Below, piece after piece: positions 1-64,000 of a stretch of DNA of 64,000 nucleotides. Each line of letters begins with the position of its first letter. Position 1 is the stretch's first letter. This DNA comes from Clostridium rhizosphaerae (lineage in GTDB: Bacteria > Bacillota > Clostridia > Clostridiales > Clostridiaceae), in the NCBI RefSeq assembly GCF_016765585.1, contig NZ_JAESWC010000008.1, forward strand, positions 169,279 through 233,278, given 5' to 3'. The notes beneath the pieces are model-generated. The model was not told the DNA's origin. It did not search any database and saw only the letters and a program-made list of their open reading frames with translations. Position numbers and translations under genes: made by a program.

Positions 1-2
1 TA

Positions 3-590
3 GATAAATACTTAAGAACTGTCAGAAAGCTTAACAATATGGGACGCTGGGCTCCGGAATTCATGCATCAAAGAGCTACAGTAAGCGAGCATTCCTTTCA
101 AGTTGCCCAAATTGGCCAGATGCTTGCCTTAATTGAGGAAGAGCACGGTAATAAAGTTGATTGGGAACGTCTTTTTAAAAAGCTCATTAATCACGATGTT
201 GTAGAAGCCTTAACCGGCGATATATTAAGCTTTGTTAAACACAGAAAACAGGAAATGAAAAATATGGTGGACCTAATCGAAGAAGAGGTTGCAGACGAAT
301 ACCTTCTTTCCTATATGGAGGAACCTTACAGGAGTAAATATAAAAAGCTTATGTTTGATGGAAAGGATAATACCCTAGAAGGTCAGCTTCTTAAATGTGC
401 CGATCACATAGATGCTTTAATTGAGTGTATTAACGAAATAAACTTAGAAAATTGCAATCCTTTTGAAGAAAAATATAATACAATATTAAATCAATTAAAG
501 CAAATCGATTTAATAAGCTCAAGATTTTTTCTTGAAAATATACTGCCTGCGCTGCTTACTGATTGCCGCAAACTAAATATCACTAAATAA
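3..590 (+). CDS. HD-domain phosphohydrolase (YfbR/5'-deoxynucleotidase-like), 5' end outside window
   Basis: The reading frame is open to the left edge of the window, so the true start probably lies upstream; the first Met in view is at 39. The protein has the HD metal-binding signature: His in SEHSF, the HD pair in LINHDVVE about 35 residues later, and a distal Asp in KCADHIDAL. This spacing and the flanking RWAPEFMHQRATVSEHS stretch resemble YfbR-type dNMP 5'-nucleotidases, which are cytosolic metal-dependent phosphatases. The exact substrate is inferred only. A CYTH protein follows 44 bases downstream, so the two may be cotranscribed. Confidence 0.72.
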   Translation, partial: DKYLRTVRKLNNMGRWAPEFMHQRATVSEHSFQVAQIGQMLALIEEEHGNKVDWERLFKKLINHDVVEALTGDILSFVKHRKQEMKNMVDLIEEEVADEYLLSYMEEPYRSKYKKLMFDGKDNTLEGQLLKCADHIDALIECINEINLENCNPFEEKYNTILNQLKQIDLISSRFFLENILPALLTDCRKLNITK

Positions 591-634
591 ATATATATAC
601 GCCGCTGAATGTTTTAACTGAAAGGATGAAATTT

Positions 635-1180
635 ATGCAGGAATTAGAGACTAGAATATTGGATATAGATGTGGACGATATAAGAAACAAACTACTAAAC
701 TTAAATGCTGTAAAGGTGAAAATGGAAAACCAGATAAACAGAATTTATGATTTTGAAGATAGAAAACTGCTAAATAAAAAAGGCTATGCCAGAATAAGAA
801 CAATTGAAGATACGATAAATAACATAACAATTCATTACATGACTACGAAAGAAATGATAAGCCAGGAAAAATACAAAGTTATGGATGAACATGAAACTAT
901 TATTGCCGATTCAACTGAAGGAGAAAATATTTTTAAGGCTTTGGGACTTTCTTTAGTACAATCAATAAAAAAGTACAGAGAAAGCTATAAGTATAAAAAT
1001 ACGCTTATAGAAATAGATATAAATTCTAAAGACTTCTGTCCATTCCCCTATATTGAAATAGAAACAGCCTATGAAGAGGAATTAAAAGAAGTAGTTTCTT
1101 TGCTTGGATATACTATGGAAGATACCACCTCAAAAACTATTTTTGAAATATTAAATGACAGAGGAGTTAAAGGTATATAA
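635..1180 (+). CDS. CYTH-domain protein (class IV adenylate cyclase/triphosphatase superfamily)
   Basis: About 181 residues with the CYTH layout: an N-terminal acidic strand QELETRILDID matching the ExExK-type signature, alternating charged strands that would form a beta tunnel (RKLLNKKGYARIRT; KYRESYKYKN), and the late acidic strand PYIEIETAYEEE. Members bind triphosphates with divalent metal; whether this one is a thiamine-triphosphatase, polyphosphatase or cyclase cannot be told. An ATG at 626 overlaps the AAAGGA site, whereas the ATG at 635 has 8-base spacing, so 635 is chosen. Its stop TAA shares a base with the next start (TAATG), implying translational coupling. Confidence 0.75.
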   Translation: MQELETRILDIDVDDIRNKLLNLNAVKVKMENQINRIYDFEDRKLLNKKGYARIRTIEDTINNITIHYMTTKEMISQEKYKVMDEHETIIADSTEGENIFKALGLSLVQSIKKYRESYKYKNTLIEIDINSKDFCPFPYIEIETAYEEELKEVVSLLGYTMEDTTSKTIFEILNDRGVKGI

Positions 1181-2043
1181 TGTTTGGCTATGTAACTCCC
1201 TGCAAAATGGAATTAAAAGTTAAGGACTTTGAAAAATTTAAAGCTTATTACTGCGGGCTGTGCAGAGCAATAAAGAAGAATTTTGGCAATGTTCCAAGAC
1301 TAGCCCTAAATTATGATATGACTTTTCTTGCAGTGCTTTTAGATTCTCTGAGTGATGAGAAAATAAAGGTAAGCAGAGAATTATGTGCTGTTCATCCTAC
1401 TAAGAAAAGACTTATACTTGTTGATAATTCACCCTTAGATTACGCTGCTTTTTGCAATGTACTTCTTGCTTATTATAAGCTTGTTGACGACACTTATGAT
1501 GACAGTTCTAAGTTAAGCAAGTTTTATTCTGCAATTTTAAGTACTTATTTAAGAAAAGCTTCAATGAAATATAAGGAAGTTGAAAGCCAAATAGAAAATT
1601 CCTTGAAGGAACTTTCTGTACTTGAAAAAAACTTTACAAATAGTTCTTTAGATGAACTTAGTCATCCTTTTGCTGATTTAACTGGTCATATACTTTCTTC
1701 CTATAATAAAAATAATGTTGAAAATTTGTATTGGCTTGGATATAATCTTGGAAAATGGATATATATAATTGATGCTTTTGACGATTTAGAAAAAGATATG
1801 AGCAGCAAAAAATTTAACGCTATTAATAGTATTTTTAATACTACCAATTTACCATATGATGAATTTAAAACCTCTATTGAAGACAGAGTCGATTTTACCT
1901 TAGTAAACTGTGCTGAAGCCTGCGTAAATTATTTAAAAGCAATTCCTATTAAAAAAAATCATGAGCTTTTATATAATATACTTCAGTTTGGTCTTATGGA
2001 AAAGATGGACAAAGTTTTTGGAAGATTAGAAATTAGCAATTGA
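1180..2043 (+). CDS. DUF5685 family protein
   Basis: 287 residues beginning MFGYVTPCK, with conserved-looking cysteines C8, C25 and C28 (YYCGLC) and a largely alpha-helical remainder. It includes an acidic DAFDDLEKDM segment resembling a metal/diphosphate-binding helix. The N-terminal pattern matches DUF5685, a clostridial family of unknown function. The ATG overlaps the stop of the CYTH gene and the next gene starts 13 bases after its stop, so it sits in the middle of a coupled operon. The Cys cluster suggests metal binding, but this is inference. Confidence 0.7.
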   Translation: MFGYVTPCKMELKVKDFEKFKAYYCGLCRAIKKNFGNVPRLALNYDMTFLAVLLDSLSDEKIKVSRELCAVHPTKKRLILVDNSPLDYAAFCNVLLAYYKLVDDTYDDSSKLSKFYSAILSTYLRKASMKYKEVESQIENSLKELSVLEKNFTNSSLDELSHPFADLTGHILSSYNKNNVENLYWLGYNLGKWIYIIDAFDDLEKDMSSKKFNAINSIFNTTNLPYDEFKTSIEDRVDFTLVNCAEACVNYLKAIPIKKNHELLYNILQFGLMEKMDKVFGRLEISN

Positions 2044-2056
2044 AAGGATGAAAAAA

Positions 2057-2662
2057 ATGAGAAATCCATATGAAGTACTTGAAATCAAAGAAGGCTCCTC
2101 TAAAGAAGAAATTAAAAAAGCCTATAAGGAAATGGTAAAAAAATATCACCCTGATCAATACGGCAATAACCCATTAAGGGACTTGGCCGAAGAAAAATTA
2201 AGAGAAGTAAATGAAGCCTATGACTATCTTTTGAAAAACACCAGTGATGGTCCACGTTATACAGAAAACAACTATGAAAGCAGCAGTAATAGCGGCTATG
2301 GCAATTATAATGAAATTAGAATAGATATACAAAACGGTAACCTAAGAGCGGCCGAAGAAAAACTAAATCAAATAAATACACGTGATGCTCAGTGGAATTA
2401 TCTTATGGGGCTCGTAAACTTAAGAAAAGGCTGGTATGATAATGCATATAATTACATAGTAAACGCCTGCAATCTTGAGCCAAATAATTTAGAGTACAGA
2501 CAGACATTAAATAATTTAAAAAATAGAAATACAGGATATAGACAAACCTATTACGGAAGAAATAATAGAAGTGACAGTGACTTTTGTGATCTTTGCTTTA
2601 AGCTGTGGTGTGCAGACAGCTTATGCGAATGTTTTGGTGGAGACCTAATAAGCTGCTGTTAA
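2057..2662 (+). CDS. J-domain co-chaperone with TPR-like middle and Cys-rich tail
   Basis: The N-terminal 60 residues form a J domain with the HPD motif at residues 31-33, which stimulates Hsp70 ATPase. A Ser/Asn/Tyr-rich linker follows, then a TPR-like helical region (RNAEEKL-type repeats near GNLRAAEEKLNQ and NAYNYIVNACNLEPNN). The C-terminus is rich in cysteine (FCDLCFKLWCADSLCECFGG...ISCC). There is no DnaJ zinc finger or substrate-binding domain, so this is a specialised J protein, not DnaJ. An ATG at 2048 overlaps the AAAGGA site; 2057 has correct spacing. It follows DUF5685 in the same operon. Confidence 0.82.
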   Translation: MRNPYEVLEIKEGSSKEEIKKAYKEMVKKYHPDQYGNNPLRDLAEEKLREVNEAYDYLLKNTSDGPRYTENNYESSSNSGYGNYNEIRIDIQNGNLRAAEEKLNQINTRDAQWNYLMGLVNLRKGWYDNAYNYIVNACNLEPNNLEYRQTLNNLKNRNTGYRQTYYGRNNRSDSDFCDLCFKLWCADSLCECFGGDLISCC

Positions 2663-2695
2663 TTAATTAATTAATTATTATAGGAGGATATATTA

Positions 2696-3196
2696 GTGAA
2701 TAACACTGCAAGTATTGCCCGAGGTGGTCTTTACACCGCTTTAGGAGTTCTCTTTATATATCTAAGTACAATAACACCTACAAGCAAGTTATATCTCTTA
2801 GGTATAGCTTCTTGTATTATTCCTCTTTCCATATTAACTATAAAAATCAGAAATAGTTTTTTTATGTATATATCAACAAGTCTTTTAAGCCTTCTTTTAT
2901 TGGGTATAAAGGGCGGTGTAATTGCTTATATTTTATTCTTTGGTCTTTATGGTTTTATAAAATATTTTATAGAAAGACTAAGAAATATGTATCTTGAAAT
3001 ATTCTTAAAGCTTATATATTTTAATCTTTCTATAGCATTAGTTTATATTCTTTATAGAGTATTTTTTACAGAGATGTTCAAAGTAGCTATACCTATCTAC
3101 GCTCTTATATTAATGTTTCAAATTATATTTTTAATCTTTGATTATGCCTTAACTCTATTTGTCGCTTATGTACACAGACGTTTAAAAATTTCTTGA
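2696..3196 (+). CDS. Predicted multi-pass membrane protein
   Basis: 166 residues with about five hydrophobic helices and basic loops (KIRN, RLRN), ending HRRLKIS. GTG start at 2696 preceded by AGGAGG. The N-terminal ARGGLYTALGVLFIYLS resembles small clostridial integral membrane proteins and some ECF-transporter S components, but no family motif is decisive. It lies 33 bases downstream of the J-protein gene, after a run of TTAA repeats, and its stop codon lies inside the -35 box of the following tRNA promoter. Confidence 0.6.
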   Translation: MNNTASIARGGLYTALGVLFIYLSTITPTSKLYLLGIASCIIPLSILTIKIRNSFFMYISTSLLSLLLLGIKGGVIAYILFFGLYGFIKYFIERLRNMYLEIFLKLIYFNLSIALVYILYRVFFTEMFKVAIPIYALILMFQIIFLIFDYALTLFVAYVHRRLKIS

Positions 3197-3220
3197 CAAC
3201 AGTGTAAAAGATGATATAAT
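3193..3220 (+). promoter_or_regulatory. Sigma-A promoter for tRNA-Gln
   Basis: Perfect TTGACA at 3193-3198 and TATAAT at 3215-3220 with a 16-base spacer. The -35 box overlaps the stop codon of the upstream membrane-protein gene. The tRNA begins 14 bases after the -10 box. Confidence 0.85.
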
Positions 3221-3234
3221 AATTATTGTGTTAT

Positions 3235-3311
3235 TGCCCAATCGCCAAATTGGTAAGGCACCAGACTCTGACTCTGGCACTGTGTAGGTTCGAGTCCTGC
3301 TTGGGCAGCCA
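3235..3311 (+). tRNA. tRNA-Gln (anticodon CUG), CCA encoded
   Basis: The acceptor stem TGCCCAA/TTGGGCA pairs fully, followed by discriminator G and an encoded CCA. The anticodon stem CCAGA/TCTGG encloses the loop CTCTGAC, giving anticodon CTG. T loop is TTCGAGT. Its body differs greatly from the second tRNA-Gln(CUG) at 55237. Confidence 0.92.
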
Positions 3312-3313
3312 GT

Positions 3314-3346
3314 AAAGACTTTGCATTTTATGCAAAGTCTTTTTAT
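3314..3346 (+). terminator. Rho-independent terminator of tRNA-Gln
   Basis: Hairpin AAAGACTTTGCAT/ATGCAAAGTCTTT with a 3-base loop and a following T run. Confidence 0.88.
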
Positions 3347-3364
3347 TTTGTGTATATAAAAAAT

Positions 3365-3410
3365 AACAGCCTTTTAGTAGCTTTATTATCAAAGTTACCA
3401 AAAGGCTGTT
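3365..3410 (-). terminator. Terminator downstream of potE
   Basis: Long stem of AACAGCCTTTT with AAAAGGCTGTT plus inner pairing; on the minus strand it is followed by ATTTTTT. It lies 13 bases after the potE stop. Confidence 0.82.
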
Positions 3411-3423
3411 AACAATTTTAGAG

Positions 3424-4755
3424 TTATGCAACCCTATCCATCATATCATCTTTTTTAAGATCAAATTTGTGTGATACAAATCCGTATAATATCCAACCAG
3501 CAAAGGTTACTATTGAACCATAAGTAAGCGCTTCAGCTCCTGAAGAATATAGTGCATATAATCCATATACAGCTCCTACTAAAGCAATGAAGTTTGTTAC
3601 TTTTGCTCTACCAGCTGGTACATTTTCAGATTTCTGCATTACCCTTATAGATGCCATAGATAATAAATATGGTATAACGTTTGTAACTACTGCTAAGTTT
3701 ACTAGTACATTAAACTGCTTTGATAAAGTAGGACTGACTGTCATCAGTGCAAGCATACTTTGAATTACAGTAATTATAACCATAGCAATGATTGGAGTTT
3801 CATCCTTTGTAATTTTGCTGAATATTTTAGGGAAATATCCTTCAACTGCAGAACCCTTAAACACTTGTGCAATAGTAAACTGCCAGCTGAATAAAGAACC
3901 AAAGCAGGATATAACCATAAGACCCATAACAAGTTTTCCTATAGTTGAATTAAACATAGTAGCGAAAGCTAGTCCGAAAGGCGCACTGGAATTTAATAAC
4001 TGTGCATTTGGAACAATACCAGCCATTACGTTAGTTGAAATAACATATATTATTGCTGCTCCGATAGTTCCTCCTAAACACGCAATAGGCACGTTTCTCT
4101 TTGGATTTTCAACTGCATCCATATTTGCAGCAGCTGATTCAAGCCCTAAGAAAGCCCATAAAGTTATTGATATTGATTTGCTTACTGCAGTGAAGAATGG
4201 AATATGATTAGGATTCCATGCGGATGCATATAACTTTCCGCTAAAGAAGAACCATCCAAAAATAGAGATACCTACAACAGGACCAATTACTCCCCATATT
4301 GTAAAGGAACTTATTCTTCCTGTAACTCTAGCTCCCTTAAAGTTAAGTACTGTAGCCAGCCATAAAGTAAAGATTGTCCATAAACCTACTGATATAGGAG
4401 ATAATTCTTTTCCTAAGAATCCGCAAGCATAACCTACAGCAGAAATAGCAATAGCAACATTAGCAATTAATAATGATACCCCATAAGTATAGTTTGCCAT
4501 AAAGCTTCCTGCTTTTCCGAAGGAGTACTCTGAATATCCTCCCATACCTGCAGCCTTTCTGCTGAACATTCCTGCCTGTGCAAAAGCATACGCTAACGCC
4601 ATGGAACCAACAGCAGTAACTAACCATGATAGAATTGACATTGTTCCAACTTGAGCTAAATTGGTTGGAAGCATTATTATTCCGGAACCCATCATGTTTA
4701 TAACGGTTATTATTGTTAGCTGCCAAACACTCATCTTATTATTTGATTTACTCAT
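3424..4755 (-). CDS. potE: Putrescine/ornithine antiporter PotE (APC family)
   Basis: 443 residues, the length of E. coli PotE, which it resembles throughout: NMMGSGIIMLPTNLAQVGT, GMGGYSEYSFGKAGSFMANYT, WAFLGLESAAANMDAVENP, SSAPFGLAFATMF, SWQFTIAQVFK and LVNLAVVTNVIPYLLSM. About twelve membrane helices are predicted. PotE exchanges external ornithine for cytosolic putrescine. It follows the ornithine decarboxylase gene by 74 bases on the same strand, the classic speF-potE pairing that consumes protons and generates a proton-motive force. The ribosome site is AGGGAG. Confidence 0.93.
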   Translation of the reverse strand: MSKSNNKMSVWQLTIITVINMMGSGIIMLPTNLAQVGTMSILSWLVTAVGSMALAYAFAQAGMFSRKAAGMGGYSEYSFGKAGSFMANYTYGVSLLIANVAIAISAVGYACGFLGKELSPISVGLWTIFTLWLATVLNFKGARVTGRISSFTIWGVIGPVVGISIFGWFFFSGKLYASAWNPNHIPFFTAVSKSISITLWAFLGLESAAANMDAVENPKRNVPIACLGGTIGAAIIYVISTNVMAGIVPNAQLLNSSAPFGLAFATMFNSTIGKLVMGLMVISCFGSLFSWQFTIAQVFKGSAVEGYFPKIFSKITKDETPIIAMVIITVIQSMLALMTVSPTLSKQFNVLVNLAVVTNVIPYLLSMASIRVMQKSENVPAGRAKVTNFIALVGAVYGLYALYSSGAEALTYGSIVTFAGWILYGFVSHKFDLKKDDMMDRVA

Positions 4756-4781
4756 AATTAACTACTCCCTTTTTATTTTTA

Positions 4782-4814
4782 GCTTAGGATATAGTCGAAG
4801 CTATATCCGTAAGC
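4782..4814 (-). promoter_or_regulatory. Hairpin between ornithine decarboxylase and potE
   Basis: Imperfect inverted repeat GCTTA.GGATATAG/CTATATCC.TAAGC in the 74-base gap. On the minus strand it is not followed by a T run, so an RNA-processing or partial attenuation role is more likely than a full terminator. Confidence 0.45.
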
Positions 4815-4829
4815 TATTAGTTTTTTTAG

Positions 4830-7070
4830 TTAATTTTTTCTGTCTAGTACATAGCCGTATGCTTTAACGCGGCCATTTTCTTTTTCAAGGTATACACCTT
4901 GAATTTCAGGTGCAAAACCTGGGAATTCATTAATTCCATCTTGAAGTATTAAGAAATATCTTTGAGCTACCTCGCTCCATACTTCCCCAGGAACAACACA
5001 GAAAACTCCTGGCGGATATGGTAGAGCTCCTTCTAAAGCTACTTCGCCTACTATATCCTCTAAGGCTACAAGCTTAGCCTCATTTCTTAATAGCGCCCAT
5101 CTGGCTTGTTGAGGAGTAAATATTTTCTTAGTTTCTTTCTTTGAAGAAGTAGTTGCTGCAACTTCATCTAAAGCATTCCAATTAGTTTCTTCTGAAACAA
5201 CTGCTCTCTTAGGTAAAAATTCAGCTCTGAACAATTTCTTTTGATAATCTTTTGCATTGTTACCTTTATAGAAATCATGCATTTCCTGGCATAATCTTCT
5301 GATTGTATATCCTTTATACCTATCCATGTTATTTCTATAAATGCTCGGAAGAACTGTGCTTAATGGTGCATCCTCTTCCACAAGTTTTTCAAACTGTGCT
5401 AGAAGTGCAACAAGGTTCTCCATCTTTGTTGATGTTTCAGCTGGCGTTAATAAGAATAATATTGAGTTCAAATCATTCTTTTCTGGTATAAGTCCATGTT
5501 CTCTTAAGAAGTTAGCTAGTATTGTAGCCGGTATACCAAACTCTTCGTATTCGCCAGTTTGAACGTTTATACCTGGTGTTGTAAGCATAAACTTGTTAGG
5601 ATCAACGAAGTATTGGTTTTCACCATATCCTTCAAAAGAATGCCACTTTTCACCTGGTATGAACTTGAAGAACTCTATGTTATTAGCAATTTCTTCTGTA
5701 TCATGATCTTCCCAGTTCTTTCCATTAACAGTTGGAGGTATAAAAGGTTTAAGCATTGAACAGTTTTTTAATACCGCTTTTCTAGCTTCGATACCTAATT
5801 TTATGCATTCAGCCCACAAACGTCTTCCTGCTTCACCTTCCTGCATCTTCGCATTAACATCAAGTGTTGCATATAAAGGATAAAATGGACTTGTTGAAGC
5901 ATACATCATAAATGAGTTATTAAAACGCTTGTGATCAACATAACGTCTTTGTCCTTTAATATGATTGTCCTTCTTGTGAATCTGTGAAGCTTGAGAAAAT
6001 CCTGCCTGCTGCTTGTGAATAGATTGAGTTACTAATATTCCAGGATCATTTTCATTTAAATCTAAAAGTAGTGGAGAACAATCTCTCATCATAGGAATAA
6101 ACTGCTCATAACCAACCCACGCTGAGTCAAATAAAATATAGTCACAAAGATGTCCTATTTTATCAACTACCTGTCTTGCATTGTAAATAGTTCCATCATA
6201 AGTTCCAAGCTGAATTACAGCTAATCTAAATGGTCTCTTGTCATTAGCTCTTTCTGGAACAGTTTTAGCTATTTCTCCTCTAAGGTAAGCTTCATCAAAG
6301 CAGTGAGAATCGATACCACCGATAAATCCAAAAGGATTACGTGCTGTTTCAAGGTATACTGGATTTCCGCCTGATTGAACTAAAGCTGCATTATATACAG
6401 ATTTATGATTATTTCTATCAAATAAAACCAAATCTCCTGGAGCAACTAATGCATTTATAGCTACAGTATTTGCTGTGCTTGTACCATTCATTACAAAGTA
6501 GGTTTTATCAGCGTTGTATATTCTTGCTGCATTCTGCTCTGCATCTACAGCTGGTCCTTCATGTATCAGAAGGTCTCCTAAAGCAACGTCGGCATTGCAT
6601 ATATCTGAACGGAATATGTTTTCTCCGTAGAACTCATAAAAATATCTTCCTGCAGGATGCTTTCTGAAATATTGACCACCTTGATGTCCAGGACAATCAA
6701 ATTGAAGGTTTCCTCTTTCTACGTAATTGCTTAAAGCTTTGAAGAAAGGCGGAAGTACATTTTCCTCATATTGACTTGCAGCGTTTTCAAGTTCTCTGTT
6801 ATAAAGATTTGAATCAAAATTGCTTCCGTCAATTGCACGATAAACTTTTTTTGCTAATTCGCCATCTAGCTTGTCTATGTTTTTTAAAACAACAAATACA
6901 GGTATGCCAAACTTTGTATCATATATTTTATTGATTAAGTCAGCATCCAAATCAGTTACCACAACTGCTGCTACATCTGTATAATCAGTACTTTCAGCTA
7001 ATATTAAATCTCTTTTAGTTGAAAAATACTCTTTAGCTTCTGCAGTGTATGCAATTTTTAACTGCTTCAT
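4830..7070 (-). CDS. speF: Inducible ornithine decarboxylase (PLP fold type I, Orn/Lys/Arg family)
   Basis: 746 residues with the order of the bacterial family: N-terminal wing domain (1-105), PLP domain and C-terminal domain. The PLP lysine is K353 in TQSIHKQQAGFSQ, with FDCPGHQGG, NGTSTAN and FDSAWVGYEQF also visible. The motif context matches ornithine rather than lysine or arginine decarboxylases of E. coli. It converts ornithine to putrescine and CO2 in the cytosol. The gene is followed by potE and preceded by a PucR-type regulator on the same strand, consistent with an acid- or ornithine-induced module. SpeC and SpeF cannot be separated by sequence alone; the potE linkage favours SpeF. 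Confidence 0.92.
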   Translation of the reverse strand: MKQLKIAYTAEAKEYFSTKRDLILAESTDYTDVAAVVVTDLDADLINKIYDTKFGIPVFVVLKNIDKLDGELAKKVYRAIDGSNFDSNLYNRELENAASQYEENVLPPFFKALSNYVERGNLQFDCPGHQGGQYFRKHPAGRYFYEFYGENIFRSDICNADVALGDLLIHEGPAVDAEQNAARIYNADKTYFVMNGTSTANTVAINALVAPGDLVLFDRNNHKSVYNAALVQSGGNPVYLETARNPFGFIGGIDSHCFDEAYLRGEIAKTVPERANDKRPFRLAVIQLGTYDGTIYNARQVVDKIGHLCDYILFDSAWVGYEQFIPMMRDCSPLLLDLNENDPGILVTQSIHKQQAGFSQASQIHKKDNHIKGQRRYVDHKRFNNSFMMYASTSPFYPLYATLDVNAKMQEGEAGRRLWAECIKLGIEARKAVLKNCSMLKPFIPPTVNGKNWEDHDTEEIANNIEFFKFIPGEKWHSFEGYGENQYFVDPNKFMLTTPGINVQTGEYEEFGIPATILANFLREHGLIPEKNDLNSILFLLTPAETSTKMENLVALLAQFEKLVEEDAPLSTVLPSIYRNNMDRYKGYTIRRLCQEMHDFYKGNNAKDYQKKLFRAEFLPKRAVVSEETNWNALDEVAATTSSKKETKKIFTPQQARWALLRNEAKLVALEDIVGEVALEGALPYPPGVFCVVPGEVWSEVAQRYFLILQDGINEFPGFAPEIQGVYLEKENGRVKAYGYVLDRKN

Positions 7071-7189
7071 ATTCGACCTCCATTATTTTAATAGTTTGAA
7101 TATTTTTTTCTATAGCAATATAATACACCATTCGACAGTGTTTTAGCTTTGTAATTATTTAAATTAAAAATTATGTCATTTTGTAAAAT

Positions 7190-8335
7190 TTACAAAGGAT
7201 TATTGATAAGATTATATATTCTAATTGATAAAGCTAATTCCTCATAAAAATGATCATAGGTATTACCTTTGCATAATATTTTATTTATTTTATCTATTCT
7301 GTATCTCACAGTATTTCCATGCTGAAATAATTCCTGTGCTGTAGCTTTTATATCTCCATTATTTTCAACATACTTTACTGCAGTTTTTAAAAGCTCTGTT
7401 TCATTATCTTTATCATAAGAAACTAGTGGTTCTATCATTTCCTTATAATATTTTAGAACCCAGGGGTTATCAAGAATCGGTAGAATTACTCTATTAATTC
7501 CAATATCATGGAAGAATGAAACATCTTTATTATAAGTAACTGAATATTTGCAGGCATATAAACTTTCTTGTATTGCCTTATTCAGCTTTCCTAAGTTTTC
7601 ATATAAGCTGCTTATACCTATAAAGTATTCTTTTTGAGTAAGTCCCCACCATTCCAGCCTTCTTAGTATATTTTTATCAATATGCTGCTGCCCCGCATCT
7701 TCAAAGGTATTAATAAGAATATACCCATCTTTATACGGGATAACCTTGCTAAAAGCTTCCTCCATCTCTTTATTATAAAAGCTTTTTATCCCTGTTGCTT
7801 TACCGCTTTTTTTCCTGCAAAAGGCTACTATATTTTTTTCTTTAAAATTTATATTAATTTTCCGGGCAATTTCTTTTATGCTTGGTTCATTCAAGTTATT
7901 ATATAAAATGTTATCTATTATTGCTGTTAAGTTTTCATATTTCCTTTTTTCATTAATAGCTTTATTTACATATACAATTACATCCTCGGTAAAGGTATCG
8001 CTAAAGATCATGATAGGAAAATTTTCTTTATTAGAAAGTTTAATCACTTCTTCAGGAATATAATTAAAATAAATATTTTTGATAGCCAGACAGCTTATTC
8101 CTACCGCTATCATCCTTTTTACAATTCCATATAATTCATCAATATTATCTCTTATAGCAACTAATGTGCTTAAAGCAAAATCACCCGAACTAAAATTTTC
8201 TGCAATTAAGTCTCCTATTTCATAATCCCAAACTGCTACATGGGTTATTTTATTGGATAGCCCCTTTTCTCCTGCAATGACCTTAAATCCTTTAAGTATT
8301 TCAAGTTCTAAAGCTTCATGTACTGTTATAGCCAT
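7190..8335 (-). CDS. PucR-family transcriptional regulator
   Basis: About 381 residues. The N-terminal PucR domain (roughly 1-125) contains EILKGFKVIAGEKGLSNKITHVAVWD. The C-terminal end carries the PucR-type helix-turn-helix (GDIKATAQELFQHGNTVRYRIDKI). The chosen ATG (MAITVHEA) follows AGAAGGGGGTGG at good spacing; an upstream start at 8410 would add 25 residues without a ribosome site. The ornithine decarboxylase gene lies 119 bases downstream on the same strand, so regulation of speF-potE in response to amines or amino acids is inferred. Other PucR members control purine, proline or polyamine use. Confidence 0.82.
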   Translation of the reverse strand: MAITVHEALELEILKGFKVIAGEKGLSNKITHVAVWDYEIGDLIAENFSSGDFALSTLVAIRDNIDELYGIVKRMIAVGISCLAIKNIYFNYIPEEVIKLSNKENFPIMIFSDTFTEDVIVYVNKAINEKRKYENLTAIIDNILYNNLNEPSIKEIARKININFKEKNIVAFCRKKSGKATGIKSFYNKEMEEAFSKVIPYKDGYILINTFEDAGQQHIDKNILRRLEWWGLTQKEYFIGISSLYENLGKLNKAIQESLYACKYSVTYNKDVSFFHDIGINRVILPILDNPWVLKYYKEMIEPLVSYDKDNETELLKTAVKYVENNGDIKATAQELFQHGNTVRYRIDKINKILCKGNTYDHFYEELALSIRIYNLINNPL

Positions 8336-8557
8336 AAAATTTCCACCCCCTTCTTGCTGTAATAATTTTAGCTTATAAAAGCCCGAATATAAATTCAGTG
8401 AACCATTCACTTTACTAAATTTATTGTAAATTAATAACCATAAATAATTATAAAGAAGGATTATAATAAAATCAAATAATTATGAACTTTTTTATATTAT
8501 TTTGTCTACTTTTGTCGCTAGTAATATATGGCATCTTTTTAACATCAAAAAAAATTT

Positions 8558-8585
8558 AAGGGTACAAGTTTAAACTTATACCCTT
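8558..8585 (-). terminator. Terminator of the two-component operon
   Basis: Near-perfect palindrome AAGGGTA.AAGTTT/AAACTT.TACCCTT, followed on the minus strand by a run of eight T. The stem includes the last codons and stop of the response-regulator gene. Confidence 0.88.
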
Positions 8586-9271
8586 AATCTATATCCAGCT
8601 CCCCATACAGTTTCTATATACTGCGGTTCAGAAGGATTTGCTTCTATTTTTTCTCTCACTCTTCTTATGTGGACAGTTATTGTAGCGTTATCTCCAAGAG
8701 CTTCTAATCCCCAAACTCTTTCAAACAGTTCTTCTCTTCCAAAAACTCTGTTTGGATTCTGTGCAAAATATAAAAGCAGATCAAATTCCTTTTGAGCTAA
8801 GGTTACTTCTTTATCATTTATGAATACCTGTCTTGAATCTTTTAGTATCTTAAGCCCTCTTATTAATATGCTGTTCTTATCTTCACTACCTTTAAATTTG
8901 CTCTTTAGCCTTTCATAATTTTGGATATGAGACTTTACTCTTGCAACTAATTCCCCCGGACTAAAAGGCTTTGTAATATAATCATCCGCTCCTAAAGACA
9001 AGCCTTTTATTTTATCAATTTCCTCTTTCTTAGCTGAAACTAAAAGCACAGGAATATCTTTTATATCTTGGATTATTCTTAAAATATCAAAGCCATCTAT
9101 ATTAGGAAGCATTACATCAAGAATAACCAAGTCATAATTATTTTCTTTTATTTCATTTAACCCTGATACTCCATCAGTGCATATGTTAACATCAAAACCA
9201 GAAATCTCCAAATAATCTTTTTCAAGTTCTGCAATACTTAAGTCATCTTCAACTATCAATATTTTCTTCAT
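8576..9271 (-). CDS. OmpR/PhoB-family response regulator
   Basis: Receiver domain 1-120 with the acidic pocket (VEDD), phospho-acceptor D52 in VILDVMLP, and the KPF lysine in YITKPFSPGEL. The C-terminal winged helix ends AGYRLRV. The ATG at 9271 follows AGAGGGG; the alternative at 9292 lacks a good site. It overlaps the 3' end of the sensor kinase gene by 23 bases, so the two are translationally coupled. It is the last gene of a minus-strand operon with an ABC-2 exporter and a secreted protein and probably controls that locus. Confidence 0.9.
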   Translation of the reverse strand: MKKILIVEDDLSIAELEKDYLEISGFDVNICTDGVSGLNEIKENNYDLVILDVMLPNIDGFDILRIIQDIKDIPVLLVSAKKEEIDKIKGLSLGADDYITKPFSPGELVARVKSHIQNYERLKSKFKGSEDKNSILIRGLKILKDSRQVFINDKEVTLAQKEFDLLLYFAQNPNRVFGREELFERVWGLEALGDNATITVHIRRVREKIEANPSEPQYIETVWGAGYRLRV

Positions 9272-10721
9272 AATCCCCTCTGACCTCTTCAACTTTTTTT
9301 AATGATATTATAATGCTTGTTCCTTCATTGTCGTGGCTGACAGCCCATATCCTTCCGTTGTGGCCTTCAACAATCTGCTTTGCTATAGCGAGGCCTAATC
9401 CGCTTCCCTTTGCTCCGCTTCTTGCAGCATCGGCTCTGTAAAACTTATCAAAAATCTTGTTTACATCTTCACTTTTAATTCCCATACCATTATCTCTAAT
9501 TTCAATGATAATACTTGAATTTGTTTCTCTTAATTCTAAGCTTATTTCCCCCTGCTCTTTCCCCATATATTTTCGAGAATTGTCAATAATATTAATTATA
9601 ACTCTTCTCATCCTGTCTCTATCAATCGTGACAAATTTAGAATGCTCTAAATCGTTTTTAAGAGTTATTTTTATACTATTCTTTTCTAATTCAGGCTCCA
9701 TTTCACTTACACAGTAATTGAAATACTCAATTATATCTGTCTTTTCAAAATTAAAGGGGATCTGATTTAAATCAAGCTTTGAATAAAGTAGTAAATCATC
9801 AATCATAATGTCTACCTGCTCAGCCTTTGAGTAGATTGTTTTTAAATACCTTTCCATCTTTTCAGGAGTAGCAGCGACACCATCTAATATACCTTCAACA
9901 TATCCTTTTATAGAAGTTATCGGAGTTTTCAAATCATGAGAAATACTTGATATAAGCATTTTCCTATTATCATCGTACTTAAGCTTCATTGCTATAGAGT
10001 CCTTAAGCTGTATTCTCATAACCTCAAAATCATGACAAAGATCTTTTATCTCCTCATCTCCTTCCTCTGTAATTTCACAGTTTAAATTACCGCTGCTTAT
10101 TTCAGAGGCTGCATTCTTTAGAGAGGTTATAGGATTTAAAAATCTTTTTGAAAGCCCATAGGTCATAATAATATTAACTGCTATAAAGGATATTATATAT
10201 GTCAATATAATAACTAGAATAAACTCCTGGAATAAGTTTTCATTATGTCCTATAGGAGCAAGCAGCATTATTTTGCTTTCTGAGGAATCTTTTAATGCTA
10301 AACGTGCAGTTTCAAACATATAAGAGGTAGAATTGATTTCTACAACTTTTTCAATGTGCTGATCCTCTGATTTTTCAAAAGCCTTTTCAGCATCGATTTT
10401 ACTTATATCGCTAATTGAAGACATGATATTGTTATTTGCAGATATTATGTAATCTCCTTTAAGGCTTGAAAGCTTTTTAGATAATATACTTTTTAGTTCT
10501 CCTTCACTTAAAGCACCTAAATTTTGTTCAGATATACTATTAGCTGTACTAAAAAGTTCTGTTTTTACTTCTGCAATTTTTTTAATGTTATTATATCCGA
10601 TTTCTTTATTTAAAAACTTCGAAGAAATAAATAAGAAAGCAATGGCAACTACTAATGTAACAATAAATGGAATTATTACTATTAATGTATTGGATATTAC
10701 TAATCTTTTCTTTATATTCAT
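9249..10721 (-). CDS. Sensor histidine kinase (HAMP-HisKA-HATPase)
   Basis: 490 residues: membrane helix at about 8-33, an extracytoplasmic region of about 130 residues, second helix at about 168-190, HAMP, H box SSISHDLKTPITSIKGY with the phospho-accepting His, N box (IINIIDNSRKYMG), and G boxes (DNGMGIKS; GSGLGLAIAKQIVEGHNG). All catalytic boxes are intact. A large external domain suggests sensing of an envelope signal. The ribosome site AGGGTGG precedes the start. It lies between the permease gene (9-base gap) and the response regulator (overlap). Confidence 0.9.
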   Translation of the reverse strand: MNIKKRLVISNTLIVIIPFIVTLVVAIAFLFISSKFLNKEIGYNNIKKIAEVKTELFSTANSISEQNLGALSEGELKSILSKKLSSLKGDYIISANNNIMSSISDISKIDAEKAFEKSEDQHIEKVVEINSTSYMFETARLALKDSSESKIMLLAPIGHNENLFQEFILVIILTYIISFIAVNIIMTYGLSKRFLNPITSLKNAASEISSGNLNCEITEEGDEEIKDLCHDFEVMRIQLKDSIAMKLKYDDNRKMLISSISHDLKTPITSIKGYVEGILDGVAATPEKMERYLKTIYSKAEQVDIMIDDLLLYSKLDLNQIPFNFEKTDIIEYFNYCVSEMEPELEKNSIKITLKNDLEHSKFVTIDRDRMRRVIINIIDNSRKYMGKEQGEISLELRETNSSIIIEIRDNGMGIKSEDVNKIFDKFYRADAARSGAKGSGLGLAIAKQIVEGHNGRIWAVSHDNEGTSIIISLKKVEEVRGDYEENIDS

Positions 10722-10730
10722 TTATCCACC

Positions 10731-11483
10731 CTAAAAATCTTTTTTATCAAATAGGTAATAACCTAAGGTAAATAATATTATACCATAGCTTACAAGCATC
10801 ATAAACTTGAGCAAAATTTTAAATACCGGAAATGGAGTTATAATCCATAAGTTATACCAGTCAAATATTGAGGTAAAAAATATGCCTGAGTATCTTGAAA
10901 AAACTATTTCAAGCACTTTAAAAACCAAGAAAATTAGTACAGAAATAAAAAAAACACTAACTCCGCTTTTTAAAATGTTGCTTATAATTGCAATAACCAT
11001 AGCAAGGATAAGCATTGGTAAAGCAGTTACAAGGTAGGACAATACAATATTTATAATTGCTTTTAAGGTAAAGGAATTAGAATTAAATAAAACACCCGCA
11101 AAAATTGAAATAAGCATAACTAAAATAAGATTAAATAAAATAAAAATAAATATTGCTGTAAGCTTTGCAGTAAAATACTTGAATCGGGTTACCGGTCTTG
11201 CAAGGGATATTTTCATTGTATTCTGAGAAAATTCTCCTGAAAAACTATCAATAGTAACAAGTGCAGTAAACAAAGGCAAAATAGTATTAACCAGTATCGA
11301 CAATACCAATATAGGAAACTCCATGCTTGAAGCTCCTCTAAGTCCAAATCTGCTTCTTAATGCCATAACAGCACCTTGACCTGCTATAATGAAAATAAAA
11401 GATATTATAATTGCCAGCAAAAACTTTTTCTTTTTGCATAATTTTTCAATTTCATTAATTAAAGCTACTTTAAAACCTGCCAT
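10731..11483 (-). CDS. ABC-2 type transporter permease
   Basis: About 250 residues with six predicted membrane helices and a cytoplasmic N-terminus MAGFKVALINEIEKLCKKKKF. The SFSGEFSQNTMKISLARPVTRFKYFTAK segment after helix two is typical of ABC-2 permeases, where an EFSxGT-like loop meets the ATPase. The start at 11483 (ATG after GAGG, 14-base overlap with the ATPase gene) is preferred over an upstream codon at 11525. Export substrate unknown; related systems move lantibiotics or antimicrobial peptides or serve as sodium exporters. Confidence 0.82.
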   Translation of the reverse strand: MAGFKVALINEIEKLCKKKKFLLAIIISFIFIIAGQGAVMALRSRFGLRGASSMEFPILVLSILVNTILPLFTALVTIDSFSGEFSQNTMKISLARPVTRFKYFTAKLTAIFIFILFNLILVMLISIFAGVLFNSNSFTLKAIINIVLSYLVTALPMLILAMVIAIISNILKSGVSVFFISVLIFLVFKVLEIVFSRYSGIFFTSIFDWYNLWIITPFPVFKILLKFMMLVSYGIILFTLGYYLFDKKDF

Positions 11484-12195
11484 TTCTCTCAACCTCACTA
11501 ACAAAATAGTTTTCAAGCGTTGCATAATTCTTTAATATGTTCTTAGTGCTGTCTACATTAATCATTCTTCCATTATAAAGAACTCCAATGCTGGTGCAGG
11601 TAAGCTCCACATCATGGATAAGATGGCTTGATATAAAAAAGGTTGTCCTCTCTTTTTCAGCTAAATTTTTAATAATATTTCTCATAGAAATCATTCCTTC
11701 AACGTCTAGTCCATTTAAAGGTTCATCCAAAACAACTACCTCTGGTCTTCCTAAAATTGCTGCTGAAATTCCAAGACGCTGTTTCATTCCAAGTGAAAAT
11801 TTTCTCGGCTTTTCATTTTTATATTTTAAAATTCCTGTTAGTTCTAAAACTTCATCAATTCTATTATCATCAACATCCTTATAATACCTTGAAAACTGCT
11901 TTAAATTTTCATAAGCTGTTAGGTAAGGATAGGCTTCTGCTGTCTCTACTATACAACCTACCTTTTCCATTGCTTTTTCAAAATCCTCAAATATGCTGAA
12001 GCCATTTATTTTCACATCTCCGCTGTCCGGTTTAACAAGTCCTGTCATGACTTTCATTGCTGTAGTTTTTCCTGCTCCATTAGGTCCTAAAAAGCCAAAA
12101 ATATCACCCTTATGTATATCTAAATTTATATCCTTAATTCCTCTGCCATTTTTATATACTTTAGTTAGGTTTTTTATCTCAATAACCTTGTCCAT
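11470..12195 (-). CDS. ABC transporter ATP-binding protein
   Basis: 241 residues with Walker A GPNGAGKT, Q loop, signature FSLGMKQRLG (a variant of LSGGQ usual in exporters of the BcrA/EcsA type), Walker B VVVLDEP and the H-loop SSH. It energises the permease encoded immediately downstream, with which it overlaps. The start follows AGGAG. The whole operon order is secreted protein, ATPase, permease, kinase, regulator. Confidence 0.92.
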   Translation of the reverse strand: MDKVIEIKNLTKVYKNGRGIKDINLDIHKGDIFGFLGPNGAGKTTAMKVMTGLVKPDSGDVKINGFSIFEDFEKAMEKVGCIVETAEAYPYLTAYENLKQFSRYYKDVDDNRIDEVLELTGILKYKNEKPRKFSLGMKQRLGISAAILGRPEVVVLDEPLNGLDVEGMISMRNIIKNLAEKERTTFFISSHLIHDVELTCTSIGVLYNGRMINVDSTKNILKNYATLENYFVSEVERNGRF

Positions 12196-12232
12196 TGTAA
12201 TCTCCTCTTATAAATGAAAGTTGATTTTTCAA

Positions 12233-12256
12233 GGGGGGCAGCCTTATCAGCCGCCC
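12233..12256 (-). terminator. Possible weak terminator or attenuator after the secreted-protein gene
   Basis: GC-rich hairpin GGGCGGC/GCTGCCCCC read on the minus strand, followed by TTGAAAAATC, not a true T run. Partial termination would let the abundant secreted protein be made in excess over the exporter. Confidence 0.4.
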
Positions 12257-12279
12257 TAATTTTTAACAGGTGTTATCAA

Positions 12280-13563
12280 CTAATCAATTACTTTATCAAA
12301 TTCTCCATCAAATATGGCGTTTCCATCAGCAGAAACTCCACTACGAGCATTATCAAAGTCAAAGTATAGTCTTGGGAACCCATAGTTCATTCCAATGTTT
12401 CCCTTTATGTTTTTGCCTTCTGAATTTGTATAAGTAAAGTTTGCATTATAAATGTTTTTATCAAACACAGCATTAAATTTAAAGCTCTTAGCCTTAGCAG
12501 CGTAATCTTCATACCCTTTTAAGTATTCTTCGCTGTATGATCCTGAAATATTCTTCTCAGTAATTTTATCAATACTTACAACTCTTTCACCGATTTTTTT
12601 AAATTTACCGTCTTTTTTAATAAATATATTATTTTTGTAGGTACCTATATAAAGTTCAGGATTGGATATTTTAGTATTGTCTTCAATGACTGTCTTTTCA
12701 ACCTTCTTACCATTAAGGTCAGGCTTGTTGATAACAGTCTTATTTACATCATAAGCCTTAGCTAAAACTTCAAAGGTCAGGCTGTGTTCTTTTCCTGCAT
12801 CATCCTTGCCATAAAGAACTCCTGTGCCAAGAATGTTTTGAACCAGACCATTTTTATCTACAGTCATCTTTCCCTTAAGATCTTTTACAAATATATCCTG
12901 AGTAATTTTAGGCATTAAACTTTTATTATCTTGGTTATTTGGGTTATTTTGATTATTTGAATAAAAACCAAATTGGCGTTTTAATTGATAAGAAACTATA
13001 GCATTTGCAAGCGTAGGAATTTGAGCTTCATTTAAAGAACCTGAAAACTCTTTACTTCCATCAGAATTGTCTGAAGCCACAACAGAGTCCTTAAGGTTGC
13101 CGATAAAAGCATCTGCTATTTTTTCAAGATCTCCTGCTTCCTTTTGTTTAAAAGGATTGTTTATCCAGAACTTATCATCATTTATCTTTTGTTCTGTTAC
13201 ATGATAAATGCCATCTTTATTGTTATAGCTGATATAGCCAGCTTTATCTCTGTAGTAGAAGCCCTCATTTTTCTCCTTGCCTTCCACAGTGGTTGTAGTA
13301 TTCTCGCAGGAAAGCTTTTTTAAATCATATTTGTTAACAGAGTTTTGCGAGCTTATAACAGTTCCATTGTCCTTTAAAGCAAAAGAAACATCTACAGTAT
13401 AGCTTGAAAGTTTGCTTGTATAATTGTCAGCAGAATATTTCATTGCCTCCTTAGCCTGATCATAACCACTTTTTGAAACTACTTCAGCAAATGCTGTAGT
13501 TGTAAACATTAAAGTTCCAACAGCAAGACTTACTATCATGGCAGTCTTTTTTTTCATTTTCAA
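12280..13563 (-). CDS. Secreted protein of unknown function linked to ABC-2/two-component genes
   Basis: 427 residues with a Sec signal peptide: KMKKK, a hydrophobic core MIVSLAVGTLMF, and a cut site near TAFAE. The mature part is hydrophilic, rich in Lys, Asn and Asp, with an Asn/Gln-rich linker (NNQNNPNNQDN) between two beta-rich halves. No Cys is evident in the mature part except one (LSCEN). The TTG start at 13563 has an AGGGGATG site at about 10 bases; an ATG two codons later is possible. It is the first gene of the operon and could be a sensor partner, substrate or substrate-binding accessory of the exporter. No family was recognised. Confidence 0.7.
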   Translation of the reverse strand: MKMKKKTAMIVSLAVGTLMFTTTAFAEVVSKSGYDQAKEAMKYSADNYTSKLSSYTVDVSFALKDNGTVISSQNSVNKYDLKKLSCENTTTTVEGKEKNEGFYYRDKAGYISYNNKDGIYHVTEQKINDDKFWINNPFKQKEAGDLEKIADAFIGNLKDSVVASDNSDGSKEFSGSLNEAQIPTLANAIVSYQLKRQFGFYSNNQNNPNNQDNKSLMPKITQDIFVKDLKGKMTVDKNGLVQNILGTGVLYGKDDAGKEHSLTFEVLAKAYDVNKTVINKPDLNGKKVEKTVIEDNTKISNPELYIGTYKNNIFIKKDGKFKKIGERVVSIDKITEKNISGSYSEEYLKGYEDYAAKAKSFKFNAVFDKNIYNANFTYTNSEGKNIKGNIGMNYGFPRLYFDFDNARSGVSADGNAIFDGEFDKVID

Positions 13564-13706
13564 TTCATAACATCCCCTTACTTAAGCTAATTCCAGGAAA
13601 GCTTTCCATGTTTCTATTTTAAAGTCAATATCTCTACTTTACATAAACTAATTATAAACAAATTATAAACTTTGGGGAATATACGAAAGTTACCAAATAG
13701 AATAGC

Positions 13707-13867
13707 CGCAGGCTTTAAAAAAATTCAGCAAACTTAAAATATTTTTATCTTGCTCAGAAGAGAGGCTCTAAGCTTTTCAATATCACTTCGCCAAGAACAT
13801 GTGTAAAGTTATCAATCAAATTGAAATATTATTTTCTACACCTGCTCTCGGTCTTTACAACCAGCCT
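13707..13867 (-). repeat. Long palindromic element, partial copy 1 (left arm only)
   Basis: Reverse complement of this stretch is closely similar to the left arm and apex of the copy at 24229, including the blocks AAATAATATTT, ATGTTCTTGGCGAAG and TTAGAGCCTCTCTTCTGAGC. The right arm is absent; the similarity stops at the promoter side of the secreted-protein gene. It is opposite in orientation to copy 2. Confidence 0.75.
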
Positions 13868-14159
13868 ATATATCCTATACGCAATTATAAGTATCTTTCT
13901 ATACGACTTACTAAATGATTGTTTTTATGATTAAAACTTTTGGATTTGTTAAAAGCAAGTAATGGCCTTTTTATCATTCGTATATTTATATATAAACCTA
14001 TAAAAATATTTACTTGAGCCATGCTGGTTTGCAGTAAATTTGCTTTCTACAATATCAAATAACCTGTTTATATAAACACTATTATTAAACAGCACCAAAC
14101 TCTTTAATGCTTAATCTAGTTAATTGAAGCAAAAGTATTATAGACTTGCTTTAAAGTTT

Positions 14160-14450
14160 GTAGGGCAGTGTGGAAAATAATATATAAGATTAATTAAGTA
14201 CTTTGCCCATGTTCTTGGTGAAATGAAATCATAATACTTAGAGCCTCTCTTCTGAGCTAACAAAATGTAAAATACGATATCCACATTTATTATAGAAGCT
14301 TCGCTTTATAATCAGAAAAAGTTAAAGCGAATTCCTAGAGACTCTTAGTTTTATGGCTTCACGAACCTTAGAACATCCGCAAAGTAATCACTAATCTTAG
14401 ATATTATTTTCCACGCAAAATCCTGCGGACTTTAAAGCAAGCCTGCGTCA
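14160..14450 (+). repeat. Long palindromic element, copy 2 (about 290 nt hairpin)
   Basis: The left arm (14165-14260) and right arm (14324-14420) can pair for almost their whole length: GTGGAAAATAATAT with ATATTATTTTCCAC, AAGATTA with TAATCTT, ATGTTCT with AGAACAT, TTAGAG.CTCT with AGAG.CTCTTAG. The apex holds TCTTCTGAGC, shared with the other copies. No reading frame is apparent. The 13868-14160 stretch between copies 1 and 2 holds no gene that can be supported. Confidence 0.78.
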
Positions 14451-14488
14451 ATTTTATTTCATAATCTACTTATTATCCAAACAGTTCT

Positions 14489-14881
14489 TTAGGACCTTCC
14501 TTTAAATTCATTTCCGCATTTCTTGCAGGTAATTACAACCTTACCCTTTTTTCTAGGCACTCTAAGCTTTTGAGAACAATTTGGGCACTTAAAAATTTTA
14601 TATTTTCGTCTTTCCTCAATAGAAATATTGGATATATTAAATTTTCTTTTGATTATCAATATAATATTTTCATACTTGGCCAGCTCTTGATATCTTTTAT
14701 ATTTGTTTTTCGAACAAATTCTAAAAATTCCGTAAGCAACAAAAACAAGGCTTATACCTAATGTATACCTTGTTAAGGAAAGTACTGCCCCCAAAATTAC
14801 AACATCTCGTGAAAGCCTGTCAAATCCATAGCAATCCTTAAAATAATATAAAAACTTGTTTAGATAATTATTAAACTTCAA
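14489..14881 (-). CDS. Small membrane protein with C-terminal zinc ribbon
   Basis: About 130 residues from a TTG start at 14881 that has GGAGGAG seven bases upstream; the open frame runs on to 14953 without a ribosome site. A hydrophobic segment at about residues 25-50 (VVILGAVLSLTRYTLGISLVFVAYGIF) is followed by a basic linker and a CxxC...CxxC ribbon (CPNCSQKLRVP...ITCKKCGNEF) that probably binds zinc. Function unknown; the ribbon faces the cytosol if the single or double-pass topology holds. Flanked by the palindromic element and the leuS leader. Confidence 0.68.
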   Translation of the reverse strand: MKFNNYLNKFLYYFKDCYGFDRLSRDVVILGAVLSLTRYTLGISLVFVAYGIFRICSKNKYKRYQELAKYENIILIIKRKFNISNISIEERRKYKIFKCPNCSQKLRVPRKKGKVVITCKKCGNEFKGRS

Positions 14882-15155
14882 TGAAACTCCTCCCAATAAT
14901 ATATTCCTACCGTAAATATATAAATATGTAAATATATATTTATACGGTATCACAGCTATCTTGCTGATACAACAAAAATTCTGTTAACATTTCATTACGA
15001 AATTTAATACTCTTCTTCTTCGTATCGGCCTGCCTCTGTGGGACAATTTGACCAATCTAATAAACACGGAAATAATCTTAAACAATAAAACTCCTCTCAG
15101 TATATTTTGAGCTTTTCTTCTTTCCTACGTATTAAAATGATTCATCTTAAAATCA

Positions 15156-15184
15156 TTGACAAAATTCATGCTTTAGAATATAAT
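15156..15184 (+). promoter_or_regulatory. Promoter of leuS
   Basis: TTGACA (15156-15161) and TATAAT (15179-15184) with 17-base spacing, a consensus sigma-A promoter directly upstream of the T-box leader. Confidence 0.85.
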
Positions 15185-15190
15185 GTTATA

Positions 15191-15459
15191 AAATATTAAG
15201 CTTTGAACAGGAATAGTAATATTGCAATCAATTTAAGAGAGCTGTTGTCTGGTGCAAAACAGTATTTGATGAAATATGAACTCGTCTGGGAGCATACCTG
15301 CAGAAAAGCAGGTACGGTAAATCCGTTATCTTTTTAAGCTGAGATTTATGATATATTTTTTCCTTTTCATAAATCTAATTAGAGTGGTACCGCGGAATTT
15401 TAATCTTTCGTCTCTTTTATGAGATTGAAGGATTTTTTTATTTGAAGGAGGTTTTTTAA
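15191..15459 (+). promoter_or_regulatory. T-box leader (leucine) of leuS
   Basis: The invariant T-box AGAGTGGTACCGCGG lies at 15381-15395. Upstream is a Stem I region with an AGTA-type bulge, the GAGAGCTG...CTGGTGCAA apical region and a specifier context GAACTC, reading CTC for leucine. Uncharged tRNA-Leu is expected to stabilise the antiterminator. This matches the downstream gene. Confidence 0.93.
15402..15440 (+). terminator. Regulated terminator of the leuS T-box
   Basis: Hairpin AATCTTTC...GAAGGATT with inner pairing and a TTTTTTTA tail; it overlaps the strand needed for the alternative antiterminator. Confidence 0.85.
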
Positions 15460-17895
15460 ATGGCTAACTATGGTACAGACGTTGATAAGAAATGGCAGCA
15501 AAAATGGGAAGAAACAAATCTTTATAAATTTGATAAAGATAAATTAGATAAAAAGCTATATGTACTTGAAATGTTTTCTTACCCATCCGGAAGCACACTT
15601 CATGCCGGTCACTGGTTTAACTATGGTCCGGTAGATTCCTGGGCTAGAATGAAAAGAATGCAGGGTTATAATGTTTTTCAGCCAATGGGCTTTGATGCTT
15701 TTGGTCTTCCTGCTGAAAACTACGCGATTAAAACAGGAATACATCCAAAGGATTCTACACTTAAGAATATTGAAACTATGGAAAAGCAGTTAAAATCCAT
15801 GGGTGCAATGTTTAACTGGGATAATGAAGTTGTAACCTGCGACCCTGAATATTATAGATGGACACAATGGGTATTTTTAAAACTATATGAAAAAGGCTTG
15901 GCTTACAGAAAGAAAGCTCCTGTAAATTGGTGCCCTAGCTGCAATACTGTTCTTGCAAATGAGCAGGTAGTTGACGGACACTGTGAGCGCTGCGAAACTG
16001 AAGTTACAAAGAAGGACTTAACTCAATGGTTCTTAAAAATAACTGATTATGCAGATGAACTTCTTGAAAAGCTTGATGATTTGGATTGGCCTGAAAAAAC
16101 AAAGGCTATGCAAAGACACTGGATTGGAAAATCTACTGGTGCTGAAGTAACCTTTAAGGTAACTGATTCAGATTTAAGCTTTAATGTATTCACAACAAGA
16201 GTTGATACTTTGTTTGGAGTTACCTATGTTGTTTTAGCTCCAGAAAATGAGCTTGTTGATAAACTTACTTTAGCTGAAAGCAAGGCTGCTGTTGAAGAAT
16301 ATAAGGAAGCTGCCAAAAAGCAGACAGATATAGAAAGACAATCTATTACAAGAGAAAAAACCGGAGTGTTTACAGGCTCCTATGCCATAAATCCTATTAA
16401 CGGAAGAAAGGTACCTATCTGGGTTGGAGACTATGTACTTGCAACATATGGTACCGGTGCAGTTATGGCTGTTCCAGCTCATGACGATAGAGACTTTGCT
16501 TTTGCATCAAAATATAAGCTTCCAATAGAAAGAGTTATAGCAAGTGATACAGAACTTCCTTATACTGAACATGGAAAGCTTGTAAACAGCGAAGAGTTTA
16601 CCGGACTTACTACTGAAGAAGCAAAGGAAGCAATTGTTAAAAAGCTTGAAAGCGTAAAGCTTGGTTCAGCTAAAGTTAACTATAGATTAAGAGACTGGCT
16701 TGTATCAAGACAAAGATACTGGGGTGCTCCTATTCCTGTTGTTCACTGCGAGCACTGCGGAATAGTACCTATACCTACAAATCATCTTCCAGTAGAGCTT
16801 CCATATGCTGTAGAATTCTCACCTGACGGCAAATCACCACTTGCTAAATCAGAAGAGTTCATGCATACAACTTGTCCAAGATGCGGTCATGAAGCTTTAA
16901 GAGATGCAGATACTCTTGACACCTTTGTTGATTCATCCTGGTATTATTTAAGATATGCTGACAATAAAAACAGTGAGAAGGCTTTTGATCCAGAAATCAT
17001 TAACAAAGTACTGCCTGTTGACAAGTATGTAGGCGGTCCAGAACATGCCTGCATGCATTTATTATATGCAAGATTTATTACAAAAGCTCTTAGAGATATG
17101 GGCTACTTAAACTTTGATGAACCTTTCCTTTCATTAACTCATCAAGGCTTAATACTTGGACCAGACGGACTTAAAATGAGTAAATCTAAGGGAAATACTA
17201 TTACACCTGACGACTATATCAAAGACCATGGTGCTGATGTATTCAGAATGTATTTAATGTTTGGGTTTGGCTATACAGAAGGCGGAGCTTGGAGCGATGA
17301 CGGGATAAAATCTATTGCCAGATTTGTAGATAGAATCGAAAGAATGTTTGACGCTTCAAGACAGGTAATAAACTCAGGAAATACCAAAACTACTATAGAT
17401 AAGGCTGAAAAAGAACTTAACTACTGGAGACATTTTGCAATAAGAGGCGTAACTTCAGATACCGAAATTCTTCAGTTTAATACTGCTATAGCCAGAATGA
17501 TGGAGCTTACAAATGCATTATCAAAATACTTAAATGAAGAAACTAAAAATGCCTCCTTCTTAAAGGAAGTTATTGTAGACTTCATAAAAATGCTTGCACC
17601 GTTTGCACCTCACTTTGCTGAAGAACAATGGGATCTTTTAGGTATGAACTACTCTGTATTTAACGAAGAATGGCCAAAATTTGATGCAGCTGCTCTAGTT
17701 AAAGACGAGGTTGAAATCGCTATACAAATTAACGGAAAAATAAAAGCTAGAATAAATGTTCCTTCTGATTTAAATGAAGATGGAATAAAAGAAGCTTCAT
17801 TAAACAATGAAGATGTTAAAAAGGCACTTGAAGACAAAGCTGTTGCTAAGATTATTGTAATTAAAGGAAAACTTGTGAATATAGTAGCGAAGTAA
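15460..17895 (+). CDS. leuS: Leucyl-tRNA synthetase
   Basis: 811 residues, full length for bacterial LeuRS. The class I HIGH motif appears as HAGH (48-51) in [15 protein letters not shown], and KMSKS as [10 protein letters not shown]. The zinc-type segment [21 protein letters not shown], the editing-domain region around [17 protein letters not shown], and [10 protein letters not shown] are present. It charges tRNA-Leu in the cytosol. Ribosome site GAAGGAGG. Expression is controlled by the leucine T-box. The gene ends in a terminator shared with the convergent relQ-like gene. Confidence 0.97.
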
Positions 17896-17910
17896 TTAAG
17901 AATTAAAAAA

Positions 17911-17950
17911 TACAAATAGCTGGAGGGTTATACCCTTCCAGCTATTTGTA
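17911..17950. terminator. Bidirectional terminator between leuS and relQ-like gene
   Basis: Perfect 17-bp stem of TACAAATAGCTGGAGGG with a 5-base loop, A run on the left and T run on the right. The stop and last two codons of the convergent gene are inside the stem. Confidence 0.92.
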
Positions 17951-18730
17951 TTTTTCCAAAGTTTTTTCCGTTGCCTGAAGCAAATTATTTAAATCGTAAA
18001 CTTCTCCTTCTTCTATAAGCTTATTAAGCTGCATTTGAAATCTTGTAGATTCTCCCGGCTTGCCTATGGAAGCTAAAGTTATTATGTTATTCATTATATT
18101 TGATATTAAGCTTGACTTAACTTCAAATAATTTTTGAGCATCTTTAATCTCATCCTTTATCTCCAGCATAAGCTGATCTAAATTAGAGGCTGCATCAGCT
18201 GCATTCTTAAGCTTTTGTCTAATATCATGAGGAATCTCATGCTTATATTTATAGTTAAGTGAATGCTCAATAGTGGCCCAAAAATTCATGGCAAGAGTTC
18301 TTATTTGAAATTCTGCTAAAATATCCTTTTGACCTTCTGCTAAGTTTACGGGATATTTAATAATCATATGATAGCTTCTATAACCACTTTCCTTATAATT
18401 AGTCACATAGTCTTTCTCATACATAATCTGCATATCTTTTCTAATTCTAATAAGCTGTACTACTCTTTCTATATCATCCACAAACTGACACATTACTCTT
18501 ATGCCTGCTATATCTTCCATTTCATATTCTATTCGATCTAAAGGTATATTAAATTTGTTAGCTTTTTCAAGTATACTTGCTATTTCTTTTACTCTTCCTG
18601 TGACAAACTCAATCGGTGAGTATTCATTTTTTCGTCGGAGTTCTGTTCTTATGCTTCTAAACTTTACTTTTAACTCATCAACAGCTTGTTCATAAGGTAT
18701 CAGAAATGTTTTCCACTCTCTTATTGCCAT
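17942..18730 (-). CDS. Small alarmone synthetase, RelQ/YjbM-like (RelA_SpoT domain)
   Basis: About 262 residues carrying only the (p)ppGpp synthetase fold: RIEYEMEDIAGIRVMCQFVDDI, the NYKESGYRSYHMI motif and EFQIRTLAMNFWATIEHSLNYKYK. No HD hydrolase, TGS or ACT domain, so it is a stand-alone synthetase making pppGpp/ppGpp from ATP and GTP/GDP. The C-terminal helices probably mediate tetramerisation. The ATG at 18730 (MAIREWK) has AAAGGA at 8 bases, whereas the ATG at 18739 overlaps that site. A palindromic element lies in its upstream region and resembles one upstream of tyrS. Confidence 0.9.
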   Translation of the reverse strand: MAIREWKTFLIPYEQAVDELKVKFRSIRTELRRKNEYSPIEFVTGRVKEIASILEKANKFNIPLDRIEYEMEDIAGIRVMCQFVDDIERVVQLIRIRKDMQIMYEKDYVTNYKESGYRSYHMIIKYPVNLAEGQKDILAEFQIRTLAMNFWATIEHSLNYKYKHEIPHDIRQKLKNAADAASNLDQLMLEIKDEIKDAQKLFEVKSSLISNIMNNIITLASIGKPGESTRFQMQLNKLIEEGEVYDLNNLLQATEKTLEKYK

Positions 18731-18774
18731 AACCTTCATCCTTTACTATAAGTGTTTCAATATAATGTATTTAT

Positions 18775-18865
18775 AATGCAATAAAATTCTTACATTAACG
18801 ATGTCATAAAATATCCGATCTTCAAGGATTTTGGGGACATCTTTAATGTATTATAATTTTGCATT
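18775..18865 (-). repeat. Palindrome upstream of relQ-like gene
   Basis: AATGCA.TAAAATT...ACATTAA.GATGTC pairs with GACATC.TTAATGT...AATTTTGCATT, about 90 nt, with an inner AAAATATCC/GGATTTT stem. A related palindrome precedes tyrS at 25849. The rest of the 18731-19041 gap holds promoter-like AT-rich DNA and no gene. Confidence 0.65.
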
Positions 18866-19041
18866 GTATGTATTAAAACTTTCACATTATATATTTATAT
18901 TAACCTAAAAACAGATATTGTCAATGTATAAGAATTTTTTCTATAAATTAACTTTAACACTTTAAATAAAAACAATAGAATATTCCTCATATTTTGCTAT
19001 AATAGAACTATAAAGAAATTCAATTTGTTAGGGTGATAATT

Positions 19042-19902
19042 ATGAAGGAAAATATTTTTTCAGGTTTAGAAGGATTAGGTTTCAATGATATTGATGATTT
19101 AGAGCTTTTTAATAAAAAGAAAGAAGAAGAAAAGGCGGCTTCTACAGAAAAAAAAGAAGAAGATCCTAAAAATTCTCTTTACGATACTACAGTTACTTGT
19201 CCTGTATGCGAAAACAAATTTCAGGCTCACACTGTAAAAAGCTCAGCTATCAGAAGACAAAAAAGCGACAGTGACTTATTTGTAAGATACACTTCTGTAA
19301 ATCCATATTTTTATGAAGTTTATCTATGCAACGTATGTGGTTATGCTGCTATGAAGCAGGATTTTGAAAAAATCAGAGATTATCAAGTAGAACTTATACA
19401 AAAAAAGATTACTCCAAGATGGCAGGGAAGACGCTATCCAGAGGTATATACTGCTGATATAGCTATCGAAAGATATAAGCTATCTTTACTAAACAGCGTA
19501 GTAATTGAAGCAAAATCCAGCAGGAAAGCCTTAAATTGTCTTAGAATAGCTTGGATGTGCAGAATAAAAGAAGATGAGACTAATGAAAAATTATTTTTAA
19601 GTCAAGCTTTAGAAGGTTTTAATGACGCCTATACTAATGAGGATTTTCCTATATGCGGTATGGACAAATTCACTTTAATGTATTTACTAGGTGAATTACA
19701 TAGAAGAACCGGTAATTTAGAAGAGGCCAATCAGTGGTTCAGCAAGATTATAACTACACCAAATTCACCTCAGAAGATTAAAGATTTAGCTAGAGATCAA
19801 AGAGATTTAATCAAAGAAGAATTAACAGAGTCAATGGAAAGTCCGGAAGAACAAGCTGAGGATGTAAAAAAATCAGGATTTTTTTCAAAATTTTTTAAAT
19901 AA
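19042..19902 (+). CDS. DUF2225 protein with zinc-ribbon-like cysteines
   Basis: About 286 residues. After a Lys/Glu-rich leader comes VTCPVCENKFQAHTVKSS and, some 55 residues later, YLCNVCGYAAMKQDF, giving two CxxC pairs that should bind zinc. The DLFVRY.SVNPYFYEV spacing between them is the DUF2225 signature. The C-terminal half is helical and TPR-like (LGELHRRTGNLEEANQWF). Start ATG at 19042 follows AGGGTGAT; the GTG at 19033 is too close to it. Function unknown. Confidence 0.85.
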   Translation: MKENIFSGLEGLGFNDIDDLELFNKKKEEEKAASTEKKEEDPKNSLYDTTVTCPVCENKFQAHTVKSSAIRRQKSDSDLFVRYTSVNPYFYEVYLCNVCGYAAMKQDFEKIRDYQVELIQKKITPRWQGRRYPEVYTADIAIERYKLSLLNSVVIEAKSSRKALNCLRIAWMCRIKEDETNEKLFLSQALEGFNDAYTNEDFPICGMDKFTLMYLLGELHRRTGNLEEANQWFSKIITTPNSPQKIKDLARDQRDLIKEELTESMESPEEQAEDVKKSGFFSKFFK

Positions 19903-19991
19903 TTTTTTAAATGGTATAAAATTTATTTCAGAAGTTACGATAATTGTTGTAAGAAGTTTTCACGAAGAACAAAAGAGAGGGGATAGCTTAC

Positions 19992-20978
19992 ATGTTTTTT
20001 AGCAAAAAAAAATCCACAGAATCTTCAAGTACTAACCTACCTGTATTAGATAATTCAAGAGATACTGTTTTAAGTGAATCTCTAGCAAAGACTTACGAAA
20101 AAATTAAGGGTGAAATTGTGACGGTTGAAGAAAGTTCAAATAATATAATTTCTATTTCTTCAAATATTGAAGCGGCAGTAAATCAAATAACTTCGTCTAA
20201 TTCAAGGCAAAACGAAGAAATCAGCAGTACACTTGGTATCTTAAAAGATTTCAATTTAGACATGGAGAATATGGCTGGAGGAATAACAAACGTACAAATA
20301 AAAGTATTAGATACCACTTCAATGGCTGATGAGGGGCTTAAGAGCATTGAGGAATTAGATTCTTCTCTAAATCAGCTGCAGACAGCCTTTTCTAGTTCTA
20401 CTTCAACGGTAAACGACTTGGTTTCAAAAATAGATTCTGTAAATACTATTACTGATTCTATAAGCCAAATAGCAAGCCAGACAAATCTCCTTGCTTTAAA
20501 TGCTGCAATAGAAGCTGCAAGAGCTGGTGAAGCAGGACGTGGTTTTTCGGTAGTTGCAGAGGAAGTTAGAAAGCTTGCAGAAAACTCCAAGCTTGCAGTT
20601 GAAAACATTACAAAAATCTTAGATGAGATAAAGATTGATATTATAAGTACTTCTAATTCTATGTCTCAAGGTGAAACTGCAATAACTAATCAAAACAGCA
20701 CTTTAAAAACTACTAAAAATACCTTTATAAATATAAAAGCTTCTATAGACGAAGCTGCAGGTGAAATTGACAACAGCATAGCAACATTAGTTGAAACCTC
20801 AGAAAAAAAGAATACTATACTGTCCAAGGTTGAAGATTTATCTTCTATCTCAGAAACAAATTCTTCACTTTCAGAGGAAATAGCAGCTTCACTAGAAAGT
20901 CAAGCGCCTGCTTTCGTTCAGATTAAAAGAAATATAGACAAGCTTAACGAAACTCTTGATATGCTTAATCTAAAATAA
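19992..20978 (+). CDS. Soluble methyl-accepting chemotaxis transducer
   Basis: 328 residues, nearly all coiled coil, with the signalling tip [36 protein letters not shown]. There is no membrane helix, HAMP or recognisable sensor domain: only an 18-residue Lys/Ser-rich head precedes the helices. It should dock CheA/CheW in the cytosol. The Ala/Glu-rich flanks ([24 protein letters not shown]) are possible methylation regions; the usual QQ/EE sites are partly altered. RBS GAGAGGGGAT. A long hairpin follows its stop. Confidence 0.87.
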
Positions 20979-20982
20979 AGGG

Positions 20983-21226
20983 AACTGCCCTAAGAACAAT
21001 TAAATCTAGCGTGTTATTTGAATTCGTAGAAACATTTGAGCAAGCAGTAATAAGACTTTAACTAAAAAATTTATAAAGCCGTTAAGAATCCTATATTGTT
21101 TGAACGAAGAGAATTAGTAGGATTTAGGCTTTATATATTTTTTAGTTATTAGCCTTATCTGCGATGCGAAAGTTTCCCAGGATTCAAATAACACGCGGCA
21201 GATTAAAATTGATTTTAGGGCAGTCT
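20983..21226. repeat. Long intergenic hairpin (palindromic family with GTGTTATTTGAAT arms)
   Basis: The arms pair in successive blocks: ACTGCCCTAA/TTAGGGCAGT, GTGTTATTTGAAT/ATTCAAATAACAC, GTAGAAAC/GTTTCCCAG, AACTAAAAAAT/ATTTTTTAGTT, ATAAAGCC/GGCTTTAT, AATCCTA/TAGGATT. It lies between convergent genes and may terminate both. The core arms recur at 32619. Confidence 0.75.
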
Positions 21227-21230
21227 ATTT

Positions 21231-21515
21231 TTATTCTTCATTTAAAAGCATTTTTATAAGTTTCTCTACTCTTTCATCACATACCCTGTAATTTATCTCT
21301 AAACCGTTTCTATCCCCTTCTATTATACCTGCTGTTCTAAGCTTTTGAAGATGCTGAGAAACTGTTGATTGGGGCATATCAAGACAAGTCTGCATATAAG
21401 TCACATTACATTGTCCCTTATTTAACAATCCTTTAACAATGCAAAGCCTTACTGGATGTGCAAGTACCTTTAAAAGCTCAGCAGTATCGTTATACCTTTT
21501 ATAATCCTTCTCCAT
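21231..21515 (-). CDS. ArsR/SmtB-family transcriptional regulator
   Basis: About 94 residues forming one winged helix: LKVLAHPVRLCIVKGLL, the recognition helix MPQSTVSQHLQKLRTAGII and wing GDRNGLEINYRV. It has three Cys (C27-like in RLCIV, GQC, QTC), a spacing seen in thiol- or sulfide-responsive members as well as metal sensors; the effector is therefore open. ATG at 21515 with GAGG upstream is preferred over 21521. It follows the phosphoesterase gene by 15 bases. Confidence 0.85.
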   Translation of the reverse strand: MEKDYKRYNDTAELLKVLAHPVRLCIVKGLLNKGQCNVTYMQTCLDMPQSTVSQHLQKLRTAGIIEGDRNGLEINYRVCDERVEKLIKMLLNEE

Positions 21516-21530
21516 AAACATTCCTCACTT

Positions 21531-22220
21531 CTAACTAAAAATCTTAATTGGATTAAAGTCTATATAATCAGCGGAGGTTAAAATATATTCAATACCATCA
21601 ATATTTCCTACCATAACCCTGCTTAAAGCTGGTCCGTGAAGATGACCGTATATTACTTTTTCAACCCCGTATTCCTTAAATATTCTTATAAATTCTGTTT
21701 CATTAAACTTTTCATTTGTTGGAGGATAATGAACCATAGCTATAAATTTTTTAAAGCCAGCCTTAACAGCTGAATCTAAAGATAATCTTAATCTATTTAA
21801 TTCTCTTGTATATATTTTTTCATCATGAGAAGTAAAATGCTCTCCCCCTGGGCAGTTCCAGCCTCTAGTACCGCATATTGCATAGTCTTCATAGCTAAAG
21901 AAATTGTTTTGTATAAAATTCATATCTCCATAAAGTGCATTAAGCTTTGAAATGCTCTGCCACCAGTAATCGTGATTTCCTTTAATAAGTATTTTAGTTC
22001 CCGGAAGCTCATGAATCCAATCCAGATCCTTTAAACCTTCTTCCATCTTCATAGACCAGGATATATCTCCGCCAATTAAAACTGTATCTTCTTTTTTTAT
22101 CTTATCAAGCCAGTTACTTTTAATCTTCTCATCATGCCTATACCACTTCTCACCAAAAACATCCATTGGTTTATCACCGCTAAGAGCTAAGTGAAGGTCT
22201 GATATTGCATATAGTCCCAT
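21531..22220 (-). CDS. Calcineurin-like metallophosphoesterase
   Basis: About 230 residues with the complete metal-ligand set: SDLHL, GGDISW, GNHDYWW, MVHYPP and YGHLHG. Such dimetal enzymes hydrolyse phosphomono- or diesters in the cytosol; the substrate is unknown. ATG at 22220 is preferred, with GTG at 22229 possible. It lies 14 bases downstream of the FlhB-like gene, so it belongs to the same minus-strand operon as the FliK-like/FlhB-like pair and the ArsR regulator. Confidence 0.9.
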   Translation of the reverse strand: MGLYAISDLHLALSGDKPMDVFGEKWYRHDEKIKSNWLDKIKKEDTVLIGGDISWSMKMEEGLKDLDWIHELPGTKILIKGNHDYWWQSISKLNALYGDMNFIQNNFFSYEDYAICGTRGWNCPGGEHFTSHDEKIYTRELNRLRLSLDSAVKAGFKKFIAMVHYPPTNEKFNETEFIRIFKEYGVEKVIYGHLHGPALSRVMVGNIDGIEYILTSADYIDFNPIKIFS

Positions 22221-22234
22221 GCACTTCACCGTCC

Positions 22235-22492
22235 TTACTTGTTTCTATCCTTATCCATTACAAAAGCTATAATTTTAGCCACAGCTTCATATAGCTCTGC
22301 TGGTATATTGTCTCCAACATCTACATTTGTTAAAAGCTCAGCCATTTCTTTATTATAAACTATTGGAACATCATTATCCTCTGCTTTTTCAATAATTTTG
22401 TCTGCAATAACGCCCATACCTGCAGCTGTGACTATTGGAGCATTATATCCGCTTTCATATTTTAATGCCGCTGCCTTTTTAATCTTTTTCAT
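22235..22492 (-). CDS. FlhB cytoplasmic-domain-like protein (FlhX/EscU type)
   Basis: 85 residues equivalent to the C-terminal cytoplasmic part of FlhB: AAALKYESGYNAPIVTAAGMGVIADKI, VPIVYNKEMAELL, VDVGDNIPAELYEAVAKIIAFV. The membrane half and the NPTH autocleavage motif are missing, which is characteristic of the free-standing FlhX-like paralogues. It may compete with or substitute for the FlhB C-domain in switching flagellar export specificity. Partner gene upstream is FliK-like, three bases away. Confidence 0.88.
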   Translation of the reverse strand: MKKIKKAAALKYESGYNAPIVTAAGMGVIADKIIEKAEDNDVPIVYNKEMAELLTNVDVGDNIPAELYEAVAKIIAFVMDKDRNK

Positions 22493-22495
22493 AAT

Positions 22496-24136
22496 TTACA
22501 CCCTTATATTTATACTATTTATGCCGCTATCGTCAAAAAAATCACTGCAATTAGAAAGGTTTACTTCTGCTTGTTTTTCGGTAACGTCAATAAAAGCATT
22601 ATAGCCTAATTCTCTGAGCTCATTTAATATTATATTCTTGCCAGAATCAAGAAGCTTAATGCTGCTCTCTTCACATTTAATATCTATATTCATACTTCGC
22701 TCTCTTACTTTAACATAAGCATCCACTGTTCCTATATTAACAGTTTTTACGCTTACAACCAAGCTTACATTTTTAGAATCTATTTTTTTCCCTGACTTTC
22801 TGTCATCTTTTATTATAAGCCTGCAGGGATATTCTTCTTTTCTTAAATTTATAGGAATATCCATATAGTAATATTGATTGCTTAAAGAATTAAAGACTTT
22901 AAAATCATTAATATTTTCTTTAATAGAAGCAAAAACCTTGCTAAAGGTTTCAGAATCAGCCTCCATATCTTCTTTAAGTAAGTTTTTTATTATAGTTTTT
23001 ATTTCCTCTGTTTTATCAGAAAGCTGCTGCTTTACTTCAGCCTCTATTTCACTTCTATTTGAATTGACATTATTTTTATGCTTAATTTCGGTGTGCTTTA
23101 TCTCATTATCTTGAATCTTGATATTATTTACATCATCTTCAGCTGCAGTAGAATCACCCTCAGGTTTCTTTATAGGAACTTCCTTAGTATCAGTATTCTG
23201 CTTTTTATCTACATCATCGCTCATTATTTTTTTTAAGTCCTCATAAAGTTTTATATTTTCAGAAGATAGATTGCCTTCCTCCATATCCGCTTCTAATACT
23301 TTTAAAATGCTGTAAACTTTATCTTTTTGTTCTATAATCTTCTTGTCATTGCTCTCTGCTAAAAAAGTATTTTCTTTTACAGTTTCATTATCTGATACTG
23401 CCATTTTCTTTGTAACTTCAAGCCCACTTGCTTTTTGGGCAATATTCTTTACTTCTTTATATACTACAGAATTCTCATTAACTAACTTCTTAAAGCTCTT
23501 TATATTATCTTCATTGATATCTATATTATTTTCAAGCATAGTGAAAATATCATCCTCTGATAAATTCTTAAGCTCATCAAAAAATCCTTTTAATATATTT
23601 TGGACATTTTTGCCCTTTTCACTATTTATATCTATATTTTTATTTGAAGTATATTTTAATATAAACTTATCTTCTTCGCTGCTATCACTTAATATTTTAT
23701 TCTTAAAATCTATTATTGTCTTTACTTTAGAAATATTTTCTCTTGTTAGAGGCATATTATGCTTAATCATTTTCTTTAAAGTATCATAATCCTCTTTGCT
23801 TATATCAATATTGCTCTCTAAAAGCAAATCTTCTAAAGTATCCTTATTTATATCTTCATTTTCATCTTTTAAGTTTACCAATTTTATCTGAAGCTTACCG
23901 TCTTTAAAGCCTTTCACCTGAAATCTTACTAAACCGTCAGGAACAAAATCCAATGGCCTTTGAAGCTTTGCAGGAAACTGCCAGCCATCTAAAAGCTTCA
24001 GTATCAATTCTTTATTTTGCTCACTTATAGCAGCAACTCTGGCTGTAAACACTTGTCCAATTTCAAAGCTTAATTTACTGGAAACTCTTTTAGGATTTAT
24101 ATTATAAGCTCCTATAATACTATTTATTCCTGCCAC
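22496..24136 (-). CDS. FliK-like (flagellar hook-length control domain) protein
   Basis: About 546 residues. The central region is charged and probably extended (long runs of Lys, Asp, Glu and Asn). The last 130 residues (YYYMDIPINL...PCRLIIKDD...SLVVSVKTVNIGTVDAYVKV...LRELGYNAFIDV) have the pattern of the FliK C-terminal domain, which interacts with the FlhB cytoplasmic domain. Start GTG at 24136 has AAGGTGG seven bases upstream, while the ATG at 24160 has none. No hook, rod or export gene is present nearby, so this is an orphan FliK/FlhB pair. Confidence 0.75.
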   Translation of the reverse strand: MAGINSIIGAYNINPKRVSSKLSFEIGQVFTARVAAISEQNKELILKLLDGWQFPAKLQRPLDFVPDGLVRFQVKGFKDGKLQIKLVNLKDENEDINKDTLEDLLLESNIDISKEDYDTLKKMIKHNMPLTRENISKVKTIIDFKNKILSDSSEEDKFILKYTSNKNIDINSEKGKNVQNILKGFFDELKNLSEDDIFTMLENNIDINEDNIKSFKKLVNENSVVYKEVKNIAQKASGLEVTKKMAVSDNETVKENTFLAESNDKKIIEQKDKVYSILKVLEADMEEGNLSSENIKLYEDLKKIMSDDVDKKQNTDTKEVPIKKPEGDSTAAEDDVNNIKIQDNEIKHTEIKHKNNVNSNRSEIEAEVKQQLSDKTEEIKTIIKNLLKEDMEADSETFSKVFASIKENINDFKVFNSLSNQYYYMDIPINLRKEEYPCRLIIKDDRKSGKKIDSKNVSLVVSVKTVNIGTVDAYVKVRERSMNIDIKCEESSIKLLDSGKNIILNELRELGYNAFIDVTEKQAEVNLSNCSDFFDDSGINSINIRV

Positions 24137-24228
24137 ACTTCCACCACCTTCATATTCCATTATTTAATTATCGTATAATTTTAATAAAACCTTAAGCTAA
24201 TGAATATACTAATAAAATTATCGCAGGC

Positions 24229-24533
24229 TGAGCATAAAGACCAAAAGCAAGTGTAGAAAATAATATTTTAATTTCATTGATAACTTTGCCCATGTTCTTG
24301 GCGAAGCAATGCTGAAAAGCTTAGAGCCTCTCTTCTGAGCAAGCTAAAAGTATTTTAAGTTAACTAAAGATATTTTGAAGCCTACATCTATTAAAGAAAC
24401 AAGAATCCAAAGCGAATTTATAGAGGCTATTAGCTTTTCAGCATCGCAAGCATTAGAACATACGCAATGGAATCATAAAGTAAAATATTATTTGCTACAC
24501 TAGGCTCTAAGGTCTTTACCCCACAGCCTGCGG
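24229..24533 (+). repeat. Long palindromic element, copy 3 (about 305 nt hairpin)
   Basis: GCAGGCTG/CAGCCTGC closes the element, followed by TAAAGACC/GGTCTTTA, AGTGTAG/CTACACT, AATAATATTTTA/TAAAATATTATT, ATGTTCT/AGAACAT, GCTGAAAAGCT/AGCTTTTCAGC and AGCCTCT/AGAGGCT. The apex includes TCTTCTGAGC. It lies in a 456-base gap between the tyrS terminator and the FliK-like gene; no reading frame is seen in that gap. Confidence 0.8.
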
Positions 24534-24573
24534 CCATTTTATTTTGCAACTTACTTATTTGTTTCATAAAAAA

Positions 24574-24590
24574 AACCGAGAAACTCGGTT
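24574..24590 (-). terminator. Terminator of tyrS
   Basis: AACCGAG/CTCGGTT stem with AAA loop, followed on the minus strand by a run of T. Confidence 0.88.
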
Positions 24591-24592
24591 TT

Positions 24593-25813
24593 TTATTCTA
24601 TAACTATTTTATTGTAGTTTTTCTTTCCTCTTCTTACAAGCATGCTTCCATCTTTGAAGTGCTCCTCTGTTACAACCATATTGATATCTGTAACCTTAAC
24701 ATCATTTACAGTTAATCCGCCCTGCTGAATCAATCTTCTGCCTTCTCCTTTAGATGGAATAACCTTTGCTGCTGTAAGTATATCTAAAATAGTAGAGCCC
24801 ACTAAGCTGCTGCTTATTGAAGCAGTTGGAACATTCGCCATGTCTCCGCCGCCTGCAAATAATGCTTCTGCTGCTGACTTAGCCTTTTGTGCTTCTTCTT
24901 CTCCATGAATAAGCTTAGTAACTTCATAAGCAAGCACTTTCTTTGCTTCATTTATTTCAGCACCTTCAAGTGCTCCAAGTCTTCTAACTTCATCCATCGG
25001 AAGGAAAGTAAGCAGTGCAAGACATTTTTCAACGTCGGCGTCGTTAACATTTCTCCAATATTGATAAAAATCATATGGAGAAGTTTTTCTGCTGTCAAGC
25101 CATAAAGCACCGCTTTCAGTTTTACCCATCTTTTTGCCTTCACTGTTAGTTAAAAGAGTGCAGGTCATAGCAAAAGCAGGCTTATTTTCTTTTCTCCTTA
25201 TAAGATCCGCACCGGCAAGCATATTTGACCATTGGTCATCTCCACCAAGCTGCATAACACAGTTGTATCTTCTGTTTAATTCAAGAAAATCATAGCCCTG
25301 CATAAGCATATAGTTAAACTCTAAGAAGGAAAGTCCCTTTTCAAGCCTTTGCTTAAAGCACTCTGCTGTAAGCATTCTGTTTACAGAAAAATGAACCCCT
25401 ATTTCCCTAATAAAATCTACATAATTCAAATTTAAAAGCCAATCTGCGTTGTTTTCAAGTATTGCTTTTCCATCGCTAAAGTCAATAAATCTTTCCATTT
25501 GAGCTTTAATGCATTCTACATTATGAGCAATATCTTCTTTTGTAAGCATCTTTCTCATATCTGTTTTTCCTGATGGGTCACCAACCATTGCTGTTCCGCC
25601 GCCTACTAAAGCAACAGGTCTATGTCCTGCTCTCTGCATATGTGCCATCATCATCATTGCAATAAAGTGTCCTACATGCAAGCTGTCAGCAGTTGGGTCA
25701 AAGCCTATGTAAAATGTTATCTTTTCTTTTTCCAATAATTCTTTAATTTCTTCTTCATGCGTAAATTGTTTAAGAAATCCACGCTCAATAAGTGTATCGT
25801 ATACGCTTGCCAT
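24593..25813 (-). CDS. tyrS: Tyrosyl-tRNA synthetase
   Basis: 406 residues. Class I signature as [12 protein letters not shown], tyrosine-pocket [12 protein letters not shown] and [17 protein letters not shown] variant KKMGKTESG, and a C-terminal S4 RNA-binding domain ([21 protein letters not shown]). Complete and standard. RBS AAAGGAG. No T-box motif is visible upstream; a palindrome is present instead (25849-25899). Confidence 0.97.
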
Positions 25814-25848
25814 TATTATCTCTCCTTTAGTACATATCTTCTATATAC

Positions 25849-25899
25849 AATGCAAAAATTCTATACATTTTGCTCGGCATAATGCAAGAATTTTAATGC
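25849..25899 (-). repeat. Palindrome in the tyrS leader
   Basis: AAAATTCTATACATT pairs with AATGCAAGAATTTT around TTGCTCGGCAT. The left flank ATACAATGCAAAAATT is shared with the element upstream of the relQ-like gene (18775-18870). Confidence 0.6.
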
Positions 25900-26070
25900 T
25901 TCTATATAGTATATAGTTAAAATCATATTTTATCAACATTTTAGGAGATAATTAGGAGAATTTATTCGTAATATGGAATGCATAAAAAAATGATTATGCG
26001 TATATTGTACAAATTATCATTTTTATGTTAAAATTTAGTATATAATATATTTTTGAAAGGAAGTTTTAAC

Positions 26071-26898
26071 ATGCAGAGCTGGAACTTTAAGTCTCTAGTA
26101 CTTTGTAATGAAATAAACCTAAATAAAATAGCTGCTCATTTTGGGATAAATAAAAAATTCAAATGGGAGGATCCATTAGTACTTCAGGATAGCACTTTAA
26201 AGGGGTTAGTTAACAACTTAGAAAATAAATACGTATATGTATATTATTATGGTTCTATTGTATTTATAAATATGGAACATCATGAAATGATGGATATAGT
26301 AAACTATCTTAAAAACGTTGATGAAAACTTGAAAAATAATTTTCCTGATGAATACATAGATGAATACAGGCTTGAGGTAGATCAAAGCTATGACTATATG
26401 CTATATAATGACTTAATGACTTCAAATGAATTTGCACCTTATTATTTAGATATTTTATCCTCAGTGCTTGCTAAGTCTACTTCTCTTAGAAAAATTGAAA
26501 CTGATACTGATAAGCTTCTTGACAGTATAGAAAATGTAATAAATTATCTTGATACAGGTAAGTTTAATATGTCTGATGAAGAGATTGCCAAAACCTCTGC
26601 AAAGGTATTAAGATTTAAATATCATACAATTTCTAATCTTATGCTTCTAGATAAGCCTCGTTCAGCATGGGACAATGAAGACATTGAAAGCTTCTTTATG
26701 CAGGTTACTGAACTATTTGATTTTAAGGACAGATATCAAAAGATAACTCGTAAAACTGAAGTTCTTCAAGACATTACAGATGTATTTGCATCTTTAACTC
26801 ATGAAAAAAGAGGTACTAAGCTTGAAATAATGGTTATTGTACTTATTTTATTTGAACTTTTAATTGCTTTTGCTGAATTTATTTTTAGGATCCACTAA
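26071..26898 (+). CDS. DUF155 (RMND1/Sif2-like, YagE) family protein
   Basis: About 275 residues. The FGINKKFKWEDP...KYVYVYYYGSIVFINMEHHEMMDIVNYL region and the long helical TDTDKLLDSIENVINYLDTG / ALRFKYHTISNLMLLDKPRSAWDN part match the DUF155 layout, and the C-terminus ends in one membrane helix (IMVIVLILFELLIAFAEFIF), as in this tail-anchored family. Function in bacteria unknown. ATG at 26071 is preceded by AAAGGA; the TTG at 26053 is inside that site region. Confidence 0.8.
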   Translation: MQSWNFKSLVLCNEINLNKIAAHFGINKKFKWEDPLVLQDSTLKGLVNNLENKYVYVYYYGSIVFINMEHHEMMDIVNYLKNVDENLKNNFPDEYIDEYRLEVDQSYDYMLYNDLMTSNEFAPYYLDILSSVLAKSTSLRKIETDTDKLLDSIENVINYLDTGKFNMSDEEIAKTSAKVLRFKYHTISNLMLLDKPRSAWDNEDIESFFMQVTELFDFKDRYQKITRKTEVLQDITDVFASLTHEKRGTKLEIMVIVLILFELLIAFAEFIFRIH

Positions 26899-26904
26899 AA
26901 TCTT

Positions 26905-26929
26905 AAGGCTGCACAGATTGTGCAGCCTT
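26905..26929. terminator. Bidirectional terminator
   Basis: AAGGCTGCACA/TGTGCAGCCTT stem with a 3-base loop between convergent genes and T-rich flanks on both strands. Confidence 0.85.
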
Positions 26930-26934
26930 TTAAT

Positions 26935-27345
26935 TTATGCCACGTATTTTTTTATAAATTCCGGAACTTCCTGTTCCTCATGATTTATATTTATATAAAA
27001 CTCAACATTATATTCGCTCGATAACCTTTCTAGATCAAAAAACAAATGTGCCGCATCTTTAATATTTCCCTGGACAATATTAAACAATCCATCAATGCAG
27101 ATGGTGTCCACATCATAATCCTCAGAAATTATGCCGCACAAGAATCCATATAGGCAGTTATAGTCTTTTAAGCTGTACTCATTTGTTACTATAAATCTAA
27201 TACTTCTGTCTAAGTCAAATAAATGTCTTTTGTCATCGTCGATATACACAACATGTCCTTTAGTGTTTAAAATCTTGTCGTTTGCCAAATTAATTAATGC
27301 TTTAGTTTTTCCTGAACCTCTCTTATTGCAGAATACATGAATCAT
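26935..27345 (-). CDS. Small P-loop nucleotide-binding protein
   Basis: About 136 residues beginning MIHVFCNKRGSGKTKALINLAN, a Walker A motif. VVYIDDDKRHLFDLD and VDTICIDGLFNIV look like the following strands with a Walker-B-like acidic residue. It lacks room for further ATPase domains, so it may be a minimal ParA/KAP-like or DNA-packaging-type NTPase fold. No function can be named. ATG at 27345 with AAGGGGTGG upstream is chosen. Confidence 0.6.
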   Translation of the reverse strand: MIHVFCNKRGSGKTKALINLANDKILNTKGHVVYIDDDKRHLFDLDRSIRFIVTNEYSLKDYNCLYGFLCGIISEDYDVDTICIDGLFNIVQGNIKDAAHLFFDLERLSSEYNVEFYININHEEQEVPEFIKKYVA

Positions 27346-27448
27346 TGTTACCACCCCTTCAAGTTATTTTTAGGTGCTATTTTCTACATTATATAATATT
27401 CAGAATATTTATTCAATATCCTTACTTATAATGTTTCTTAATAAATTG

Positions 27449-28597
27449 TTAACGTTTTATTCTGTCAGTTCCCGGGTAGACTACTTTAAAAAAATCAGAA
27501 CTTAATGAATTAATGAACATAACCTTGCCGATATTTTTGAATGCCATTTTCATCTTGCTAAAGCCTCTCTCTTTTGTAACAAATCTGTTTTTATCATCAA
27601 GAGCTATAAGCTTTTCATAAATCCACATATTTCTTTTTACGTAATTATGGCTGCTTATATCCTTGCCTTTTACAAATATTCCTGGGCTTATAACACTAAT
27701 GCTGTCATGTCCTAATACTATTTCTATTTCCTTATTAAAGATTGTGTAGTCTCTATACAAAACTGCGTTTTTTACACCTTCGTATACGGCTTCTACGGGA
27801 TAATCAACAGGAAGGAGTCTTTTCAGAGTTTCTTCACATGTATCAAGCATAGAAAGTAAGTCGCCTCTTATTATAATAACTTGGGCTTCTTCTCTGTTTA
27901 TCTTGTTAATTATTCTTATCATATTATGAGAAATATATACATTATTTGCCTTAGAAAATACTAAAATTCCACCGAGAGTCCCAACGTATTTTCCAAGGTC
28001 TCTGTCAAAATTAATAATACCTGCATTTTCCATAAGGGTATTTCTATTTTCTTTGTTTGATTCTATTCTGTGAAAAGAAAAATATCTATCCACAAGCTTT
28101 GTGTCAAAACATTCTACGCTGCTTCTTATGATTGGGCATAATTCTATATTAAGCACAAGGCTTTCCTGAAGTGCTGATGCTATTTCCTGCTTCCTCATAG
28201 TGTCTGTAGTAGAACCCCTTCTTATATAAAAGGCTCCATTTTCTCTTAATTGATAAGGTTTTTGCCCACCATCATAAATTGTTATTATGCCAACAGTTTT
28301 CTCTTCATAATCAATTGTCTCATAAACAACTGGAATAGGAGGCTCGCAGCGAGAACTTATTATTTGCTGTATTTGCTCTTCATTATAATTCTTTTTTTCT
28401 ATGCCTACTACTTTTTTAGTCTTATCTTCAACTCCAATTACTATATAGCCTCTGCCGCCCTTTGAATTTGCTATAGCACAAACATCCTTGGCAAGTTCTT
28501 TTTTTCCGCTTTCCATATCTAACTCTAGTTTCTGCTTAAAGTCCAATTTAATACCTTCATCTTTTTTTATTAAAGTTTCAAGTCTTTTAATATCCAT
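27449..28597 (-). CDS. AlbA_2 (Schlafen AlbA/divergent AAA-4) domain regulator-like protein
   Basis: 382 residues. The N-terminal 120 residues carry the AlbA_2 pattern: EGIKLDFKQKLEL, KDVCAIANSKGGRGYIVIGVED, GQKPYQLRENGAFYIRRGSTT. The rest resembles the ATPase-like C-terminal half of RecG-like/COG2865 regulators (VYEGVKNAVLYRDY, NKEIEIVLGHDSISVISPG), where a GHKL-like fold is degenerate. Probably a cytosolic nucleic-acid-binding regulator; target unknown. RBS GAGGAAGG. Confidence 0.75.
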   Translation of the reverse strand: MDIKRLETLIKKDEGIKLDFKQKLELDMESGKKELAKDVCAIANSKGGRGYIVIGVEDKTKKVVGIEKKNYNEEQIQQIISSRCEPPIPVVYETIDYEEKTVGIITIYDGGQKPYQLRENGAFYIRRGSTTDTMRKQEIASALQESLVLNIELCPIIRSSVECFDTKLVDRYFSFHRIESNKENRNTLMENAGIINFDRDLGKYVGTLGGILVFSKANNVYISHNMIRIINKINREEAQVIIIRGDLLSMLDTCEETLKRLLPVDYPVEAVYEGVKNAVLYRDYTIFNKEIEIVLGHDSISVISPGIFVKGKDISSHNYVKRNMWIYEKLIALDDKNRFVTKERGFSKMKMAFKNIGKVMFINSLSSDFFKVVYPGTDRIKR

Positions 28598-28686
28598 AGT
28601 TAAGAGCCTTCCTCGCTTAAAATTATAATGTATATATTTTATTATATTATCCTTTACCCATTTAAAGATACCTTTATATGTTAAAA

Positions 28687-28707
28687 GACGGTGAACAATT
28701 CACCGCC
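28687..28707 (-). terminator. Terminator of the diguanylate cyclase gene
   Basis: GGCGGTGAA/TTCACCGTC stem with TTG loop, then TTTTAA on the minus strand, immediately after the gene. Confidence 0.8.
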
Positions 28708-28712
28708 CGGTT

Positions 28713-29840
28713 TTATATACTTATCACTATATTTTTACCACTATTTTTTGCTGAATACATCATTAAATCAGCAAGCTTTAAAACTTCTTTTAAATCTCTA
28801 TGCTCTTCATCATAATAGCTTATCCCAAAGCTCGCAGTTACTATTACCTTTTGGTCATTATAATAAAGAATATTATCGCTTATTTTGTTCCTTATATTTT
28901 CGATTTTCTTAAATACCATATCTCTGTCGTGAACATCATCTATATAAATTATTATTTCTTCGCCGCCATATCTTGCAACTATATCGCTTTTATCAATGTT
29001 TTCGCTTATTATTTTTGCTATCTGGCATAATGCCTCATCTCCAAACTGATGACCATATACATCGTTTGCCTTTTTAAAATCGTCAGCATCCACCATAACT
29101 ATAGCAAAGTTCTTATGAGATGCTTTGCTGATTTTGCTTTCAACAAGCTCAAAAAAATATCCTCTATTATATATTTTAAGCAGTGAATCCTTTATAGAGC
29201 TTTCCTTAACCTTTTTATATAAAAGGCTGTTTTCTAGAGCTATAGCAATCTGATTAGCTATAGATGTAATAAATTTTATGTGGTCATTGCTAAAGAAATC
29301 TCGAATCCCATGCTCTACAATAATATATCCAATATATTTTTGTCCTAAAACCACAGGAACACCGATAACTGAATGAATATTAATCCTTCCACAGCTTTTG
29401 CAAAAGGGATCCTTCTCGCAGTTCACCACAAAAGGCTCTCCATTTTCAATTTTGCTTCCATATTCCTCATGATAAATCTTGAAACTGCTATCATTAATAT
29501 TGGTAGCTTTAAGTACCAGCTTATCATCTTCTTTTAAATAAATAGAAGAATAAGTGACTCCAAGTATACCTATAATCATATCATTTATAATAGGTATTAG
29601 ATTGTCATTACTAATATTTGAATTTATATATTTGCTTATTTCTACTATATTAGAAATTGAATCAAGCTTTTTTTCCAGCTTAATGTTCTTTTGAGTAATA
29701 ATTTCTATTGTGTTATTAGTAAATCTTTTATAACTCTCAAACTCTTTCTTCAGCTCTCCATAATTGCCTGCCTGCAATTCATATTCCTCTGCTTTTCCCT
29801 CATACCCCATAATGTTCCATACCATCCCAACTATTTTCAT
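28713..29840 (-). CDS. GAF-GGDEF diguanylate cyclase
   Basis: 375 residues: helical N-terminus (about 1-65), GAF sensor domain (about 70-210) with VVNCEKDPFCKSCGR containing three clustered Cys, then a GGDEF domain with DADDFKKANDVYGHQFGDEAL and the active loop ARYGGEEIIIY. The GGEE(I) signature and metal-binding Asp suggest an active c-di-GMP synthase. No RxxD inhibitory site directly upstream is evident. The N-terminal start is uncertain because no clear ribosome site precedes 29840; downstream Met codons are possible. The Cys cluster in the GAF domain could hold a metal or redox switch (inference). Confidence 0.85.
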   Translation of the reverse strand: MKIVGMVWNIMGYEGKAEEYELQAGNYGELKKEFESYKRFTNNTIEIITQKNIKLEKKLDSISNIVEISKYINSNISNDNLIPIINDMIIGILGVTYSSIYLKEDDKLVLKATNINDSSFKIYHEEYGSKIENGEPFVVNCEKDPFCKSCGRINIHSVIGVPVVLGQKYIGYIIVEHGIRDFFSNDHIKFITSIANQIAIALENSLLYKKVKESSIKDSLLKIYNRGYFFELVESKISKASHKNFAIVMVDADDFKKANDVYGHQFGDEALCQIAKIISENIDKSDIVARYGGEEIIIYIDDVHDRDMVFKKIENIRNKISDNILYYNDQKVIVTASFGISYYDEEHRDLKEVLKLADLMMYSAKNSGKNIVISI

Positions 29841-29905
29841 TTTTAATTACCATTTATTTATAATTATTCTACGAAGATTTCAAAACTCCTGCCTTTAATG
29901 AAAAC

Positions 29906-31483
29906 TTATTCATGTATTATTGACCAGTTATTATTTACTGATGCTTCAATAACTTTCCTTTCTAAAATATAGTTTGCTAAAAGCTCCGAAACATCTGTAG
30001 AAATGTCTTTTATTACAGGCTTGTTTTGAAACATAGTATATTCTCCTCCGCCGCCTGCTCTATAGTTGTTCATTACCACATCATATTCTTCATCCATCTC
30101 AATTTTCCTTCCATTTTTCAGAAGCTTAACAATTCTTTCACCAATAGGTTTTGAGATGTTTATTGTGTACTCAATACCTTCCCACATATCATAATTATAA
30201 TGCTGTGGTTTCGGATTGGAAAACTGAGGATTCACCCTTATCCCTCTTCCATCATATTTATCAAAATAAGAAGCGCTTCTTTCTAAAGCCTCCTTTATAT
30301 CTCTGCCGGTTATTTTTATAACTCTTAAGGTATTTGGGTAAATATAATTTGAAACAATGTCTCTCATCGTTACATCACTCGGGAAACCCGGAGAGTGATT
30401 ATCAAACAATGCTGTATTTGAAATATCTGCTCCGGAACACTCCATTTGAACCTTGTTTATAAATTCAATAAGAGCATTATCCTTCGTTCTTACAGCCATA
30501 GGATCTTTAACTCTCATATCTCCATTTATTTTTCCTATTGGCTTATCAAGCCACCTTTGAGTGTCAGCTTCGTAGTTTGAAACCATATCTATAATCTCTT
30601 TATCCGACTCTACTCCTTTTGAAGAAATAATCTCAGAATTCTTATCTGTGACTTCCCATTTTCCATTACTTTTTACAAGTGTTATTTCAGCCTTTCCGAT
30701 AGTGAATCCTTGTGCACCAGGCTGAAGTACAAGTACTCCATTTATTTTGGTTCCATAAATAGATCGATGCTGATGCCCTGTTAAGAGCACATCAATTCCT
30801 TTTACTTTTTTACAGAGTTCATAGCCTTGATTTTCGCCGGTTAAGTTTTCTGTAGGAAGTCCTGTTTCAACATCTCTTTCAAAACCGCCATGATAACTAA
30901 CAACAACTAAGTCAACTTTTTCTTCTTCTCTTAAAAACTTAACATATTTTTCTGCGTAGGCTACAGCATCCTCAAACTTTAAACCTTCAATATGTTTTGG
31001 ATTTTCCCAGTTTGGTATATATTTTGTAGTAAGTCCTAATACACCGATCCTTACGCCTTCTTCAAATTCCTTTATAAAATAAGCTCTACCTGTATATAAG
31101 GAGGAATCTGTTTCTTTTATTATATTTGCAGAGAGCCATGGAAAATCTGATTCCTCTATGGCTCTTTTTAAAATCTCATTTCCATAATTAAATTCATGAT
31201 TGCCTATAACTGCAGCATCATACCTAAGATAATTCAAAACCTTTATAACCGGGTTCATATCTTTATTATCTATTCTTGCATAATAATATGTCAGGGGAGT
31301 ACCTTGTATCAGATCTCCATTGTCTATCAAAAGTATATTATTATTCTTTTCTTTTTCCTTTTTTATAATAGTAGAAAGTTTTGCAAGCCCCAAATCTCTT
31401 TCCTTATTATCAGCATAATTAATAGGCATAACACTCCCATGAATATCACTCGTCTCTAGAATAGTTATTTTAACTTTATTGAT
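29906..31483 (-). CDS. 5'-nucleotidase/2',3'-cyclic phosphodiesterase family protein, cytosolic
   Basis: About 525 residues. Metallophosphatase domain: LETSDIHGSVMP, DNGDLIQGTPL, IGNHEFNYG, SYHGGFE, LTGHQHR. The C-terminal 5'-nucleotidase domain has YPNTLRVIKITGRDIKEALE and NNYRAGGGGEYTMF. There is no signal peptide or cell-wall anchor, unlike secreted UshA-type enzymes, so it should act inside the cell on nucleotides or nucleotide sugars, as YunD-like proteins do. ATG at 31483 follows AAAGGGG. It lies next to, but divergent from, phnD. Confidence 0.88.
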   Translation of the reverse strand: MNKVKITILETSDIHGSVMPINYADNKERDLGLAKLSTIIKKEKEKNNNILLIDNGDLIQGTPLTYYYARIDNKDMNPVIKVLNYLRYDAAVIGNHEFNYGNEILKRAIEESDFPWLSANIIKETDSSLYTGRAYFIKEFEEGVRIGVLGLTTKYIPNWENPKHIEGLKFEDAVAYAEKYVKFLREEEKVDLVVVSYHGGFERDVETGLPTENLTGENQGYELCKKVKGIDVLLTGHQHRSIYGTKINGVLVLQPGAQGFTIGKAEITLVKSNGKWEVTDKNSEIISSKGVESDKEIIDMVSNYEADTQRWLDKPIGKINGDMRVKDPMAVRTKDNALIEFINKVQMECSGADISNTALFDNHSPGFPSDVTMRDIVSNYIYPNTLRVIKITGRDIKEALERSASYFDKYDGRGIRVNPQFSNPKPQHYNYDMWEGIEYTINISKPIGERIVKLLKNGRKIEMDEEYDVVMNNYRAGGGGEYTMFQNKPVIKDISTDVSELLANYILERKVIEASVNNNWSIIHE

Positions 31484-31682
31484 CATTAAACTCTTTCCCC
31501 TTTCAGTCCAAATCACTATATACATATTATTTTACAAAATTTTATTTATTATATCTTGGTATCTATACTTAGATATTTATGTATTAATATGCTAAACCTG
31601 CTGCAAAGTATATATTTTTTCAACTTGCACATTCTATAATATACCATAATTTATACAAACAAATGAAAGGCAGGAGAATTTT

Positions 31683-32609
31683 ATGCTAAATTTTAAAAAA
31701 TACGTTACCTTAGGCTTAGCTTTAGCTGTTACAGGTACAGTATTAACCGGCTGTGGCCCTAAAAAGGAACAGACTAAAACAGCTTACACCCCAAAAGAAT
31801 TAAAGGTTCAATTCGTTCCCTCTCAAGCTGCTGAAACCTTGGAAGCAAAGGCAAAACCTCTTGAAAAACTTCTTGGGGATAAGCTTGGCATTCCTGTAAA
31901 AGTAAGTGTTTCTACTAACTATAATACTATAATTGAAGCAATGTCCTCCAAGCAAGTTGATGTAGGTTTCTTGCCGCCTACTGCTTATGTGCTTGCTCAT
32001 GATAAAAAAGCTGCTGATGTGCTTCTTCAGGCTCAGCGTTATGGAGTAAAGGAAGATGGCTCAAATACAGACCAGCTTGTAGACAATTATAAAGCAATGA
32101 TAGTTGTTAAAAAGAATTCCACAATTAATTCAATCCAGGACTTAAAGGGTAAAAAAATAGCCTGGCAGGATGTTACCTCGACAGCCGGTTATATATATCC
32201 AGCTGCTGAAATGAAAAAGGCTGGTGTTGACCCCGAAAAAGATGTTCAGGGTGTAACTGTAAAAGGTCATGATAAAGGAGTTATTGCAGTATTAAATGGA
32301 GATGTAGATGCCGCCGCTGTTTTTGAAGATGCAAGAAATAATGTAAAAAAGGATTTTCCTAATGTATTTAATGATACAAAAGTTATATATCGTACTCAAG
32401 GGATACCAAACGACACTATTGCAGTGCGTTCAGATATGGATGAAGCATGGAAGGATAAAATTTCACAGGCTTTTATTGATATAGCAAAAGACCCTGATGG
32501 TCAAAAGATAGTTAAGGACATTTATACTCACGTAGGCTACGTAAAATCCAGCGACAAAAACTTTGACGTAGTTCGCGAATATCAGAAGGCTGTAAGTTCT
32601 GGAAAATAA
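31683..32609 (+). CDS. phnD: Phosphonate-type ABC transporter substrate-binding lipoprotein PhnD
   Basis: 308 residues with a lipoprotein signal peptide and lipobox LTGC (Cys24). The mature protein has the PhnD/PBP2 layout: LKVQFVPSQAAETLEAKAKPLEKLL, the MSSKQVDVGFLPPTAYVLA strand, LKGKKIAWQDVTSTAGYIYPAAEMKKAGVDPEK and DVDAAAVFEDARNN. It captures phosphonate, phosphite or a related phosphorus compound at the membrane surface. It is transcribed towards the cognate phnC/phnE genes rather than with them. Confidence 0.9.
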   Translation: MLNFKKYVTLGLALAVTGTVLTGCGPKKEQTKTAYTPKELKVQFVPSQAAETLEAKAKPLEKLLGDKLGIPVKVSVSTNYNTIIEAMSSKQVDVGFLPPTAYVLAHDKKAADVLLQAQRYGVKEDGSNTDQLVDNYKAMIVVKKNSTINSIQDLKGKKIAWQDVTSTAGYIYPAAEMKKAGVDPEKDVQGVTVKGHDKGVIAVLNGDVDAAAVFEDARNNVKKDFPNVFNDTKVIYRTQGIPNDTIAVRSDMDEAWKDKISQAFIDIAKDPDGQKIVKDIYTHVGYVKSSDKNFDVVREYQKAVSSGK

Positions 32610-32618
32610 GTAAAAATA

Positions 32619-32730
32619 GCTGCTGCCCGAAAAACAGCTTAACCATATTGCATATCATTTGAATTCTAGGAAACGTTCGCTTCTACGTATTCAAATAACA
32701 CTCTATGTTTAGCTGTTTTTCGGGTGGCTT
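32619..32730. repeat. Palindromic hairpin between phnD and phnE, likely bidirectional terminator
   Basis: GCCCGAAAAACAGCT pairs with AGCTGTTTTTCGGGT; further in, TCATTTGAATTC...GGAAACG pairs with TACG..TATTCAAATAACA around a TTCG tip. The core arms are shared with the longer hairpin at 20983-21226. T-rich flanks exist in both directions. Confidence 0.8.
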
Positions 32731-32732
32731 CT

Positions 32733-33527
32733 TTATACTAATTTTTTGCGTATTGTCCCTGATATTATATCAATTAGAGTAACCATTACAATTATTCCAA
32801 GTAGTATAATTCCCACTCTGCTCCAGGCTCTGGCTTCTAATGCAAATATGAGAGGAGTACCTATACCACCAGCTCCTATTATTCCTAAAATGGCAGCCGA
32901 ACGAACGTTTATCTCGAATCTATAAAGACTAAAGGAAAAGAATTCAGGAAGCACCTTAGGTATTATTGCAAACCAAATTCTTTGAACTGCATTTGCCCCG
33001 CAGGCTGTCAAAGCCTCAGCAGGCTTTAAATCCATATTTTCTATAGACTCACTGAACAGTTTTCCAAGCATACCTATAGAATGAACTCCAAGTGCAAGTA
33101 CTCCTGCAAAAGCTCCTGGTCCTACTGCCTTAATAAATAATATAGCCATAACAATCTCTGGAAAGGTTCTTATAAAACTTAATAAAAACTTCCCAAGTGC
33201 TGTAGCAGGTCTCCATTTAATCATATTTTGAGCCGCTAGAAAAGCAAAAGGAATGCATAAAATAGCTGACACAAAAGTACCAAGAAAAGCTATGGCTAGA
33301 GTATCTAAAAGACCTCTAAGCAAATCTTCTCCTTCCTTAATATATACATAAGACCAGTCAGGATGAAACAAACCTCGGAATATGGCTCTTGTTATTTCAC
33401 CTGCTGTAGGCTTAATGCTTTGAAAGCTTACTCCTCTGAAAACCCAAACATATATAAGTACAGTTATTATTAAAACTGCAATTGTCTTTAATCTGTTTTT
33501 AGGCGGCTTTTTAATTGCTTCTGTCAT
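32733..33527 (-). CDS. phnE: Phosphonate-type ABC permease PhnE (second)
   Basis: About 264 residues, six predicted helices. The cytoplasmic EAA-like loop is SIENMDLKPAEALTACGANAVQRIWFAIIPKVLPEF, and RSAAILGIIGAGGIGTPL is typical of PhnE. The ATG shares bases with the stop of the preceding permease gene (TGATG). Together with the other PhnE it forms a heterodimeric channel. Terminates at the palindrome shared with phnD. Confidence 0.9.
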   Translation of the reverse strand: MTEAIKKPPKNRLKTIAVLIITVLIYVWVFRGVSFQSIKPTAGEITRAIFRGLFHPDWSYVYIKEGEDLLRGLLDTLAIAFLGTFVSAILCIPFAFLAAQNMIKWRPATALGKFLLSFIRTFPEIVMAILFIKAVGPGAFAGVLALGVHSIGMLGKLFSESIENMDLKPAEALTACGANAVQRIWFAIIPKVLPEFFSFSLYRFEINVRSAAILGIIGAGGIGTPLIFALEARAWSRVGIILLGIIVMVTLIDIISGTIRKKLV

Positions 33528-34309
33528 CACAGTAATTTCTCCCTTATACTTGCGCTTATAAAGTCAATGAGCAGTACTAATATTAATGTAAAGATTATAA
33601 TTGTTGAGGTCTGGTCATATCTCAGCCAATTTAAGGTTCTATCAAGATATAAGCCTATTCCGCCCGCTCCAACAAGACCAAGCACCGCAGCTGCTCTTAC
33701 ATTGATTTCAAAAGTATAAAGGACATAAGACATAAACTGTGGGAGCACCTGTGGCACAACAGCAAAATGTATCCACTGAAGTTTATTCGCTCCAGCAGCA
33801 GTCATAGCCTCTAAAGGCCCCGGATCTATTGCCTCTATAGATTCATAGGTAAGTTTAGCCACAAGTCCAAAGGAAAAAAAGGTTAAAGCTAAAATACCAG
33901 CTATTGGACCTATTCCAAAAATAGCAACAAAAACAGCAGCAAATAATAGGTCAGGCACAGTTCTTATAAGGTTTAATATAAATCTTGTACAATAATAAAG
34001 CACAGCAGATTTTGTAACATTGCTTGCAGCAAAAAGAGCTACCGGCACTGCAAGTATTGCTCCAAAGGTTGAGCCCAGTATTGCCATTCGTATCGTTTCA
34101 AGCATTGGTGTCCATATATTTGAAAAATAACTCCAATCTGGTGGAATCATCTGGGAAAGAAGCTTACCCATTTCAGGAAATCCACTGAACAATTTCGGAA
34201 AATTAGCCTCTGTTTTATAGGCACTGGCAATAAGAAGAATAAAAAACAGTATAAAATTAAGCAGGCTCTTAAGCCTGGAGGGAGGTTTTATAATACTAGT
34301 CTCACTCAT
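33527..34309 (-). CDS. phnE: Phosphonate-type ABC permease PhnE (first)
   Basis: About 260 residues with the same topology as the next gene and the loop [36 protein letters not shown] plus [22 protein letters not shown] at 34309 is preceded by GAGAGGGGG and overlaps the stop of phnC (ATGAGTGA), showing translational coupling. Both permeases come from an old duplication, common in PhnCDEE systems. Confidence 0.9.
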
Positions 34310-35081
34310 AGTCTTCCCCCTCTCCAATCATTTCATCTTTTCCTATGGGGCGTCCATAAATTTCTGCAAACACTTCATCTGTTGCAGCTTCTATTGGGCC
34401 ATCAAAAACTAACTCCCCTGCTCTGAAACCAAGTATATGTTCAGCGTATTTTCTTGTTAAATCTATATGATGCAGATTTACTACAGTTGTTATATGAAAC
34501 TCTCGGTTTATTTTTTTCAAATCCTCCATAACTTGAATGGTTGTTATGGGGTCAAGAGAAGCAACAGGCTCATCAGCAAGTATTATCTTTGCTTCCTGAG
34601 CAAGAGCCCTTGCAATAGAAACTCTCTGCTGCTGTCCTCCAGAAAGCTCATCTGCTCTTGAATAAGCCTTTTCCTTGATATTAACCCTGTCCAGTGCCTT
34701 CATGGCAAGCTCTAAATCTTCTTTTGGAAAAGCTCCAAATAAAGTCCTGATAGTAGAATGATATCCAACCCTCCCTGACAGAACATTTCTTAGTACAGTA
34801 GAACGAGTTACCAAATTGAAATTTTGAAATATCATTCCTATGTTTCTTCTGAATTCACGGAGCTCTTTTCCACTTGCTGCAGTTATGGATTTTCCATCAA
34901 TAAAAATTTCTCCTTCTGTTATATCATGAAGCCGGTTTATACATCTTAAAAAGGTTGATTTTCCGGCACCAGATAATCCTACAATAACAATGAACTCGCC
35001 ATCTTCAATCTTCACGTTAATATTCTTAAGGCCAACTGTCCCATTAGGATAAACCTTAGTAACATTTTTGAATTCAATCAT
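34302..35081 (-). CDS. phnC: Phosphonate-type ABC transporter ATPase PhnC
   Basis: 259 residues: Walker [12 protein letters not shown] loop QNFNLV, signature [16 protein letters not shown], Walker B IILADEP, and H loop NLHHIDL; the [27 protein letters not shown] insert is characteristic of PhnC. First gene of the phnC-phnE-phnE unit. It follows the 102-residue protein gene by 36 bases on the same strand, and no terminator separates them. Confidence 0.93.
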
Positions 35082-35117
35082 ACTGCACCAGCTTTCCTGA
35101 ATACATAAGGAACCACT

Positions 35118-35426
35118 CTATCTTAAGTTTAAATAAACATTTAAATTGTTTTTTATATCTTTAGCTTCACGGTCAGCAGCATTTATTATGATATGATCTC
35201 CCCGAACCTGTGAATTAAAGTTTCTGAAACCTTGTGCTTTTAAATGCTCTTCTACATCGCTGGCTTTTTCATTTTGAGCAATCAATTCCTTTCTTCCAAC
35301 AAGATCTTCGTTCACATACACCTCATAGCTGTCATGCTCAAGCTTTGTTTCGCTGTTATCAAAATCTGTAATATTATAAAGCACAGGAAAAGCACCATTA
35401 GAATTAAATAAATTATTACCAAACAT
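35118..35426 (-). CDS. Small conserved-looking protein of unknown function
   Basis: About 102 residues from an ATG with AGGAGG five to six bases upstream; the frame extends to 35468 without a site. Content: MFGNNLFNSNG head, then an acidic beta/alpha part (KLEHDSYEVYVNEDLVGRKELIAQN...EHLKAQGFRNFNSQVRGDHIIINAADREA). No signal peptide or membrane helix. Its leader contains the two-hairpin repeat also found at 39132 and 54355. It may be cotranscribed with phnC. Not recognised. Confidence 0.6.
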   Translation of the reverse strand: MFGNNLFNSNGAFPVLYNITDFDNSETKLEHDSYEVYVNEDLVGRKELIAQNEKASDVEEHLKAQGFRNFNSQVRGDHIIINAADREAKDIKNNLNVYLNLR

Positions 35427-35562
35427 AAAAATTCCTCCTCTCACTGGAAAATTACTCGTTAAAGCCATTTAGGGCTTTGACTTCGCCCACGGGTCAGCCT
35501 GAACTCGCTCGTTCCCACTCGCTAGTCTGACCGTAAAAGCCCATTTATGGCTTTAACCTCAA
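35427..35562 (-). repeat. Two-hairpin leader repeat, copy A
   Basis: Read on the minus strand: GTTAAAGCC-type hairpin with TAAAT loop, a second hairpin GGTCAG...CTGACC whose loop contains GCGAGTGGGAACGAGCGAG, another AAAGCCC/GGCTTT unit, then CCAGTG and the ribosome site. Equivalent order to copies B and C. Confidence 0.7.
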
Positions 35563-35665
35563 TATGTAAAACTTTGCTATATACTTTCATATTCTTATTA
35601 TTCCTATTTTTAAGAAATATATAATTGTAAAGCAAAGGTTTGAAATCGTAAAACTACAAAATAAA

Positions 35666-35695
35666 AAGACCCACAGTTTTTACACTGAGGGCGTT
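35666..35695 (-). terminator. Terminator of the YheC/D-like gene
   Basis: GCCCTCAGT/ACTGTGGGTC imperfect stem followed by TTTTTATTTT on the minus strand, four bases after the gene. Confidence 0.7.
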
Positions 35696-35698
35696 TTG

Positions 35699-36478
35699 TT
35701 ATTTATTATTAAAATTATATGCGGAAACCGTATATAAAAGTGGAGTATAGTCTACTGATAAATAGGTTTTGTAATCTACAACAGAAAACTTTTTAAAACT
35801 ATCAAAAATATTTATTTCTACAAGCCAAAGCTTGTTTTCTTCATCAATACCTATATCAAATCCAAGTTCCTCTGAATAATTCGACGCTTCTTCAATAGCC
35901 TTGCAGGCTTTTAAACAAAGTCTATTTGCTTTATTCATGGTTTCGTTTAAATCAAAATGAAGAGGATAATAACTTTTTACCGCTTCCTTTAGATGAAATT
36001 TAAAGTTTCTATTTAGCACATTGGTAAAAACAAAATTATTTCCTGCAACACTGTATTCAATTCCTTTTAAGTTCCAATCACCTTGAGTTATTTTTTTCAT
36101 TACAAATCTAAGATCAAATAAATCTTCCTCAACCTTTGCAAGCTTAATATACTTTTGAAGTATATAATTCTTATAGTTCTCCTCTAATTTATTCAAATAA
36201 CTTTCTAAGTCTACTTCTGAAGTTAATATTGATTTTATTTTTTTCTTCCTTCTACAATCTGTAACTCTAAAATTGTCACCAAGTTTTTCGATAATACATA
36301 TATTTTTTTCACTTATATTTTGAGGCTTTAATACTATTTTTTCATATCGCTCAATAAACTCCATAAACTGTTCAAAATCCTCAAATATTTGTGCAGGTGG
36401 CAGGAACTGCGAAAGCTCTTCCCTATCACTTATAATTTCATACAGATCGTATTTAGTAACCCTATTTTTTATCCCCAT
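35699..36478 (-). CDS. YheC/YheD-like ATP-grasp protein (spore-coat-associated family)
   Basis: 259 residues resembling YheC/YheD of Bacillus: KYDLYEIISDREELSQFLPPAQIFEDFEQFMEFI, VLKPQNISEKNICIIEKLG, QKYIKLAKVEEDLFDLRFVMKK, and a C-terminal ATP-grasp metal segment EELGFDIGIDEENKLWLVEIN. These positions correspond to Lys and Asp/Glu/Asn ligands of ATP-grasp ligases. Substrate unknown; relatives are linked to spores. RBS AGGAGTGAG. Confidence 0.8.
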   Translation of the reverse strand: MGIKNRVTKYDLYEIISDREELSQFLPPAQIFEDFEQFMEFIERYEKIVLKPQNISEKNICIIEKLGDNFRVTDCRRKKKIKSILTSEVDLESYLNKLEENYKNYILQKYIKLAKVEEDLFDLRFVMKKITQGDWNLKGIEYSVAGNNFVFTNVLNRNFKFHLKEAVKSYYPLHFDLNETMNKANRLCLKACKAIEEASNYSEELGFDIGIDEENKLWLVEINIFDSFKKFSVVDYKTYLSVDYTPLLYTVSAYNFNNK

Positions 36479-36566
36479 AAGCTTTTCTCACTCCTATCTG
36501 CATTTGCTATATTCAGTTGTCTTCATTTTAGTATATGTTACTTGCATAAATTGGTGTAAAAACAAA

Positions 36567-36598
36567 AGCAATCCATCAATTAATTTTTGTGGATTGCT
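36567..36598 (-). terminator. Terminator downstream of the Met/Gln-rich protein gene
   Basis: AGCAATCCA/TGGATTGCT stem; T-rich on both strands. About 100 bases after the gene stop. Confidence 0.75.
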
Positions 36599-36696
36599 TT
36601 TTAAGTTCTAATTTATATGCTGTTTTAGTCGTGATTTAATTGTTTTGCATCTTAAAACCGAAGCCCATGGAATATACCCAGTTCTGTATGCTTTTA

Positions 36697-37314
36697 TTAA
36701 TATCCGTAGTGATTATATGGTCTTGGTCTTGGTCTTCTTCTCCTTCTTCTTCTAATAAATTCATTAAGTAAGAGAATAGAGATCAAATCCCTTACAGCTC
36801 CTCTTCTGCCATAACGAGGTAATCTCATATTTTCCTCATCTTCCGAGCCAAACTTGCCGTCTAAATCTGCTTCAACCTTATTATATACCTTGTCAGTCAT
36901 ATCTTCTATGTCTTCCATCATAGGGCACTTCTCAGTTCCATGCATATGTTCATGCATATCACAGTGCTGCTTTATATATGGCATGATAAAAATATAAATT
37001 TTGGGATACATCATCTTCATCTGTTCTTCTTCCATATCCATCATTGGCTGCTGCATCATATGTGGCTGCATTGGTTCTTCCATCATTGGCTCTTGCATCA
37101 TTGGCTGCTGTTCCATTGACTGCTGCATTGGCTGATAAAACATAGGTTCCTGCGCCAGTGGAATCTCCATTGACGGCTGTTCCATTATCGACTGTTGCAT
37201 CATAGGTTGCTGCATTGGCTGTTGCATTGGCTGTTGCATTGGCTGTTGCGTAGGTTGCTGCATCTTTCTCATCATCATGCAATTATAGCATGGCATCGAT
37301 TCATAATTATACAC
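36697..37314 (-). CDS. Met/Gln/Pro-rich repeat protein, possible spore-coat component
   Basis: 205 residues in three parts: an N-terminal Cys/Met patch (MPCYNCMMMRK), about 75 residues of QQPM/EEPM-type short repeats, a helical middle with His/Cys/Met (KQHCDMHEHMHGTEKCPMMED), and a tail of seven consecutive Arg followed by PRPRPYNHYGY. Low complexity, Tyr/Arg-rich tails and clustering near spore genes resemble coat proteins, but a metal-binding (copper) role is equally suggested by the Met/His/Cys content. GTG start with GGGGG at seven bases. The repeat DNA is a 12-base tandem unit. Confidence 0.65.
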   Translation of the reverse strand: MYNYESMPCYNCMMMRKMQQPTQQPMQQPMQQPMQQPMMQQSIMEQPSMEIPLAQEPMFYQPMQQSMEQQPMMQEPMMEEPMQPHMMQQPMMDMEEEQMKMMYPKIYIFIMPYIKQHCDMHEHMHGTEKCPMMEDIEDMTDKVYNKVEADLDGKFGSEDEENMRLPRYGRRGAVRDLISILLLNEFIRRRRRRRPRPRPYNHYGY

Positions 37315-37402
37315 ACGAAAACCCCCAAATAAAATACTCTAATTTTACACACAATATATAGTATGATGAAATTTTTCAATGTGTTACAGCTTTTTATAAA
37401 AT

Positions 37403-37436
37403 AAAATGGAGCTGTTTTCAGGACAGCCCCATTTTT
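37403..37436 (-). terminator. Terminator of the 50-aa gene
   Basis: AAATGGGGCTGT/ACAGCTCCATTT stem on the minus strand followed by TATTTTA; the arm includes the stop codon. Confidence 0.65.
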
Positions 37437-37587
37437 AATCTTCATCTTCAAGCTTTCTTCTTGCTTTATTAATATTTCTCTCATCAAGGCCTGTAGTGCT
37501 CATTATTTCGCCCATTCCTATGCCTTTATCAAGCATTTCCTTGGTGTCTTCCATAGCTACTTCATGCTTTTTCTTATCCTTATCCAT
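37435..37587 (-). CDS. Small acidic/basic protein, 50 aa
   Basis: ATG at 37587 with GGAGGT nine bases upstream; the product starts MDKDKKKHEVAMEDTKEML and ends KARRKLEDED. It is highly charged and helical with a GIGMGEIMSTTGLDERNI turn that resembles a minimal helix-turn-helix-like hairpin. Too short for common gene callers. A hairpin (37403-37436) at its stop works as a terminator. Function unknown. Confidence 0.65.
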   Translation of the reverse strand: MDKDKKKHEVAMEDTKEMLDKGIGMGEIMSTTGLDERNINKARRKLEDED

Positions 37588-37624
37588 AGAATCAGTACCT
37601 CCTATAGTTTAAACTTTTCTAAAA

Positions 37625-37652
37625 GAAAGCCTCGAAAAATTTCGAGGCTTTC
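37625..37652 (-). terminator. Terminator of the SASP gene
   Basis: Perfect GAAAGCCTCGAAA/TTTCGAGGCTTTC stem with T-rich 3' side, 13 bases after the stop. Confidence 0.85.
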
Positions 37653-37664
37653 TAATATGTTCTC

Positions 37665-37859
37665 TTATAGTCCTTTTTCGTAGGATTCAACCATTCTTTT
37701 AACCATTTGGCCGCCTACTGATCCTGCTTCTCTTGAAGTTAAATCTCCATTGTAACCTTCTTTAAGACTAACTCCTACTTCTCCTGCAGCTTCCATTTTA
37801 AATCTGTTTAAGCCTTCTTTAGCTTGTGGAACTAAAACTCTATTACTTCTGTTTGACAT
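37665..37859 (-). CDS. Alpha/beta-type small acid-soluble spore protein
   Basis: 64 residues with the family hallmarks: VLVPQAKEGLNRFKMEAAGEVGV (GPR protease region around MEAAGE) and the DNA-binding GDLTSREAGSVGGQMVKRMVESYE. It coats spore DNA and protects it from UV and heat, then is degraded at germination. RBS AAAGGAGG. Expected to be controlled by sigma-G; no promoter was assigned with certainty. Confidence 0.96.
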   Translation of the reverse strand: MSNRSNRVLVPQAKEGLNRFKMEAAGEVGVSLKEGYNGDLTSREAGSVGGQMVKRMVESYEKGL

Positions 37860-38012
37860 GTGTGTGTCCTCCTTTGTATTTAATATTTGTTTTGTTGTCC
37901 TATGGTACTAACAGTATGTGCCGTATAGAGTTTTATATTCTATGGAAGTTAAGGAATAAGTAGAAGAGGTTTCCATATTATAAAAACTTATGCAAATATG
38001 TTATTTCTAAAA

Positions 38013-38055
38013 AAATAAACTCTGCAAAAACTTGAAAGCTTTGCAGAGTTTATTT
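38013..38055 (-). terminator. Terminator of tRNA-Lys
   Basis: AAATAAACTCTGCAAA/TTTGCAGAGTTTATTT, 16 bp, followed on the minus strand by more T. The stem abuts the encoded CCA. Confidence 0.87.
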
Positions 38056-38130
38056 GGTGCACCATCAGGGATTCGAACCCGGGACCCACTGATTAAGAGT
38101 CAGTTGCTCTACCAACTGAGCTAATGGTGC
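38055..38130 (-). tRNA. tRNA-Lys (anticodon CUU), CCA encoded
   Basis: Acceptor GCACCAT/ATGGTGC, discriminator A, CCA; anticodon stem ACTGA/TCAGT enclosing CTCTTAA (anticodon CTT); T loop TTCGAAT. Confidence 0.93.
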
Positions 38131-38202
38131 ATATTAACTTGTCCAAAAATATTATATTAAATTTATTATTTAAAGTCAACTAATTTCTAGGTAAACTTTA
38201 CA

Positions 38203-38236
38203 AAAAAATTAGCCGGCAGCAAGCCAGCTAATTTTT
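38203..38236 (-). terminator. Terminator of the 97-aa protein gene
   Basis: AAAATTAGC/GCTAATTTT stem with inner GGC pairing, followed by TTTTTTTG on the minus strand; overlaps the gene stop. Confidence 0.8.
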
Positions 38237-38528
38237 ATTCTTCTTGAGGATTAAACATAGTAGTTATTAAATTATGAAAATTATTATTTGCTTTTTCACT
38301 GCTTATTCCGATAGCTGTATTAATAATATCGTTAACCTGCTCGGAATTTAAGCCTTCTATTTTCTTTGTTATAGAATCTCTTAACGGATGATCAGGCAAA
38401 TATCTGTCTATAGCTGATCTTATTCTGTCAATACTGCTGTCAGTATGTGTATCAATACCATATGCTGCAATACAATTAACAAGTTCTATAGCTTCCTTTT
38501 CTGTAAATAATCCTTTCCATGTATCCAA
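38235..38528 (-). CDS. Small helical protein of unknown function
   Basis: About 97 residues, all alpha, acidic: MDTWKGLFTEKEAIELVNCIA, then RIRSAIDRYLPDHPLRDSITKK and NDIINTAIGISSEKANNNF. TTG start at 38528 has AGGAG eight bases upstream; a GTG at 38537 would lie inside the site. No motif recognised. Confidence 0.6.
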   Translation of the reverse strand: MDTWKGLFTEKEAIELVNCIAAYGIDTHTDSSIDRIRSAIDRYLPDHPLRDSITKKIEGLNSEQVNDIINTAIGISSEKANNNFHNLITTMFNPQEE

Positions 38529-38682
38529 AAAAATCACTCCTTTTTTTCATATAGCTTTATCTTATAACCATTAAGTTTTTTTATTCATGGCATTTATTAC
38601 TACTTAAAATAAACATTCACTTTAAGGCGCGTATTTATAAATATAGTAATAAATTTTAAATTTTTTATAAGGAGATGAGAAT

Positions 38683-38952
38683 TTAGTATTAAAAGCAAAA
38701 AACAACTTAGATTCAGAGTTTCTCGACATATGGGATGATGAGGAGGACGGATTTACTGAAGGTGAAATAAATACAGACAAGGTTCTATCAACTTTCAACT
38801 TTGGAGTAAATTCAACAGCAAGCGAAAATAAATCTTTAGCTTCTATAAAAGATTATCTTAAATTTTCAAACACATTAAAAAAAGGAGTACCGCTTGATAC
38901 TCCTCAAAACTATCTCACTGAAAGATCTGTAACATTTCTTTCAGTTATCTGA
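38683..38952 (+). pseudogene. Open frame without start codon, probably decayed small gene
   Basis: A plus-strand frame with a good AAGGAG site eight bases before a TTA codon at 38683 reads 89 codons of plausible acidic protein (LDIWDDEEDGFTEGEIN...) to a TGA. It has no ATG, GTG or TTG anywhere in frame, and its last third runs through the terminator and 3' end of the opposite DUF2922 gene. A mutated start (TTG or ATG to TTA) is the simplest reading. The rest of 38529-38909 holds nothing else. Confidence 0.4.
38883..38904 (-). terminator. Terminator of the DUF2922 gene
   Basis: AGGAGTA/TACTCCT stem, then a T7 run on the minus strand. Confidence 0.85.
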
Positions 38953-39131
38953 GCTGAATGTTTAGCTATTAAATCTCCTCCGGTTGAAGAAAATATATTT
39001 CCTGCTATTATAGTATCCATAACAACAGACACTTCCTGCTGACTTATATTATCATTAACACCTGGAAGTATAATATTGGCTCTTGCGCCTTCTTCATTTA
39101 AAAAAGTCATTACTAAACTTTTATCTGCCAC
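38910..39131 (-). CDS. DUF2922 family protein
   Basis: 73 residues: MADKSLVMTFLNEEGARANIILPGVNDNISQQEVSVVMDTIIAGNIFSS, the typical DUF2922 pattern of a short beta-alpha protein. GTG start with AAAGGGGG upstream. In Firmicutes it is commonly encoded with DUF1659 and YvrJ, and both occur upstream here, DUF1659 only as a remnant. Function unknown. Its leader carries the two-hairpin repeat. Confidence 0.85.
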   Translation of the reverse strand: MADKSLVMTFLNEEGARANIILPGVNDNISQQEVSVVMDTIIAGNIFSSTGGDLIAKHSAQITERNVTDLSVR

Positions 39132-39139
39132 TTAGATTT

Positions 39140-39230
39140 CCCCCTTTCTGTTAGAATCACTGAGTAGTTTAGACCACTCACTTCCGCTCGTAAAATACTC
39201 GTTAAAGCCCATTTAGGGCTTTAACCTCCT
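39140..39230 (-). repeat. Two-hairpin leader repeat, copy B
   Basis: Minus strand: perfect GTTAAAGCCC/GGGCTTTAAC hairpin with TAAAT loop; second hairpin GAGTATTTTA/TAAACTACTC with one mismatch and loop CGAGCGGAAGTGAGTGG; then AGTG, and the ribosome site of DUF2922. Confidence 0.75.
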
Positions 39231-39249
39231 TAATCCTCGATTAGTTTAA

Positions 39250-39435
39250 TTACTGATTAACTAAAACACTTTCGTCACTTTTTCCTACACTGACAAACTC
39301 ATTCTTTAACAGGGAGCCTAAAGCTGTTCCTATTTCAAGAAGCTTGTCAGGAGCTGCTGTCACTTTTACATTTGAAAACTTTTTAGCCTTTATAATGTTC
39401 TTTCCATTTGAATCAACTACTGAATTTAAAATAAA
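39250..39435 (-). pseudogene. DUF1659 gene remnant, N-terminus missing
   Basis: The frame reads FILNSVVDSNGKNIIKAKKF, then SNVKVTAAPDKLLEIGTALGSL, the recognisable middle and end of DUF1659 proteins. It begins directly after an in-frame TAA and lacks the first 15-20 residues, a start codon and a ribosome site; the missing part is not found in other frames up to the yvrJ terminator. A deletion of the 5' end is inferred. Confidence 0.7.
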
Positions 39436-39502
39436 TTACTAAGAAATGTGTTTGGATTAGCTTTATTATAGACATAAACTTACGGTACGGCAGAATAAAA
39501 AA

Positions 39503-39554
39503 GTTGCAGCAAAATAGCATCCCTAAACGGTTTTTTAAGCTATTTTGCTGCAGC
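39503..39554 (-). terminator. Terminator of the yvrJ-like gene
   Basis: GCTGCAGCAAAATAGC/GCTATTTTGCTGCAAC stem with a 20-base loop and TTTTTTATT on the minus strand. Confidence 0.8.
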
Positions 39555-39560
39555 ACCTTT

Positions 39561-39731
39561 TTATGCGGATTTTCTATCATCATTACCGCTAAGCTTAATT
39601 GAAAGTATAGTAGAAAGCTGGTTTATTGAAGCAGCCAGGTTGTCTATTTTACTTTCAACTCTAATTAAAAGATAAGCGGCAACTGCAATTGGAAAGCCAA
39701 CATTTGCCACCGCCTTTAAAAAATCTTCCAT
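39561..39731 (-). CDS. YvrJ family small membrane protein
   Basis: 56 residues: MEDFLKAVANVGFPIAVAAYLLIRVESKIDNL, a single membrane helix followed by a charged coil, matching YvrJ (NVGFPIA signature). ATG at 39731 follows AAGGAGGGAT. Normally grouped with DUF1659 and DUF2922, as here. Function unknown. Confidence 0.87.
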   Translation of the reverse strand: MEDFLKAVANVGFPIAVAAYLLIRVESKIDNLAASINQLSTILSIKLSGNDDRKSA

Positions 39732-39838
39732 GGTATCCCTCCTTCCTGCCTTAATAACAAATATGCAGGAGAGCAAAGGATTTTGGAAGATTTAGTGGTA
39801 GAAGGTAATAAGTTTTATAATTATCTTTGAGATTTATT

Positions 39839-40285
39839 TTATTTGATTTTATTTTTTTCAAATTTAAATTTTTTATAAAGAATATCTTTTAAAACTAATA
39901 CCGTGTCCTCATCATTAAAATTAAATTCGTTTTTGCAGTCATCATACAACTTCGATAACTTTTCACAATAAGTATCTATTCCTTGCACACCTTGATAGGA
40001 AGCCAAAATCGGATATTTTTTACTCCATGCACCAGTCCAGTCAATCTCATCAACTATCATTTCGATGCTTGTAATATCACCGTTAAGATTACTTCCGCTA
40101 ATGAGATAGTCATAACTTACATTATAAAGCTTACTTAGCAATTTCACTTTAATTAACTCGGGAACTGTTTGGTCAGTTTCCCACTTGCTCACTGTTTGTC
40201 TTGATACATCTAATTTGTCAGCAACATCTTCCTGAGATAACCCAGCCTTTTTACGTAAATCTAGTAGTTTATCACCTAATGACAT
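39839..40285 (-). CDS. XRE-family transcriptional regulator
   Basis: About 148 residues. Residues 3-60 are a lambda-repressor-like helix-turn-helix (LGDKLLDLRKKAGLSQEDVADKLDVSRQTVSKWE). The C-terminal 80 residues are acidic and helical, without a peptidase or TPR motif. ATG at 40285 follows GGTGAT. It stands at the left boundary of the 40-54 kb accessory array, where a regulator of a mobile element would not be surprising, but no integrase is present. Confidence 0.85.
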   Translation of the reverse strand: MSLGDKLLDLRKKAGLSQEDVADKLDVSRQTVSKWETDQTVPELIKVKLLSKLYNVSYDYLISGSNLNGDITSIEMIVDEIDWTGAWSKKYPILASYQGVQGIDTYCEKLSKLYDDCKNEFNFNDEDTVLVLKDILYKKFKFEKNKIK

Positions 40286-40435
40286 AATGATCACCAGCCT
40301 TTCAATTATTCCAAGTTAACTTGTAGGTACAGTATACTTAAAATTGAAATAGTTTTCTACCAAGCAAAATTGGAACTTTGTCAACTAAACTTAACATCTT
40401 AATGCATTTAAGCTAATATAAATACTTTTTACTAT

Positions 40436-40510
40436 GGAATTTCTTACGATAACAACAGCTAATAAATAAATTGCCATTCCCGCAATTCCAATTACAAGAT
40501 ATTTATTAAC
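40436..40510 (-). pseudogene. Fragment of a small membrane-protein gene
   Basis: Minus-strand translation NKYLVIGIAGMAIYLLAVVIV closely parallels KKYLVMGIVGITICLLMEIFI of the intact protein encoded at 42814-43032. No start or upstream part remains. Relic of a duplicated gene in the array. Confidence 0.5.
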
Positions 40511-41330
40511 TCCATGTTACCGGATAATCCAAATGGTTTGGCAGTTTCGTATTTCTATTTCCTTTAGCAGAATTAATTTGTCCTTGTGTTAAAAAAACAG
40601 CCTCTCTTAAATCAGCATTACTAAAATTCGTATCTCTTGTATCTGCTCCTAAAAAAACTGTTCCGTCAAATATGCAACTATCAAAATTAGTTGCAATTAA
40701 TAGCTTCATGCTCAAGTCTAATCCACTCATATCTTTTTTCTTGAAGTTTCTTCCTAAGAACTCTGTTAACCTCTTATTATCACTATTCTTAAAACACTTT
40801 GTAATAGAATCACAGACTTGCTTTAAAATGATATTAACTTTATTTCTATAACTTTCAATGTCAATCTCAAGGATACATTGTGGGGTAGAATTACATAAGG
40901 CTTCATTTTCGGTAATCAAATTTTCAATATCACTCCATAATTCTTTTGCTAGAATTATTATTTTTGATTCCTCTAAAAAGTAACGTATTTGATGTAATTG
41001 AAAAATAATTATAAATATATCAAATATTTCTTTTGATTGCTCCTGTGATGTTTGCCATGTCTCACCTTTATAAATATATTGTGTTACATGTTGTCCTGCC
41101 CCAAAACAATCATATCCTATGCAACCTTTCATATTACGTTTTTCCAATTCATGATGAATATCACAACGATAATCATTTCGTAGTTTTGTACAAGGCTTGC
41201 CTGCTTTTTTATTCTCTGGAAAACCATCTATTTTTGAAAAAAATAATGCTGTACAACATAAACCACTGCATTTTGAACAATCTACTTTTAATTGCTCTAA
41301 TCTTCTCTTATTTTTTTCATGTATTTTCAT
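40506..41330 (-). CDS. YkgJ-like Cys-cluster plus pentapeptide-repeat protein
   Basis: 274 residues. The N-terminus has eight Cys in a YkgJ-like metal-chelating pattern (KVDCSKCSGLCCTALFF...GKPCTKLRNDYRCDIH...KGCIGYDCFG). A helical middle follows. The last 80 residues contain pentapeptide-repeat-like A(D/N)LxF coils (NRTNFSNADLREAVF type). This architecture suggests a cytosolic metal-cluster protein with a beta-helix; pentapeptide proteins can protect gyrase, but that role is not shown. RBS AGGAGATT. Confidence 0.75.
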   Translation of the reverse strand: MKIHEKNKRRLEQLKVDCSKCSGLCCTALFFSKIDGFPENKKAGKPCTKLRNDYRCDIHHELEKRNMKGCIGYDCFGAGQHVTQYIYKGETWQTSQEQSKEIFDIFIIIFQLHQIRYFLEESKIIILAKELWSDIENLITENEALCNSTPQCILEIDIESYRNKVNIILKQVCDSITKCFKNSDNKRLTEFLGRNFKKKDMSGLDLSMKLLIATNFDSCIFDGTVFLGADTRDTNFSNADLREAVFLTQGQINSAKGNRNTKLPNHLDYPVTWS

Positions 41331-41420
41331 ATTTTAATCTCCTCAAATTTGGATTTCAACTTAGTTTAATTACAATGTTTCGCTAAACCTAATTAGTGAA
41401 AACTATGCGAATATTATTTA

Positions 41421-41891
41421 CTATATAATTTTCTTCATCTTAATAAATTCAAATTCTCCGCCATTTGTTTTTTGCATATATTTTTCTTCAAACTGAAAGC
41501 CTATGCTCTCATATACTTTTATTGCTCGCTTATTAAAGGAAGCAACTGCCAAGGCAATGTATTTCTGGTTATAATTAAACCTTTTTACTCCAAAGTTAAT
41601 GCCTGCAGCTGCAAATTCAGTTCCTATTTTTCTTCCTGTTAATTCAGGTTTCAAACCAAGACCTATCCACATGATTTCATCTTCAAAGAAAAATGAATAA
41701 AATCCTACCAGTTCATTACTATCATTAAGAACTGCGAAATATTGATCTGTCCAACTATTTTCATTAAGAATTTCATCTAAATCTTCTTCATCTTCTGTCA
41801 TGTCATAGAATGAATAAACGCCATCATACTTCCAATTATACGCAATTTCATTGGCATAATCTTTGTTCATAGGTATAAAATTATACTGCAT
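41421..41891 (-). CDS. GNAT-family N-acetyltransferase
   Basis: 156 residues with the GNAT order: N-terminal strand-helix, VGFYSFFFEDEIMWIGLGLKPELTGRKIGTEFAAAGINFG (motif A, acetyl-CoA pyrophosphate loop LTGRKIG), and AVASFNKRAIKVYESIGFQFEEKY (motif B). Substrate unknown. It belongs to the spaced, co-oriented accessory array; both flanking gaps are AT-rich. Confidence 0.88.
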   Translation of the reverse strand: MQYNFIPMNKDYANEIAYNWKYDGVYSFYDMTEDEEDLDEILNENSWTDQYFAVLNDSNELVGFYSFFFEDEIMWIGLGLKPELTGRKIGTEFAAAGINFGVKRFNYNQKYIALAVASFNKRAIKVYESIGFQFEEKYMQKTNGGEFEFIKMKKII

Positions 41892-42012
41892 TGATTTCCC
41901 CCTATTTAGCTACAATATTATGCTTTTTTACTTTAAAATATTTACAAAAACATATATATCAAAAAACTCGGATACATATATTTGATAATAAAAATCTGTC
42001 TTAATCCTTATG

Positions 42013-42159
42013 CTACCTTGAATTTTTATTAATATATATATTTAGTGCTTGAACAACTTTAAATGATACTACTATAAGCGAAATATAGAGTAATATTTCT
42101 AAAACTGATTTTAAAATACCCGGCACACTAAAAAATAGTAATCCGCTCAAATTATCCAT
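42013..42159 (-). CDS. Small single-pass membrane protein, 48 aa
   Basis: ATG at 42159 with AGGAGG at eight bases. MDNLSGLLFFSVPGILKSV followed by a long hydrophobic helix EILLYISLIVVSFKVVQAL and a short NIYINKNSR tail. Fits in a 341-base gap that otherwise looks empty. The quality of the ribosome site supports it; function unknown. Confidence 0.6.
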   Translation of the reverse strand: MDNLSGLLFFSVPGILKSVLEILLYISLIVVSFKVVQALNIYINKNSR

Positions 42160-42232
42160 ATTATAGTCCTCCTTTTTACTATGTTAAATTAATATAAAAT
42201 TATTGATTAAATCCCCAAAGCAATATTCTTAA

Positions 42233-42718
42233 CTATAGATCCAAGACATACTCACTCACATGACCTCTAAAATCTCCATAACTATTAATCACTCCACTTT
42301 TGATTTTTTTGAATCCAATTACCTCATGAAGCTTTATAGATGGTATATTTTTATCTGAAATATGTACATATATCTTTTCGATGGCTGAATCACGCAAAAT
42401 ATGTATACCTCCAGTAATTATAGATCTTCCCACACCTTTTTTCCTTTCAGGCGGTATCACTTCAAGTCCTTCTATAAGCCATTTATTATTGCAAAACGGA
42501 GTCTTCCAAAACCTTACTACTCCTATGATGTTATTTTGTACTTCAGCAATGAATGTAAATTTGTCTCCTGGCATTTTGTCCGAAAACCAGCCTTCCCACC
42601 ACTTAACACAGTCTCCAAAGTTTTCCGGTTCTAAATAAGTCAAAACCTGTGCCAGCTGTTCAATTACTTGTTTGTTTACCTCTGACTTTTCAAGTTTATT
42701 AATAGATACTATCTCCAT
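42233..42718 (-). CDS. GNAT-family N-acetyltransferase
   Basis: 161 residues: FIAEVQNNIIGVVRFWKTP, LIEGLEVIPPERKKGVGRSIITGGI (acetyl-CoA loop RKKGVG) and DKNIPSIKLHEVIGFKKI. Good start after AAAGGGGTGAG. Substrate unknown. One of four acetyltransferases in this array, each of a different subfamily. Confidence 0.88.
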   Translation of the reverse strand: MEIVSINKLEKSEVNKQVIEQLAQVLTYLEPENFGDCVKWWEGWFSDKMPGDKFTFIAEVQNNIIGVVRFWKTPFCNNKWLIEGLEVIPPERKKGVGRSIITGGIHILRDSAIEKIYVHISDKNIPSIKLHEVIGFKKIKSGVINSYGDFRGHVSEYVLDL

Positions 42719-42813
42719 AACAGCTCACCCCTTTACTTTAGTCATATCCTGCCATTTCAACAGTTAAAGACAAGAACATTTTTTAACTTTTTTAATTTAT
42801 AGATCAATTAACA

Positions 42814-43032
42814 TTACTTTGTAAAAATAATAAATATCTCCATTAATAAACAAATCGTTATTCCTACAATTCCCATTACAAGATATTTCTTTCTTATTAA
42901 TCTGTTTTCCTTTGATAAATACTTTTCGTCAGATAAGTTCTTATGCTTCTTTAATAGCTTTATCAAATTAAAAAGTACAAAGCATGATATTAATATTGTT
43001 ATTGCCTTGCAGACCATAAATAATATTTTCAT
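42814..43032 (-). CDS. Small two-helix membrane protein
   Basis: About 72 residues: helix 1 ILFMVCKAITILISCFVLFNLI, a basic linker (KKHKNLSDEKYLSKENRLIRKK) and helix 2 YLVMGIVGITICLLMEIFIIF. ATG at 43032 has GGAG nine bases upstream; the ATG at 43047 has a weaker site. A fragment of a paralogue lies at 40436. Function unknown. Confidence 0.6.
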   Translation of the reverse strand: MKILFMVCKAITILISCFVLFNLIKLLKKHKNLSDEKYLSKENRLIRKKYLVMGIVGITICLLMEIFIIFTK

Positions 43033-43145
43033 AAAAATATTCTCCATTTCTTCTGTCTCTAAAGAAAATATTTGATACTAAATAAAATCGATAAAACAAA
43101 GCTGAATCTAAAACTAGTTACATGAACTCTGCAAATTAGAATTTT

Positions 43146-43649
43146 TTACTTTATGACATCTTTATAAATTATGTCTACTATTTCATTTAGGCTTAATTCT
43201 TTATGTAGTAATATTTCAGGAATAATACCTAATAAATCTTTTTCATTCCACCATTTTCTCATTTCCTTTTCTCCAAACTCATGGGCATTGGACTTTTGCT
43301 GGTGACGATTTAGAGTTTCTTCAAAAGGTATATCGAAGTAATATGCAAAAATTTGATCCTTGAACTCAACCAGTAAATTTCCGAATAAGCTTTTATACCA
43401 CTTTGAATTTAAAATTCCTTCTAAAATTACAATATCGCAATTGTTTTTTCCGTACAGTGCAAGATCCAATAATAACTGACATGCCTTTGTGTCAGGTCCA
43501 TCCTTGACAAACAGCATTTCTCTTCTGACAACATCTTGTGAAATCAGCATTGTACCTTGTCCAAATTTTCTTTGCAAAGCTTTTCCTGTGGTAGTCTTAC
43601 CACTCCCCGAATTGCCCCTTAATATTATTATCTGCGCTGCTTTATTCAC
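43146..43649 (-). CDS. P-loop kinase-like protein (AAA_33/nucleoside-kinase type)
   Basis: 167 residues with Walker A ILRGNSGSGKTTTGKAL, MLISQDVVRREML (Walker-B-adjacent strand), IVILEGILNSK and a lid-like FDIPFEETLNRHQQKSNAHEFGEKEMRKWW. The fold resembles small phosphotransferases that act on antibiotics, nucleosides or sugars; substrate not identifiable. GTG start with AAAGGTGAG at seven bases. Confidence 0.75.
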   Translation of the reverse strand: MNKAAQIIILRGNSGSGKTTTGKALQRKFGQGTMLISQDVVRREMLFVKDGPDTKACQLLLDLALYGKNNCDIVILEGILNSKWYKSLFGNLLVEFKDQIFAYYFDIPFEETLNRHQQKSNAHEFGEKEMRKWWNEKDLLGIIPEILLHKELSLNEIVDIIYKDVIK

Positions 43650-43740
43650 CTAAAATCTCACCTTTCTAAGTTGATTAATGAAGTCTGTAAGGAACACTCC
43701 ATAATAAAAAAGTTATATTTTAAAACCTTAATATGCTAAA

Positions 43741-44370
43741 TTACTTGTCCACTATGGTTAATACCCCAGCACAATGCGAAATTTTAATATACATACAAAA
43801 ATATTCATGATTAAGCTTTTCCATGATTTCATCTGCTACAAAATAAATTTCATCATTATCCCAAGATTCTTTATATTTTTCTTTACTTTTTTCTAATTCA
43901 TAACTTGTTTCAAAAGAAATATCTCCAATAAGAATTTTCCCTTTTTTATTTAGGAAATTGGAAATCAATTTTATAAAACTAATTTTTTCTTTGTCCGCTA
44001 AATGGTGAATTGCATATGTACTAATTATATAATCATAACGATTATTTTTAATTTCATTAGGTAATCCTCTAGAAAAATCCCATTTTATTAATGTTGCATT
44101 AGGCATTTTCTGCTTCGCAATATCAATCATATTACTTGAAAAATCAATACCTGTAATATTAAAGCCAGAATTATATAATTGAGTTGTTAATATTCCAGTT
44201 CCAAATCCAATGTCCAAAACATTAGTACCATTTTGTTCTCTAACTTGATTGTAAATATAATTTAAGGCATCTTTATAACCTGCAAAGGGATACTCATTGT
44301 TCCCTTCACTGATATTTACACTTTTGTCATAACCATTAGCCCATAAATCAAAACCCTTATTATCCAACAT
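43741..44370 (-). CDS. Class I SAM-dependent methyltransferase
   Basis: 209 residues. Motif I VLDIGFGTGILTTQLYNSGFNITGIDFSSNMIDIAKQ, motif II-like YDYIISTYAIHHLADKEKISFIK, and GKILIGDISFET. A UbiE/Methyltransf_11-type cytosolic enzyme; acceptor unknown. RBS AGGAGAT. Member of the accessory array. Confidence 0.88.
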   Translation of the reverse strand: MLDNKGFDLWANGYDKSVNISEGNNEYPFAGYKDALNYIYNQVREQNGTNVLDIGFGTGILTTQLYNSGFNITGIDFSSNMIDIAKQKMPNATLIKWDFSRGLPNEIKNNRYDYIISTYAIHHLADKEKISFIKLISNFLNKKGKILIGDISFETSYELEKSKEKYKESWDNDEIYFVADEIMEKLNHEYFCMYIKISHCAGVLTIVDK

Positions 44371-44469
44371 TTTTATCTCCTATTCTTAAACCTAAATTAA
44401 TTCGTACTAATTTACAGTGCTGCACTAATCAATAAAAAAGATTGATTAACGCTATAATAAGATTGCTCA

Positions 44470-44662
44470 TTAACCTATTTTGAAATGAGTAGAAAGTTCA
44501 GCCACCTTATTAAACAATACATTATGAATTGATGGATATGTTAGGTTTTCTGGTAACCCCTCAAACAAATATCCACTTTCCTCGATATTGAGGTACAATT
44601 ACAGCGCATAAGAATTTGCTATCATCCATTTGACATAATTCAATTAAGTTTACGCTTATCAT
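44470..44662 (-). pseudogene. NUDIX hydrolase pseudogene with internal deletion
   Basis: ATG at 44662 after AGAGGG opens ISVNLIELCQMDDSKFLCAVIVPQYRGKWIFV, the N-terminus of a NUDIX protein, then hits TGA. In another frame GLPENLTYPSIHNVLFNKV follows, which looks like a NUDIX C-terminus. The Nudix box and about 70 residues between are missing. Remaining parts of the 403-base gap hold no gene. Confidence 0.55.
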
Positions 44663-44773
44663 TATATCGTTACCCTCTCATAATTTAATTCATCATAAAT
44701 TACTTCTTTGCTCAAATATGAGAAATTCCAAAAATAATATTCTTAATAATAAGCAGATTCCTCAACTTAATTT

Positions 44774-45256
44774 TTACAGCTCCAGCAGCTCATAATAACA
44801 TGAGATTATACCATTTTCTTTAAACTCCTCAAGTTTTTTAAATCCTGCACTTTCCAAGGTAGCAATGGAGCGCTTATTATCTTTATATGTAAATGCACAT
44901 AGCCTACTTACAGCATATCTTTCGAATACAAGCTTAGAAAATTGTTTTAATGCATCTTTTCCAATTCCCTTACCCCAGTATGTTTTATCAAATATGATTA
45001 TGCTTACGAATGCCTGCTTCTCAGCAGCTTCATCTATTCCATAGCACCATACATCACCTATATATTTATTATCTATATTGATAACTTTACCAAAACTCTT
45101 TGCATCAGGCTTTAATGTCTCTTCATATAATTTGATTGCATCATTTAAAGTACCCTTGTTAAATGGAAACATCCTTTCTATTTCTTGATCCTGAGATTTT
45201 TCCCAAAAAATCTTCACATGTTCAAGTGTACGCGGTTTCAATAATAACCTTTCCAA
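44774..45256 (-). CDS. GNAT-family N-acetyltransferase (RimJ/RimL-like)
   Basis: 160 residues: MERLLLKPRTLEHVKIFWEK, FVSIIIFDKTYWGKGIGKDALKQFSKLVFE (acetyl-CoA loop WGKGIG) and TYKDNKRSIATLESAGFKKLEEF. The layout is the RimJ/RimL type, which modifies protein N-termini or small amines. TTG start with GGGG at eight bases. Confidence 0.88.
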   Translation of the reverse strand: MERLLLKPRTLEHVKIFWEKSQDQEIERMFPFNKGTLNDAIKLYEETLKPDAKSFGKVINIDNKYIGDVWCYGIDEAAEKQAFVSIIIFDKTYWGKGIGKDALKQFSKLVFERYAVSRLCAFTYKDNKRSIATLESAGFKKLEEFKENGIISCYYELLEL

Positions 45257-45358
45257 ACTTATATCCCCTTCTTAACAATTAAATTATTTTAGTTAATAGC
45301 TGTTTACTAACGTGCCATATAAGAAAGTGTTGACTAAATGTTTAAAAACACATACAAC

Positions 45359-45661
45359 CTAAATTATACCAATTGTAATTTGCAACACCAGAATAGTAAT
45401 TATAATAATTAAAATCTCTATTTTATCACTATATCCGCCAAATGGTTTCCAGGTATTTTTCTTTCTACTGATATCAAAAAACCATATCAGAAACAAAATC
45501 GGTATAAAATAGACCAGCAAACTAACAAACCCAGTTTTTATATTTAGTGTAATGTTCTGAAGCTTATATAGAAATATAAAACCACCATAATAAATCACAC
45601 CAAAGACTATTTTATGTATTATAAAAGCAATCCTTTCCCATTTAATATTGCTATCCAACAT
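45359..45661 (-). CDS. Small membrane protein, three predicted helices
   Basis: About 100 residues: helices around IVFGVIYYGGFIFLYKL, FVSLLVYFIPILFLIWFF and IEILIIIITILVLQITIGI. ATG at 45661 follows AGGGGGATAT; the ATG at 45679 is less favoured. No family recognised. Part of the accessory array. Confidence 0.6.
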   Translation of the reverse strand: MLDSNIKWERIAFIIHKIVFGVIYYGGFIFLYKLQNITLNIKTGFVSLLVYFIPILFLIWFFDISRKKNTWKPFGGYSDKIEILIIIITILVLQITIGII

Positions 45662-45734
45662 TATATCCCCCTGTTCCATAGTAGTTTATATTTGTGTCGC
45701 AACATATGAAGACTGTTAACTAACATTAGTAATA

Positions 45735-45947
45735 TTAATTTTTATCTTTTAATAAGCTTACTAATCCAATACTAAAGATTAACCCACCTATTAACATAAA
45801 TGAATTTATAAATCCATTTAAAATCGGAACATACTCACCCGTTAAGTTTTTATTATGATATACTATGCTAACTGCTTTATACCCTAAAGGTGTACTTATT
45901 AGAATTATAAAAAGTCCAATTAAAAAGTACTTTACTTGTTTTCTCAT
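45735..45947 (-). CDS. Small two-helix membrane protein
   Basis: 70 residues: basic start MRKQVK, helix YFLIGLFIILISTPLGYKAV, short loop and helix INSFMLIGGLIFSIGLVSLL, then KDKN. Start follows GGGGGAT. Not recognised. Confidence 0.6.
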   Translation of the reverse strand: MRKQVKYFLIGLFIILISTPLGYKAVSIVYHNKNLTGEYVPILNGFINSFMLIGGLIFSIGLVSLLKDKN

Positions 45948-46087
45948 AAACTATCCCCCACTTCAAATATTTAATAATAAAATAATATTTCTAAGATATA
46001 TTCAATATCAGCCTCCAATATATTGATTCAGCATAAGTTACAACAGTTCTCTAATATAAATTTTTTAAAATAATTTCGGACAGTATT

Positions 46088-47308
46088 TTACATTTTTCCT
46101 ATTAACTCTATAAGTCCATTAGCTAATGTTTCACCCCAAGATAAGTAGTCGTGTCCAGATTGAAAACTTTCATACTTAACATTATAGCCTTTCTCAAGCA
46201 ATACTTTATACATATTATCTATAGCATCCTTCATAACTGGTTCATCATCATATGGCTTGTCTTCAAATATACCTACATTTAAGTAGAACTTTAATGGCAG
46301 CTTATTTGATTTTTTAAACTCATTTGTTAGCCATTCTGAGTTCCACCAAAACGATGCTGATTGTGAAAGTACATTTCCAAAAATACTAGGGTTTTTAAAT
46401 GCTACGTATGCTGAACTTAATCCCCCTAGACTAACCCCTCCTATAATAGTTTTACTTGCTTCTTTTGATACCGAATAGTTATCCCAAATCCAAGGAACTA
46501 ATTTTTGAGCTATAAAATTTGAGAAGTCAGCATTACAAGTTAATTCCTCGAATCTATTTATACTATTATCTATTAGAACACAAACTGTTGGAAGAATTAC
46601 TTTTTCATCTATAAGGTTATCAAGAACATTCTTTGCTGAAAGATAGTTTAAGTAATCAAATCCATCTGTAAGCACTACTAGATTGAATTTTTCAATACTT
46701 TTTGTATAGTTAAAAGGTGTATAAACCCATATTCTTCGATTAATGTCTGAATTTAAATTAGGAAGCCTATGCAATTCTATTTGCCCCTTATTAATCTCAT
46801 TTCTAGAACTTGTCCAAATATCTTTTTTAGATTTATACAGCACAACTAAAGAGTTTATCATCTCGGCGCCGTCAGGATCTTCATCGTCTTTAGCAAACAC
46901 TATTTTGTTCGGATTTAATGGGTCTAGTACTGATTTGGCCTTTATTTTTTTATAGTCATTATCGAATTCGTAGTTTAATGAAAGATTATATTTAAATTTC
47001 ACATTATTTCTAACAATATAGGTCTTGTACCATATATTTGTGTCTAATAAACTATCCATAATATTTTCTGCGTACCGAAAGCCAGGGAAGGCACCATAGA
47101 TTAGTATGTTTTTTATATTAGAATCACCTTTATATAAAAAAGTAATTAACACATTTCCATTATCCCCTTCTATTTCTTCAATTAAAGGTGTTCCACATCT
47201 TTGTGCATCTTGCCAAAACAAATCAATCGAATTAGTATTACCAGCACTAACTTGTTCTGCTAAAGTATTAATTGTAGGGCTGGTATATTGTAAAACTCTC
47301 ATAAACAA
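46088..47308 (-). CDS. Alpha/beta-hydrolase, enterochelin-esterase (Fes/esterase D) family
   Basis: 406 residues. An N-terminal Fes-like beta domain (VLITFLYKGDSNIKNILIYGAFPGFRY) precedes the hydrolase: RIWVYTPFNYTKSIEKFNLVVLTDG, the nucleophile elbow IIGGVSLGGLSSAYVA with Ser, and a C-terminal SFQSGHDYLSWGETL supplying the His. No signal peptide, so cytosolic, as for siderophore esterases that release iron. No siderophore genes are nearby. TTG at 47308 or ATG two codons later. The upstream GNAT gene is only 18 bases away. Confidence 0.82.
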   Translation of the reverse strand: MFMRVLQYTSPTINTLAEQVSAGNTNSIDLFWQDAQRCGTPLIEEIEGDNGNVLITFLYKGDSNIKNILIYGAFPGFRYAENIMDSLLDTNIWYKTYIVRNNVKFKYNLSLNYEFDNDYKKIKAKSVLDPLNPNKIVFAKDDEDPDGAEMINSLVVLYKSKKDIWTSSRNEINKGQIELHRLPNLNSDINRRIWVYTPFNYTKSIEKFNLVVLTDGFDYLNYLSAKNVLDNLIDEKVILPTVCVLIDNSINRFEELTCNADFSNFIAQKLVPWIWDNYSVSKEASKTIIGGVSLGGLSSAYVAFKNPSIFGNVLSQSASFWWNSEWLTNEFKKSNKLPLKFYLNVGIFEDKPYDDEPVMKDAIDNMYKVLLEKGYNVKYESFQSGHDYLSWGETLANGLIELIGKM

Positions 47309-47326
47309 ATCAATCTCTCTTTCATC

Positions 47327-47803
47327 TCATATCATAATTTTTAATATCTTCTGTCCTTCTTCCATTTCCTCAGTATCAATAAATCCCATTGAAAACCAAA
47401 ATGACTCTCCATTTACTTTATCAGCAGATAGCCAAACATCTTTGATTCCACAAGAAATTAATGTTTCCTTTGCGAAATTATATAACTTTCTACCAAGACC
47501 TTTTCTTCTAAAATCCGGCATTATATAAAATTCTAAAATATATCCCCAACCAATGCGTTCACTTTCGTCAACTTTAAAATGTATAAATCCAACCATATTA
47601 TCGTTTACTATTAATCCAATCAACCAACGTTTATTTTTAAATTGTTTGCTTAAGATACTATTAAGAAATTTATCATGTATTTCCACTGGCATATCTGCAG
47701 CTATTTCCTTCATATACTCATATCCTAAATTTAAAAAATCTCTACACCTATCTGGATTTTCTCTGCTAATCTTTACATATTCAACATTAAAATTACTTTC
47801 CAT
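47327..47803 (-). CDS. GNAT-family N-acetyltransferase
   Basis: 158 residues: WLIGLIVNDNMVGFIHFKVDESERIGWGYILEFYIMPDFRRKGLGRKLYNFAKETL with the acetyl-CoA loop RRKGLG, and LSADKVNGESFWFSMGFIDTEE. Probably cotranscribed with the esterase gene 18 bases downstream. Substrate unknown. Confidence 0.88.
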   Translation of the reverse strand: MESNFNVEYVKISRENPDRCRDFLNLGYEYMKEIAADMPVEIHDKFLNSILSKQFKNKRWLIGLIVNDNMVGFIHFKVDESERIGWGYILEFYIMPDFRRKGLGRKLYNFAKETLISCGIKDVWLSADKVNGESFWFSMGFIDTEEMEEGQKILKIMI

Positions 47804-47851
47804 TTTATCCCCTTTAATATTTCAGAGCATTATTTATTAACCTTTATATAT

Positions 47852-48355
47852 CTACTTATTATCTATATCTATATAATAAAACTTGTTTTCGTGCCACTTA
47901 ATAAACTTTTCCAAGTCTTTATAAGAAACACTTATTGTCGCTGTATTTACATTGGGGTGGAAATTTACTATACTCTTATCAGTCAACTCTCTATCAATTA
48001 GAACAATTACCTTTCTATCAATATCGTTTATTAAACCAAAAGGGCTAACAGAACCCGGTTTTAGTCCCAAGTATTTATGTAATCTTTCTTCGGAAGCAAA
48101 GGATAAACTTGTACTTCCTATTTGTTTAGACAATAATTTTAAATCCATATGTTTTGTTTCATCTAAAATTGCAAGATAGTGTAAATCACCTTTTCTATTT
48201 CTTAAAAAAAGATTTTTACAGTGCTGTCCCGGGATACGTATATCCAATTTGCTTGCTTCCTCAACAGTAAATACTGCTTTATGTTCATTTCTAATATAAT
48301 TAATCCCTAATAAATTTAAAATATCATATAGTTTTTTCTCTTTTGCGTTAATCAA
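47852..48355 (-). CDS. YbaK/ProX-type aminoacyl-tRNA editing protein
   Basis: 167 residues matching the free-standing editing domain: KAVFTVEEASKLDIRIPGQHCKNLFLRNRKGDLHYLAILDETKHMDLKLLSKQI, KYLGLKPGSVSPFGLINDIDRKV and VNFHPNVNTATISVSYKDLEKFI. The PGSVSPFGL and HPN elements mark the ProX/PrdX class that hydrolyses Ala-tRNA(Pro). TTG start with GGAG at seven bases. Confidence 0.9.
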   Translation of the reverse strand: MINAKEKKLYDILNLLGINYIRNEHKAVFTVEEASKLDIRIPGQHCKNLFLRNRKGDLHYLAILDETKHMDLKLLSKQIGSTSLSFASEERLHKYLGLKPGSVSPFGLINDIDRKVIVLIDRELTDKSIVNFHPNVNTATISVSYKDLEKFIKWHENKFYYIDIDNK

Positions 48356-48396
48356 TTTTCAACTCCAAGTCAAATATTAAAATGTAATTACTATTA

Positions 48397-48675
48397 CTAT
48401 CCTATATACGCAGTCTTAAGAAGCCTAAACATTTCATCGCTAAATCCATACTGTTTCTCATTCTTACTCGATATACAAGCCCTTTGATACATATTAAGAA
48501 ATTCAATAGGATCTCCAACTACTTTTCCTAAAATTTCATCTCCCATCGTACTGCTTATAGTTTTTGCTAAAAAGTATCCAATAACATGAAATCTCACATC
48601 TTCACTAAGAAATTGAACCAGTTCGTCTGATGTCTTTTTTCCTTTAAGAACATCTGTTAACGAATATAAACTTTC
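48397..48675 (-). pseudogene. C-terminal fragment of an unidentified protein (possibly zinc-peptidase-like)
   Basis: The frame is open from an in-frame TGA at 48676-48678 and reads ESLYSLTDVLKGKKTSDELV through RFHVIGYFLAKTISSTMGDEILGKVVGDPIEFLNMY to AYIG. The GYxxAKTI...GDPxEFxxxY pattern is like the end of DUF5700/DUF2268-type peptidases. No start or ribosome site is seen; coding-like sequence continues upstream in a different frame (ALEKLEKVLRKGGENL), so a frameshift and truncation are inferred. Confidence 0.5.
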
Positions 48676-48793
48676 TCAAGTTTTCCCCACCCTTTCTTAA
48701 AACCTTCTCCAATTTTTCTAATGCATTAAATACACTTGTAAATGAAGTCCATATTCTAATCCCCAAAAATAAACATTCCTATTGTCTGATTTT

Positions 48794-49723
48794 TTACCAC
48801 TTATGAATGATATCTGGTTTTGCGAAAATTTCATCAAGCCTTTTTAGAAAGGGAATAATGGAACTAAAATCAACGGCTCTATGGTCAAATGCCAAACACA
48901 TAGGAAGAATTTTTCTTATACCAATTTCTTTATTTCCATTTTCATTTACATATATGCCAGGCCGCTCTTGAACTGATCCGAGACCGATAGCAAGAACCTG
49001 TGGTGGTATAATTTCAAGCAGTGCAAAGAAGCCCCTCTGTTGTTTGTATAAAGAACCTATATTGGACACAGTCACAGTGCCTGACATAATATCTTTTTCA
49101 GTCAAACGCTCATTTTCTGGTATTTTATAATAATCTTCTTTTTCCTTACCTTTACGCCTCCTCACCTTATGTCGGGTAACTTGAGAAGCAATAATTCTTC
49201 TCAGTATACTTAAATGAAATTTCTTTAATTCATTAACAGCGTCATCAAAGGCTGCTCTATATAGCATTTCATCAACATTTGTTTTTTCTATTCTCTTGGA
49301 TAGATTTAAAATATAATCAGAAATATCATTTAACGACATTTTACCAGCATTAGGGATAGATGGAGTTATCATTTTACCATCGGGTAAAAGCCATGGTATT
49401 GAAACATTTATTTCACCTAAAATGTGTGTCATCCCTTCGGCTTTCTTGTGATTATACTCTACATAAGAATTCAAATCAGGTGCTACTAGCAGCCCCTCAA
49501 CAATAACTTTAATCATTACAGTATTAAATGTAATCTTGAAACCTGTATTTTTTCTTTCTTTGGCAAGCTGTATAAATTCACTATAAAAGTCAGTTATATC
49601 AGGCTCATATACATATGATACATGTGGCACACTCTTCCATGAAGTCGAAGTCATATGTGCGACCACTCTTCTTTGCAAGTTAAACCTTTCAGATTTTCTT
49701 ATTCTAATTTTTTTATCAGGCAT
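48794..49723 (-). CDS. Stand-alone 2-oxoacid dehydrogenase E2 acyltransferase catalytic domain
   Basis: 309 residues, only the chloramphenicol-acetyltransferase-like E2 core: RVVAHMTSTSWKSVPHVSYVYEPDITDF, TFNTVMIKVIVEGLLVAPDLNSYV, EINVSIPWLLPDGKMITPSIPNA, GTVTVSNIGSLYKQQRGFFALLEIIPPQVLAIGLG and CLAFDHRAVDF. The catalytic His and Asp of the HxxxD(G) motif are present but the Gly is Phe. No lipoyl or E1/E3-binding domain and no E1/E3 genes nearby, so classical complex function is unlikely. An acyl- or amide-transfer role is inferred. Confidence 0.82.
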   Translation of the reverse strand: MPDKKIRIRKSERFNLQRRVVAHMTSTSWKSVPHVSYVYEPDITDFYSEFIQLAKERKNTGFKITFNTVMIKVIVEGLLVAPDLNSYVEYNHKKAEGMTHILGEINVSIPWLLPDGKMITPSIPNAGKMSLNDISDYILNLSKRIEKTNVDEMLYRAAFDDAVNELKKFHLSILRRIIASQVTRHKVRRRKGKEKEDYYKIPENERLTEKDIMSGTVTVSNIGSLYKQQRGFFALLEIIPPQVLAIGLGSVQERPGIYVNENGNKEIGIRKILPMCLAFDHRAVDFSSIIPFLKRLDEIFAKPDIIHKW

Positions 49724-49992
49724 GAATTCGCTCCCTATTACTTATATTTACAATTTCTAATATATTCTCCAAGTCTTAATATGTATATTATATTTTTCTT
49801 TTATTTTCATAATGCGGCCCTATTTCATCTGATTATATAATTAGCATTATCCTATATAACTTCACAAATAAAGTTTACGTAACAAATAAAGAAGCAGATA
49901 ATTGATTCATAATTAGTTACTATGATAATCAATCCATATACCTGAATTAAAGCATCTCATAAGAAAGTTGTAAGTTAATGTTTTTTTATTAA

Positions 49993-50090
49993 GCACGGGA
50001 AATACGGAGAACACTGAATACGCTGAAGGGGATATTTTATAAAACACTCTCTTCCGTATCTTCTGCGTTCTCTTTCTTTTCTTTCGCGTT
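49993..50090. repeat. Imperfect inverted repeat in a 1.1-kb gene-poor stretch
   Basis: GGAAATACGGAGAAC...GAATACGC on the left is roughly complementary to TTCCGTATCTTCTGCGTTCTC on the right. The whole 49724-50295 interval is AT-rich and shows no supported gene. Confidence 0.4.
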
Positions 50091-50295
50091 TAAATAATTC
50101 TTTTTACTGCATCTTATCTCACAATTACTCAATTATCATATATCATAACTAATGTTTATTTCTGAGAATCTCTAAGTAATACCCAATCTCTTCCTGTAAG
50201 TTAATAATTCAATTATATATTTTATGGATAATTTTGTATATAGGTAATAGATTCTGCTTTCACCATCATTCTCTAGCAAATACCTAATCAATATA

Positions 50296-50654
50296 TTCCG
50301 TGATGATGATTTTGTTATAGTATATGGTATCAATCACAAACGAGCCGGAAAAGCAATTTATTCAAATGCAAGCTTTTACGAGGTAGAGCTTCTCAATGGA
50401 GTTGCCGGGGCCTTCAGTACAGGGATACTGCTCTTCAATACTTCCCTGAAAGATATGAAAACGCAGGCTACTATTATGTATATAAAATTGCAAGGAAAGC
50501 TGATGAAGACAATGTTGTTATCATCCCTTACAGCACAGGGAACCATCTTGGGAGCTGCTACGGAGTCGATAATAACCAGAACGTTCGTATAGTCTTTAGA
50601 GTTTATTTGGATCAATTAACTATGGTTGGCCCCTATATTTTTGATGTCATCTAG
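50296..50654 (+). pseudogene. Frameshifted C-terminal gene remnant
   Basis: One frame reads FRDDDFVIVYGINHKRAGKA followed by NASFYEVELLNGVAGA; at about 50405-50420 it must shift to the frame giving LQYRDTALQYFPERYENAGYYYVYKIARKADEDNVVIIPYSTGNHLGSCYGV and ending FDVI at TAG. The two segments form one coherent protein. No start found upstream. The family is not recognised; composition suggests an exported protein. Confidence 0.55.
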
Positions 50655-50829
50655 GATCGTGTACTCCTTTTTAAAAGAAAGAAAAAACTTGAGCTTAATA
50701 GAAATAATTAATAACAGCAGAAAACCTGCTTTTAGATATATTGGTAAAACATACTTGATTCTTTCGTTTTAACTAAATTATAATAGAAATATTGTATTAC
50801 ATTTTACTTTAGGAAAGGGGTGAATTTCT

Positions 50830-51321
50830 ATGTCATACTTATTTTTAGGACTTAGTTTACTAATAGGATTATTATTAATAGTTTCAAGAAGTGTTTTTTA
50901 CAGGTATTATGATAAAATTAATTTCAATATTAAAAAGTCATTGGATAAAATGCTGAGAATTATTTATTTTGCACCCGTAATAGTTTTATTTATAATCCTT
51001 ATATTAACCTTTACCTATTTTAAATCAAAGGGTTTTATTAGACTATCGCATGCATGGCTTGTAGTTAATTTTTGGGTAGGTAGCGTTATATTTTATTATA
51101 TCGCCATTGAAACAGCAAAAATACAAAAATTAGTTATACTGCTGCCTGTTGCGGGAATGGTAATATCTATGTTTGCTGCAATATACTTAACGCCTCTGCA
51201 GCACTATGAAAGCGTGTTTTATAATATTAATATAATGATTCCAAATGTTTTTGGATTGATTATGTTAATAACATCCTATTATACAAATCATAAGCTTTTG
51301 ACAAAAGAAGCTAAGAAATAA
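50830..51321 (+). CDS. Predicted membrane protein, about five helices
   Basis: 163 residues: SYLFLGLSLLIGLLLIVSRSVF, IIYFAPVIVLFIILILTFTYF, HAWLVVNFWVGSVIFYYIA, LVILLPVAGMVISMFAAIYL and NVFGLIMLITSYYTN are hydrophobic. Start ATG after GGAAAGGGGTG. The plus orientation is opposite to most neighbours. No family assigned. Confidence 0.65.
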   Translation: MSYLFLGLSLLIGLLLIVSRSVFYRYYDKINFNIKKSLDKMLRIIYFAPVIVLFIILILTFTYFKSKGFIRLSHAWLVVNFWVGSVIFYYIAIETAKIQKLVILLPVAGMVISMFAAIYLTPLQHYESVFYNINIMIPNVFGLIMLITSYYTNHKLLTKEAKK

Positions 51322-51538
51322 TTTATTTTACGTTTCGAGTAAAATCGGACAACCTTGCTAGGATTAAACCATCTTATTACAACGCAATCTTGAATATATT
51401 TCATGAACTCCTGAACCTTTTGCTTATCATCCACCGCGTAAAATCATATGTCCAAGATATACAAAATCAGTTTTTTGCATTATAATGTAAAATATAGATT
51501 ATTAAGGTTTTACCTATGGAATTGAAAGGAGCTTTATT

Positions 51539-51745
51539 ATGGAGGAATTAAAAAACATTTTGAGGAAATTCGCTGAATCCGGATGGGATTTAATTGCTAT
51601 TCCGTCAGAAGCTTATCTTGATGGAAATGGAACGAAAGAAGATTTAATAAGCGCAATTGAGCAGGCAGACAAAGAGTGCGGAAGCTGCGGCTGTGAATTC
51701 GATCCCCTCTATAAAAGATGCCTTGAGCTTAAAGCGTTACTATAG
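51539..51745 (+). CDS. Small soluble protein with Cys triplet
   Basis: 68 residues, acidic and helical, with ADKECGSCGCEFDPLYKRCLELKALL near the C-terminus; the CxxCxC pattern may bind metal. ATG after GAAAGGAG at good spacing. A terminator follows directly. Unknown function. Confidence 0.68.
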   Translation: MEELKNILRKFAESGWDLIAIPSEAYLDGNGTKEDLISAIEQADKECGSCGCEFDPLYKRCLELKALL

Positions 51746-51770
51746 TCTGAAACTTTTTCTTATATAGGTA

Positions 51771-51803
51771 TATTAGGCATATCATATATACCTATATTTT
51801 TTA
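51771..51803 (+). terminator. Terminator of the 68-aa gene
   Basis: ATATAGGTATAT/ATATACCTATAT stem and a T6 run. Confidence 0.75.
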
Positions 51804-51872
51804 TTTATTATTTATATATAGTATAATGTTAACAGTTTTAAATTTATTCAAAACTCTTTGATGACAAAATAA

Positions 51873-51910
51873 AAACACCGTAGAATTCATGATTGAATGA
51901 TACGGTGTCT
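51873..51910 (-). terminator. Terminator of the 67-aa membrane-protein gene
   Basis: AACACCGTA/TACGGTGT stem with inner TTCAT/ATGAA pairing; followed on the minus strand by TTTTATTTTG. Confidence 0.8.
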
Positions 51911-51954
51911 TACGTGAGCTCTTTCTCTTTTTCTGCTAATCCTTCACTATCCTT

Positions 51955-52158
51955 TTATCTGTCTTTCATCTTTTTAATTCCCAAAGATATAGACATTATA
52001 GATAGACCAATACATACAATAGCTAAACATATGTAAGTACTTCCAAATGGTTTTTTATTAATAAAATAATTTCTTGAAATCACGGCATTCAGTATAGCTG
52101 CAATTAACCACATTACTCCTGATACAAAAAATAAATAACCAGCATATTTTTTATTCAT
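51955..52158 (-). CDS. Small two-helix membrane protein
   Basis: About 67 residues: MNKKYAGYLFFVSGVMWLIAAILNAVI, then FGSTYICLAIVCIGLSIMSISLGIKKMKDR. ATG at 52158 follows GGAAAGGAT; the start at 52179 has none. Unknown function; array member. Confidence 0.65.
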   Translation of the reverse strand: MNKKYAGYLFFVSGVMWLIAAILNAVISRNYFINKKPFGSTYICLAIVCIGLSIMSISLGIKKMKDR

Positions 52159-52359
52159 TAAAGTATCCTTTCCACACAATACACTATTTTTTTCTTATAT
52201 AAATATATAATGGTACCTTTAGTCATATTATTAAGTTTGCAAATTATAGATTCAATTACAATTGTTTGGTATTTGTTTATTGTGCTGCTCTAACCTATAA
52301 AAAAGATTAATGAATCTCATAAGAAAATTATCACCTAACCCGCTACCCATACTATATTA

Positions 52360-52707
52360 TTATTTAGGAAAACTCCTAAAGTATATATGGTTACCATCTG
52401 GGTCGCAAAAGTGCACATTCTTTGCTCCCCATGGTTGTAGTTTGGGAGGATCAATAATATGTATTCCTAATTTCAATAATCTTTTATATTCTTCATCTAC
52501 ATCATCAACAGTAAAAGCTACGCTAATATTCTGGTTTTGATTATTTTTTACTTCTCCATTATTGTAGATACTTAGAGTTATAACATCTTCAATAATAGAC
52601 TGATGCACTTCGTCTCTACAATCCGAGTAAATATTTAAGATATTTCTATAAAAATCCGCCATTTTTACTACGTCATTTGTTTCTAAACAAATTTCTCCTA
52701 ACTTCAT
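52360..52707 (-). CDS. VOC-family (glyoxalase/bleomycin-resistance fold) protein
   Basis: About 115 residues: MKLGEICLETNDVVKMADFYRNIL, ISVAFTVDDVDEEYKRLLKLGIHIIDPPKLQPWGAKNVHFCDPDGNHIYFRSF. The DPDGN turn and final strand are diagnostic. Metal-dependent lyase, dioxygenase or drug-binding functions occur in the family; not resolvable here. ATG at 52707 with GGAAAGGAAG upstream. Confidence 0.88.
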   Translation of the reverse strand: MKLGEICLETNDVVKMADFYRNILNIYSDCRDEVHQSIIEDVITLSIYNNGEVKNNQNQNISVAFTVDDVDEEYKRLLKLGIHIIDPPKLQPWGAKNVHFCDPDGNHIYFRSFPK

Positions 52708-52812
52708 TTTTTTCTTCCTTTCCAATGGGTTTATATAAAATCTTAGTTCACAATTAATTACAATCTAATATTAATTGTTTAGACATTTTTCTACACAAAT
52801 TAAAACACAACC

Positions 52813-53259
52813 TTATTTTTCATTTACTTCGATTAAGAAATAATATATTCCTAGACCTTCATCATAGTCGGCTGAAATACTAAATAAATATTTACCTGGC
52901 TTATCGGGTGTAATAAAAGTTCCGTTTGTGCTTTCATTTGAGTCAAATATTTTTTCATAATTACCATTCTCAAGCCTTTTAAAAAGTGAATAATGCAAAT
53001 ATTCATGATTAAATATAATTTTTAGTTCCGTATTAGGCTGGACTGATGTTAATTTTGTATTTATTAATTCGTTATCAACATCAATGTGGAAATTGCGCCT
53101 GCGTTTAAGAAAATCACTATAAATAAAGTCTGTTTTGAAAGTAGGAATTTCAACAGTAGGACACCTTACTATTGGATTATCTATTTGCGGAATAACACCA
53201 ACTCTTACCGCAAAGTTAATAATCAATATCAAACAAAGTACAGATATTACTAACCACAA
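52813..53259 (-). CDS. Membrane-anchored extracytoplasmic protein of unknown function
   Basis: About 148 residues: one N-terminal helix (WLVISVLCLILIINFAVRV) and an external beta-rich domain ending GKYLFSISADYDEGLGIYYFLIEVNEK, suggestive of a small beta-sandwich. The listed TTG start lacks proper spacing. An in-frame ATT at 53277, eight bases after AGGGGG, would add ISNKKV and may be the real, non-canonical start. Confidence 0.6.
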   Translation of the reverse strand: MWLVISVLCLILIINFAVRVGVIPQIDNPIVRCPTVEIPTFKTDFIYSDFLKRRRNFHIDVDNELINTKLTSVQPNTELKIIFNHEYLHYSLFKRLENGNYEKIFDSNESTNGTFITPDKPGKYLFSISADYDEGLGIYYFLIEVNEK

Positions 53260-53416
53260 TACCTTTTTATTGCTAATCGTTCCCGCCCCCTATGATTATT
53301 TGCATAAACTATTTTTATAATTGATTCACCATATTCTGCAAATATGAATCACCTGATTGCTGAATATCTACCTTAAATGCCTCATAACTTTGAATTCATA
53401 ACGCTAAATTTTTTTA

Positions 53417-53668
53417 TTAAACACTCTTCATTAATTCAATTTGAAATTTTATTTCTTTTCTTACTTCCTCTAAATCTTTAGGATACATTAAATTTATTAA
53501 AGTTATTTCATACTCTGATGCTATCAACGCATGTCTCTTAACGTGAGATGTCTTTTTTGCTTTTACTTTCAAACACTGCAATAAGTTCATCTTATAATTC
53601 GGGAATATCATCAATTTTTCTTATATTCCTACGTTACTCATATTACTAGTTTCTTTCTTATTTCTCAT
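53417..53668 (-). pseudogene. Small gene with an in-frame stop
   Basis: ATG at 53668 after AAAGAGGTG reads MRNKKETSNMSNVGI, then TAA, then continues in the same frame with EKLMIFPNYKMNLLQC and AKKTSHVKRHALIASEYEITLINLMYPKDLEEV to a stop. The second part alone (from 53614) has no ribosome site. A nonsense mutation in an 83-residue gene is the simplest explanation. Unknown family. Confidence 0.45.
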
Positions 53669-53783
53669 AATTGCACCTCTTTGAATTTCTGTTTGTACAT
53701 CAGTCATAAAATGTAAACAGTCTTTGTTTTACATTTTATTTATATGACTAAAGTGAATCTATATCTAAAAAACTCATTAACTA

Positions 53784-54134
53784 TTATTTTCTTATTCCAT
53801 CCTTATCGAATAACTTTCTTAAATGTATTTCTGTAAATATGATACTTGCTATAAAAAGAATAACCAAGCCTAATATTGATATACTTTTCGATAAATTTAC
53901 GTTATTAGTATATAAATACCTGATTAATATTGAGAAGGGTATAAAAATAATACCGCTAAATAAAAGCATTCTTCCACATAAACGATTTCCTTCACACCAG
54001 GTGTCCTTATTCTTCATAGAAAAAGGTGTTTTATACCCAATGCTATTATTTATATGTTCGGGTGGATATGTTCTTAATATGAGTCCAATTATAGCTACAA
54101 ATGCCCCGGTTATACAACTTGTTAAAATCCCCAT
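53784..54134 (-). CDS. SdpI/YhfL-family-like membrane protein
   Basis: 116 residues, three helices, with NNSIGYKTPFSMKNKDTWCEGNRLCGRMLLFSG, the SdpI-type GYRTPxSMKNxxTWxxxxRxxG motif. SdpI is the immunity protein and signal receptor for toxin SdpC; many members have no known partner. No SdpC gene is nearby. RBS GGAGGGG. Confidence 0.83.
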   Translation of the reverse strand: MGILTSCITGAFVAIIGLILRTYPPEHINNSIGYKTPFSMKNKDTWCEGNRLCGRMLLFSGIIFIPFSILIRYLYTNNVNLSKSISILGLVILFIASIIFTEIHLRKLFDKDGIRK

Positions 54135-54354
54135 AATTCCCCTCCATTTTGTTTCATATTGTTATACAATTCAAAATTACATTCCAACTAAATCATACCA
54201 TATTTTTGAAACTAATACACTAATATACTTATCAAAGCAATAGCCATCATTTCTAATAATTAATAAGCTCAAACTTAAAAATTCACAAGAAGCTTTTACA
54301 ATACAACTTGGAGAAAATGATTTAAGAAGATATAATATAATAAAAAATGTAAAG

Positions 54355-54428
54355 GAGGTTGAAGTCTTAAATGGACTTCAACGGGTAACTTATGAGCGAA
54401 GCGAATGTTTTAAGTTACCCAGTGTTCC
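54355..54428 (+). repeat. Two-hairpin leader repeat, copy C
   Basis: Plus strand: GTTGAAGTC/GACTTCAAC hairpin with TTAAATG loop, then perfect GGGTAACTTA/TAAGTTACCC hairpin with loop GAGCGAAGCGAATG, then AGTG and GAAGGGAG of the next gene. The rest of the 54135-54447 gap is AT-rich promoter-like DNA. Confidence 0.78.
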
Positions 54429-54447
54429 GAATGAAGGGAGAAATAAA

Positions 54448-54879
54448 ATGGAACTTAGTGCTTTTAATTATGGAGCTAATGCTGTTGGCTTCGTCAAAGA
54501 CGAAAAGAAATACGGAATGATATGCGCTTGGGCTATGCAGGCAGACTATGATAAGATTCTGATGCTTTTAGGAGCTCAAAGCGTAACGGGGAAAAATATT
54601 AAAAAATGTGATATTATCGGAGTCAGCGCCCTCTCTGAAAATCAGCAGGACGTAGTGGACGCCTTAGGCTCCAGCCATTCTGACGCTTCTGATAAATTCA
54701 CAAACATCAAATACACATTAAAAGATTCTGCCATATTAATTGATAATGCCAGCAATTATATGATAGTAGAAGTTCTTGATGTGCTTCATCTTAACGGAAT
54801 TGAAGAAGATAATTTAATCTATGGTCTTATAAAATCCTATACAAGCAGCGATTTTAAAAAATACACCCTAGAAATATAA
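54448..54879 (+). CDS. Flavin-reductase-like (FMN-binding split barrel) protein
   Basis: 143 residues resembling a flavin reductase-like domain: a short N-terminal strand pair (VGFVKDEKKYGMICAWAMQADYDKILMLLGAQSVTG), KCDIIGVSALSENQQDVVDALGSSHSDASDKFTNIKYTL, and an ILIDNASNYMIVEVLDVLHLNGIEEDNLIYG ending. It should bind FMN and act in electron transfer, as in high-molecular-weight rubredoxins, but here stands alone. Its leader holds the two-hairpin repeat. RBS GAAGGGAG. Confidence 0.72.
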   Translation: MELSAFNYGANAVGFVKDEKKYGMICAWAMQADYDKILMLLGAQSVTGKNIKKCDIIGVSALSENQQDVVDALGSSHSDASDKFTNIKYTLKDSAILIDNASNYMIVEVLDVLHLNGIEEDNLIYGLIKSYTSSDFKKYTLEI

Positions 54880-54956
54880 GAAGTTTTATTCTTAAGAAGT
54901 TAAGAAGTTTTATATATAAATAGTTATATATAGTTAGTGTTAAATAAGTATTGAAT

Positions 54957-54995
54957 AAAAAGAGCATCATCCGCAGAGGAGTTGATGTTCTTTTT
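54957..54995 (+). terminator. Terminator of the flavin-reductase-like gene
   Basis: AAAAAGAGCATCA/TGATGTTCTTTTT stem with T tail. Confidence 0.8.
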
Positions 54996-55154
54996 AGTTT
55001 GATCTTCAGAAGAATGTCTTGAAAGTAAATGTTTTATTTTTAATTAAAGCTATTAATATTTGAAATAAATAATCCTATAATGATTTAAAAAAACGATTAG
55101 ACGACTACGAAAGCATTTGTTAATATAAAAAATAATAGATACTAAATAATTTAT

Positions 55155-55229
55155 GACTCCTTGGTCAAGCGATTAAGACACCATCCTCTCACGGCGGTAT
55201 CAGGTGTTCGATTTCCCTTAGAGTCACCA
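55155..55229 (+). tRNA. tRNA-Glu-like (anticodon CUC), degenerate
   Basis: Order and length of a tRNA-Glu with D loop GGTCAAGCGATTAAGAC, anticodon loop CTCTCAC and encoded CCA. The acceptor stem has only five good pairs (GACTC/GAGTC, then C-A and T-T), the anticodon stem CCATC/GGCGG has an A-C mismatch and T-G pair, and the T stem AGGTG/TCCCT is poor. Probably non-functional or specialised. Confidence 0.65.
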
Positions 55230-55236
55230 GCTTTAT

Positions 55237-55311
55237 TGGGATGTGGCTAAGTGGTACGGCGCCAGACTCTGACTCTGGCATTCGCAGGTTCGAATCCTTC
55301 CATCCCAGCCA
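55237..55311 (+). tRNA. tRNA-Gln (anticodon CUG), CCA encoded
   Basis: Acceptor TGGGATG/CATCCCA perfect, discriminator G, anticodon stem CCAGA/TCTGG with CTCTGAC loop (CTG). One mismatch in the T stem (GCAGG/CCTTC). Seven bases downstream of the tRNA-Glu-like gene; clearly different in body sequence from the tRNA-Gln at 3235. Confidence 0.88.
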
Positions 55312-55332
55312 TTTGATAAAACAAAGGATTAT

Positions 55333-55372
55333 AAATACTCTATAAAATGCAAGGTTTTGTAGGGTATTTTTC
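55333..55372 (+). terminator. Terminator of the tRNA pair
   Basis: AAATAC.CTATAAAA/TTTTGTAGGGTATTT stem with TTTTT. Nothing else is seen in the 54880-55426 interval besides the two tRNA genes. Confidence 0.75.
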
Positions 55373-55426
55373 TATTGAAAATAAAAAGAAGTGATTTTGA
55401 GCTTTATGTGATATGGGGGGAAAGCT

Positions 55427-55900
55427 GTGGGCTACGAAGCGCTGAGGGCTGTAAATCTGGAAGATAGAGAGAAATATTTGAGAGAACAGCTTGGAGAAGA
55501 AAAATGCAGAGTGCTAGATAAATTTAGTCTTCATTTAAATGACAGGTTTTATTGGGAAAGACATCAGGAAAAATACCCTGTCCAGGAGTATTTCAGTCAC
55601 AAGTTCGCAGAAAAATCCAGTCCTTTAGGAATGATTTTTCATATTAACAGACTCTGTTTTGCCAAGGTCAAATATTTCGAGCAGCACTGGGATGAATATA
55701 TACCATGCATTCATGATTGTAAAAAGGGTTTTATAACAAGTGATCTTTTCGATATGGAATTTATTAAACAGAAGGATACCGGCATAGTTATTGATTTAAG
55801 AGAATTGGCTAAGATACATTGGCTAAAGGATTTTAAGGAACTTTGTTTCTACTTGGAAGTTGAACGACAAAAGGTGTTATCTGAGAAGAAAGTATTATAA
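55427..55900 (+). CDS. Conserved-looking soluble protein of unknown function
   Basis: 157 residues, mixed charge: MGYEALRAVNLEDREKYLREQLGEEKCRVLDKFSLHLNDRFYWERHQEKYPVQEYFSHKF, later FDMEFIKQKDTGIVIDLRELAKIHWLKD. Several His and aromatic residues but no signature I recognise. GTG start after GGGG at six bases. Confidence 0.6.
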   Translation: MGYEALRAVNLEDREKYLREQLGEEKCRVLDKFSLHLNDRFYWERHQEKYPVQEYFSHKFAEKSSPLGMIFHINRLCFAKVKYFEQHWDEYIPCIHDCKKGFITSDLFDMEFIKQKDTGIVIDLRELAKIHWLKDFKELCFYLEVERQKVLSEKKVL

Positions 55901-55965
55901 TAACAGATGATAATCCAACTATATATTATATTCATGTTATCAACCTCCCAGTTTATCTTATTTAA

Positions 55966-56003
55966 AAAGAGCATTCTTCTCATAAGAGGAAGATGCTCTT
56001 TTC
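55966..56003. terminator. Bidirectional terminator
   Basis: AAAAGAGCAT/ATGCTCTTTT with inner CTTC/GGAAG pairing, between convergent genes. Its arms resemble those at 54957. Confidence 0.82.
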
Positions 56004-56063
56004 TATAACTTATATTTTCAAATAAATTTATCTGGAAATTGATTTACAATACCTACTGCGTTC

Positions 56064-57131
56064 TTAATTATCAATTCTAAACCAAATATCCTTTTTAAAG
56101 CCAAGACCTTGTCTCGAATAATATTCAATAACCGAGTTGAAATCCGGCAAATAATTATATTTCGTAACAAAATTCTTATATACATCTTCATAATCATATG
56201 GATTTAATTTAGCAGTATTAAATTCACATTGATGCAGCTGTTTTGAATAATTTTCTTTAAGGTAATTATACACTTTGCTCCATTCAGAATATGTTATAAC
56301 CTCATCATGGGAATTTATGACGTCATCTATTTTATCGCTCCATTCTCCGGGCGACATATGATTAAATGCACAGCCTATTGTATCCGCAAGCATAATAAGC
56401 AATGAGCCATAATTACTTAAATCCTCTGCATTGTTTCCAGATGCCTTCATCTTTTTACCTGCATACTTCCATAATAATAGAGCTCCTGCAAATTCAAAGC
56501 TTCCATACTCCCCCATATATGGCGATAAATCAGATGTTCCCTTCAGCTTATAATATTCCTCATTAACAGTGTTAAGAAGTTCCCTATCAGACATACCTGA
56601 AACATAAGGATAAAACTTCTCGTTACTAACTGATTCTTTAAAAAAATTATCAAACATACCCATTTCTTTTTCCTCCAAATTTTCAAATATAAACTTACAA
56701 ATTCCAAAAACATTATCAATCTCTGATTTTTTATATATTGCATCATCTTTTATTGTAAATAAACCATTAGTTAACTCTGATAATTCTTTATTTGCTTTAT
56801 AATACTCAAAATCATACATTAGCTTTAATAGTTCTACTAATCTTTCAGCCTTTTCAAGCCAATCATTATTACTTTTTAACGACTGCTGGAGCGCTTGTCC
56901 TGTAGAAAAGATATCCTTATAAAACTTTTCATCTTTATAATCCAAGCTTCCGTATTTATATATCCTATTTAATATTTTTTCCGTAAATAAGACTCTCCCT
57001 GATACATGATATCCATCTAAATACTTCCATACTGTAAGCCACATATTATCACAGACGCAATAGCAGATATCCTCATCAATTGGTATGCTTATATACTTCT
57101 TGCCGGAATACTCTACAAACTTAATCTTCAT
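56064..57131 (-). CDS. Large hypothetical protein
   Basis: 355 residues, acidic, rich in Tyr, Asn and Glu, without signal peptide or membrane helices. It begins MKIKFVEYSGKKYISIPIDEDICYCVCDNMWLTVWKYLDGYHV and holds YPYVSGMSDRELLNTVNEEYYKL and FEFAGALLLWKYAGKKMK segments. No family recognised; the size and composition recall contact-dependent immunity proteins but no toxin lies nearby. RBS AGGATG. Confidence 0.6.
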   Translation of the reverse strand: MKIKFVEYSGKKYISIPIDEDICYCVCDNMWLTVWKYLDGYHVSGRVLFTEKILNRIYKYGSLDYKDEKFYKDIFSTGQALQQSLKSNNDWLEKAERLVELLKLMYDFEYYKANKELSELTNGLFTIKDDAIYKKSEIDNVFGICKFIFENLEEKEMGMFDNFFKESVSNEKFYPYVSGMSDRELLNTVNEEYYKLKGTSDLSPYMGEYGSFEFAGALLLWKYAGKKMKASGNNAEDLSNYGSLLIMLADTIGCAFNHMSPGEWSDKIDDVINSHDEVITYSEWSKVYNYLKENYSKQLHQCEFNTAKLNPYDYEDVYKNFVTKYNYLPDFNSVIEYYSRQGLGFKKDIWFRIDN

Positions 57132-57303
57132 ACTGTTATCATCCTTAAAATATTGATTTAGGCTATTATCTAATTCGACACAATATGATAAATCCCTTTT
57201 TTATAATCATGTTTTATAGTTAAATCATAGTTGAAAAAACTGGTACACTTTCATTTATATTTCATAAAATAATAATGGATGAATTCTTAAGTGAGGAGAT
57301 ATT

Positions 57304-58587
57304 ATGCAAATCCACGTTGTTCAAACTGGACAGTCCCTATTTGATATTGCGAGAATATATAACACTACAGTTGGAGCCATTTCCGGGGCAAATGAACTTC
57401 CAAACCCAAATAATTTAGTTGTAGGTCAAGCGATGGTAATTCCTATTGTGGGAAGCTTTTATTGGGTTCAATCAGGTGACAGTCTGTATAGTATTGCAAG
57501 GAAATTCGGAATTAACTACCAAACCCTTGCAAGAGTTAACGGAATACAGCCTACAAGACCTCTTACTGTTGGTTTTAAACTGTATATTCCGCCACAGCCT
57601 AAAAGAAGTGCTGAAACAAACGCTTATGTAGAACCTACTGGTGGAAGAGTTGCCCCTGAACTGGAGCAGTCTGCCCGAACTGCAGCACCGCACCTTACCT
57701 ATCTGGCACCCTTTAGTTTTCAAATTCAAAGGGATGGAACCCTAAAAGAGCCGCCGCTAAACAATTTCAGAACCATCGCATCAAACAGCGGTGCTATTTT
57801 ACTGATGGCAGTTACTAACCTTGAAAATGGTCAATTCAGTACAGAGCTTGGAAGAATTATTCTTACTAACCCTCAACTGCAGGATACTTTGCTAAACAAT
57901 ATTATCGCTACAGCAAAGCGTCTCAACTTTAAAGATATACACTTTGATATGGAGCATTTACCTCGTGAATTAAGAGAAAATTATAATGCTTTTCTTAGAA
58001 AGGCTAAAGCAAGGTTGAGTGCTCAAGGCTTCTTAATGTCTACAGCCTTAGCACCAAAAACCAGTGCTACTCAGGCAGGAGAATGGTATGAGGCTCACGA
58101 CTATAGAGCTCATGGCCAAATTTCTGATTTTGTTGTAATAATGACTTATGAATGGGGCTACAGCGGCGGTCCTGCAATGCCTGTATCCCCGCTGCCTCAA
58201 GTTAGGCAGGTTATTGAATATGCTTTAACAGAAATGCCTGCTTCAAAAATCATGATGGGGCAAAACTTGTACGGATATGACTGGACTCTTCCTTTTGTAC
58301 CAGGAAGTACAGCAAGAGCAGTCAGCCCTCAGCAGGCTATTATGCTTGCAGCTGACAATAATGTACCGATAAGCTATGACACCAGAGCTCAGGCGCCTCA
58401 TTTTGACTATACAGCTTCAAATGGAAAACGTCATACAGTTTGGTTTGAAGATGCAAGGTCAATCCAAGCAAAGTTTAATTTAATAAAAGAGCTTGGTCTT
58501 AGAGGAATAAGCTACTGGAAGCTTGGAATTTCCTTCCCTCAAAACTGGCTGCTTATCGAGGACAACTTTAATGTAGTTAAGAGATAA
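57304..58587 (+). CDS. LysM-GH18 spore peptidoglycan hydrolase (YaaH/SleL-like)
   Basis: 427 residues. Two LysM motifs at about 2-46 (HVVQTGQSLFDIARIYNTTVGAISGAN) and 50-95 (WVQSGDSLYSIARKFGINYQTLARVNG) bind peptidoglycan; then a GH18 barrel with the active strand FKDIHFDMEHLPRE, retaining the D-x-E catalytic pair, plus VVIMTYEWGYSGGPAMPVSPLP and KIMMGQNLYGYDW. No Sec signal, as is usual for mother-cell proteins deposited on spores. It should cleave cortex fragments during germination. RBS GTGAGGAG. Confidence 0.92.
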   Translation: MQIHVVQTGQSLFDIARIYNTTVGAISGANELPNPNNLVVGQAMVIPIVGSFYWVQSGDSLYSIARKFGINYQTLARVNGIQPTRPLTVGFKLYIPPQPKRSAETNAYVEPTGGRVAPELEQSARTAAPHLTYLAPFSFQIQRDGTLKEPPLNNFRTIASNSGAILLMAVTNLENGQFSTELGRIILTNPQLQDTLLNNIIATAKRLNFKDIHFDMEHLPRELRENYNAFLRKAKARLSAQGFLMSTALAPKTSATQAGEWYEAHDYRAHGQISDFVVIMTYEWGYSGGPAMPVSPLPQVRQVIEYALTEMPASKIMMGQNLYGYDWTLPFVPGSTARAVSPQQAIMLAADNNVPISYDTRAQAPHFDYTASNGKRHTVWFEDARSIQAKFNLIKELGLRGISYWKLGISFPQNWLLIEDNFNVVKR

Positions 58588-58602
58588 TTATAGTAATTAA
58601 TT

Positions 58603-58630
58603 AAAAGCCGGGTGAAATCACCTGGCTTTT
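58603..58630 (+). terminator. Terminator of the LysM-GH18 gene
   Basis: AAAAGCC.GGTGA/TCACC.GGCTTTT stem just after the gene. Confidence 0.82.
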
Positions 58631-58802
58631 AGCATCCTTTATACTTTATATTCTAATCAAAAATATTATTTCATATCAACTAAATTACTTCATTTCTCAT
58701 ATGTAAACACTCTTAATTCCCACATTTTAAAAACCTAACTGCAATTTTCATGCTATCATAAATTTTCCGCAGTACAATTAGAACTAATGATAGTATAATT
58801 AA

Positions 58803-58850
58803 AGGGACAGTCTCAAAATAGCTAAACTTAGCTGCTTTGAAACTGCCCCT
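58803..58850 (-). terminator. Terminator of the FakA-like small gene
   Basis: AGGGGCAGTTTCAAAGC paired with GCT.TTTTGAGACTGTCCCT around a short AGCT stem; TTTAATT on the minus strand. The remaining part of 58588-58893 shows nothing else. Confidence 0.7.
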
Positions 58851-58893
58851 ATAAACCTCATCAATAGCCTGCACTTAAAATTATAATTATATT

Positions 58894-59145
58894 TTATCCT
58901 TTTAGTCCATTAGCCTGTCTTACCATATTTTCTACTACAATATCATGAATATCTCCTAATGAAGCACAATACTCAAGCACTTTCCATGGAGTATTTGTAT
59001 GATAATGAATTTTAATCAGTTCGTCATCACCAACTGCAAGTAGGCAGTCGCCTTCAATGTTATTTGTAATATAATCGTTTATTTCATCCTCTGAAAGATT
59101 TTTTCCTTCAATTAATAACTGAGTATCAAATATGTATTCAATCAT
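58894..59145 (-). CDS. Stand-alone FakA/YloV C-terminal-like domain protein
   Basis: 83 residues: MIEYIFDTQLLIEGKNLSEDEINDYITNNIEGDCLLAVGDDELIKIHYHTNTPWKVLEYCASLGDIHDIVVENM. The GDDxLIKIHxHTNxPxxVLEYxxxLGxIxDIxIENM pattern is that of FakA (fatty acid kinase, formerly YloV). Here it exists without the Dak kinase domain. Role unknown; might interact with the fatty-acid kinase system. RBS AAAGGAG. Confidence 0.8.
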   Translation of the reverse strand: MIEYIFDTQLLIEGKNLSEDEINDYITNNIEGDCLLAVGDDELIKIHYHTNTPWKVLEYCASLGDIHDIVVENMVRQANGLKG

Positions 59146-59404
59146 AACTATTCTCCTTTTCTGATCTACAAATTCTAATATTTTCTTTGGTTAATTATAA
59201 CATATTGTATGCTTATTAATATACTTATTAAATAATTTAGTGGTTTATTATAAAATATAACTCAAAACATATTGAATTTAGTTAAATAACGCGGCAATCT
59301 AATTTTCACATAAAAAACACATTAAAAAACCATCTTATAAACATAAACTTACATTAATATATACACATAGGATTATTAAAGAAATCCCCCCTTAACATAA
59401 AAGG

Positions 59405-59436
59405 CAGTTGGTTGTTCCCCCTTCCAACTGTTTTTT
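59405..59436 (+). terminator. Hairpin 1 in the LtaS-family leader
   Basis: CAGTTGG/CCAACTG stem with a C/T-rich loop and TTTTTT. Confidence 0.7.
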
Positions 59437-59584
59437 ATATTATTATTTACTTTATATTTAGCATTGATTGTTATGATTGCAGATTTAACATTTTATTTTC
59501 AAGTTTGACACCATAATGTCATATTCTACATCTAACATAAAGACATAAAGATAATTTTTTTCACTATTTAACTTCTTTTAATAT

Positions 59585-59612
59585 AGTTCGGAGCAACTAC
59601 CCGAACTTTTTT
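59585..59612 (+). terminator. Hairpin 2 in the LtaS-family leader
   Basis: AGTTCGG/CCGAACT stem with AGCAACTAC loop and a T7 run, about 75 bases before the start codon. Confidence 0.75.
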
Positions 59613-59626
59613 TATTGTAATAAAAA

Positions 59627-59650
59627 AGCTTCACCTCATGGGGTAAAGCT
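59627..59650 (+). promoter_or_regulatory. Hairpin 3 in the LtaS-family leader
   Basis: AGCTT.ACC/GGGTAAAGCT stem right after the second terminator-like hairpin. The rest of 59146-59688 is AT-rich, with no gene. Confidence 0.5.
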
Positions 59651-59688
59651 CCAATGTAAAAAATATTATTTTTATTTGGAGGTATATA

Positions 59689-61794
59689 ATGAGATTACCA
59701 TTAGTCAATTCACAAAGCACTAAAATTATTAATAATAAATCACTGCTTCATAAACTGGGATACTCTGTAGTTCTTTTATTATTGATTCCATTTATTATTT
59801 TGGTATCTTTAGAACTATTCTACACAGGAAATATTCACAGTGTAACAGCATGGATTATAAATTATTCAAAGGAATTTATCCTTAGCTATATTGTGACATT
59901 TGCTCTAGCAAACATCTTTTATATCTTTCCGCGAAAGATATACTTAATAATTTCCAGTATTATATTTACACTTTTTTCTATATTGGGATTTGTCAGCCGT
60001 CAAAAATTAATTAATAAGGGCTCTCCACTCGTTCCTTCAGATTTGCTTTTAGCCAAAGAAGCTCTTGAAATTTCAGAAGCATTTAAAGGGGTTACTGCTG
60101 CAGTGGCACTCATTATTTTTGCATCTATTTGTATAATTTTTCTTATTATTAAATTTATACCTGCTGCGAAATATAAATGCTCCAGAAAAATCGCCGTATT
60201 TTCTCTTTCAGCTCTGCTTCTATTTTTTCTTTACACATATTTTGGCCAGATTCAAAGGGTTTTTGCACTTGAACTTATTAATTATAGCCAAGCAATGAAT
60301 TATGATCAGAACGGAATGATGCTAGGATTTATACTGGAAGCTAAAAACCAAAAAATTAGTAGTCCATCTGACTACCAGCAAGATACTATAAATAATATTG
60401 TACAAAATAATAAAGCATCATATACCATTAACCCTGACTTTAAACCTAATATTATTTTTGTTATGAGTGAAGCTTTTTGGGATCCTACTCTTATGAAAAA
60501 CGTAACCTTCAATCAAGATCCCATTCCATTCTTTCACTCTCTTCAAAAGAGCCAAACCAGTGGTACTATGTTGTCCGCAGTTTACGGGGGAGGTACGGCC
60601 AACACTGAATTTGAGGCATTGACGGGATTTTCTACTCAGTTTTTACCAGCTGGCACAATTGCTTACTCACAATATATAAACAGGCCCATTGAAGCCTTAC
60701 CTACAGTATTAAAAAGCCAGGGTTACTCAGCAGCAGCAATTCACACCTATGACAATTGGTTTTATGGCAGGAACAGCGTATATAAAAGTTTTGGTTTTGA
60801 CAAATTTATAAGTAAGGAATTTCTGAATAGTCCAAAGTTCCACGGAAACTATATCAGTGACATTGAATTAACTAATCAAATACTTAAAGAAGTAAATAAC
60901 ACAAATAAACCAGACTTTATTTATGCAGTTTCAATGGAGGACCATGGTCCTTACGGAACATCCGAAAACCCAGATAATACAATAAAGACCCAAGCTTCAA
61001 ATTTAACTCCTGAATCCCAGGCAATATTGAATAACTATGCTAACACAATAAATGATGTTGATAAATCTCTTCAGCAGCTTATAGAAGGATTGCAAAAGTC
61101 AAACCAACCTACCTTGGTGGTGTTTTACGGCGACCATCTGCCTCTCTTGGGCGACAATTACAGCGTGTATAAAGATGCAGATTTTATTACTGACGCCAAT
61201 TCCTATGAGGATTATCTAAACCTTCACAGTGTACCATTTGTAACTTGGAATAACTTCGGTTTAGAAACAACCAGCAACTTGCGTCTATCTGCTAACTACA
61301 TGGGAACACTTGCTTTAGAAATGACGCAAAAATCTGGCAGTCCTATGACAGACTTTCTTTCTAATCTTATGAAAGATGATTCTGATACTATAATCGATCC
61401 AGTTTATCAAAGTCAGGAAAAAATAAATTTGGATCAAATCTCAAAATACAAAGACTTGCAGTATGATTTACTTTTTGGAAATGAATTCACTTATGAATTT
61501 ACGCCAAATCACACACCCAAAACTAATGACAATTACATCCAGGGTAGTGCTTTGCCAAGTATCACAGGCGCTACTATTTCAGGTGATGAACTAACAGTTC
61601 ATGGGGAAAACTTTGTAGAAAATGATAAGATATATATTTATGACAAGGAAATCAAAACAACTTACAATGGGACAACCACTTTGACAGCTGTTGTACCTAA
61701 AAACACAGAAAATAAGAAAATCTCAATTCAGTTAAAACTAAGCGACAGTATGAATAAAATAATTTCTCAGTCCAACATTTATTCTATAAATTAA
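59689..61794 (+). CDS. LtaS-family membrane sulfatase-like phosphoglycerol transferase with C-terminal IPT/TIG-like domain
   Basis: 701 residues: about five membrane helices in the first 200, then an extracellular sulfatase-fold domain from NPDFKPNIIFVMSEAFWDP. The catalytic Thr is in YGGGTANTEFEALTGFST; metal ligands include the Glu in MSEAFWD and the VFYGDHLPLLG Asp-His pair, and HTYDNWFYGR is typical. It transfers glycerol-phosphate from phosphatidylglycerol to a polymer or glycan outside the cell. After about residue 610 a beta domain (LPSITGATISGDELTVHGENF) resembles an IPT/TIG fold, unusual for LtaS proteins. RBS GGAGG. Confidence 0.88.
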   Translation: MRLPLVNSQSTKIINNKSLLHKLGYSVVLLLLIPFIILVSLELFYTGNIHSVTAWIINYSKEFILSYIVTFALANIFYIFPRKIYLIISSIIFTLFSILGFVSRQKLINKGSPLVPSDLLLAKEALEISEAFKGVTAAVALIIFASICIIFLIIKFIPAAKYKCSRKIAVFSLSALLLFFLYTYFGQIQRVFALELINYSQAMNYDQNGMMLGFILEAKNQKISSPSDYQQDTINNIVQNNKASYTINPDFKPNIIFVMSEAFWDPTLMKNVTFNQDPIPFFHSLQKSQTSGTMLSAVYGGGTANTEFEALTGFSTQFLPAGTIAYSQYINRPIEALPTVLKSQGYSAAAIHTYDNWFYGRNSVYKSFGFDKFISKEFLNSPKFHGNYISDIELTNQILKEVNNTNKPDFIYAVSMEDHGPYGTSENPDNTIKTQASNLTPESQAILNNYANTINDVDKSLQQLIEGLQKSNQPTLVVFYGDHLPLLGDNYSVYKDADFITDANSYEDYLNLHSVPFVTWNNFGLETTSNLRLSANYMGTLALEMTQKSGSPMTDFLSNLMKDDSDTIIDPVYQSQEKINLDQISKYKDLQYDLLFGNEFTYEFTPNHTPKTNDNYIQGSALPSITGATISGDELTVHGENFVENDKIYIYDKEIKTTYNGTTTLTAVVPKNTENKKISIQLKLSDSMNKIISQSNIYSIN

Positions 61795-61824
61795 ATTGGT
61801 GTTAGTATATAACCACCTTGCATA

Positions 61825-61860
61825 AAGAAAGCATGTAGTTTACATATCTACATGCTTTCT
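61825..61860. terminator. Bidirectional terminator between the LtaS-family gene and the MFS pseudogene
   Basis: AGAAAGCATGTAG/CTACATGCTTTCT, 13 bp. The last codons and stop of the MFS frame are inside the hairpin. Confidence 0.85.
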
Positions 61861-63075
61861 CTTACATAAAACTGGTATTGCTGCTGCTATAAGGATTACG
61901 CCCATAAAGAAAGGTGCGGCATGACCAAGTGATACATAGATTTGACCTCCAATGATAGGACCAATCATTCTTGCTAAGGCCTGAATAGATTGGCTTCCTC
62001 CTTGAATCCTTCCTTGTTCACTAGAATCCACAGACTTTGATAGCATCCCATTGAAGGAAGGCCCAAAGATTGAATCACCAAAACCAAATATAAACATTCC
62101 AGCTATAAAAAGAGGATAGAATGAGAGCAAAGCAGATAGCGCAATAAGACTGTAGCCAATAATCTCAGAAAGCATTCCAAGAATTGCTATCTGTTTATCA
62201 TTAAGTTTTATCAAAAGCTTTGGCATTATGAAACCTTGTGAAATTATGTCTTGGATGCCCATAATTGAAAACACAAGTCCGATTAGTGCAGGCTGAAAGC
62301 TGAAAGTATCTACAGTAAATTGTGAAAAAACTGCCTGTAAAGATCCGTTAGGCACCCAAAGCAAGAACGCTGAGACAAGCAGCCTTTTTAAGTTTTTCAT
62401 GGAAAGTATGTTTTCAAGCTGTGTAAATGGATTTAGTCTTACAAAGGTAATCTCTTTCAGTCTATTATTCTTGTCAAGGCTCTCAGGCATAAAAAAGAAT
62501 CCATAAATAGCATTCAATAATGTTATTATTGCTCCAAAATACATAGCTACAGCATAACCAAACTTGGCAAGTAATCCTCCTAGAGTTGGACCAAGTACGG
62601 TACCTACACCTACAACCGCGCTCACCCATCCGAAGTATTTGGTTCTATGATTACTAGGAATGATGTCTGCAAAATATGCGAAGATAGTGCTTATGGTACC
62701 GCCTGTAATGCCATCTATTATACGCCCGGCAAACAGTATTCATAGAGCTCCTCCTATGCCAAAAACTAAGTACCCGATTACGGAACCCAAAAGGCATACC
62801 AAGAGCACCGGACGACGGCCATATCTGTCGCTCAAAGCTCCAAGTCCGGGAGATACAAAAAACACGCAGACTGCATAAACAGAAGTCAACAGAGTAACAA
62901 CTATAGCTTGATTTCCCGTGTCGCTTACATAAGGCTGCACTAAGAATGGTACTACAGGTGCTATGATACTAAATCCTAATCCGCAAAGAAATACAGATAT
63001 AAGGCCAAATATTAAAGCGTGTTTATCTATGGTTTGTTCTGTGCTCTGTTCATTGTGTGATTTATATATGGACAT
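61840..63075 (-). pseudogene. MFS drug exporter (TetA-type) interrupted by one in-frame TGA
   Basis: The 411-codon frame encodes a complete 12-helix TetA/Bmr-like transporter: motif A GALSDRYGRRPVLL after helix 2, motif C-like VVGVGTVLGPTLGGLL in helix 5. A TGA at 62740-62742 splits it where GAL-(stop)-ILFAGRI stands; TGG (Trp) is expected, so one base change explains it. Frame is otherwise intact, with AGGAG upstream of the ATG. Promoter TTGACA...TAAGAT and a palindromic operator precede it, and a MarR gene lies upstream. Likely a recent pseudogene. Confidence 0.85.
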
Positions 63076-63104
63076 TTGAATTCTCCTCTCAAAAGTTGTT
63101 ATTT

Positions 63105-63157
63105 TGTTTCCTTGGAAACATATCTATCTTATCATCATTTTGTTTCCTTGTCAACAA
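63105..63157 (-). promoter_or_regulatory. Promoter and MarR-type operators of the MFS gene
   Basis: Minus strand: TTGACA, 17-base spacer, TAAGAT. Two palindromes overlap it: TGTTTCC-TT-GGAAACA (63105-63120) around the likely start of transcription and TTGTT...AACAA (63140-63157) over the -35 box. They probably bind the MarR protein encoded upstream. Confidence 0.7.
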
Positions 63158-63174
63158 AATAATATTAATAAAAA

Positions 63175-63205
63175 AACAGCCATTTCTCAATAGAGTCAGG
63201 CTGCT
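63175..63205 (-). terminator. Terminator of the marR-like gene
   Basis: AGCAGCC/GGCTGTT stem with a 17-base loop, then a run of T on the minus strand, so the MFS gene is transcribed from its own promoter. Confidence 0.65.
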
Positions 63206-63231
63206 TGTGGTTTCATTTTCATTATTCAAAT

Positions 63232-63705
63232 TTATTCCGACTTATTATCTATACCTAGTTTCTTTATTTCTTCATCCAAATGACTGCTATACTTTTCCAT
63301 GAATTTAAGCATACCATCAAATTGTTCCTCCGTTATCTGTTCAAATACCGCTTTATCCCTCTCCTGAAACTCTTTGTGAAGCTTTTCATGGACTTTATAA
63401 ATTCTTTGCCCCTCTTCAGTAAGTCGGAAATAAATTTCTTTCTTATTATCCGGCTTCTGGTAGCTTTCTATTATGCCTTTTTCTATGAGCTTTTTGGTCA
63501 TTTTGCTTATGGCTCCCCTAGTCATATAAAGGGACTCTGCAAGTTTTGTCACGTTGGAATCTACGTTTCTTCCAATACATTCAATGTAATGTACTTCAGA
63601 AGACTTATATCCCCTAAGACTGTCTTCCATCTTCAACTTATTAAGCCAAGCCATCTTGTTAAATACTTCCCTTAATCCACTCATGACCTGTTCTTCTTTG
63701 TTCAT
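63232..63705 (-). CDS. MarR-family transcriptional regulator
   Basis: 157 residues: dimerisation helices at both ends and a winged helix with VHYIECIGRNVDSNVTKLAESLYMTRGAISKMTKKLIEKGIIESYQKPDNKKEIYFRLTEEGQ. The wing RxxDxRxx-like basic tip is PDNKKEI. It probably represses the adjacent MFS exporter in response to a small lipophilic ligand. ATG follows GGGAGGAT. Confidence 0.92.
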   Translation of the reverse strand: MNKEEQVMSGLREVFNKMAWLNKLKMEDSLRGYKSSEVHYIECIGRNVDSNVTKLAESLYMTRGAISKMTKKLIEKGIIESYQKPDNKKEIYFRLTEEGQRIYKVHEKLHKEFQERDKAVFEQITEEQFDGMLKFMEKYSSHLDEEIKKLGIDNKSE

Positions 63706-63894
63706 GGTCTATCCTCCCACTCGTTTGCGCATTAACAATATTATATTAAATTTTTGTTTCTACTTCAACAATATTATAATAATTAATTTGGGCAATACTG
63801 TTGCCGCGGATTGCATCATTTGCCTCTATAGCGTCTGCAGATGAATTAATATTATAAACAGTAGTACTTCAGGGGATAATCCAGTCAAAAAATA

Positions 63895-63925
63895 AAAAAT
63901 GCTAAGTTTTATACTTAGCATTTTT
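63895..63925 (-). terminator. Terminator of the ribosomal RNA operon
   Basis: AAAAATGCTAAGT/ACTTAGCATTTTT stem immediately 3' of the 5S gene on the minus strand. Confidence 0.85.
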
Positions 63926-63926
63926 G

Positions 63927-64000
63927 ACCTAGCAACTCTCTACTCTTCCACTCAGTCTCCCGAGCAGTACCATCGACATCTCAAAGCTTAACCTTCGTGT
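63927..64000 (-). rRNA. rrf: 5S ribosomal RNA, 3' part (continues past window)
   Basis: Reverse complement reads AAGCTTTGAGATGTCGATGG, then TACTGCTCGGGAGACTGAGTGG and AGAGTAGAGAGTTGCTAGG, the 3' half of 5S rRNA (the CGGGAGAC loop E/helix IV region is diagnostic). The 5' half, and presumably 23S and 16S, lie beyond the right edge. Confidence 0.93.

Follow-up and report, generated by a model that had tools for sequence, protein, structure and literature searches.

The window analysed here, a 64,000-nt stretch of the Clostridium rhizosphaerae genome, contains three 5' leaders of one family (Table 1). The two-hairpin unit is about 85 nt long: hairpin 1 with a TAAAT loop is followed by hairpin 2 with a GAG..GAG loop, CAGTG and a tail usually ending in AAAGGAG. 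An earlier note on this DNA had located the three leaders, and all three were found again in the sequence and by the covariance model R1, which at E up to 1 finds nothing else in the window. R1 was built from eight copies, among them the two window copies scoring 98.5 and 98.4 bits; the third scored 46.2 bits (E 6.6e-12). The order given earlier, hairpin 1, hairpin 2, AGTG and ribosome site, holds for the copies at 54352-54441 and 39231-39141. It does not hold for the irregular copy at 35563-35427, where a full unit (35563-35481) is followed by an isolated hairpin-1-like stretch, CCAGTG and the Shine-Dalgarno sequence (SD). The downstream genes had been listed in an order other than that of the coordinates: the copy at 35427 precedes a 102-aa ORF without Pfam match, the one at 39140 a DUF2922 gene (PF11148, E 3.2e-22) and the one at 54428 a flavin-reductase-like gene (Pfam, E 5e-8).

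Table 1. Features of the three repeat copies in the window.
Feature	Position	Strand	Evidence
Complete SD-type element before flavin-reductase-like gene (start 54448)	54352..54441	+	R1 98.5 bits, E 5.1e-28; Pfam
5' flanking GGAG, presumed relic of original SD and target	54354..54357	+	Sequence; GGAG in 61/97 non-tandem 5' flanks
Hairpin 1, 10-bp stem, TAAAT loop	54358..54382	+	Sequence, alignment
Hairpin 2, 10-bp stem; GAGCGAAGCGAA in loop with 2-bp mini-helix	54383..54420	+	Sequence, alignment
AGTG and tail TTCCGAATGAAGGGAG, presumed current SD, 7 nt 5' of ATG	54421..54440	+	Sequence
Complete SD-type element before DUF2922 gene (GTG start 39131)	39141..39231	-	R1 98.4 bits, E 5.6e-28; PF11148
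Hairpin 1 of DUF2922-gene copy	39201..39225	-	Sequence
Hairpin 2 of DUF2922-gene copy	39162..39200	-	Sequence
AGTG and tail of DUF2922-gene copy, AAAGGGGG at end (presumed SD)	39140..39161	-	Sequence
Diverged unit: hairpin 1, hairpin 2, CCGTG, short GCGAAG-ending tail	35481..35563	-	R1 46.2 bits, E 6.6e-12
Partial second unit: hairpin-1-like stretch, CGAGTAATTTTCCAGTG, SD GAGGAGG before ATG 35426	35427..35480	-	Sequence

Stem covariation of the repeat family is strong. The earlier observation that stems differ between copies while pairing is kept was borne out by an alignment of 99 copies, in which 95.7% of pair cells are paired and 353 double changes were counted, compared with 110 +/- 9 in shuffles and with 28 and 42 when partners were slid by one column. 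The structure is commoner than expected by chance: when 464 kb were scanned for it without the tail, there were 19 matches, of which 13 were judged by eye to be family members, and one match in the block-shuffled control; this tail-free scan is strict and lets two of the window's three copies escape. According to folding of 97 sites, the mean unpaired probability of the SD is 0.42 in the filled and 0.52 in the joined empty leader, so that SD accessibility is predicted to be only slightly lower with the repeat. Sequestration of the SD by the tail was dropped because of this small difference.

The home genome holds at least 151 R1 matches, a lower bound obtained with 150 of 725 candidates scored, and the loci examined in it comprise 156 elements at 125 sites. 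Arrays of two to four called copies, all on the same strand, are present at 27 of these sites, and nested copies exist, in which one copy lies inside another after CGAG. The cores are diverse, with 152 distinct 66-nt cores among the 156 elements and only 35 of 11476 ungapped core pairs at least 95% identical. Because of this diversity, recent mobility is doubtful. In the family survey 30 of 146 genomes carry the repeat in a patchy distribution. Of 391 genomes in the class-wide search, with only 11 candidates scored per genome, the home genome alone was positive; G024 and G037, which have weak matches in the family survey, also came out empty. Plasmid and phage collections, each searched with one copy as query, gave no match.

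The repeats are placed in sense direction at SD-like sequence. At 118 of the 125 home-genome sites, sense arrays end at the SD of a start codon (by reading). At 94 sites no more than 14 nt separate the last called element from a start codon; at 24 further sites, also by reading, the last unit of the array reaches SD and start. These 24 are nine composite sites, twelve with a further element next, L193 (an upstream piece of an already counted array), L240, whose array ends before a start at 1241, and the window copy at 35427. As controls, 562 of 20000 random positions precede a start, as do 393 of 1915 (20.5%) GGAG[AG] motifs elsewhere in these loci, coding motifs included. R1 contains the SD tail and therefore favours copies at SDs in these counts; the tail-free scan, the sole test free of that bias and a small one, places 7 of 9 arrays at the SD. 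Random placement, which the earlier note had held to be the outcome against its motif, is thus not what we found. Its description of leaders directly before the ribosome site is right about the 5' UTR, but the favoured position is the SD itself, for which the repeat brings a replacement.

In G041 all 20 sites are at the SD, and in other genomes a start lies within 14 nt in 33 of the 45 copies listed, leaving out L145, a 34th by script, which sits in what looks like a tRNA. Exceptions in G000 are L242, L086, L185, L090 and two weak matches in L080, together with L236, which precedes only a 23-codon frame; elsewhere they amount to 5 of 16 stretches in G003 (L310 being ambiguous) and 3 of 3 in G034. 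Some non-SD copies lie in or near RNA genes and several inside other repeats. In other genomes, L071 and L145 interrupt what by eye is tRNA-like sequence, with no tRNA called across either, and L072 interrupts truncated 5S rRNA-like sequence (35.3 bits, where the gathering score is 38).

For seven conserved genes, which we take from their protein sequences to be recR, mnmG, thyA, asnS, metG, deoD and sucB, 16 orthologous leaders lack the repeat. The leader of metG is filled in G003 and empty in G000, G001 and G002; recR, asnS and mnmG are filled in G000 with three empty relatives each, and deoD, thyA and sucB have two, one and one empty relatives. We left out pepV since its best matches in G002 (45%) and G003 (62%) may be paralogues. 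In metG, recR and deoD the empty leader shows one GGAG and the filled leader GGAG at both sides of the repeat. The empty relatives of mnmG have no GGAG, and the filled leaders of asnS and sucB have none at the upstream end.

Among 97 non-tandem 5' flanks, GGAG was found in 61, a final G in 89 and GTAG in none; 15 of the 125 sites, with no clear TAAAT-type loop, were excluded from this table. Identity between flank and tail is 0.91 at -1, 0.71 at -4 and 0.37 at -7 (82 sites), falling off outside GGAG rather than extending as in a target-site duplication of MITE type. Further out the 5' flank varies whereas the tail is constant, so there appears to be no target-site duplication beyond GGAG; judging from these flanks, GGAG alone could still have been duplicated. 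The element ends, GTTAAAG... and ...AAAGGAG by eye, are not the terminal inverted repeats of a MITE of a DDE transposase.

Taken together, the leaders are copies of one two-hairpin repeat family that is likely mobile and probably inserts in sense after GGAG, with AAAGGAG as the presumed new SD. The repeat is best read as REP-like and probably mobile, not as a regulon RNA. The earlier note had offered three options, and its REP-like mobile palindrome preferring 5' UTRs fits best once the SD is put in as the position. A copy would insert directly 3' of a GGAG, most often the SD of a gene, and its own 3' end would then take over as SD. The folded strand would be recognised by a putative nuclease or transposase, by analogy most simply through a single-strand mechanism as in IS200/IS605 and REP transposases, and selection would purge copies landing inside genes. 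We infer that insertion produced the filled sites, rather than loss the empty ones in relatives; movement itself was not observed. Selection may have contributed to the placement at SDs as much as any preference of the enzyme.

Such selection could even act alone, if insertion were untargeted and purifying selection spared copies only where the rebuilt SD makes them harmless. The non-SD copies, several of them within other repeats, and the 36 of 97 flanks that are not GGAG point in this direction. However, SD-free intergenic places should be harmless too, yet nearly all home-genome sites are at SDs, and GGAG is the 5' flank in most cases, so that we consider untargeted insertion rather doubtful.

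The repeat could also be a true REP that depends for its movement on the RAYT (a Y1 transposase) of its genome, as REPs and REPINs do. This would agree with a hairpin directly 3' of a tetranucleotide, here GGAG, with the lack of a long target-site duplication and with the home genus, where Y1 genes occur where the repeats are and none was found in G002. Counted by eye, 21 of 30 carriers have a RAYT homologue (E up to 1e-50), as against 39 of 116 non-carriers (Fisher p 7e-4; the 21 include one fragment, G053, and one gene with stops, G129), but this association may be phylogenetic. For any Y1 gene the contrast is 28 of 30 against 93 of 116 (p 0.11), with none found in carrier G007 and G135 missing from the positives listed. 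Moreover, a different inverted repeat, GGGACGGTTAA, flanks 24 of 30 RAYT loci, and none of the 30 has an R1 match nearby at E up to 0.1. Presence tables and flanks thus give no support for RAYT as the cognate mover, and we regard this explanation as unlikely.

Other candidate movers fared no better. For a partner of IS200/IS605 type, there was no match at Y1 loci, and no gene-carrying version in the loci examined: among 200 left halves none had only a distant right half, 177 being closed within 170 nt and 23 being without a passing match. Matches to IS91/Y2 number four in G000 and one in G003, with a broken one in G001 and none in G002, a promising pattern within the genus; the best R1 score in seven IS91 loci was 10.2 bits (E 0.64, not significant). 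An IS91/Y2 mover was rejected, as six carriers (G034, G041, G115, G129, G007 and G135) gave no match and the ends look unrelated.

A conserved cis-regulatory RNA selected gene by gene, either a regulon leader or an mRNA-stabilising 5' structure, would account for the sense orientation in the 5' UTR, the stem covariation and the presence of a copy at the same gene in five congeneric species (L053, L056, L059, L064, L065). However, no evident link joins the downstream genes and the congeners' orthologues lack the leader, and for these two reasons we reject a regulon RNA. Arrays and nesting also speak against it, as does the comparison with Rfam 15, in which none of the three leaders reached the gathering score of a family and L009 1300-1620 had no match up to E 1. 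Selection on a sense RNA predicts an excess of G.T over A.C mismatches, but the two main stems show 59 and 40 (p 0.07), no clear excess. The regulatory RNA motif suggested earlier is therefore improbable, although an effect of the repeat on mRNA stability is possible. Mobility at the RNA level, with insertion of the folded RNA into transcripts at GGAG and return to DNA through a reverse transcriptase, would fit the sense orientation and the copies in tRNA-like and 5S rRNA-like sequence, but is highly improbable with no RVT_1 match in five carriers (G001, G003, G007, G105, G135), and reverse transcriptase was rejected as mover.

Bacterial repeats normally persist by avoiding genes. The probably mobile, REP-like family described here appears to persist by landing on a short motif before genes and replacing that motif, and if so, one repeat family could occupy the region of translation initiation in about a hundred genes. 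We tentatively put forward, as a conjecture rather than an expectation, a mobile Shine-Dalgarno: a folded repeat with a putative dedicated enzyme that targets ribosome-binding sites, inserts in sense and supplies the gene with a new site of this kind. In one genome, translation of a large set of genes would then begin at a transposon-supplied signal, and the tRNA-like and 5S insertions would imply entry into transcribed, single-stranded DNA. It becomes possible to test what moves such repeats, whether transposition can target an SD and whether translation rates across the genome are reset by mobile hairpins. The case also cautions against taking every covarying 5' leader common to many genes for a riboswitch or the mark of a regulon.

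Among the records listed in full-text literature searches, no title or abstract opening names an SD-targeting repeat. The pneumococcal BOX, RUP and SPRITE elements are, in the available parts of their description, likewise small interspersed repeats for which strong RNA structure is predicted and of which some are transcribed in 5' regions (PMC3049150). That description sets them apart from the clostridial repeat, as they are commoner between convergent genes and BOX and RUP have terminal inverted repeats and target-site duplications; its sole mention of Shine-Dalgarno sequences concerns BOX-encoded ORFs without good candidates. In the E. coli REP system, GTAG 5' of the hairpin is described as crucial for cleavage, and guide tetranucleotides 5' of palindromes are also described for the IS200/IS605 type, as far as the accessible text goes (PMC8266576). 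REPs and REPINs with their RAYT resemble the clostridial repeat in the short hairpin beside a conserved tetranucleotide, the extragenic position and the high copy number. The clostridial repeat differs in having GGAG instead of GTAG, two dissimilar hairpins in fixed order, head-to-tail arrays, sense placement at gene starts with the SD at its 3' end, and no RAYT with matching flanks. Members of the IS200/IS605 family have subterminal hairpins and insert 3' of a short motif without target-site duplication. Compared with their non-autonomous derivatives, the clostridial repeat lacks a gene-carrying version in the loci examined and a Y1 gene in carrier G007, but it shares with them the subterminal hairpins, the presumed insertion without target-site duplication and the short motif 5' of the insertion.

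The three two-hairpin leaders described in the earlier note proved to be members of one family; the observation is confirmed and extends well past what was stated there. R1, a covariance model built from eight copies with the Shine-Dalgarno (SD) tail included, gave exactly three matches in the window, which are these leaders. In the home genome (4.85 Mb) we counted at least 151 R1 matches with E-values down to 1.6e-29, a lower bound because scoring covered 150 of the 725 first-look candidates. A 464-kb sample (one 400-kb block plus the window) contained 18 matches with E-values of 0.1 or less, which extrapolates to about 190 copies per genome. The unit, roughly 85 nt long, has this order: a GGAG flank, hairpin 1 (GTTAAAGTCC-TAAAT-GGACTTTAAC and variants), hairpin 2 (e.g. 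GGGTAACTTA...TAAGTTACCC, with a GAG..GAG loop enclosing a 2-bp mini-helix) and CAGTG. Most copies continue into a tail, for example TTTCGAGTGAAAGGAG or CTTCCGACTAAAAGGAG. No family matching the element was found in Rfam. We consider it likely that the element is mobile, inserting after a GGAG, which is usually an SD, and supplying its own tail as the new SD.

After removal of duplicates the home-genome stretches contained 156 elements at 125 sites. At 94 sites the start codon of an ORF lies no more than 14 nt past the last called element, and the remaining 31 sites were inspected individually. Nine hold composite copies, in which the outer hairpin-2 half and its tail come next, and at 12 one further element precedes the start. 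Locus L193 is the upstream part of an array counted elsewhere in the tally, L240 has more nested units between called element and start, and the copy at 35427 of the window is separated from its start by a lone hairpin. In total 118 of 125 sites end at a start (94 by script, 24 by reading). L236 adjoins only a 23-codon frame, and six sites are misfits (L242, L086, L185, L090 and two weak matches in L080). The same strict test was passed by 562 of 20000 random positions and by 393 of the 1915 GGAG[AG] motifs that lie outside elements, both strands counted; the copies are not placed at random relative to genes. Because R1 includes the tail, we also searched the 464 kb for pairs of adjacent hairpins having a TAAAT-type loop, demanding neither tail nor GGAG. 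It returned 13 family members in 9 arrays and six unrelated matches, and 7 of the 9 arrays end at a start codon (the plus strand of L094 was assessed by separate reading). In G041, a genome of another genus, 20 of 20 sites fit this placement, one via a following element. G003, a congener of the home genome, fits in 10 of 16 stretches and also at three loci examined before them (L039, L041, L043), and genome G034 in 0 of 3. Of 45 copies from genomes other than the home genome, 33 have a start within 14 nt.

Orthologous leaders were located in four congeners with a chimera of eight conserved proteins. The metG leader carries the element (is filled) in G003 and lacks it (is empty) in the home genome (G000), G001 and G002. 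The recR, asnS and mnmG leaders are filled in G000 and empty in all three others. G000 is also the filled genome for deoD, whose empty leaders are those of G002 and G003, and for thyA and sucB, which have a single empty relative apiece. The search for empty sites suggested previously thus yielded 16 empty leaders at seven genes. In the empty leaders of metG, recR and deoD, GGAG occurs once ahead of the start; the filled leaders show it at their upstream end and again as part of the element, there about as far from the start as the original one. For asnS and sucB the relatives carry GGAG, and at the upstream end the filled asnS leader shows TGAT and the filled sucB leader AAAG. The filled thyA leader has GGAG upstream, its relative AAGGATG, and the mnmG relatives lack GGAG. 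As GGAG at both ends together with GGAG in empty relatives is found in only three of the seven filled leaders, our confidence in the proposed explanation is slightly lowered. It is possible that the differences reflect loss rather than gain. The sucB and mnmG arrays lie closely downstream of the apparent stop of the preceding gene and are therefore probably within operons. Folding of 97 leaders predicted a small decrease in SD accessibility, with a mean unpaired probability of 0.42 in filled versus 0.52 in joined empty leaders (p 0.005).

Covariation of the stems, which the earlier note had proposed to check, was strong. Among 99 copies aligned to R1, double changes occurred in 17 of 22 pairs, with 353 cells changed on both sides versus 110 +/- 9 in shuffles. 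Standard pairs made up 95.7% of pair cells, a percentage biased in favor of the structure to which the alignment was fitted; pairing is nevertheless plain from the discrete stem types and from controls with the structure slid by one column, which left 28 and 42 double-changed cells. In 161 distinct rows the two stems contained 59 G.T versus 40 A.C mismatches (p 0.07), a count that disregards the innermost hairpin-2 pair, at which G.T prevails (93 to 0). Selection on the sense strand is therefore not clearly visible in the stems. The mini-helix showed 20 G.T versus 1 A.C. The covariation could alternatively arise if palindromes are corrected as double-stranded DNA.

Of 97 non-tandem 5' flanks, 61 end in GGAG and 89 in G. 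The tail hardly varies (AAAGGAG) and the outer flank bases do, so that any duplication would be confined to GGAG. Nested copies begin after CGAG and finish in short tails such as CCCGAAG, and in G003 the core is embedded in five copies of a palindromic repeat of about 290 nt, which resumes directly after CAGTG. From these two arrangements the moving core probably comprises both hairpins plus CAGTG; the successful subfamily would be defined by the SD tail. A recurring composite with one copy nested in another's hairpin-2 loop was seen at L001, L003, L004, L005, L007, L094 and L096, the last lacking the outer 5' half. The G003 repeat, with the hairpin pair at its center, is located at about 880–1170 of L312, L314, L316, L317 and L319; another long palindromic repeat centered on the pair occurs in the home genome (L086 16600–16900, L185 500–850).

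Element relatives were also observed interrupting or adjoining 5S rRNA sequence and tRNA-like sequence (Ala-like and Phe-like by eye). The 5S start is duplicated in L067 and L073, ahead of the 5S called by Rfam. CRISPR repeats lie near a tail-less copy in G034 (L066 15–1103).

Element relatives at tRNA-like or 5S sequence, and a further leader of the window
Feature	Sequence	Position	Strand	Remark
T-box leader	window	15194–15418		ahead of 811-aa ORF at 15460; 140 bits
Element relative	L071	1–126		
Element relative	L072	1501–1680	minus	
Element relative	L145	199–440		
Element relative	L067	90–364		
Element relative	L073	120–392		

With at most 29 candidates scored per genome, the element matched 30 of 146 genomes of the home genome's taxonomic family at E up to 1e-6, from 17 of 46 genera. 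High copy number is confined to a few of these carriers. Among the matches listed, the carriers include Clostridium magnum, C. carboxidivorans, C. drakei, C. thailandense, C. lacusfryxellense and Clostridium sp. OS1-26. A class survey of 391 genomes at low sensitivity matched the home genome only, and the plasmid and phage records searched contained no match. A copy is retained at one gene across five congeneric species (L053, L056, L059, L064, L065), compatible with neutrality or a useful role.

Among candidate movers, the home-genome Y1 transposase is a RAYT-like protein of 322 aa, and relatives at E up to 1e-50, tallied by eye, are present in 21 of 30 carriers versus 39 of 116 other genomes (p 7e-4). 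A role as mover is not supported, as inverted GGGACGGTTAA repeats bracket 24 of 30 RAYT-like loci and the element none of the 30. Such bracketed clostridial genes can be seen at L046, L044 and in the set L246–L275, and the repeats are probably their own REP-like ends. Any Y1 gene occurs in 28 of 30 carriers versus 93 of 116 others (p 0.11); carrier G007 has none, and carrier G135 is not among the Y1 positives in the matches listed. IS91 tracks the element within the genus but not outside, and its ends differ from the element. An IS91-like element in L276 (1560–3576) has a candidate tyrosine recombinase gene immediately ahead of its Y2 transposase. Reverse transcriptases are absent from five carriers. 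We therefore name none of these as the mover. Movement by a single-strand mechanism would be the simplest fit to the orientation, the lack of a long duplication and the hairpins adjoining the junction.

The earlier reading of the leaders as REP-like was correct in kind. The GGGACGGTTAA repeat includes CGTC on one strand and may be related to the CGTC-tagged repeats of PMC3733652. The element itself is a repeat located on Shine-Dalgarno sequences, which it probably replaces.
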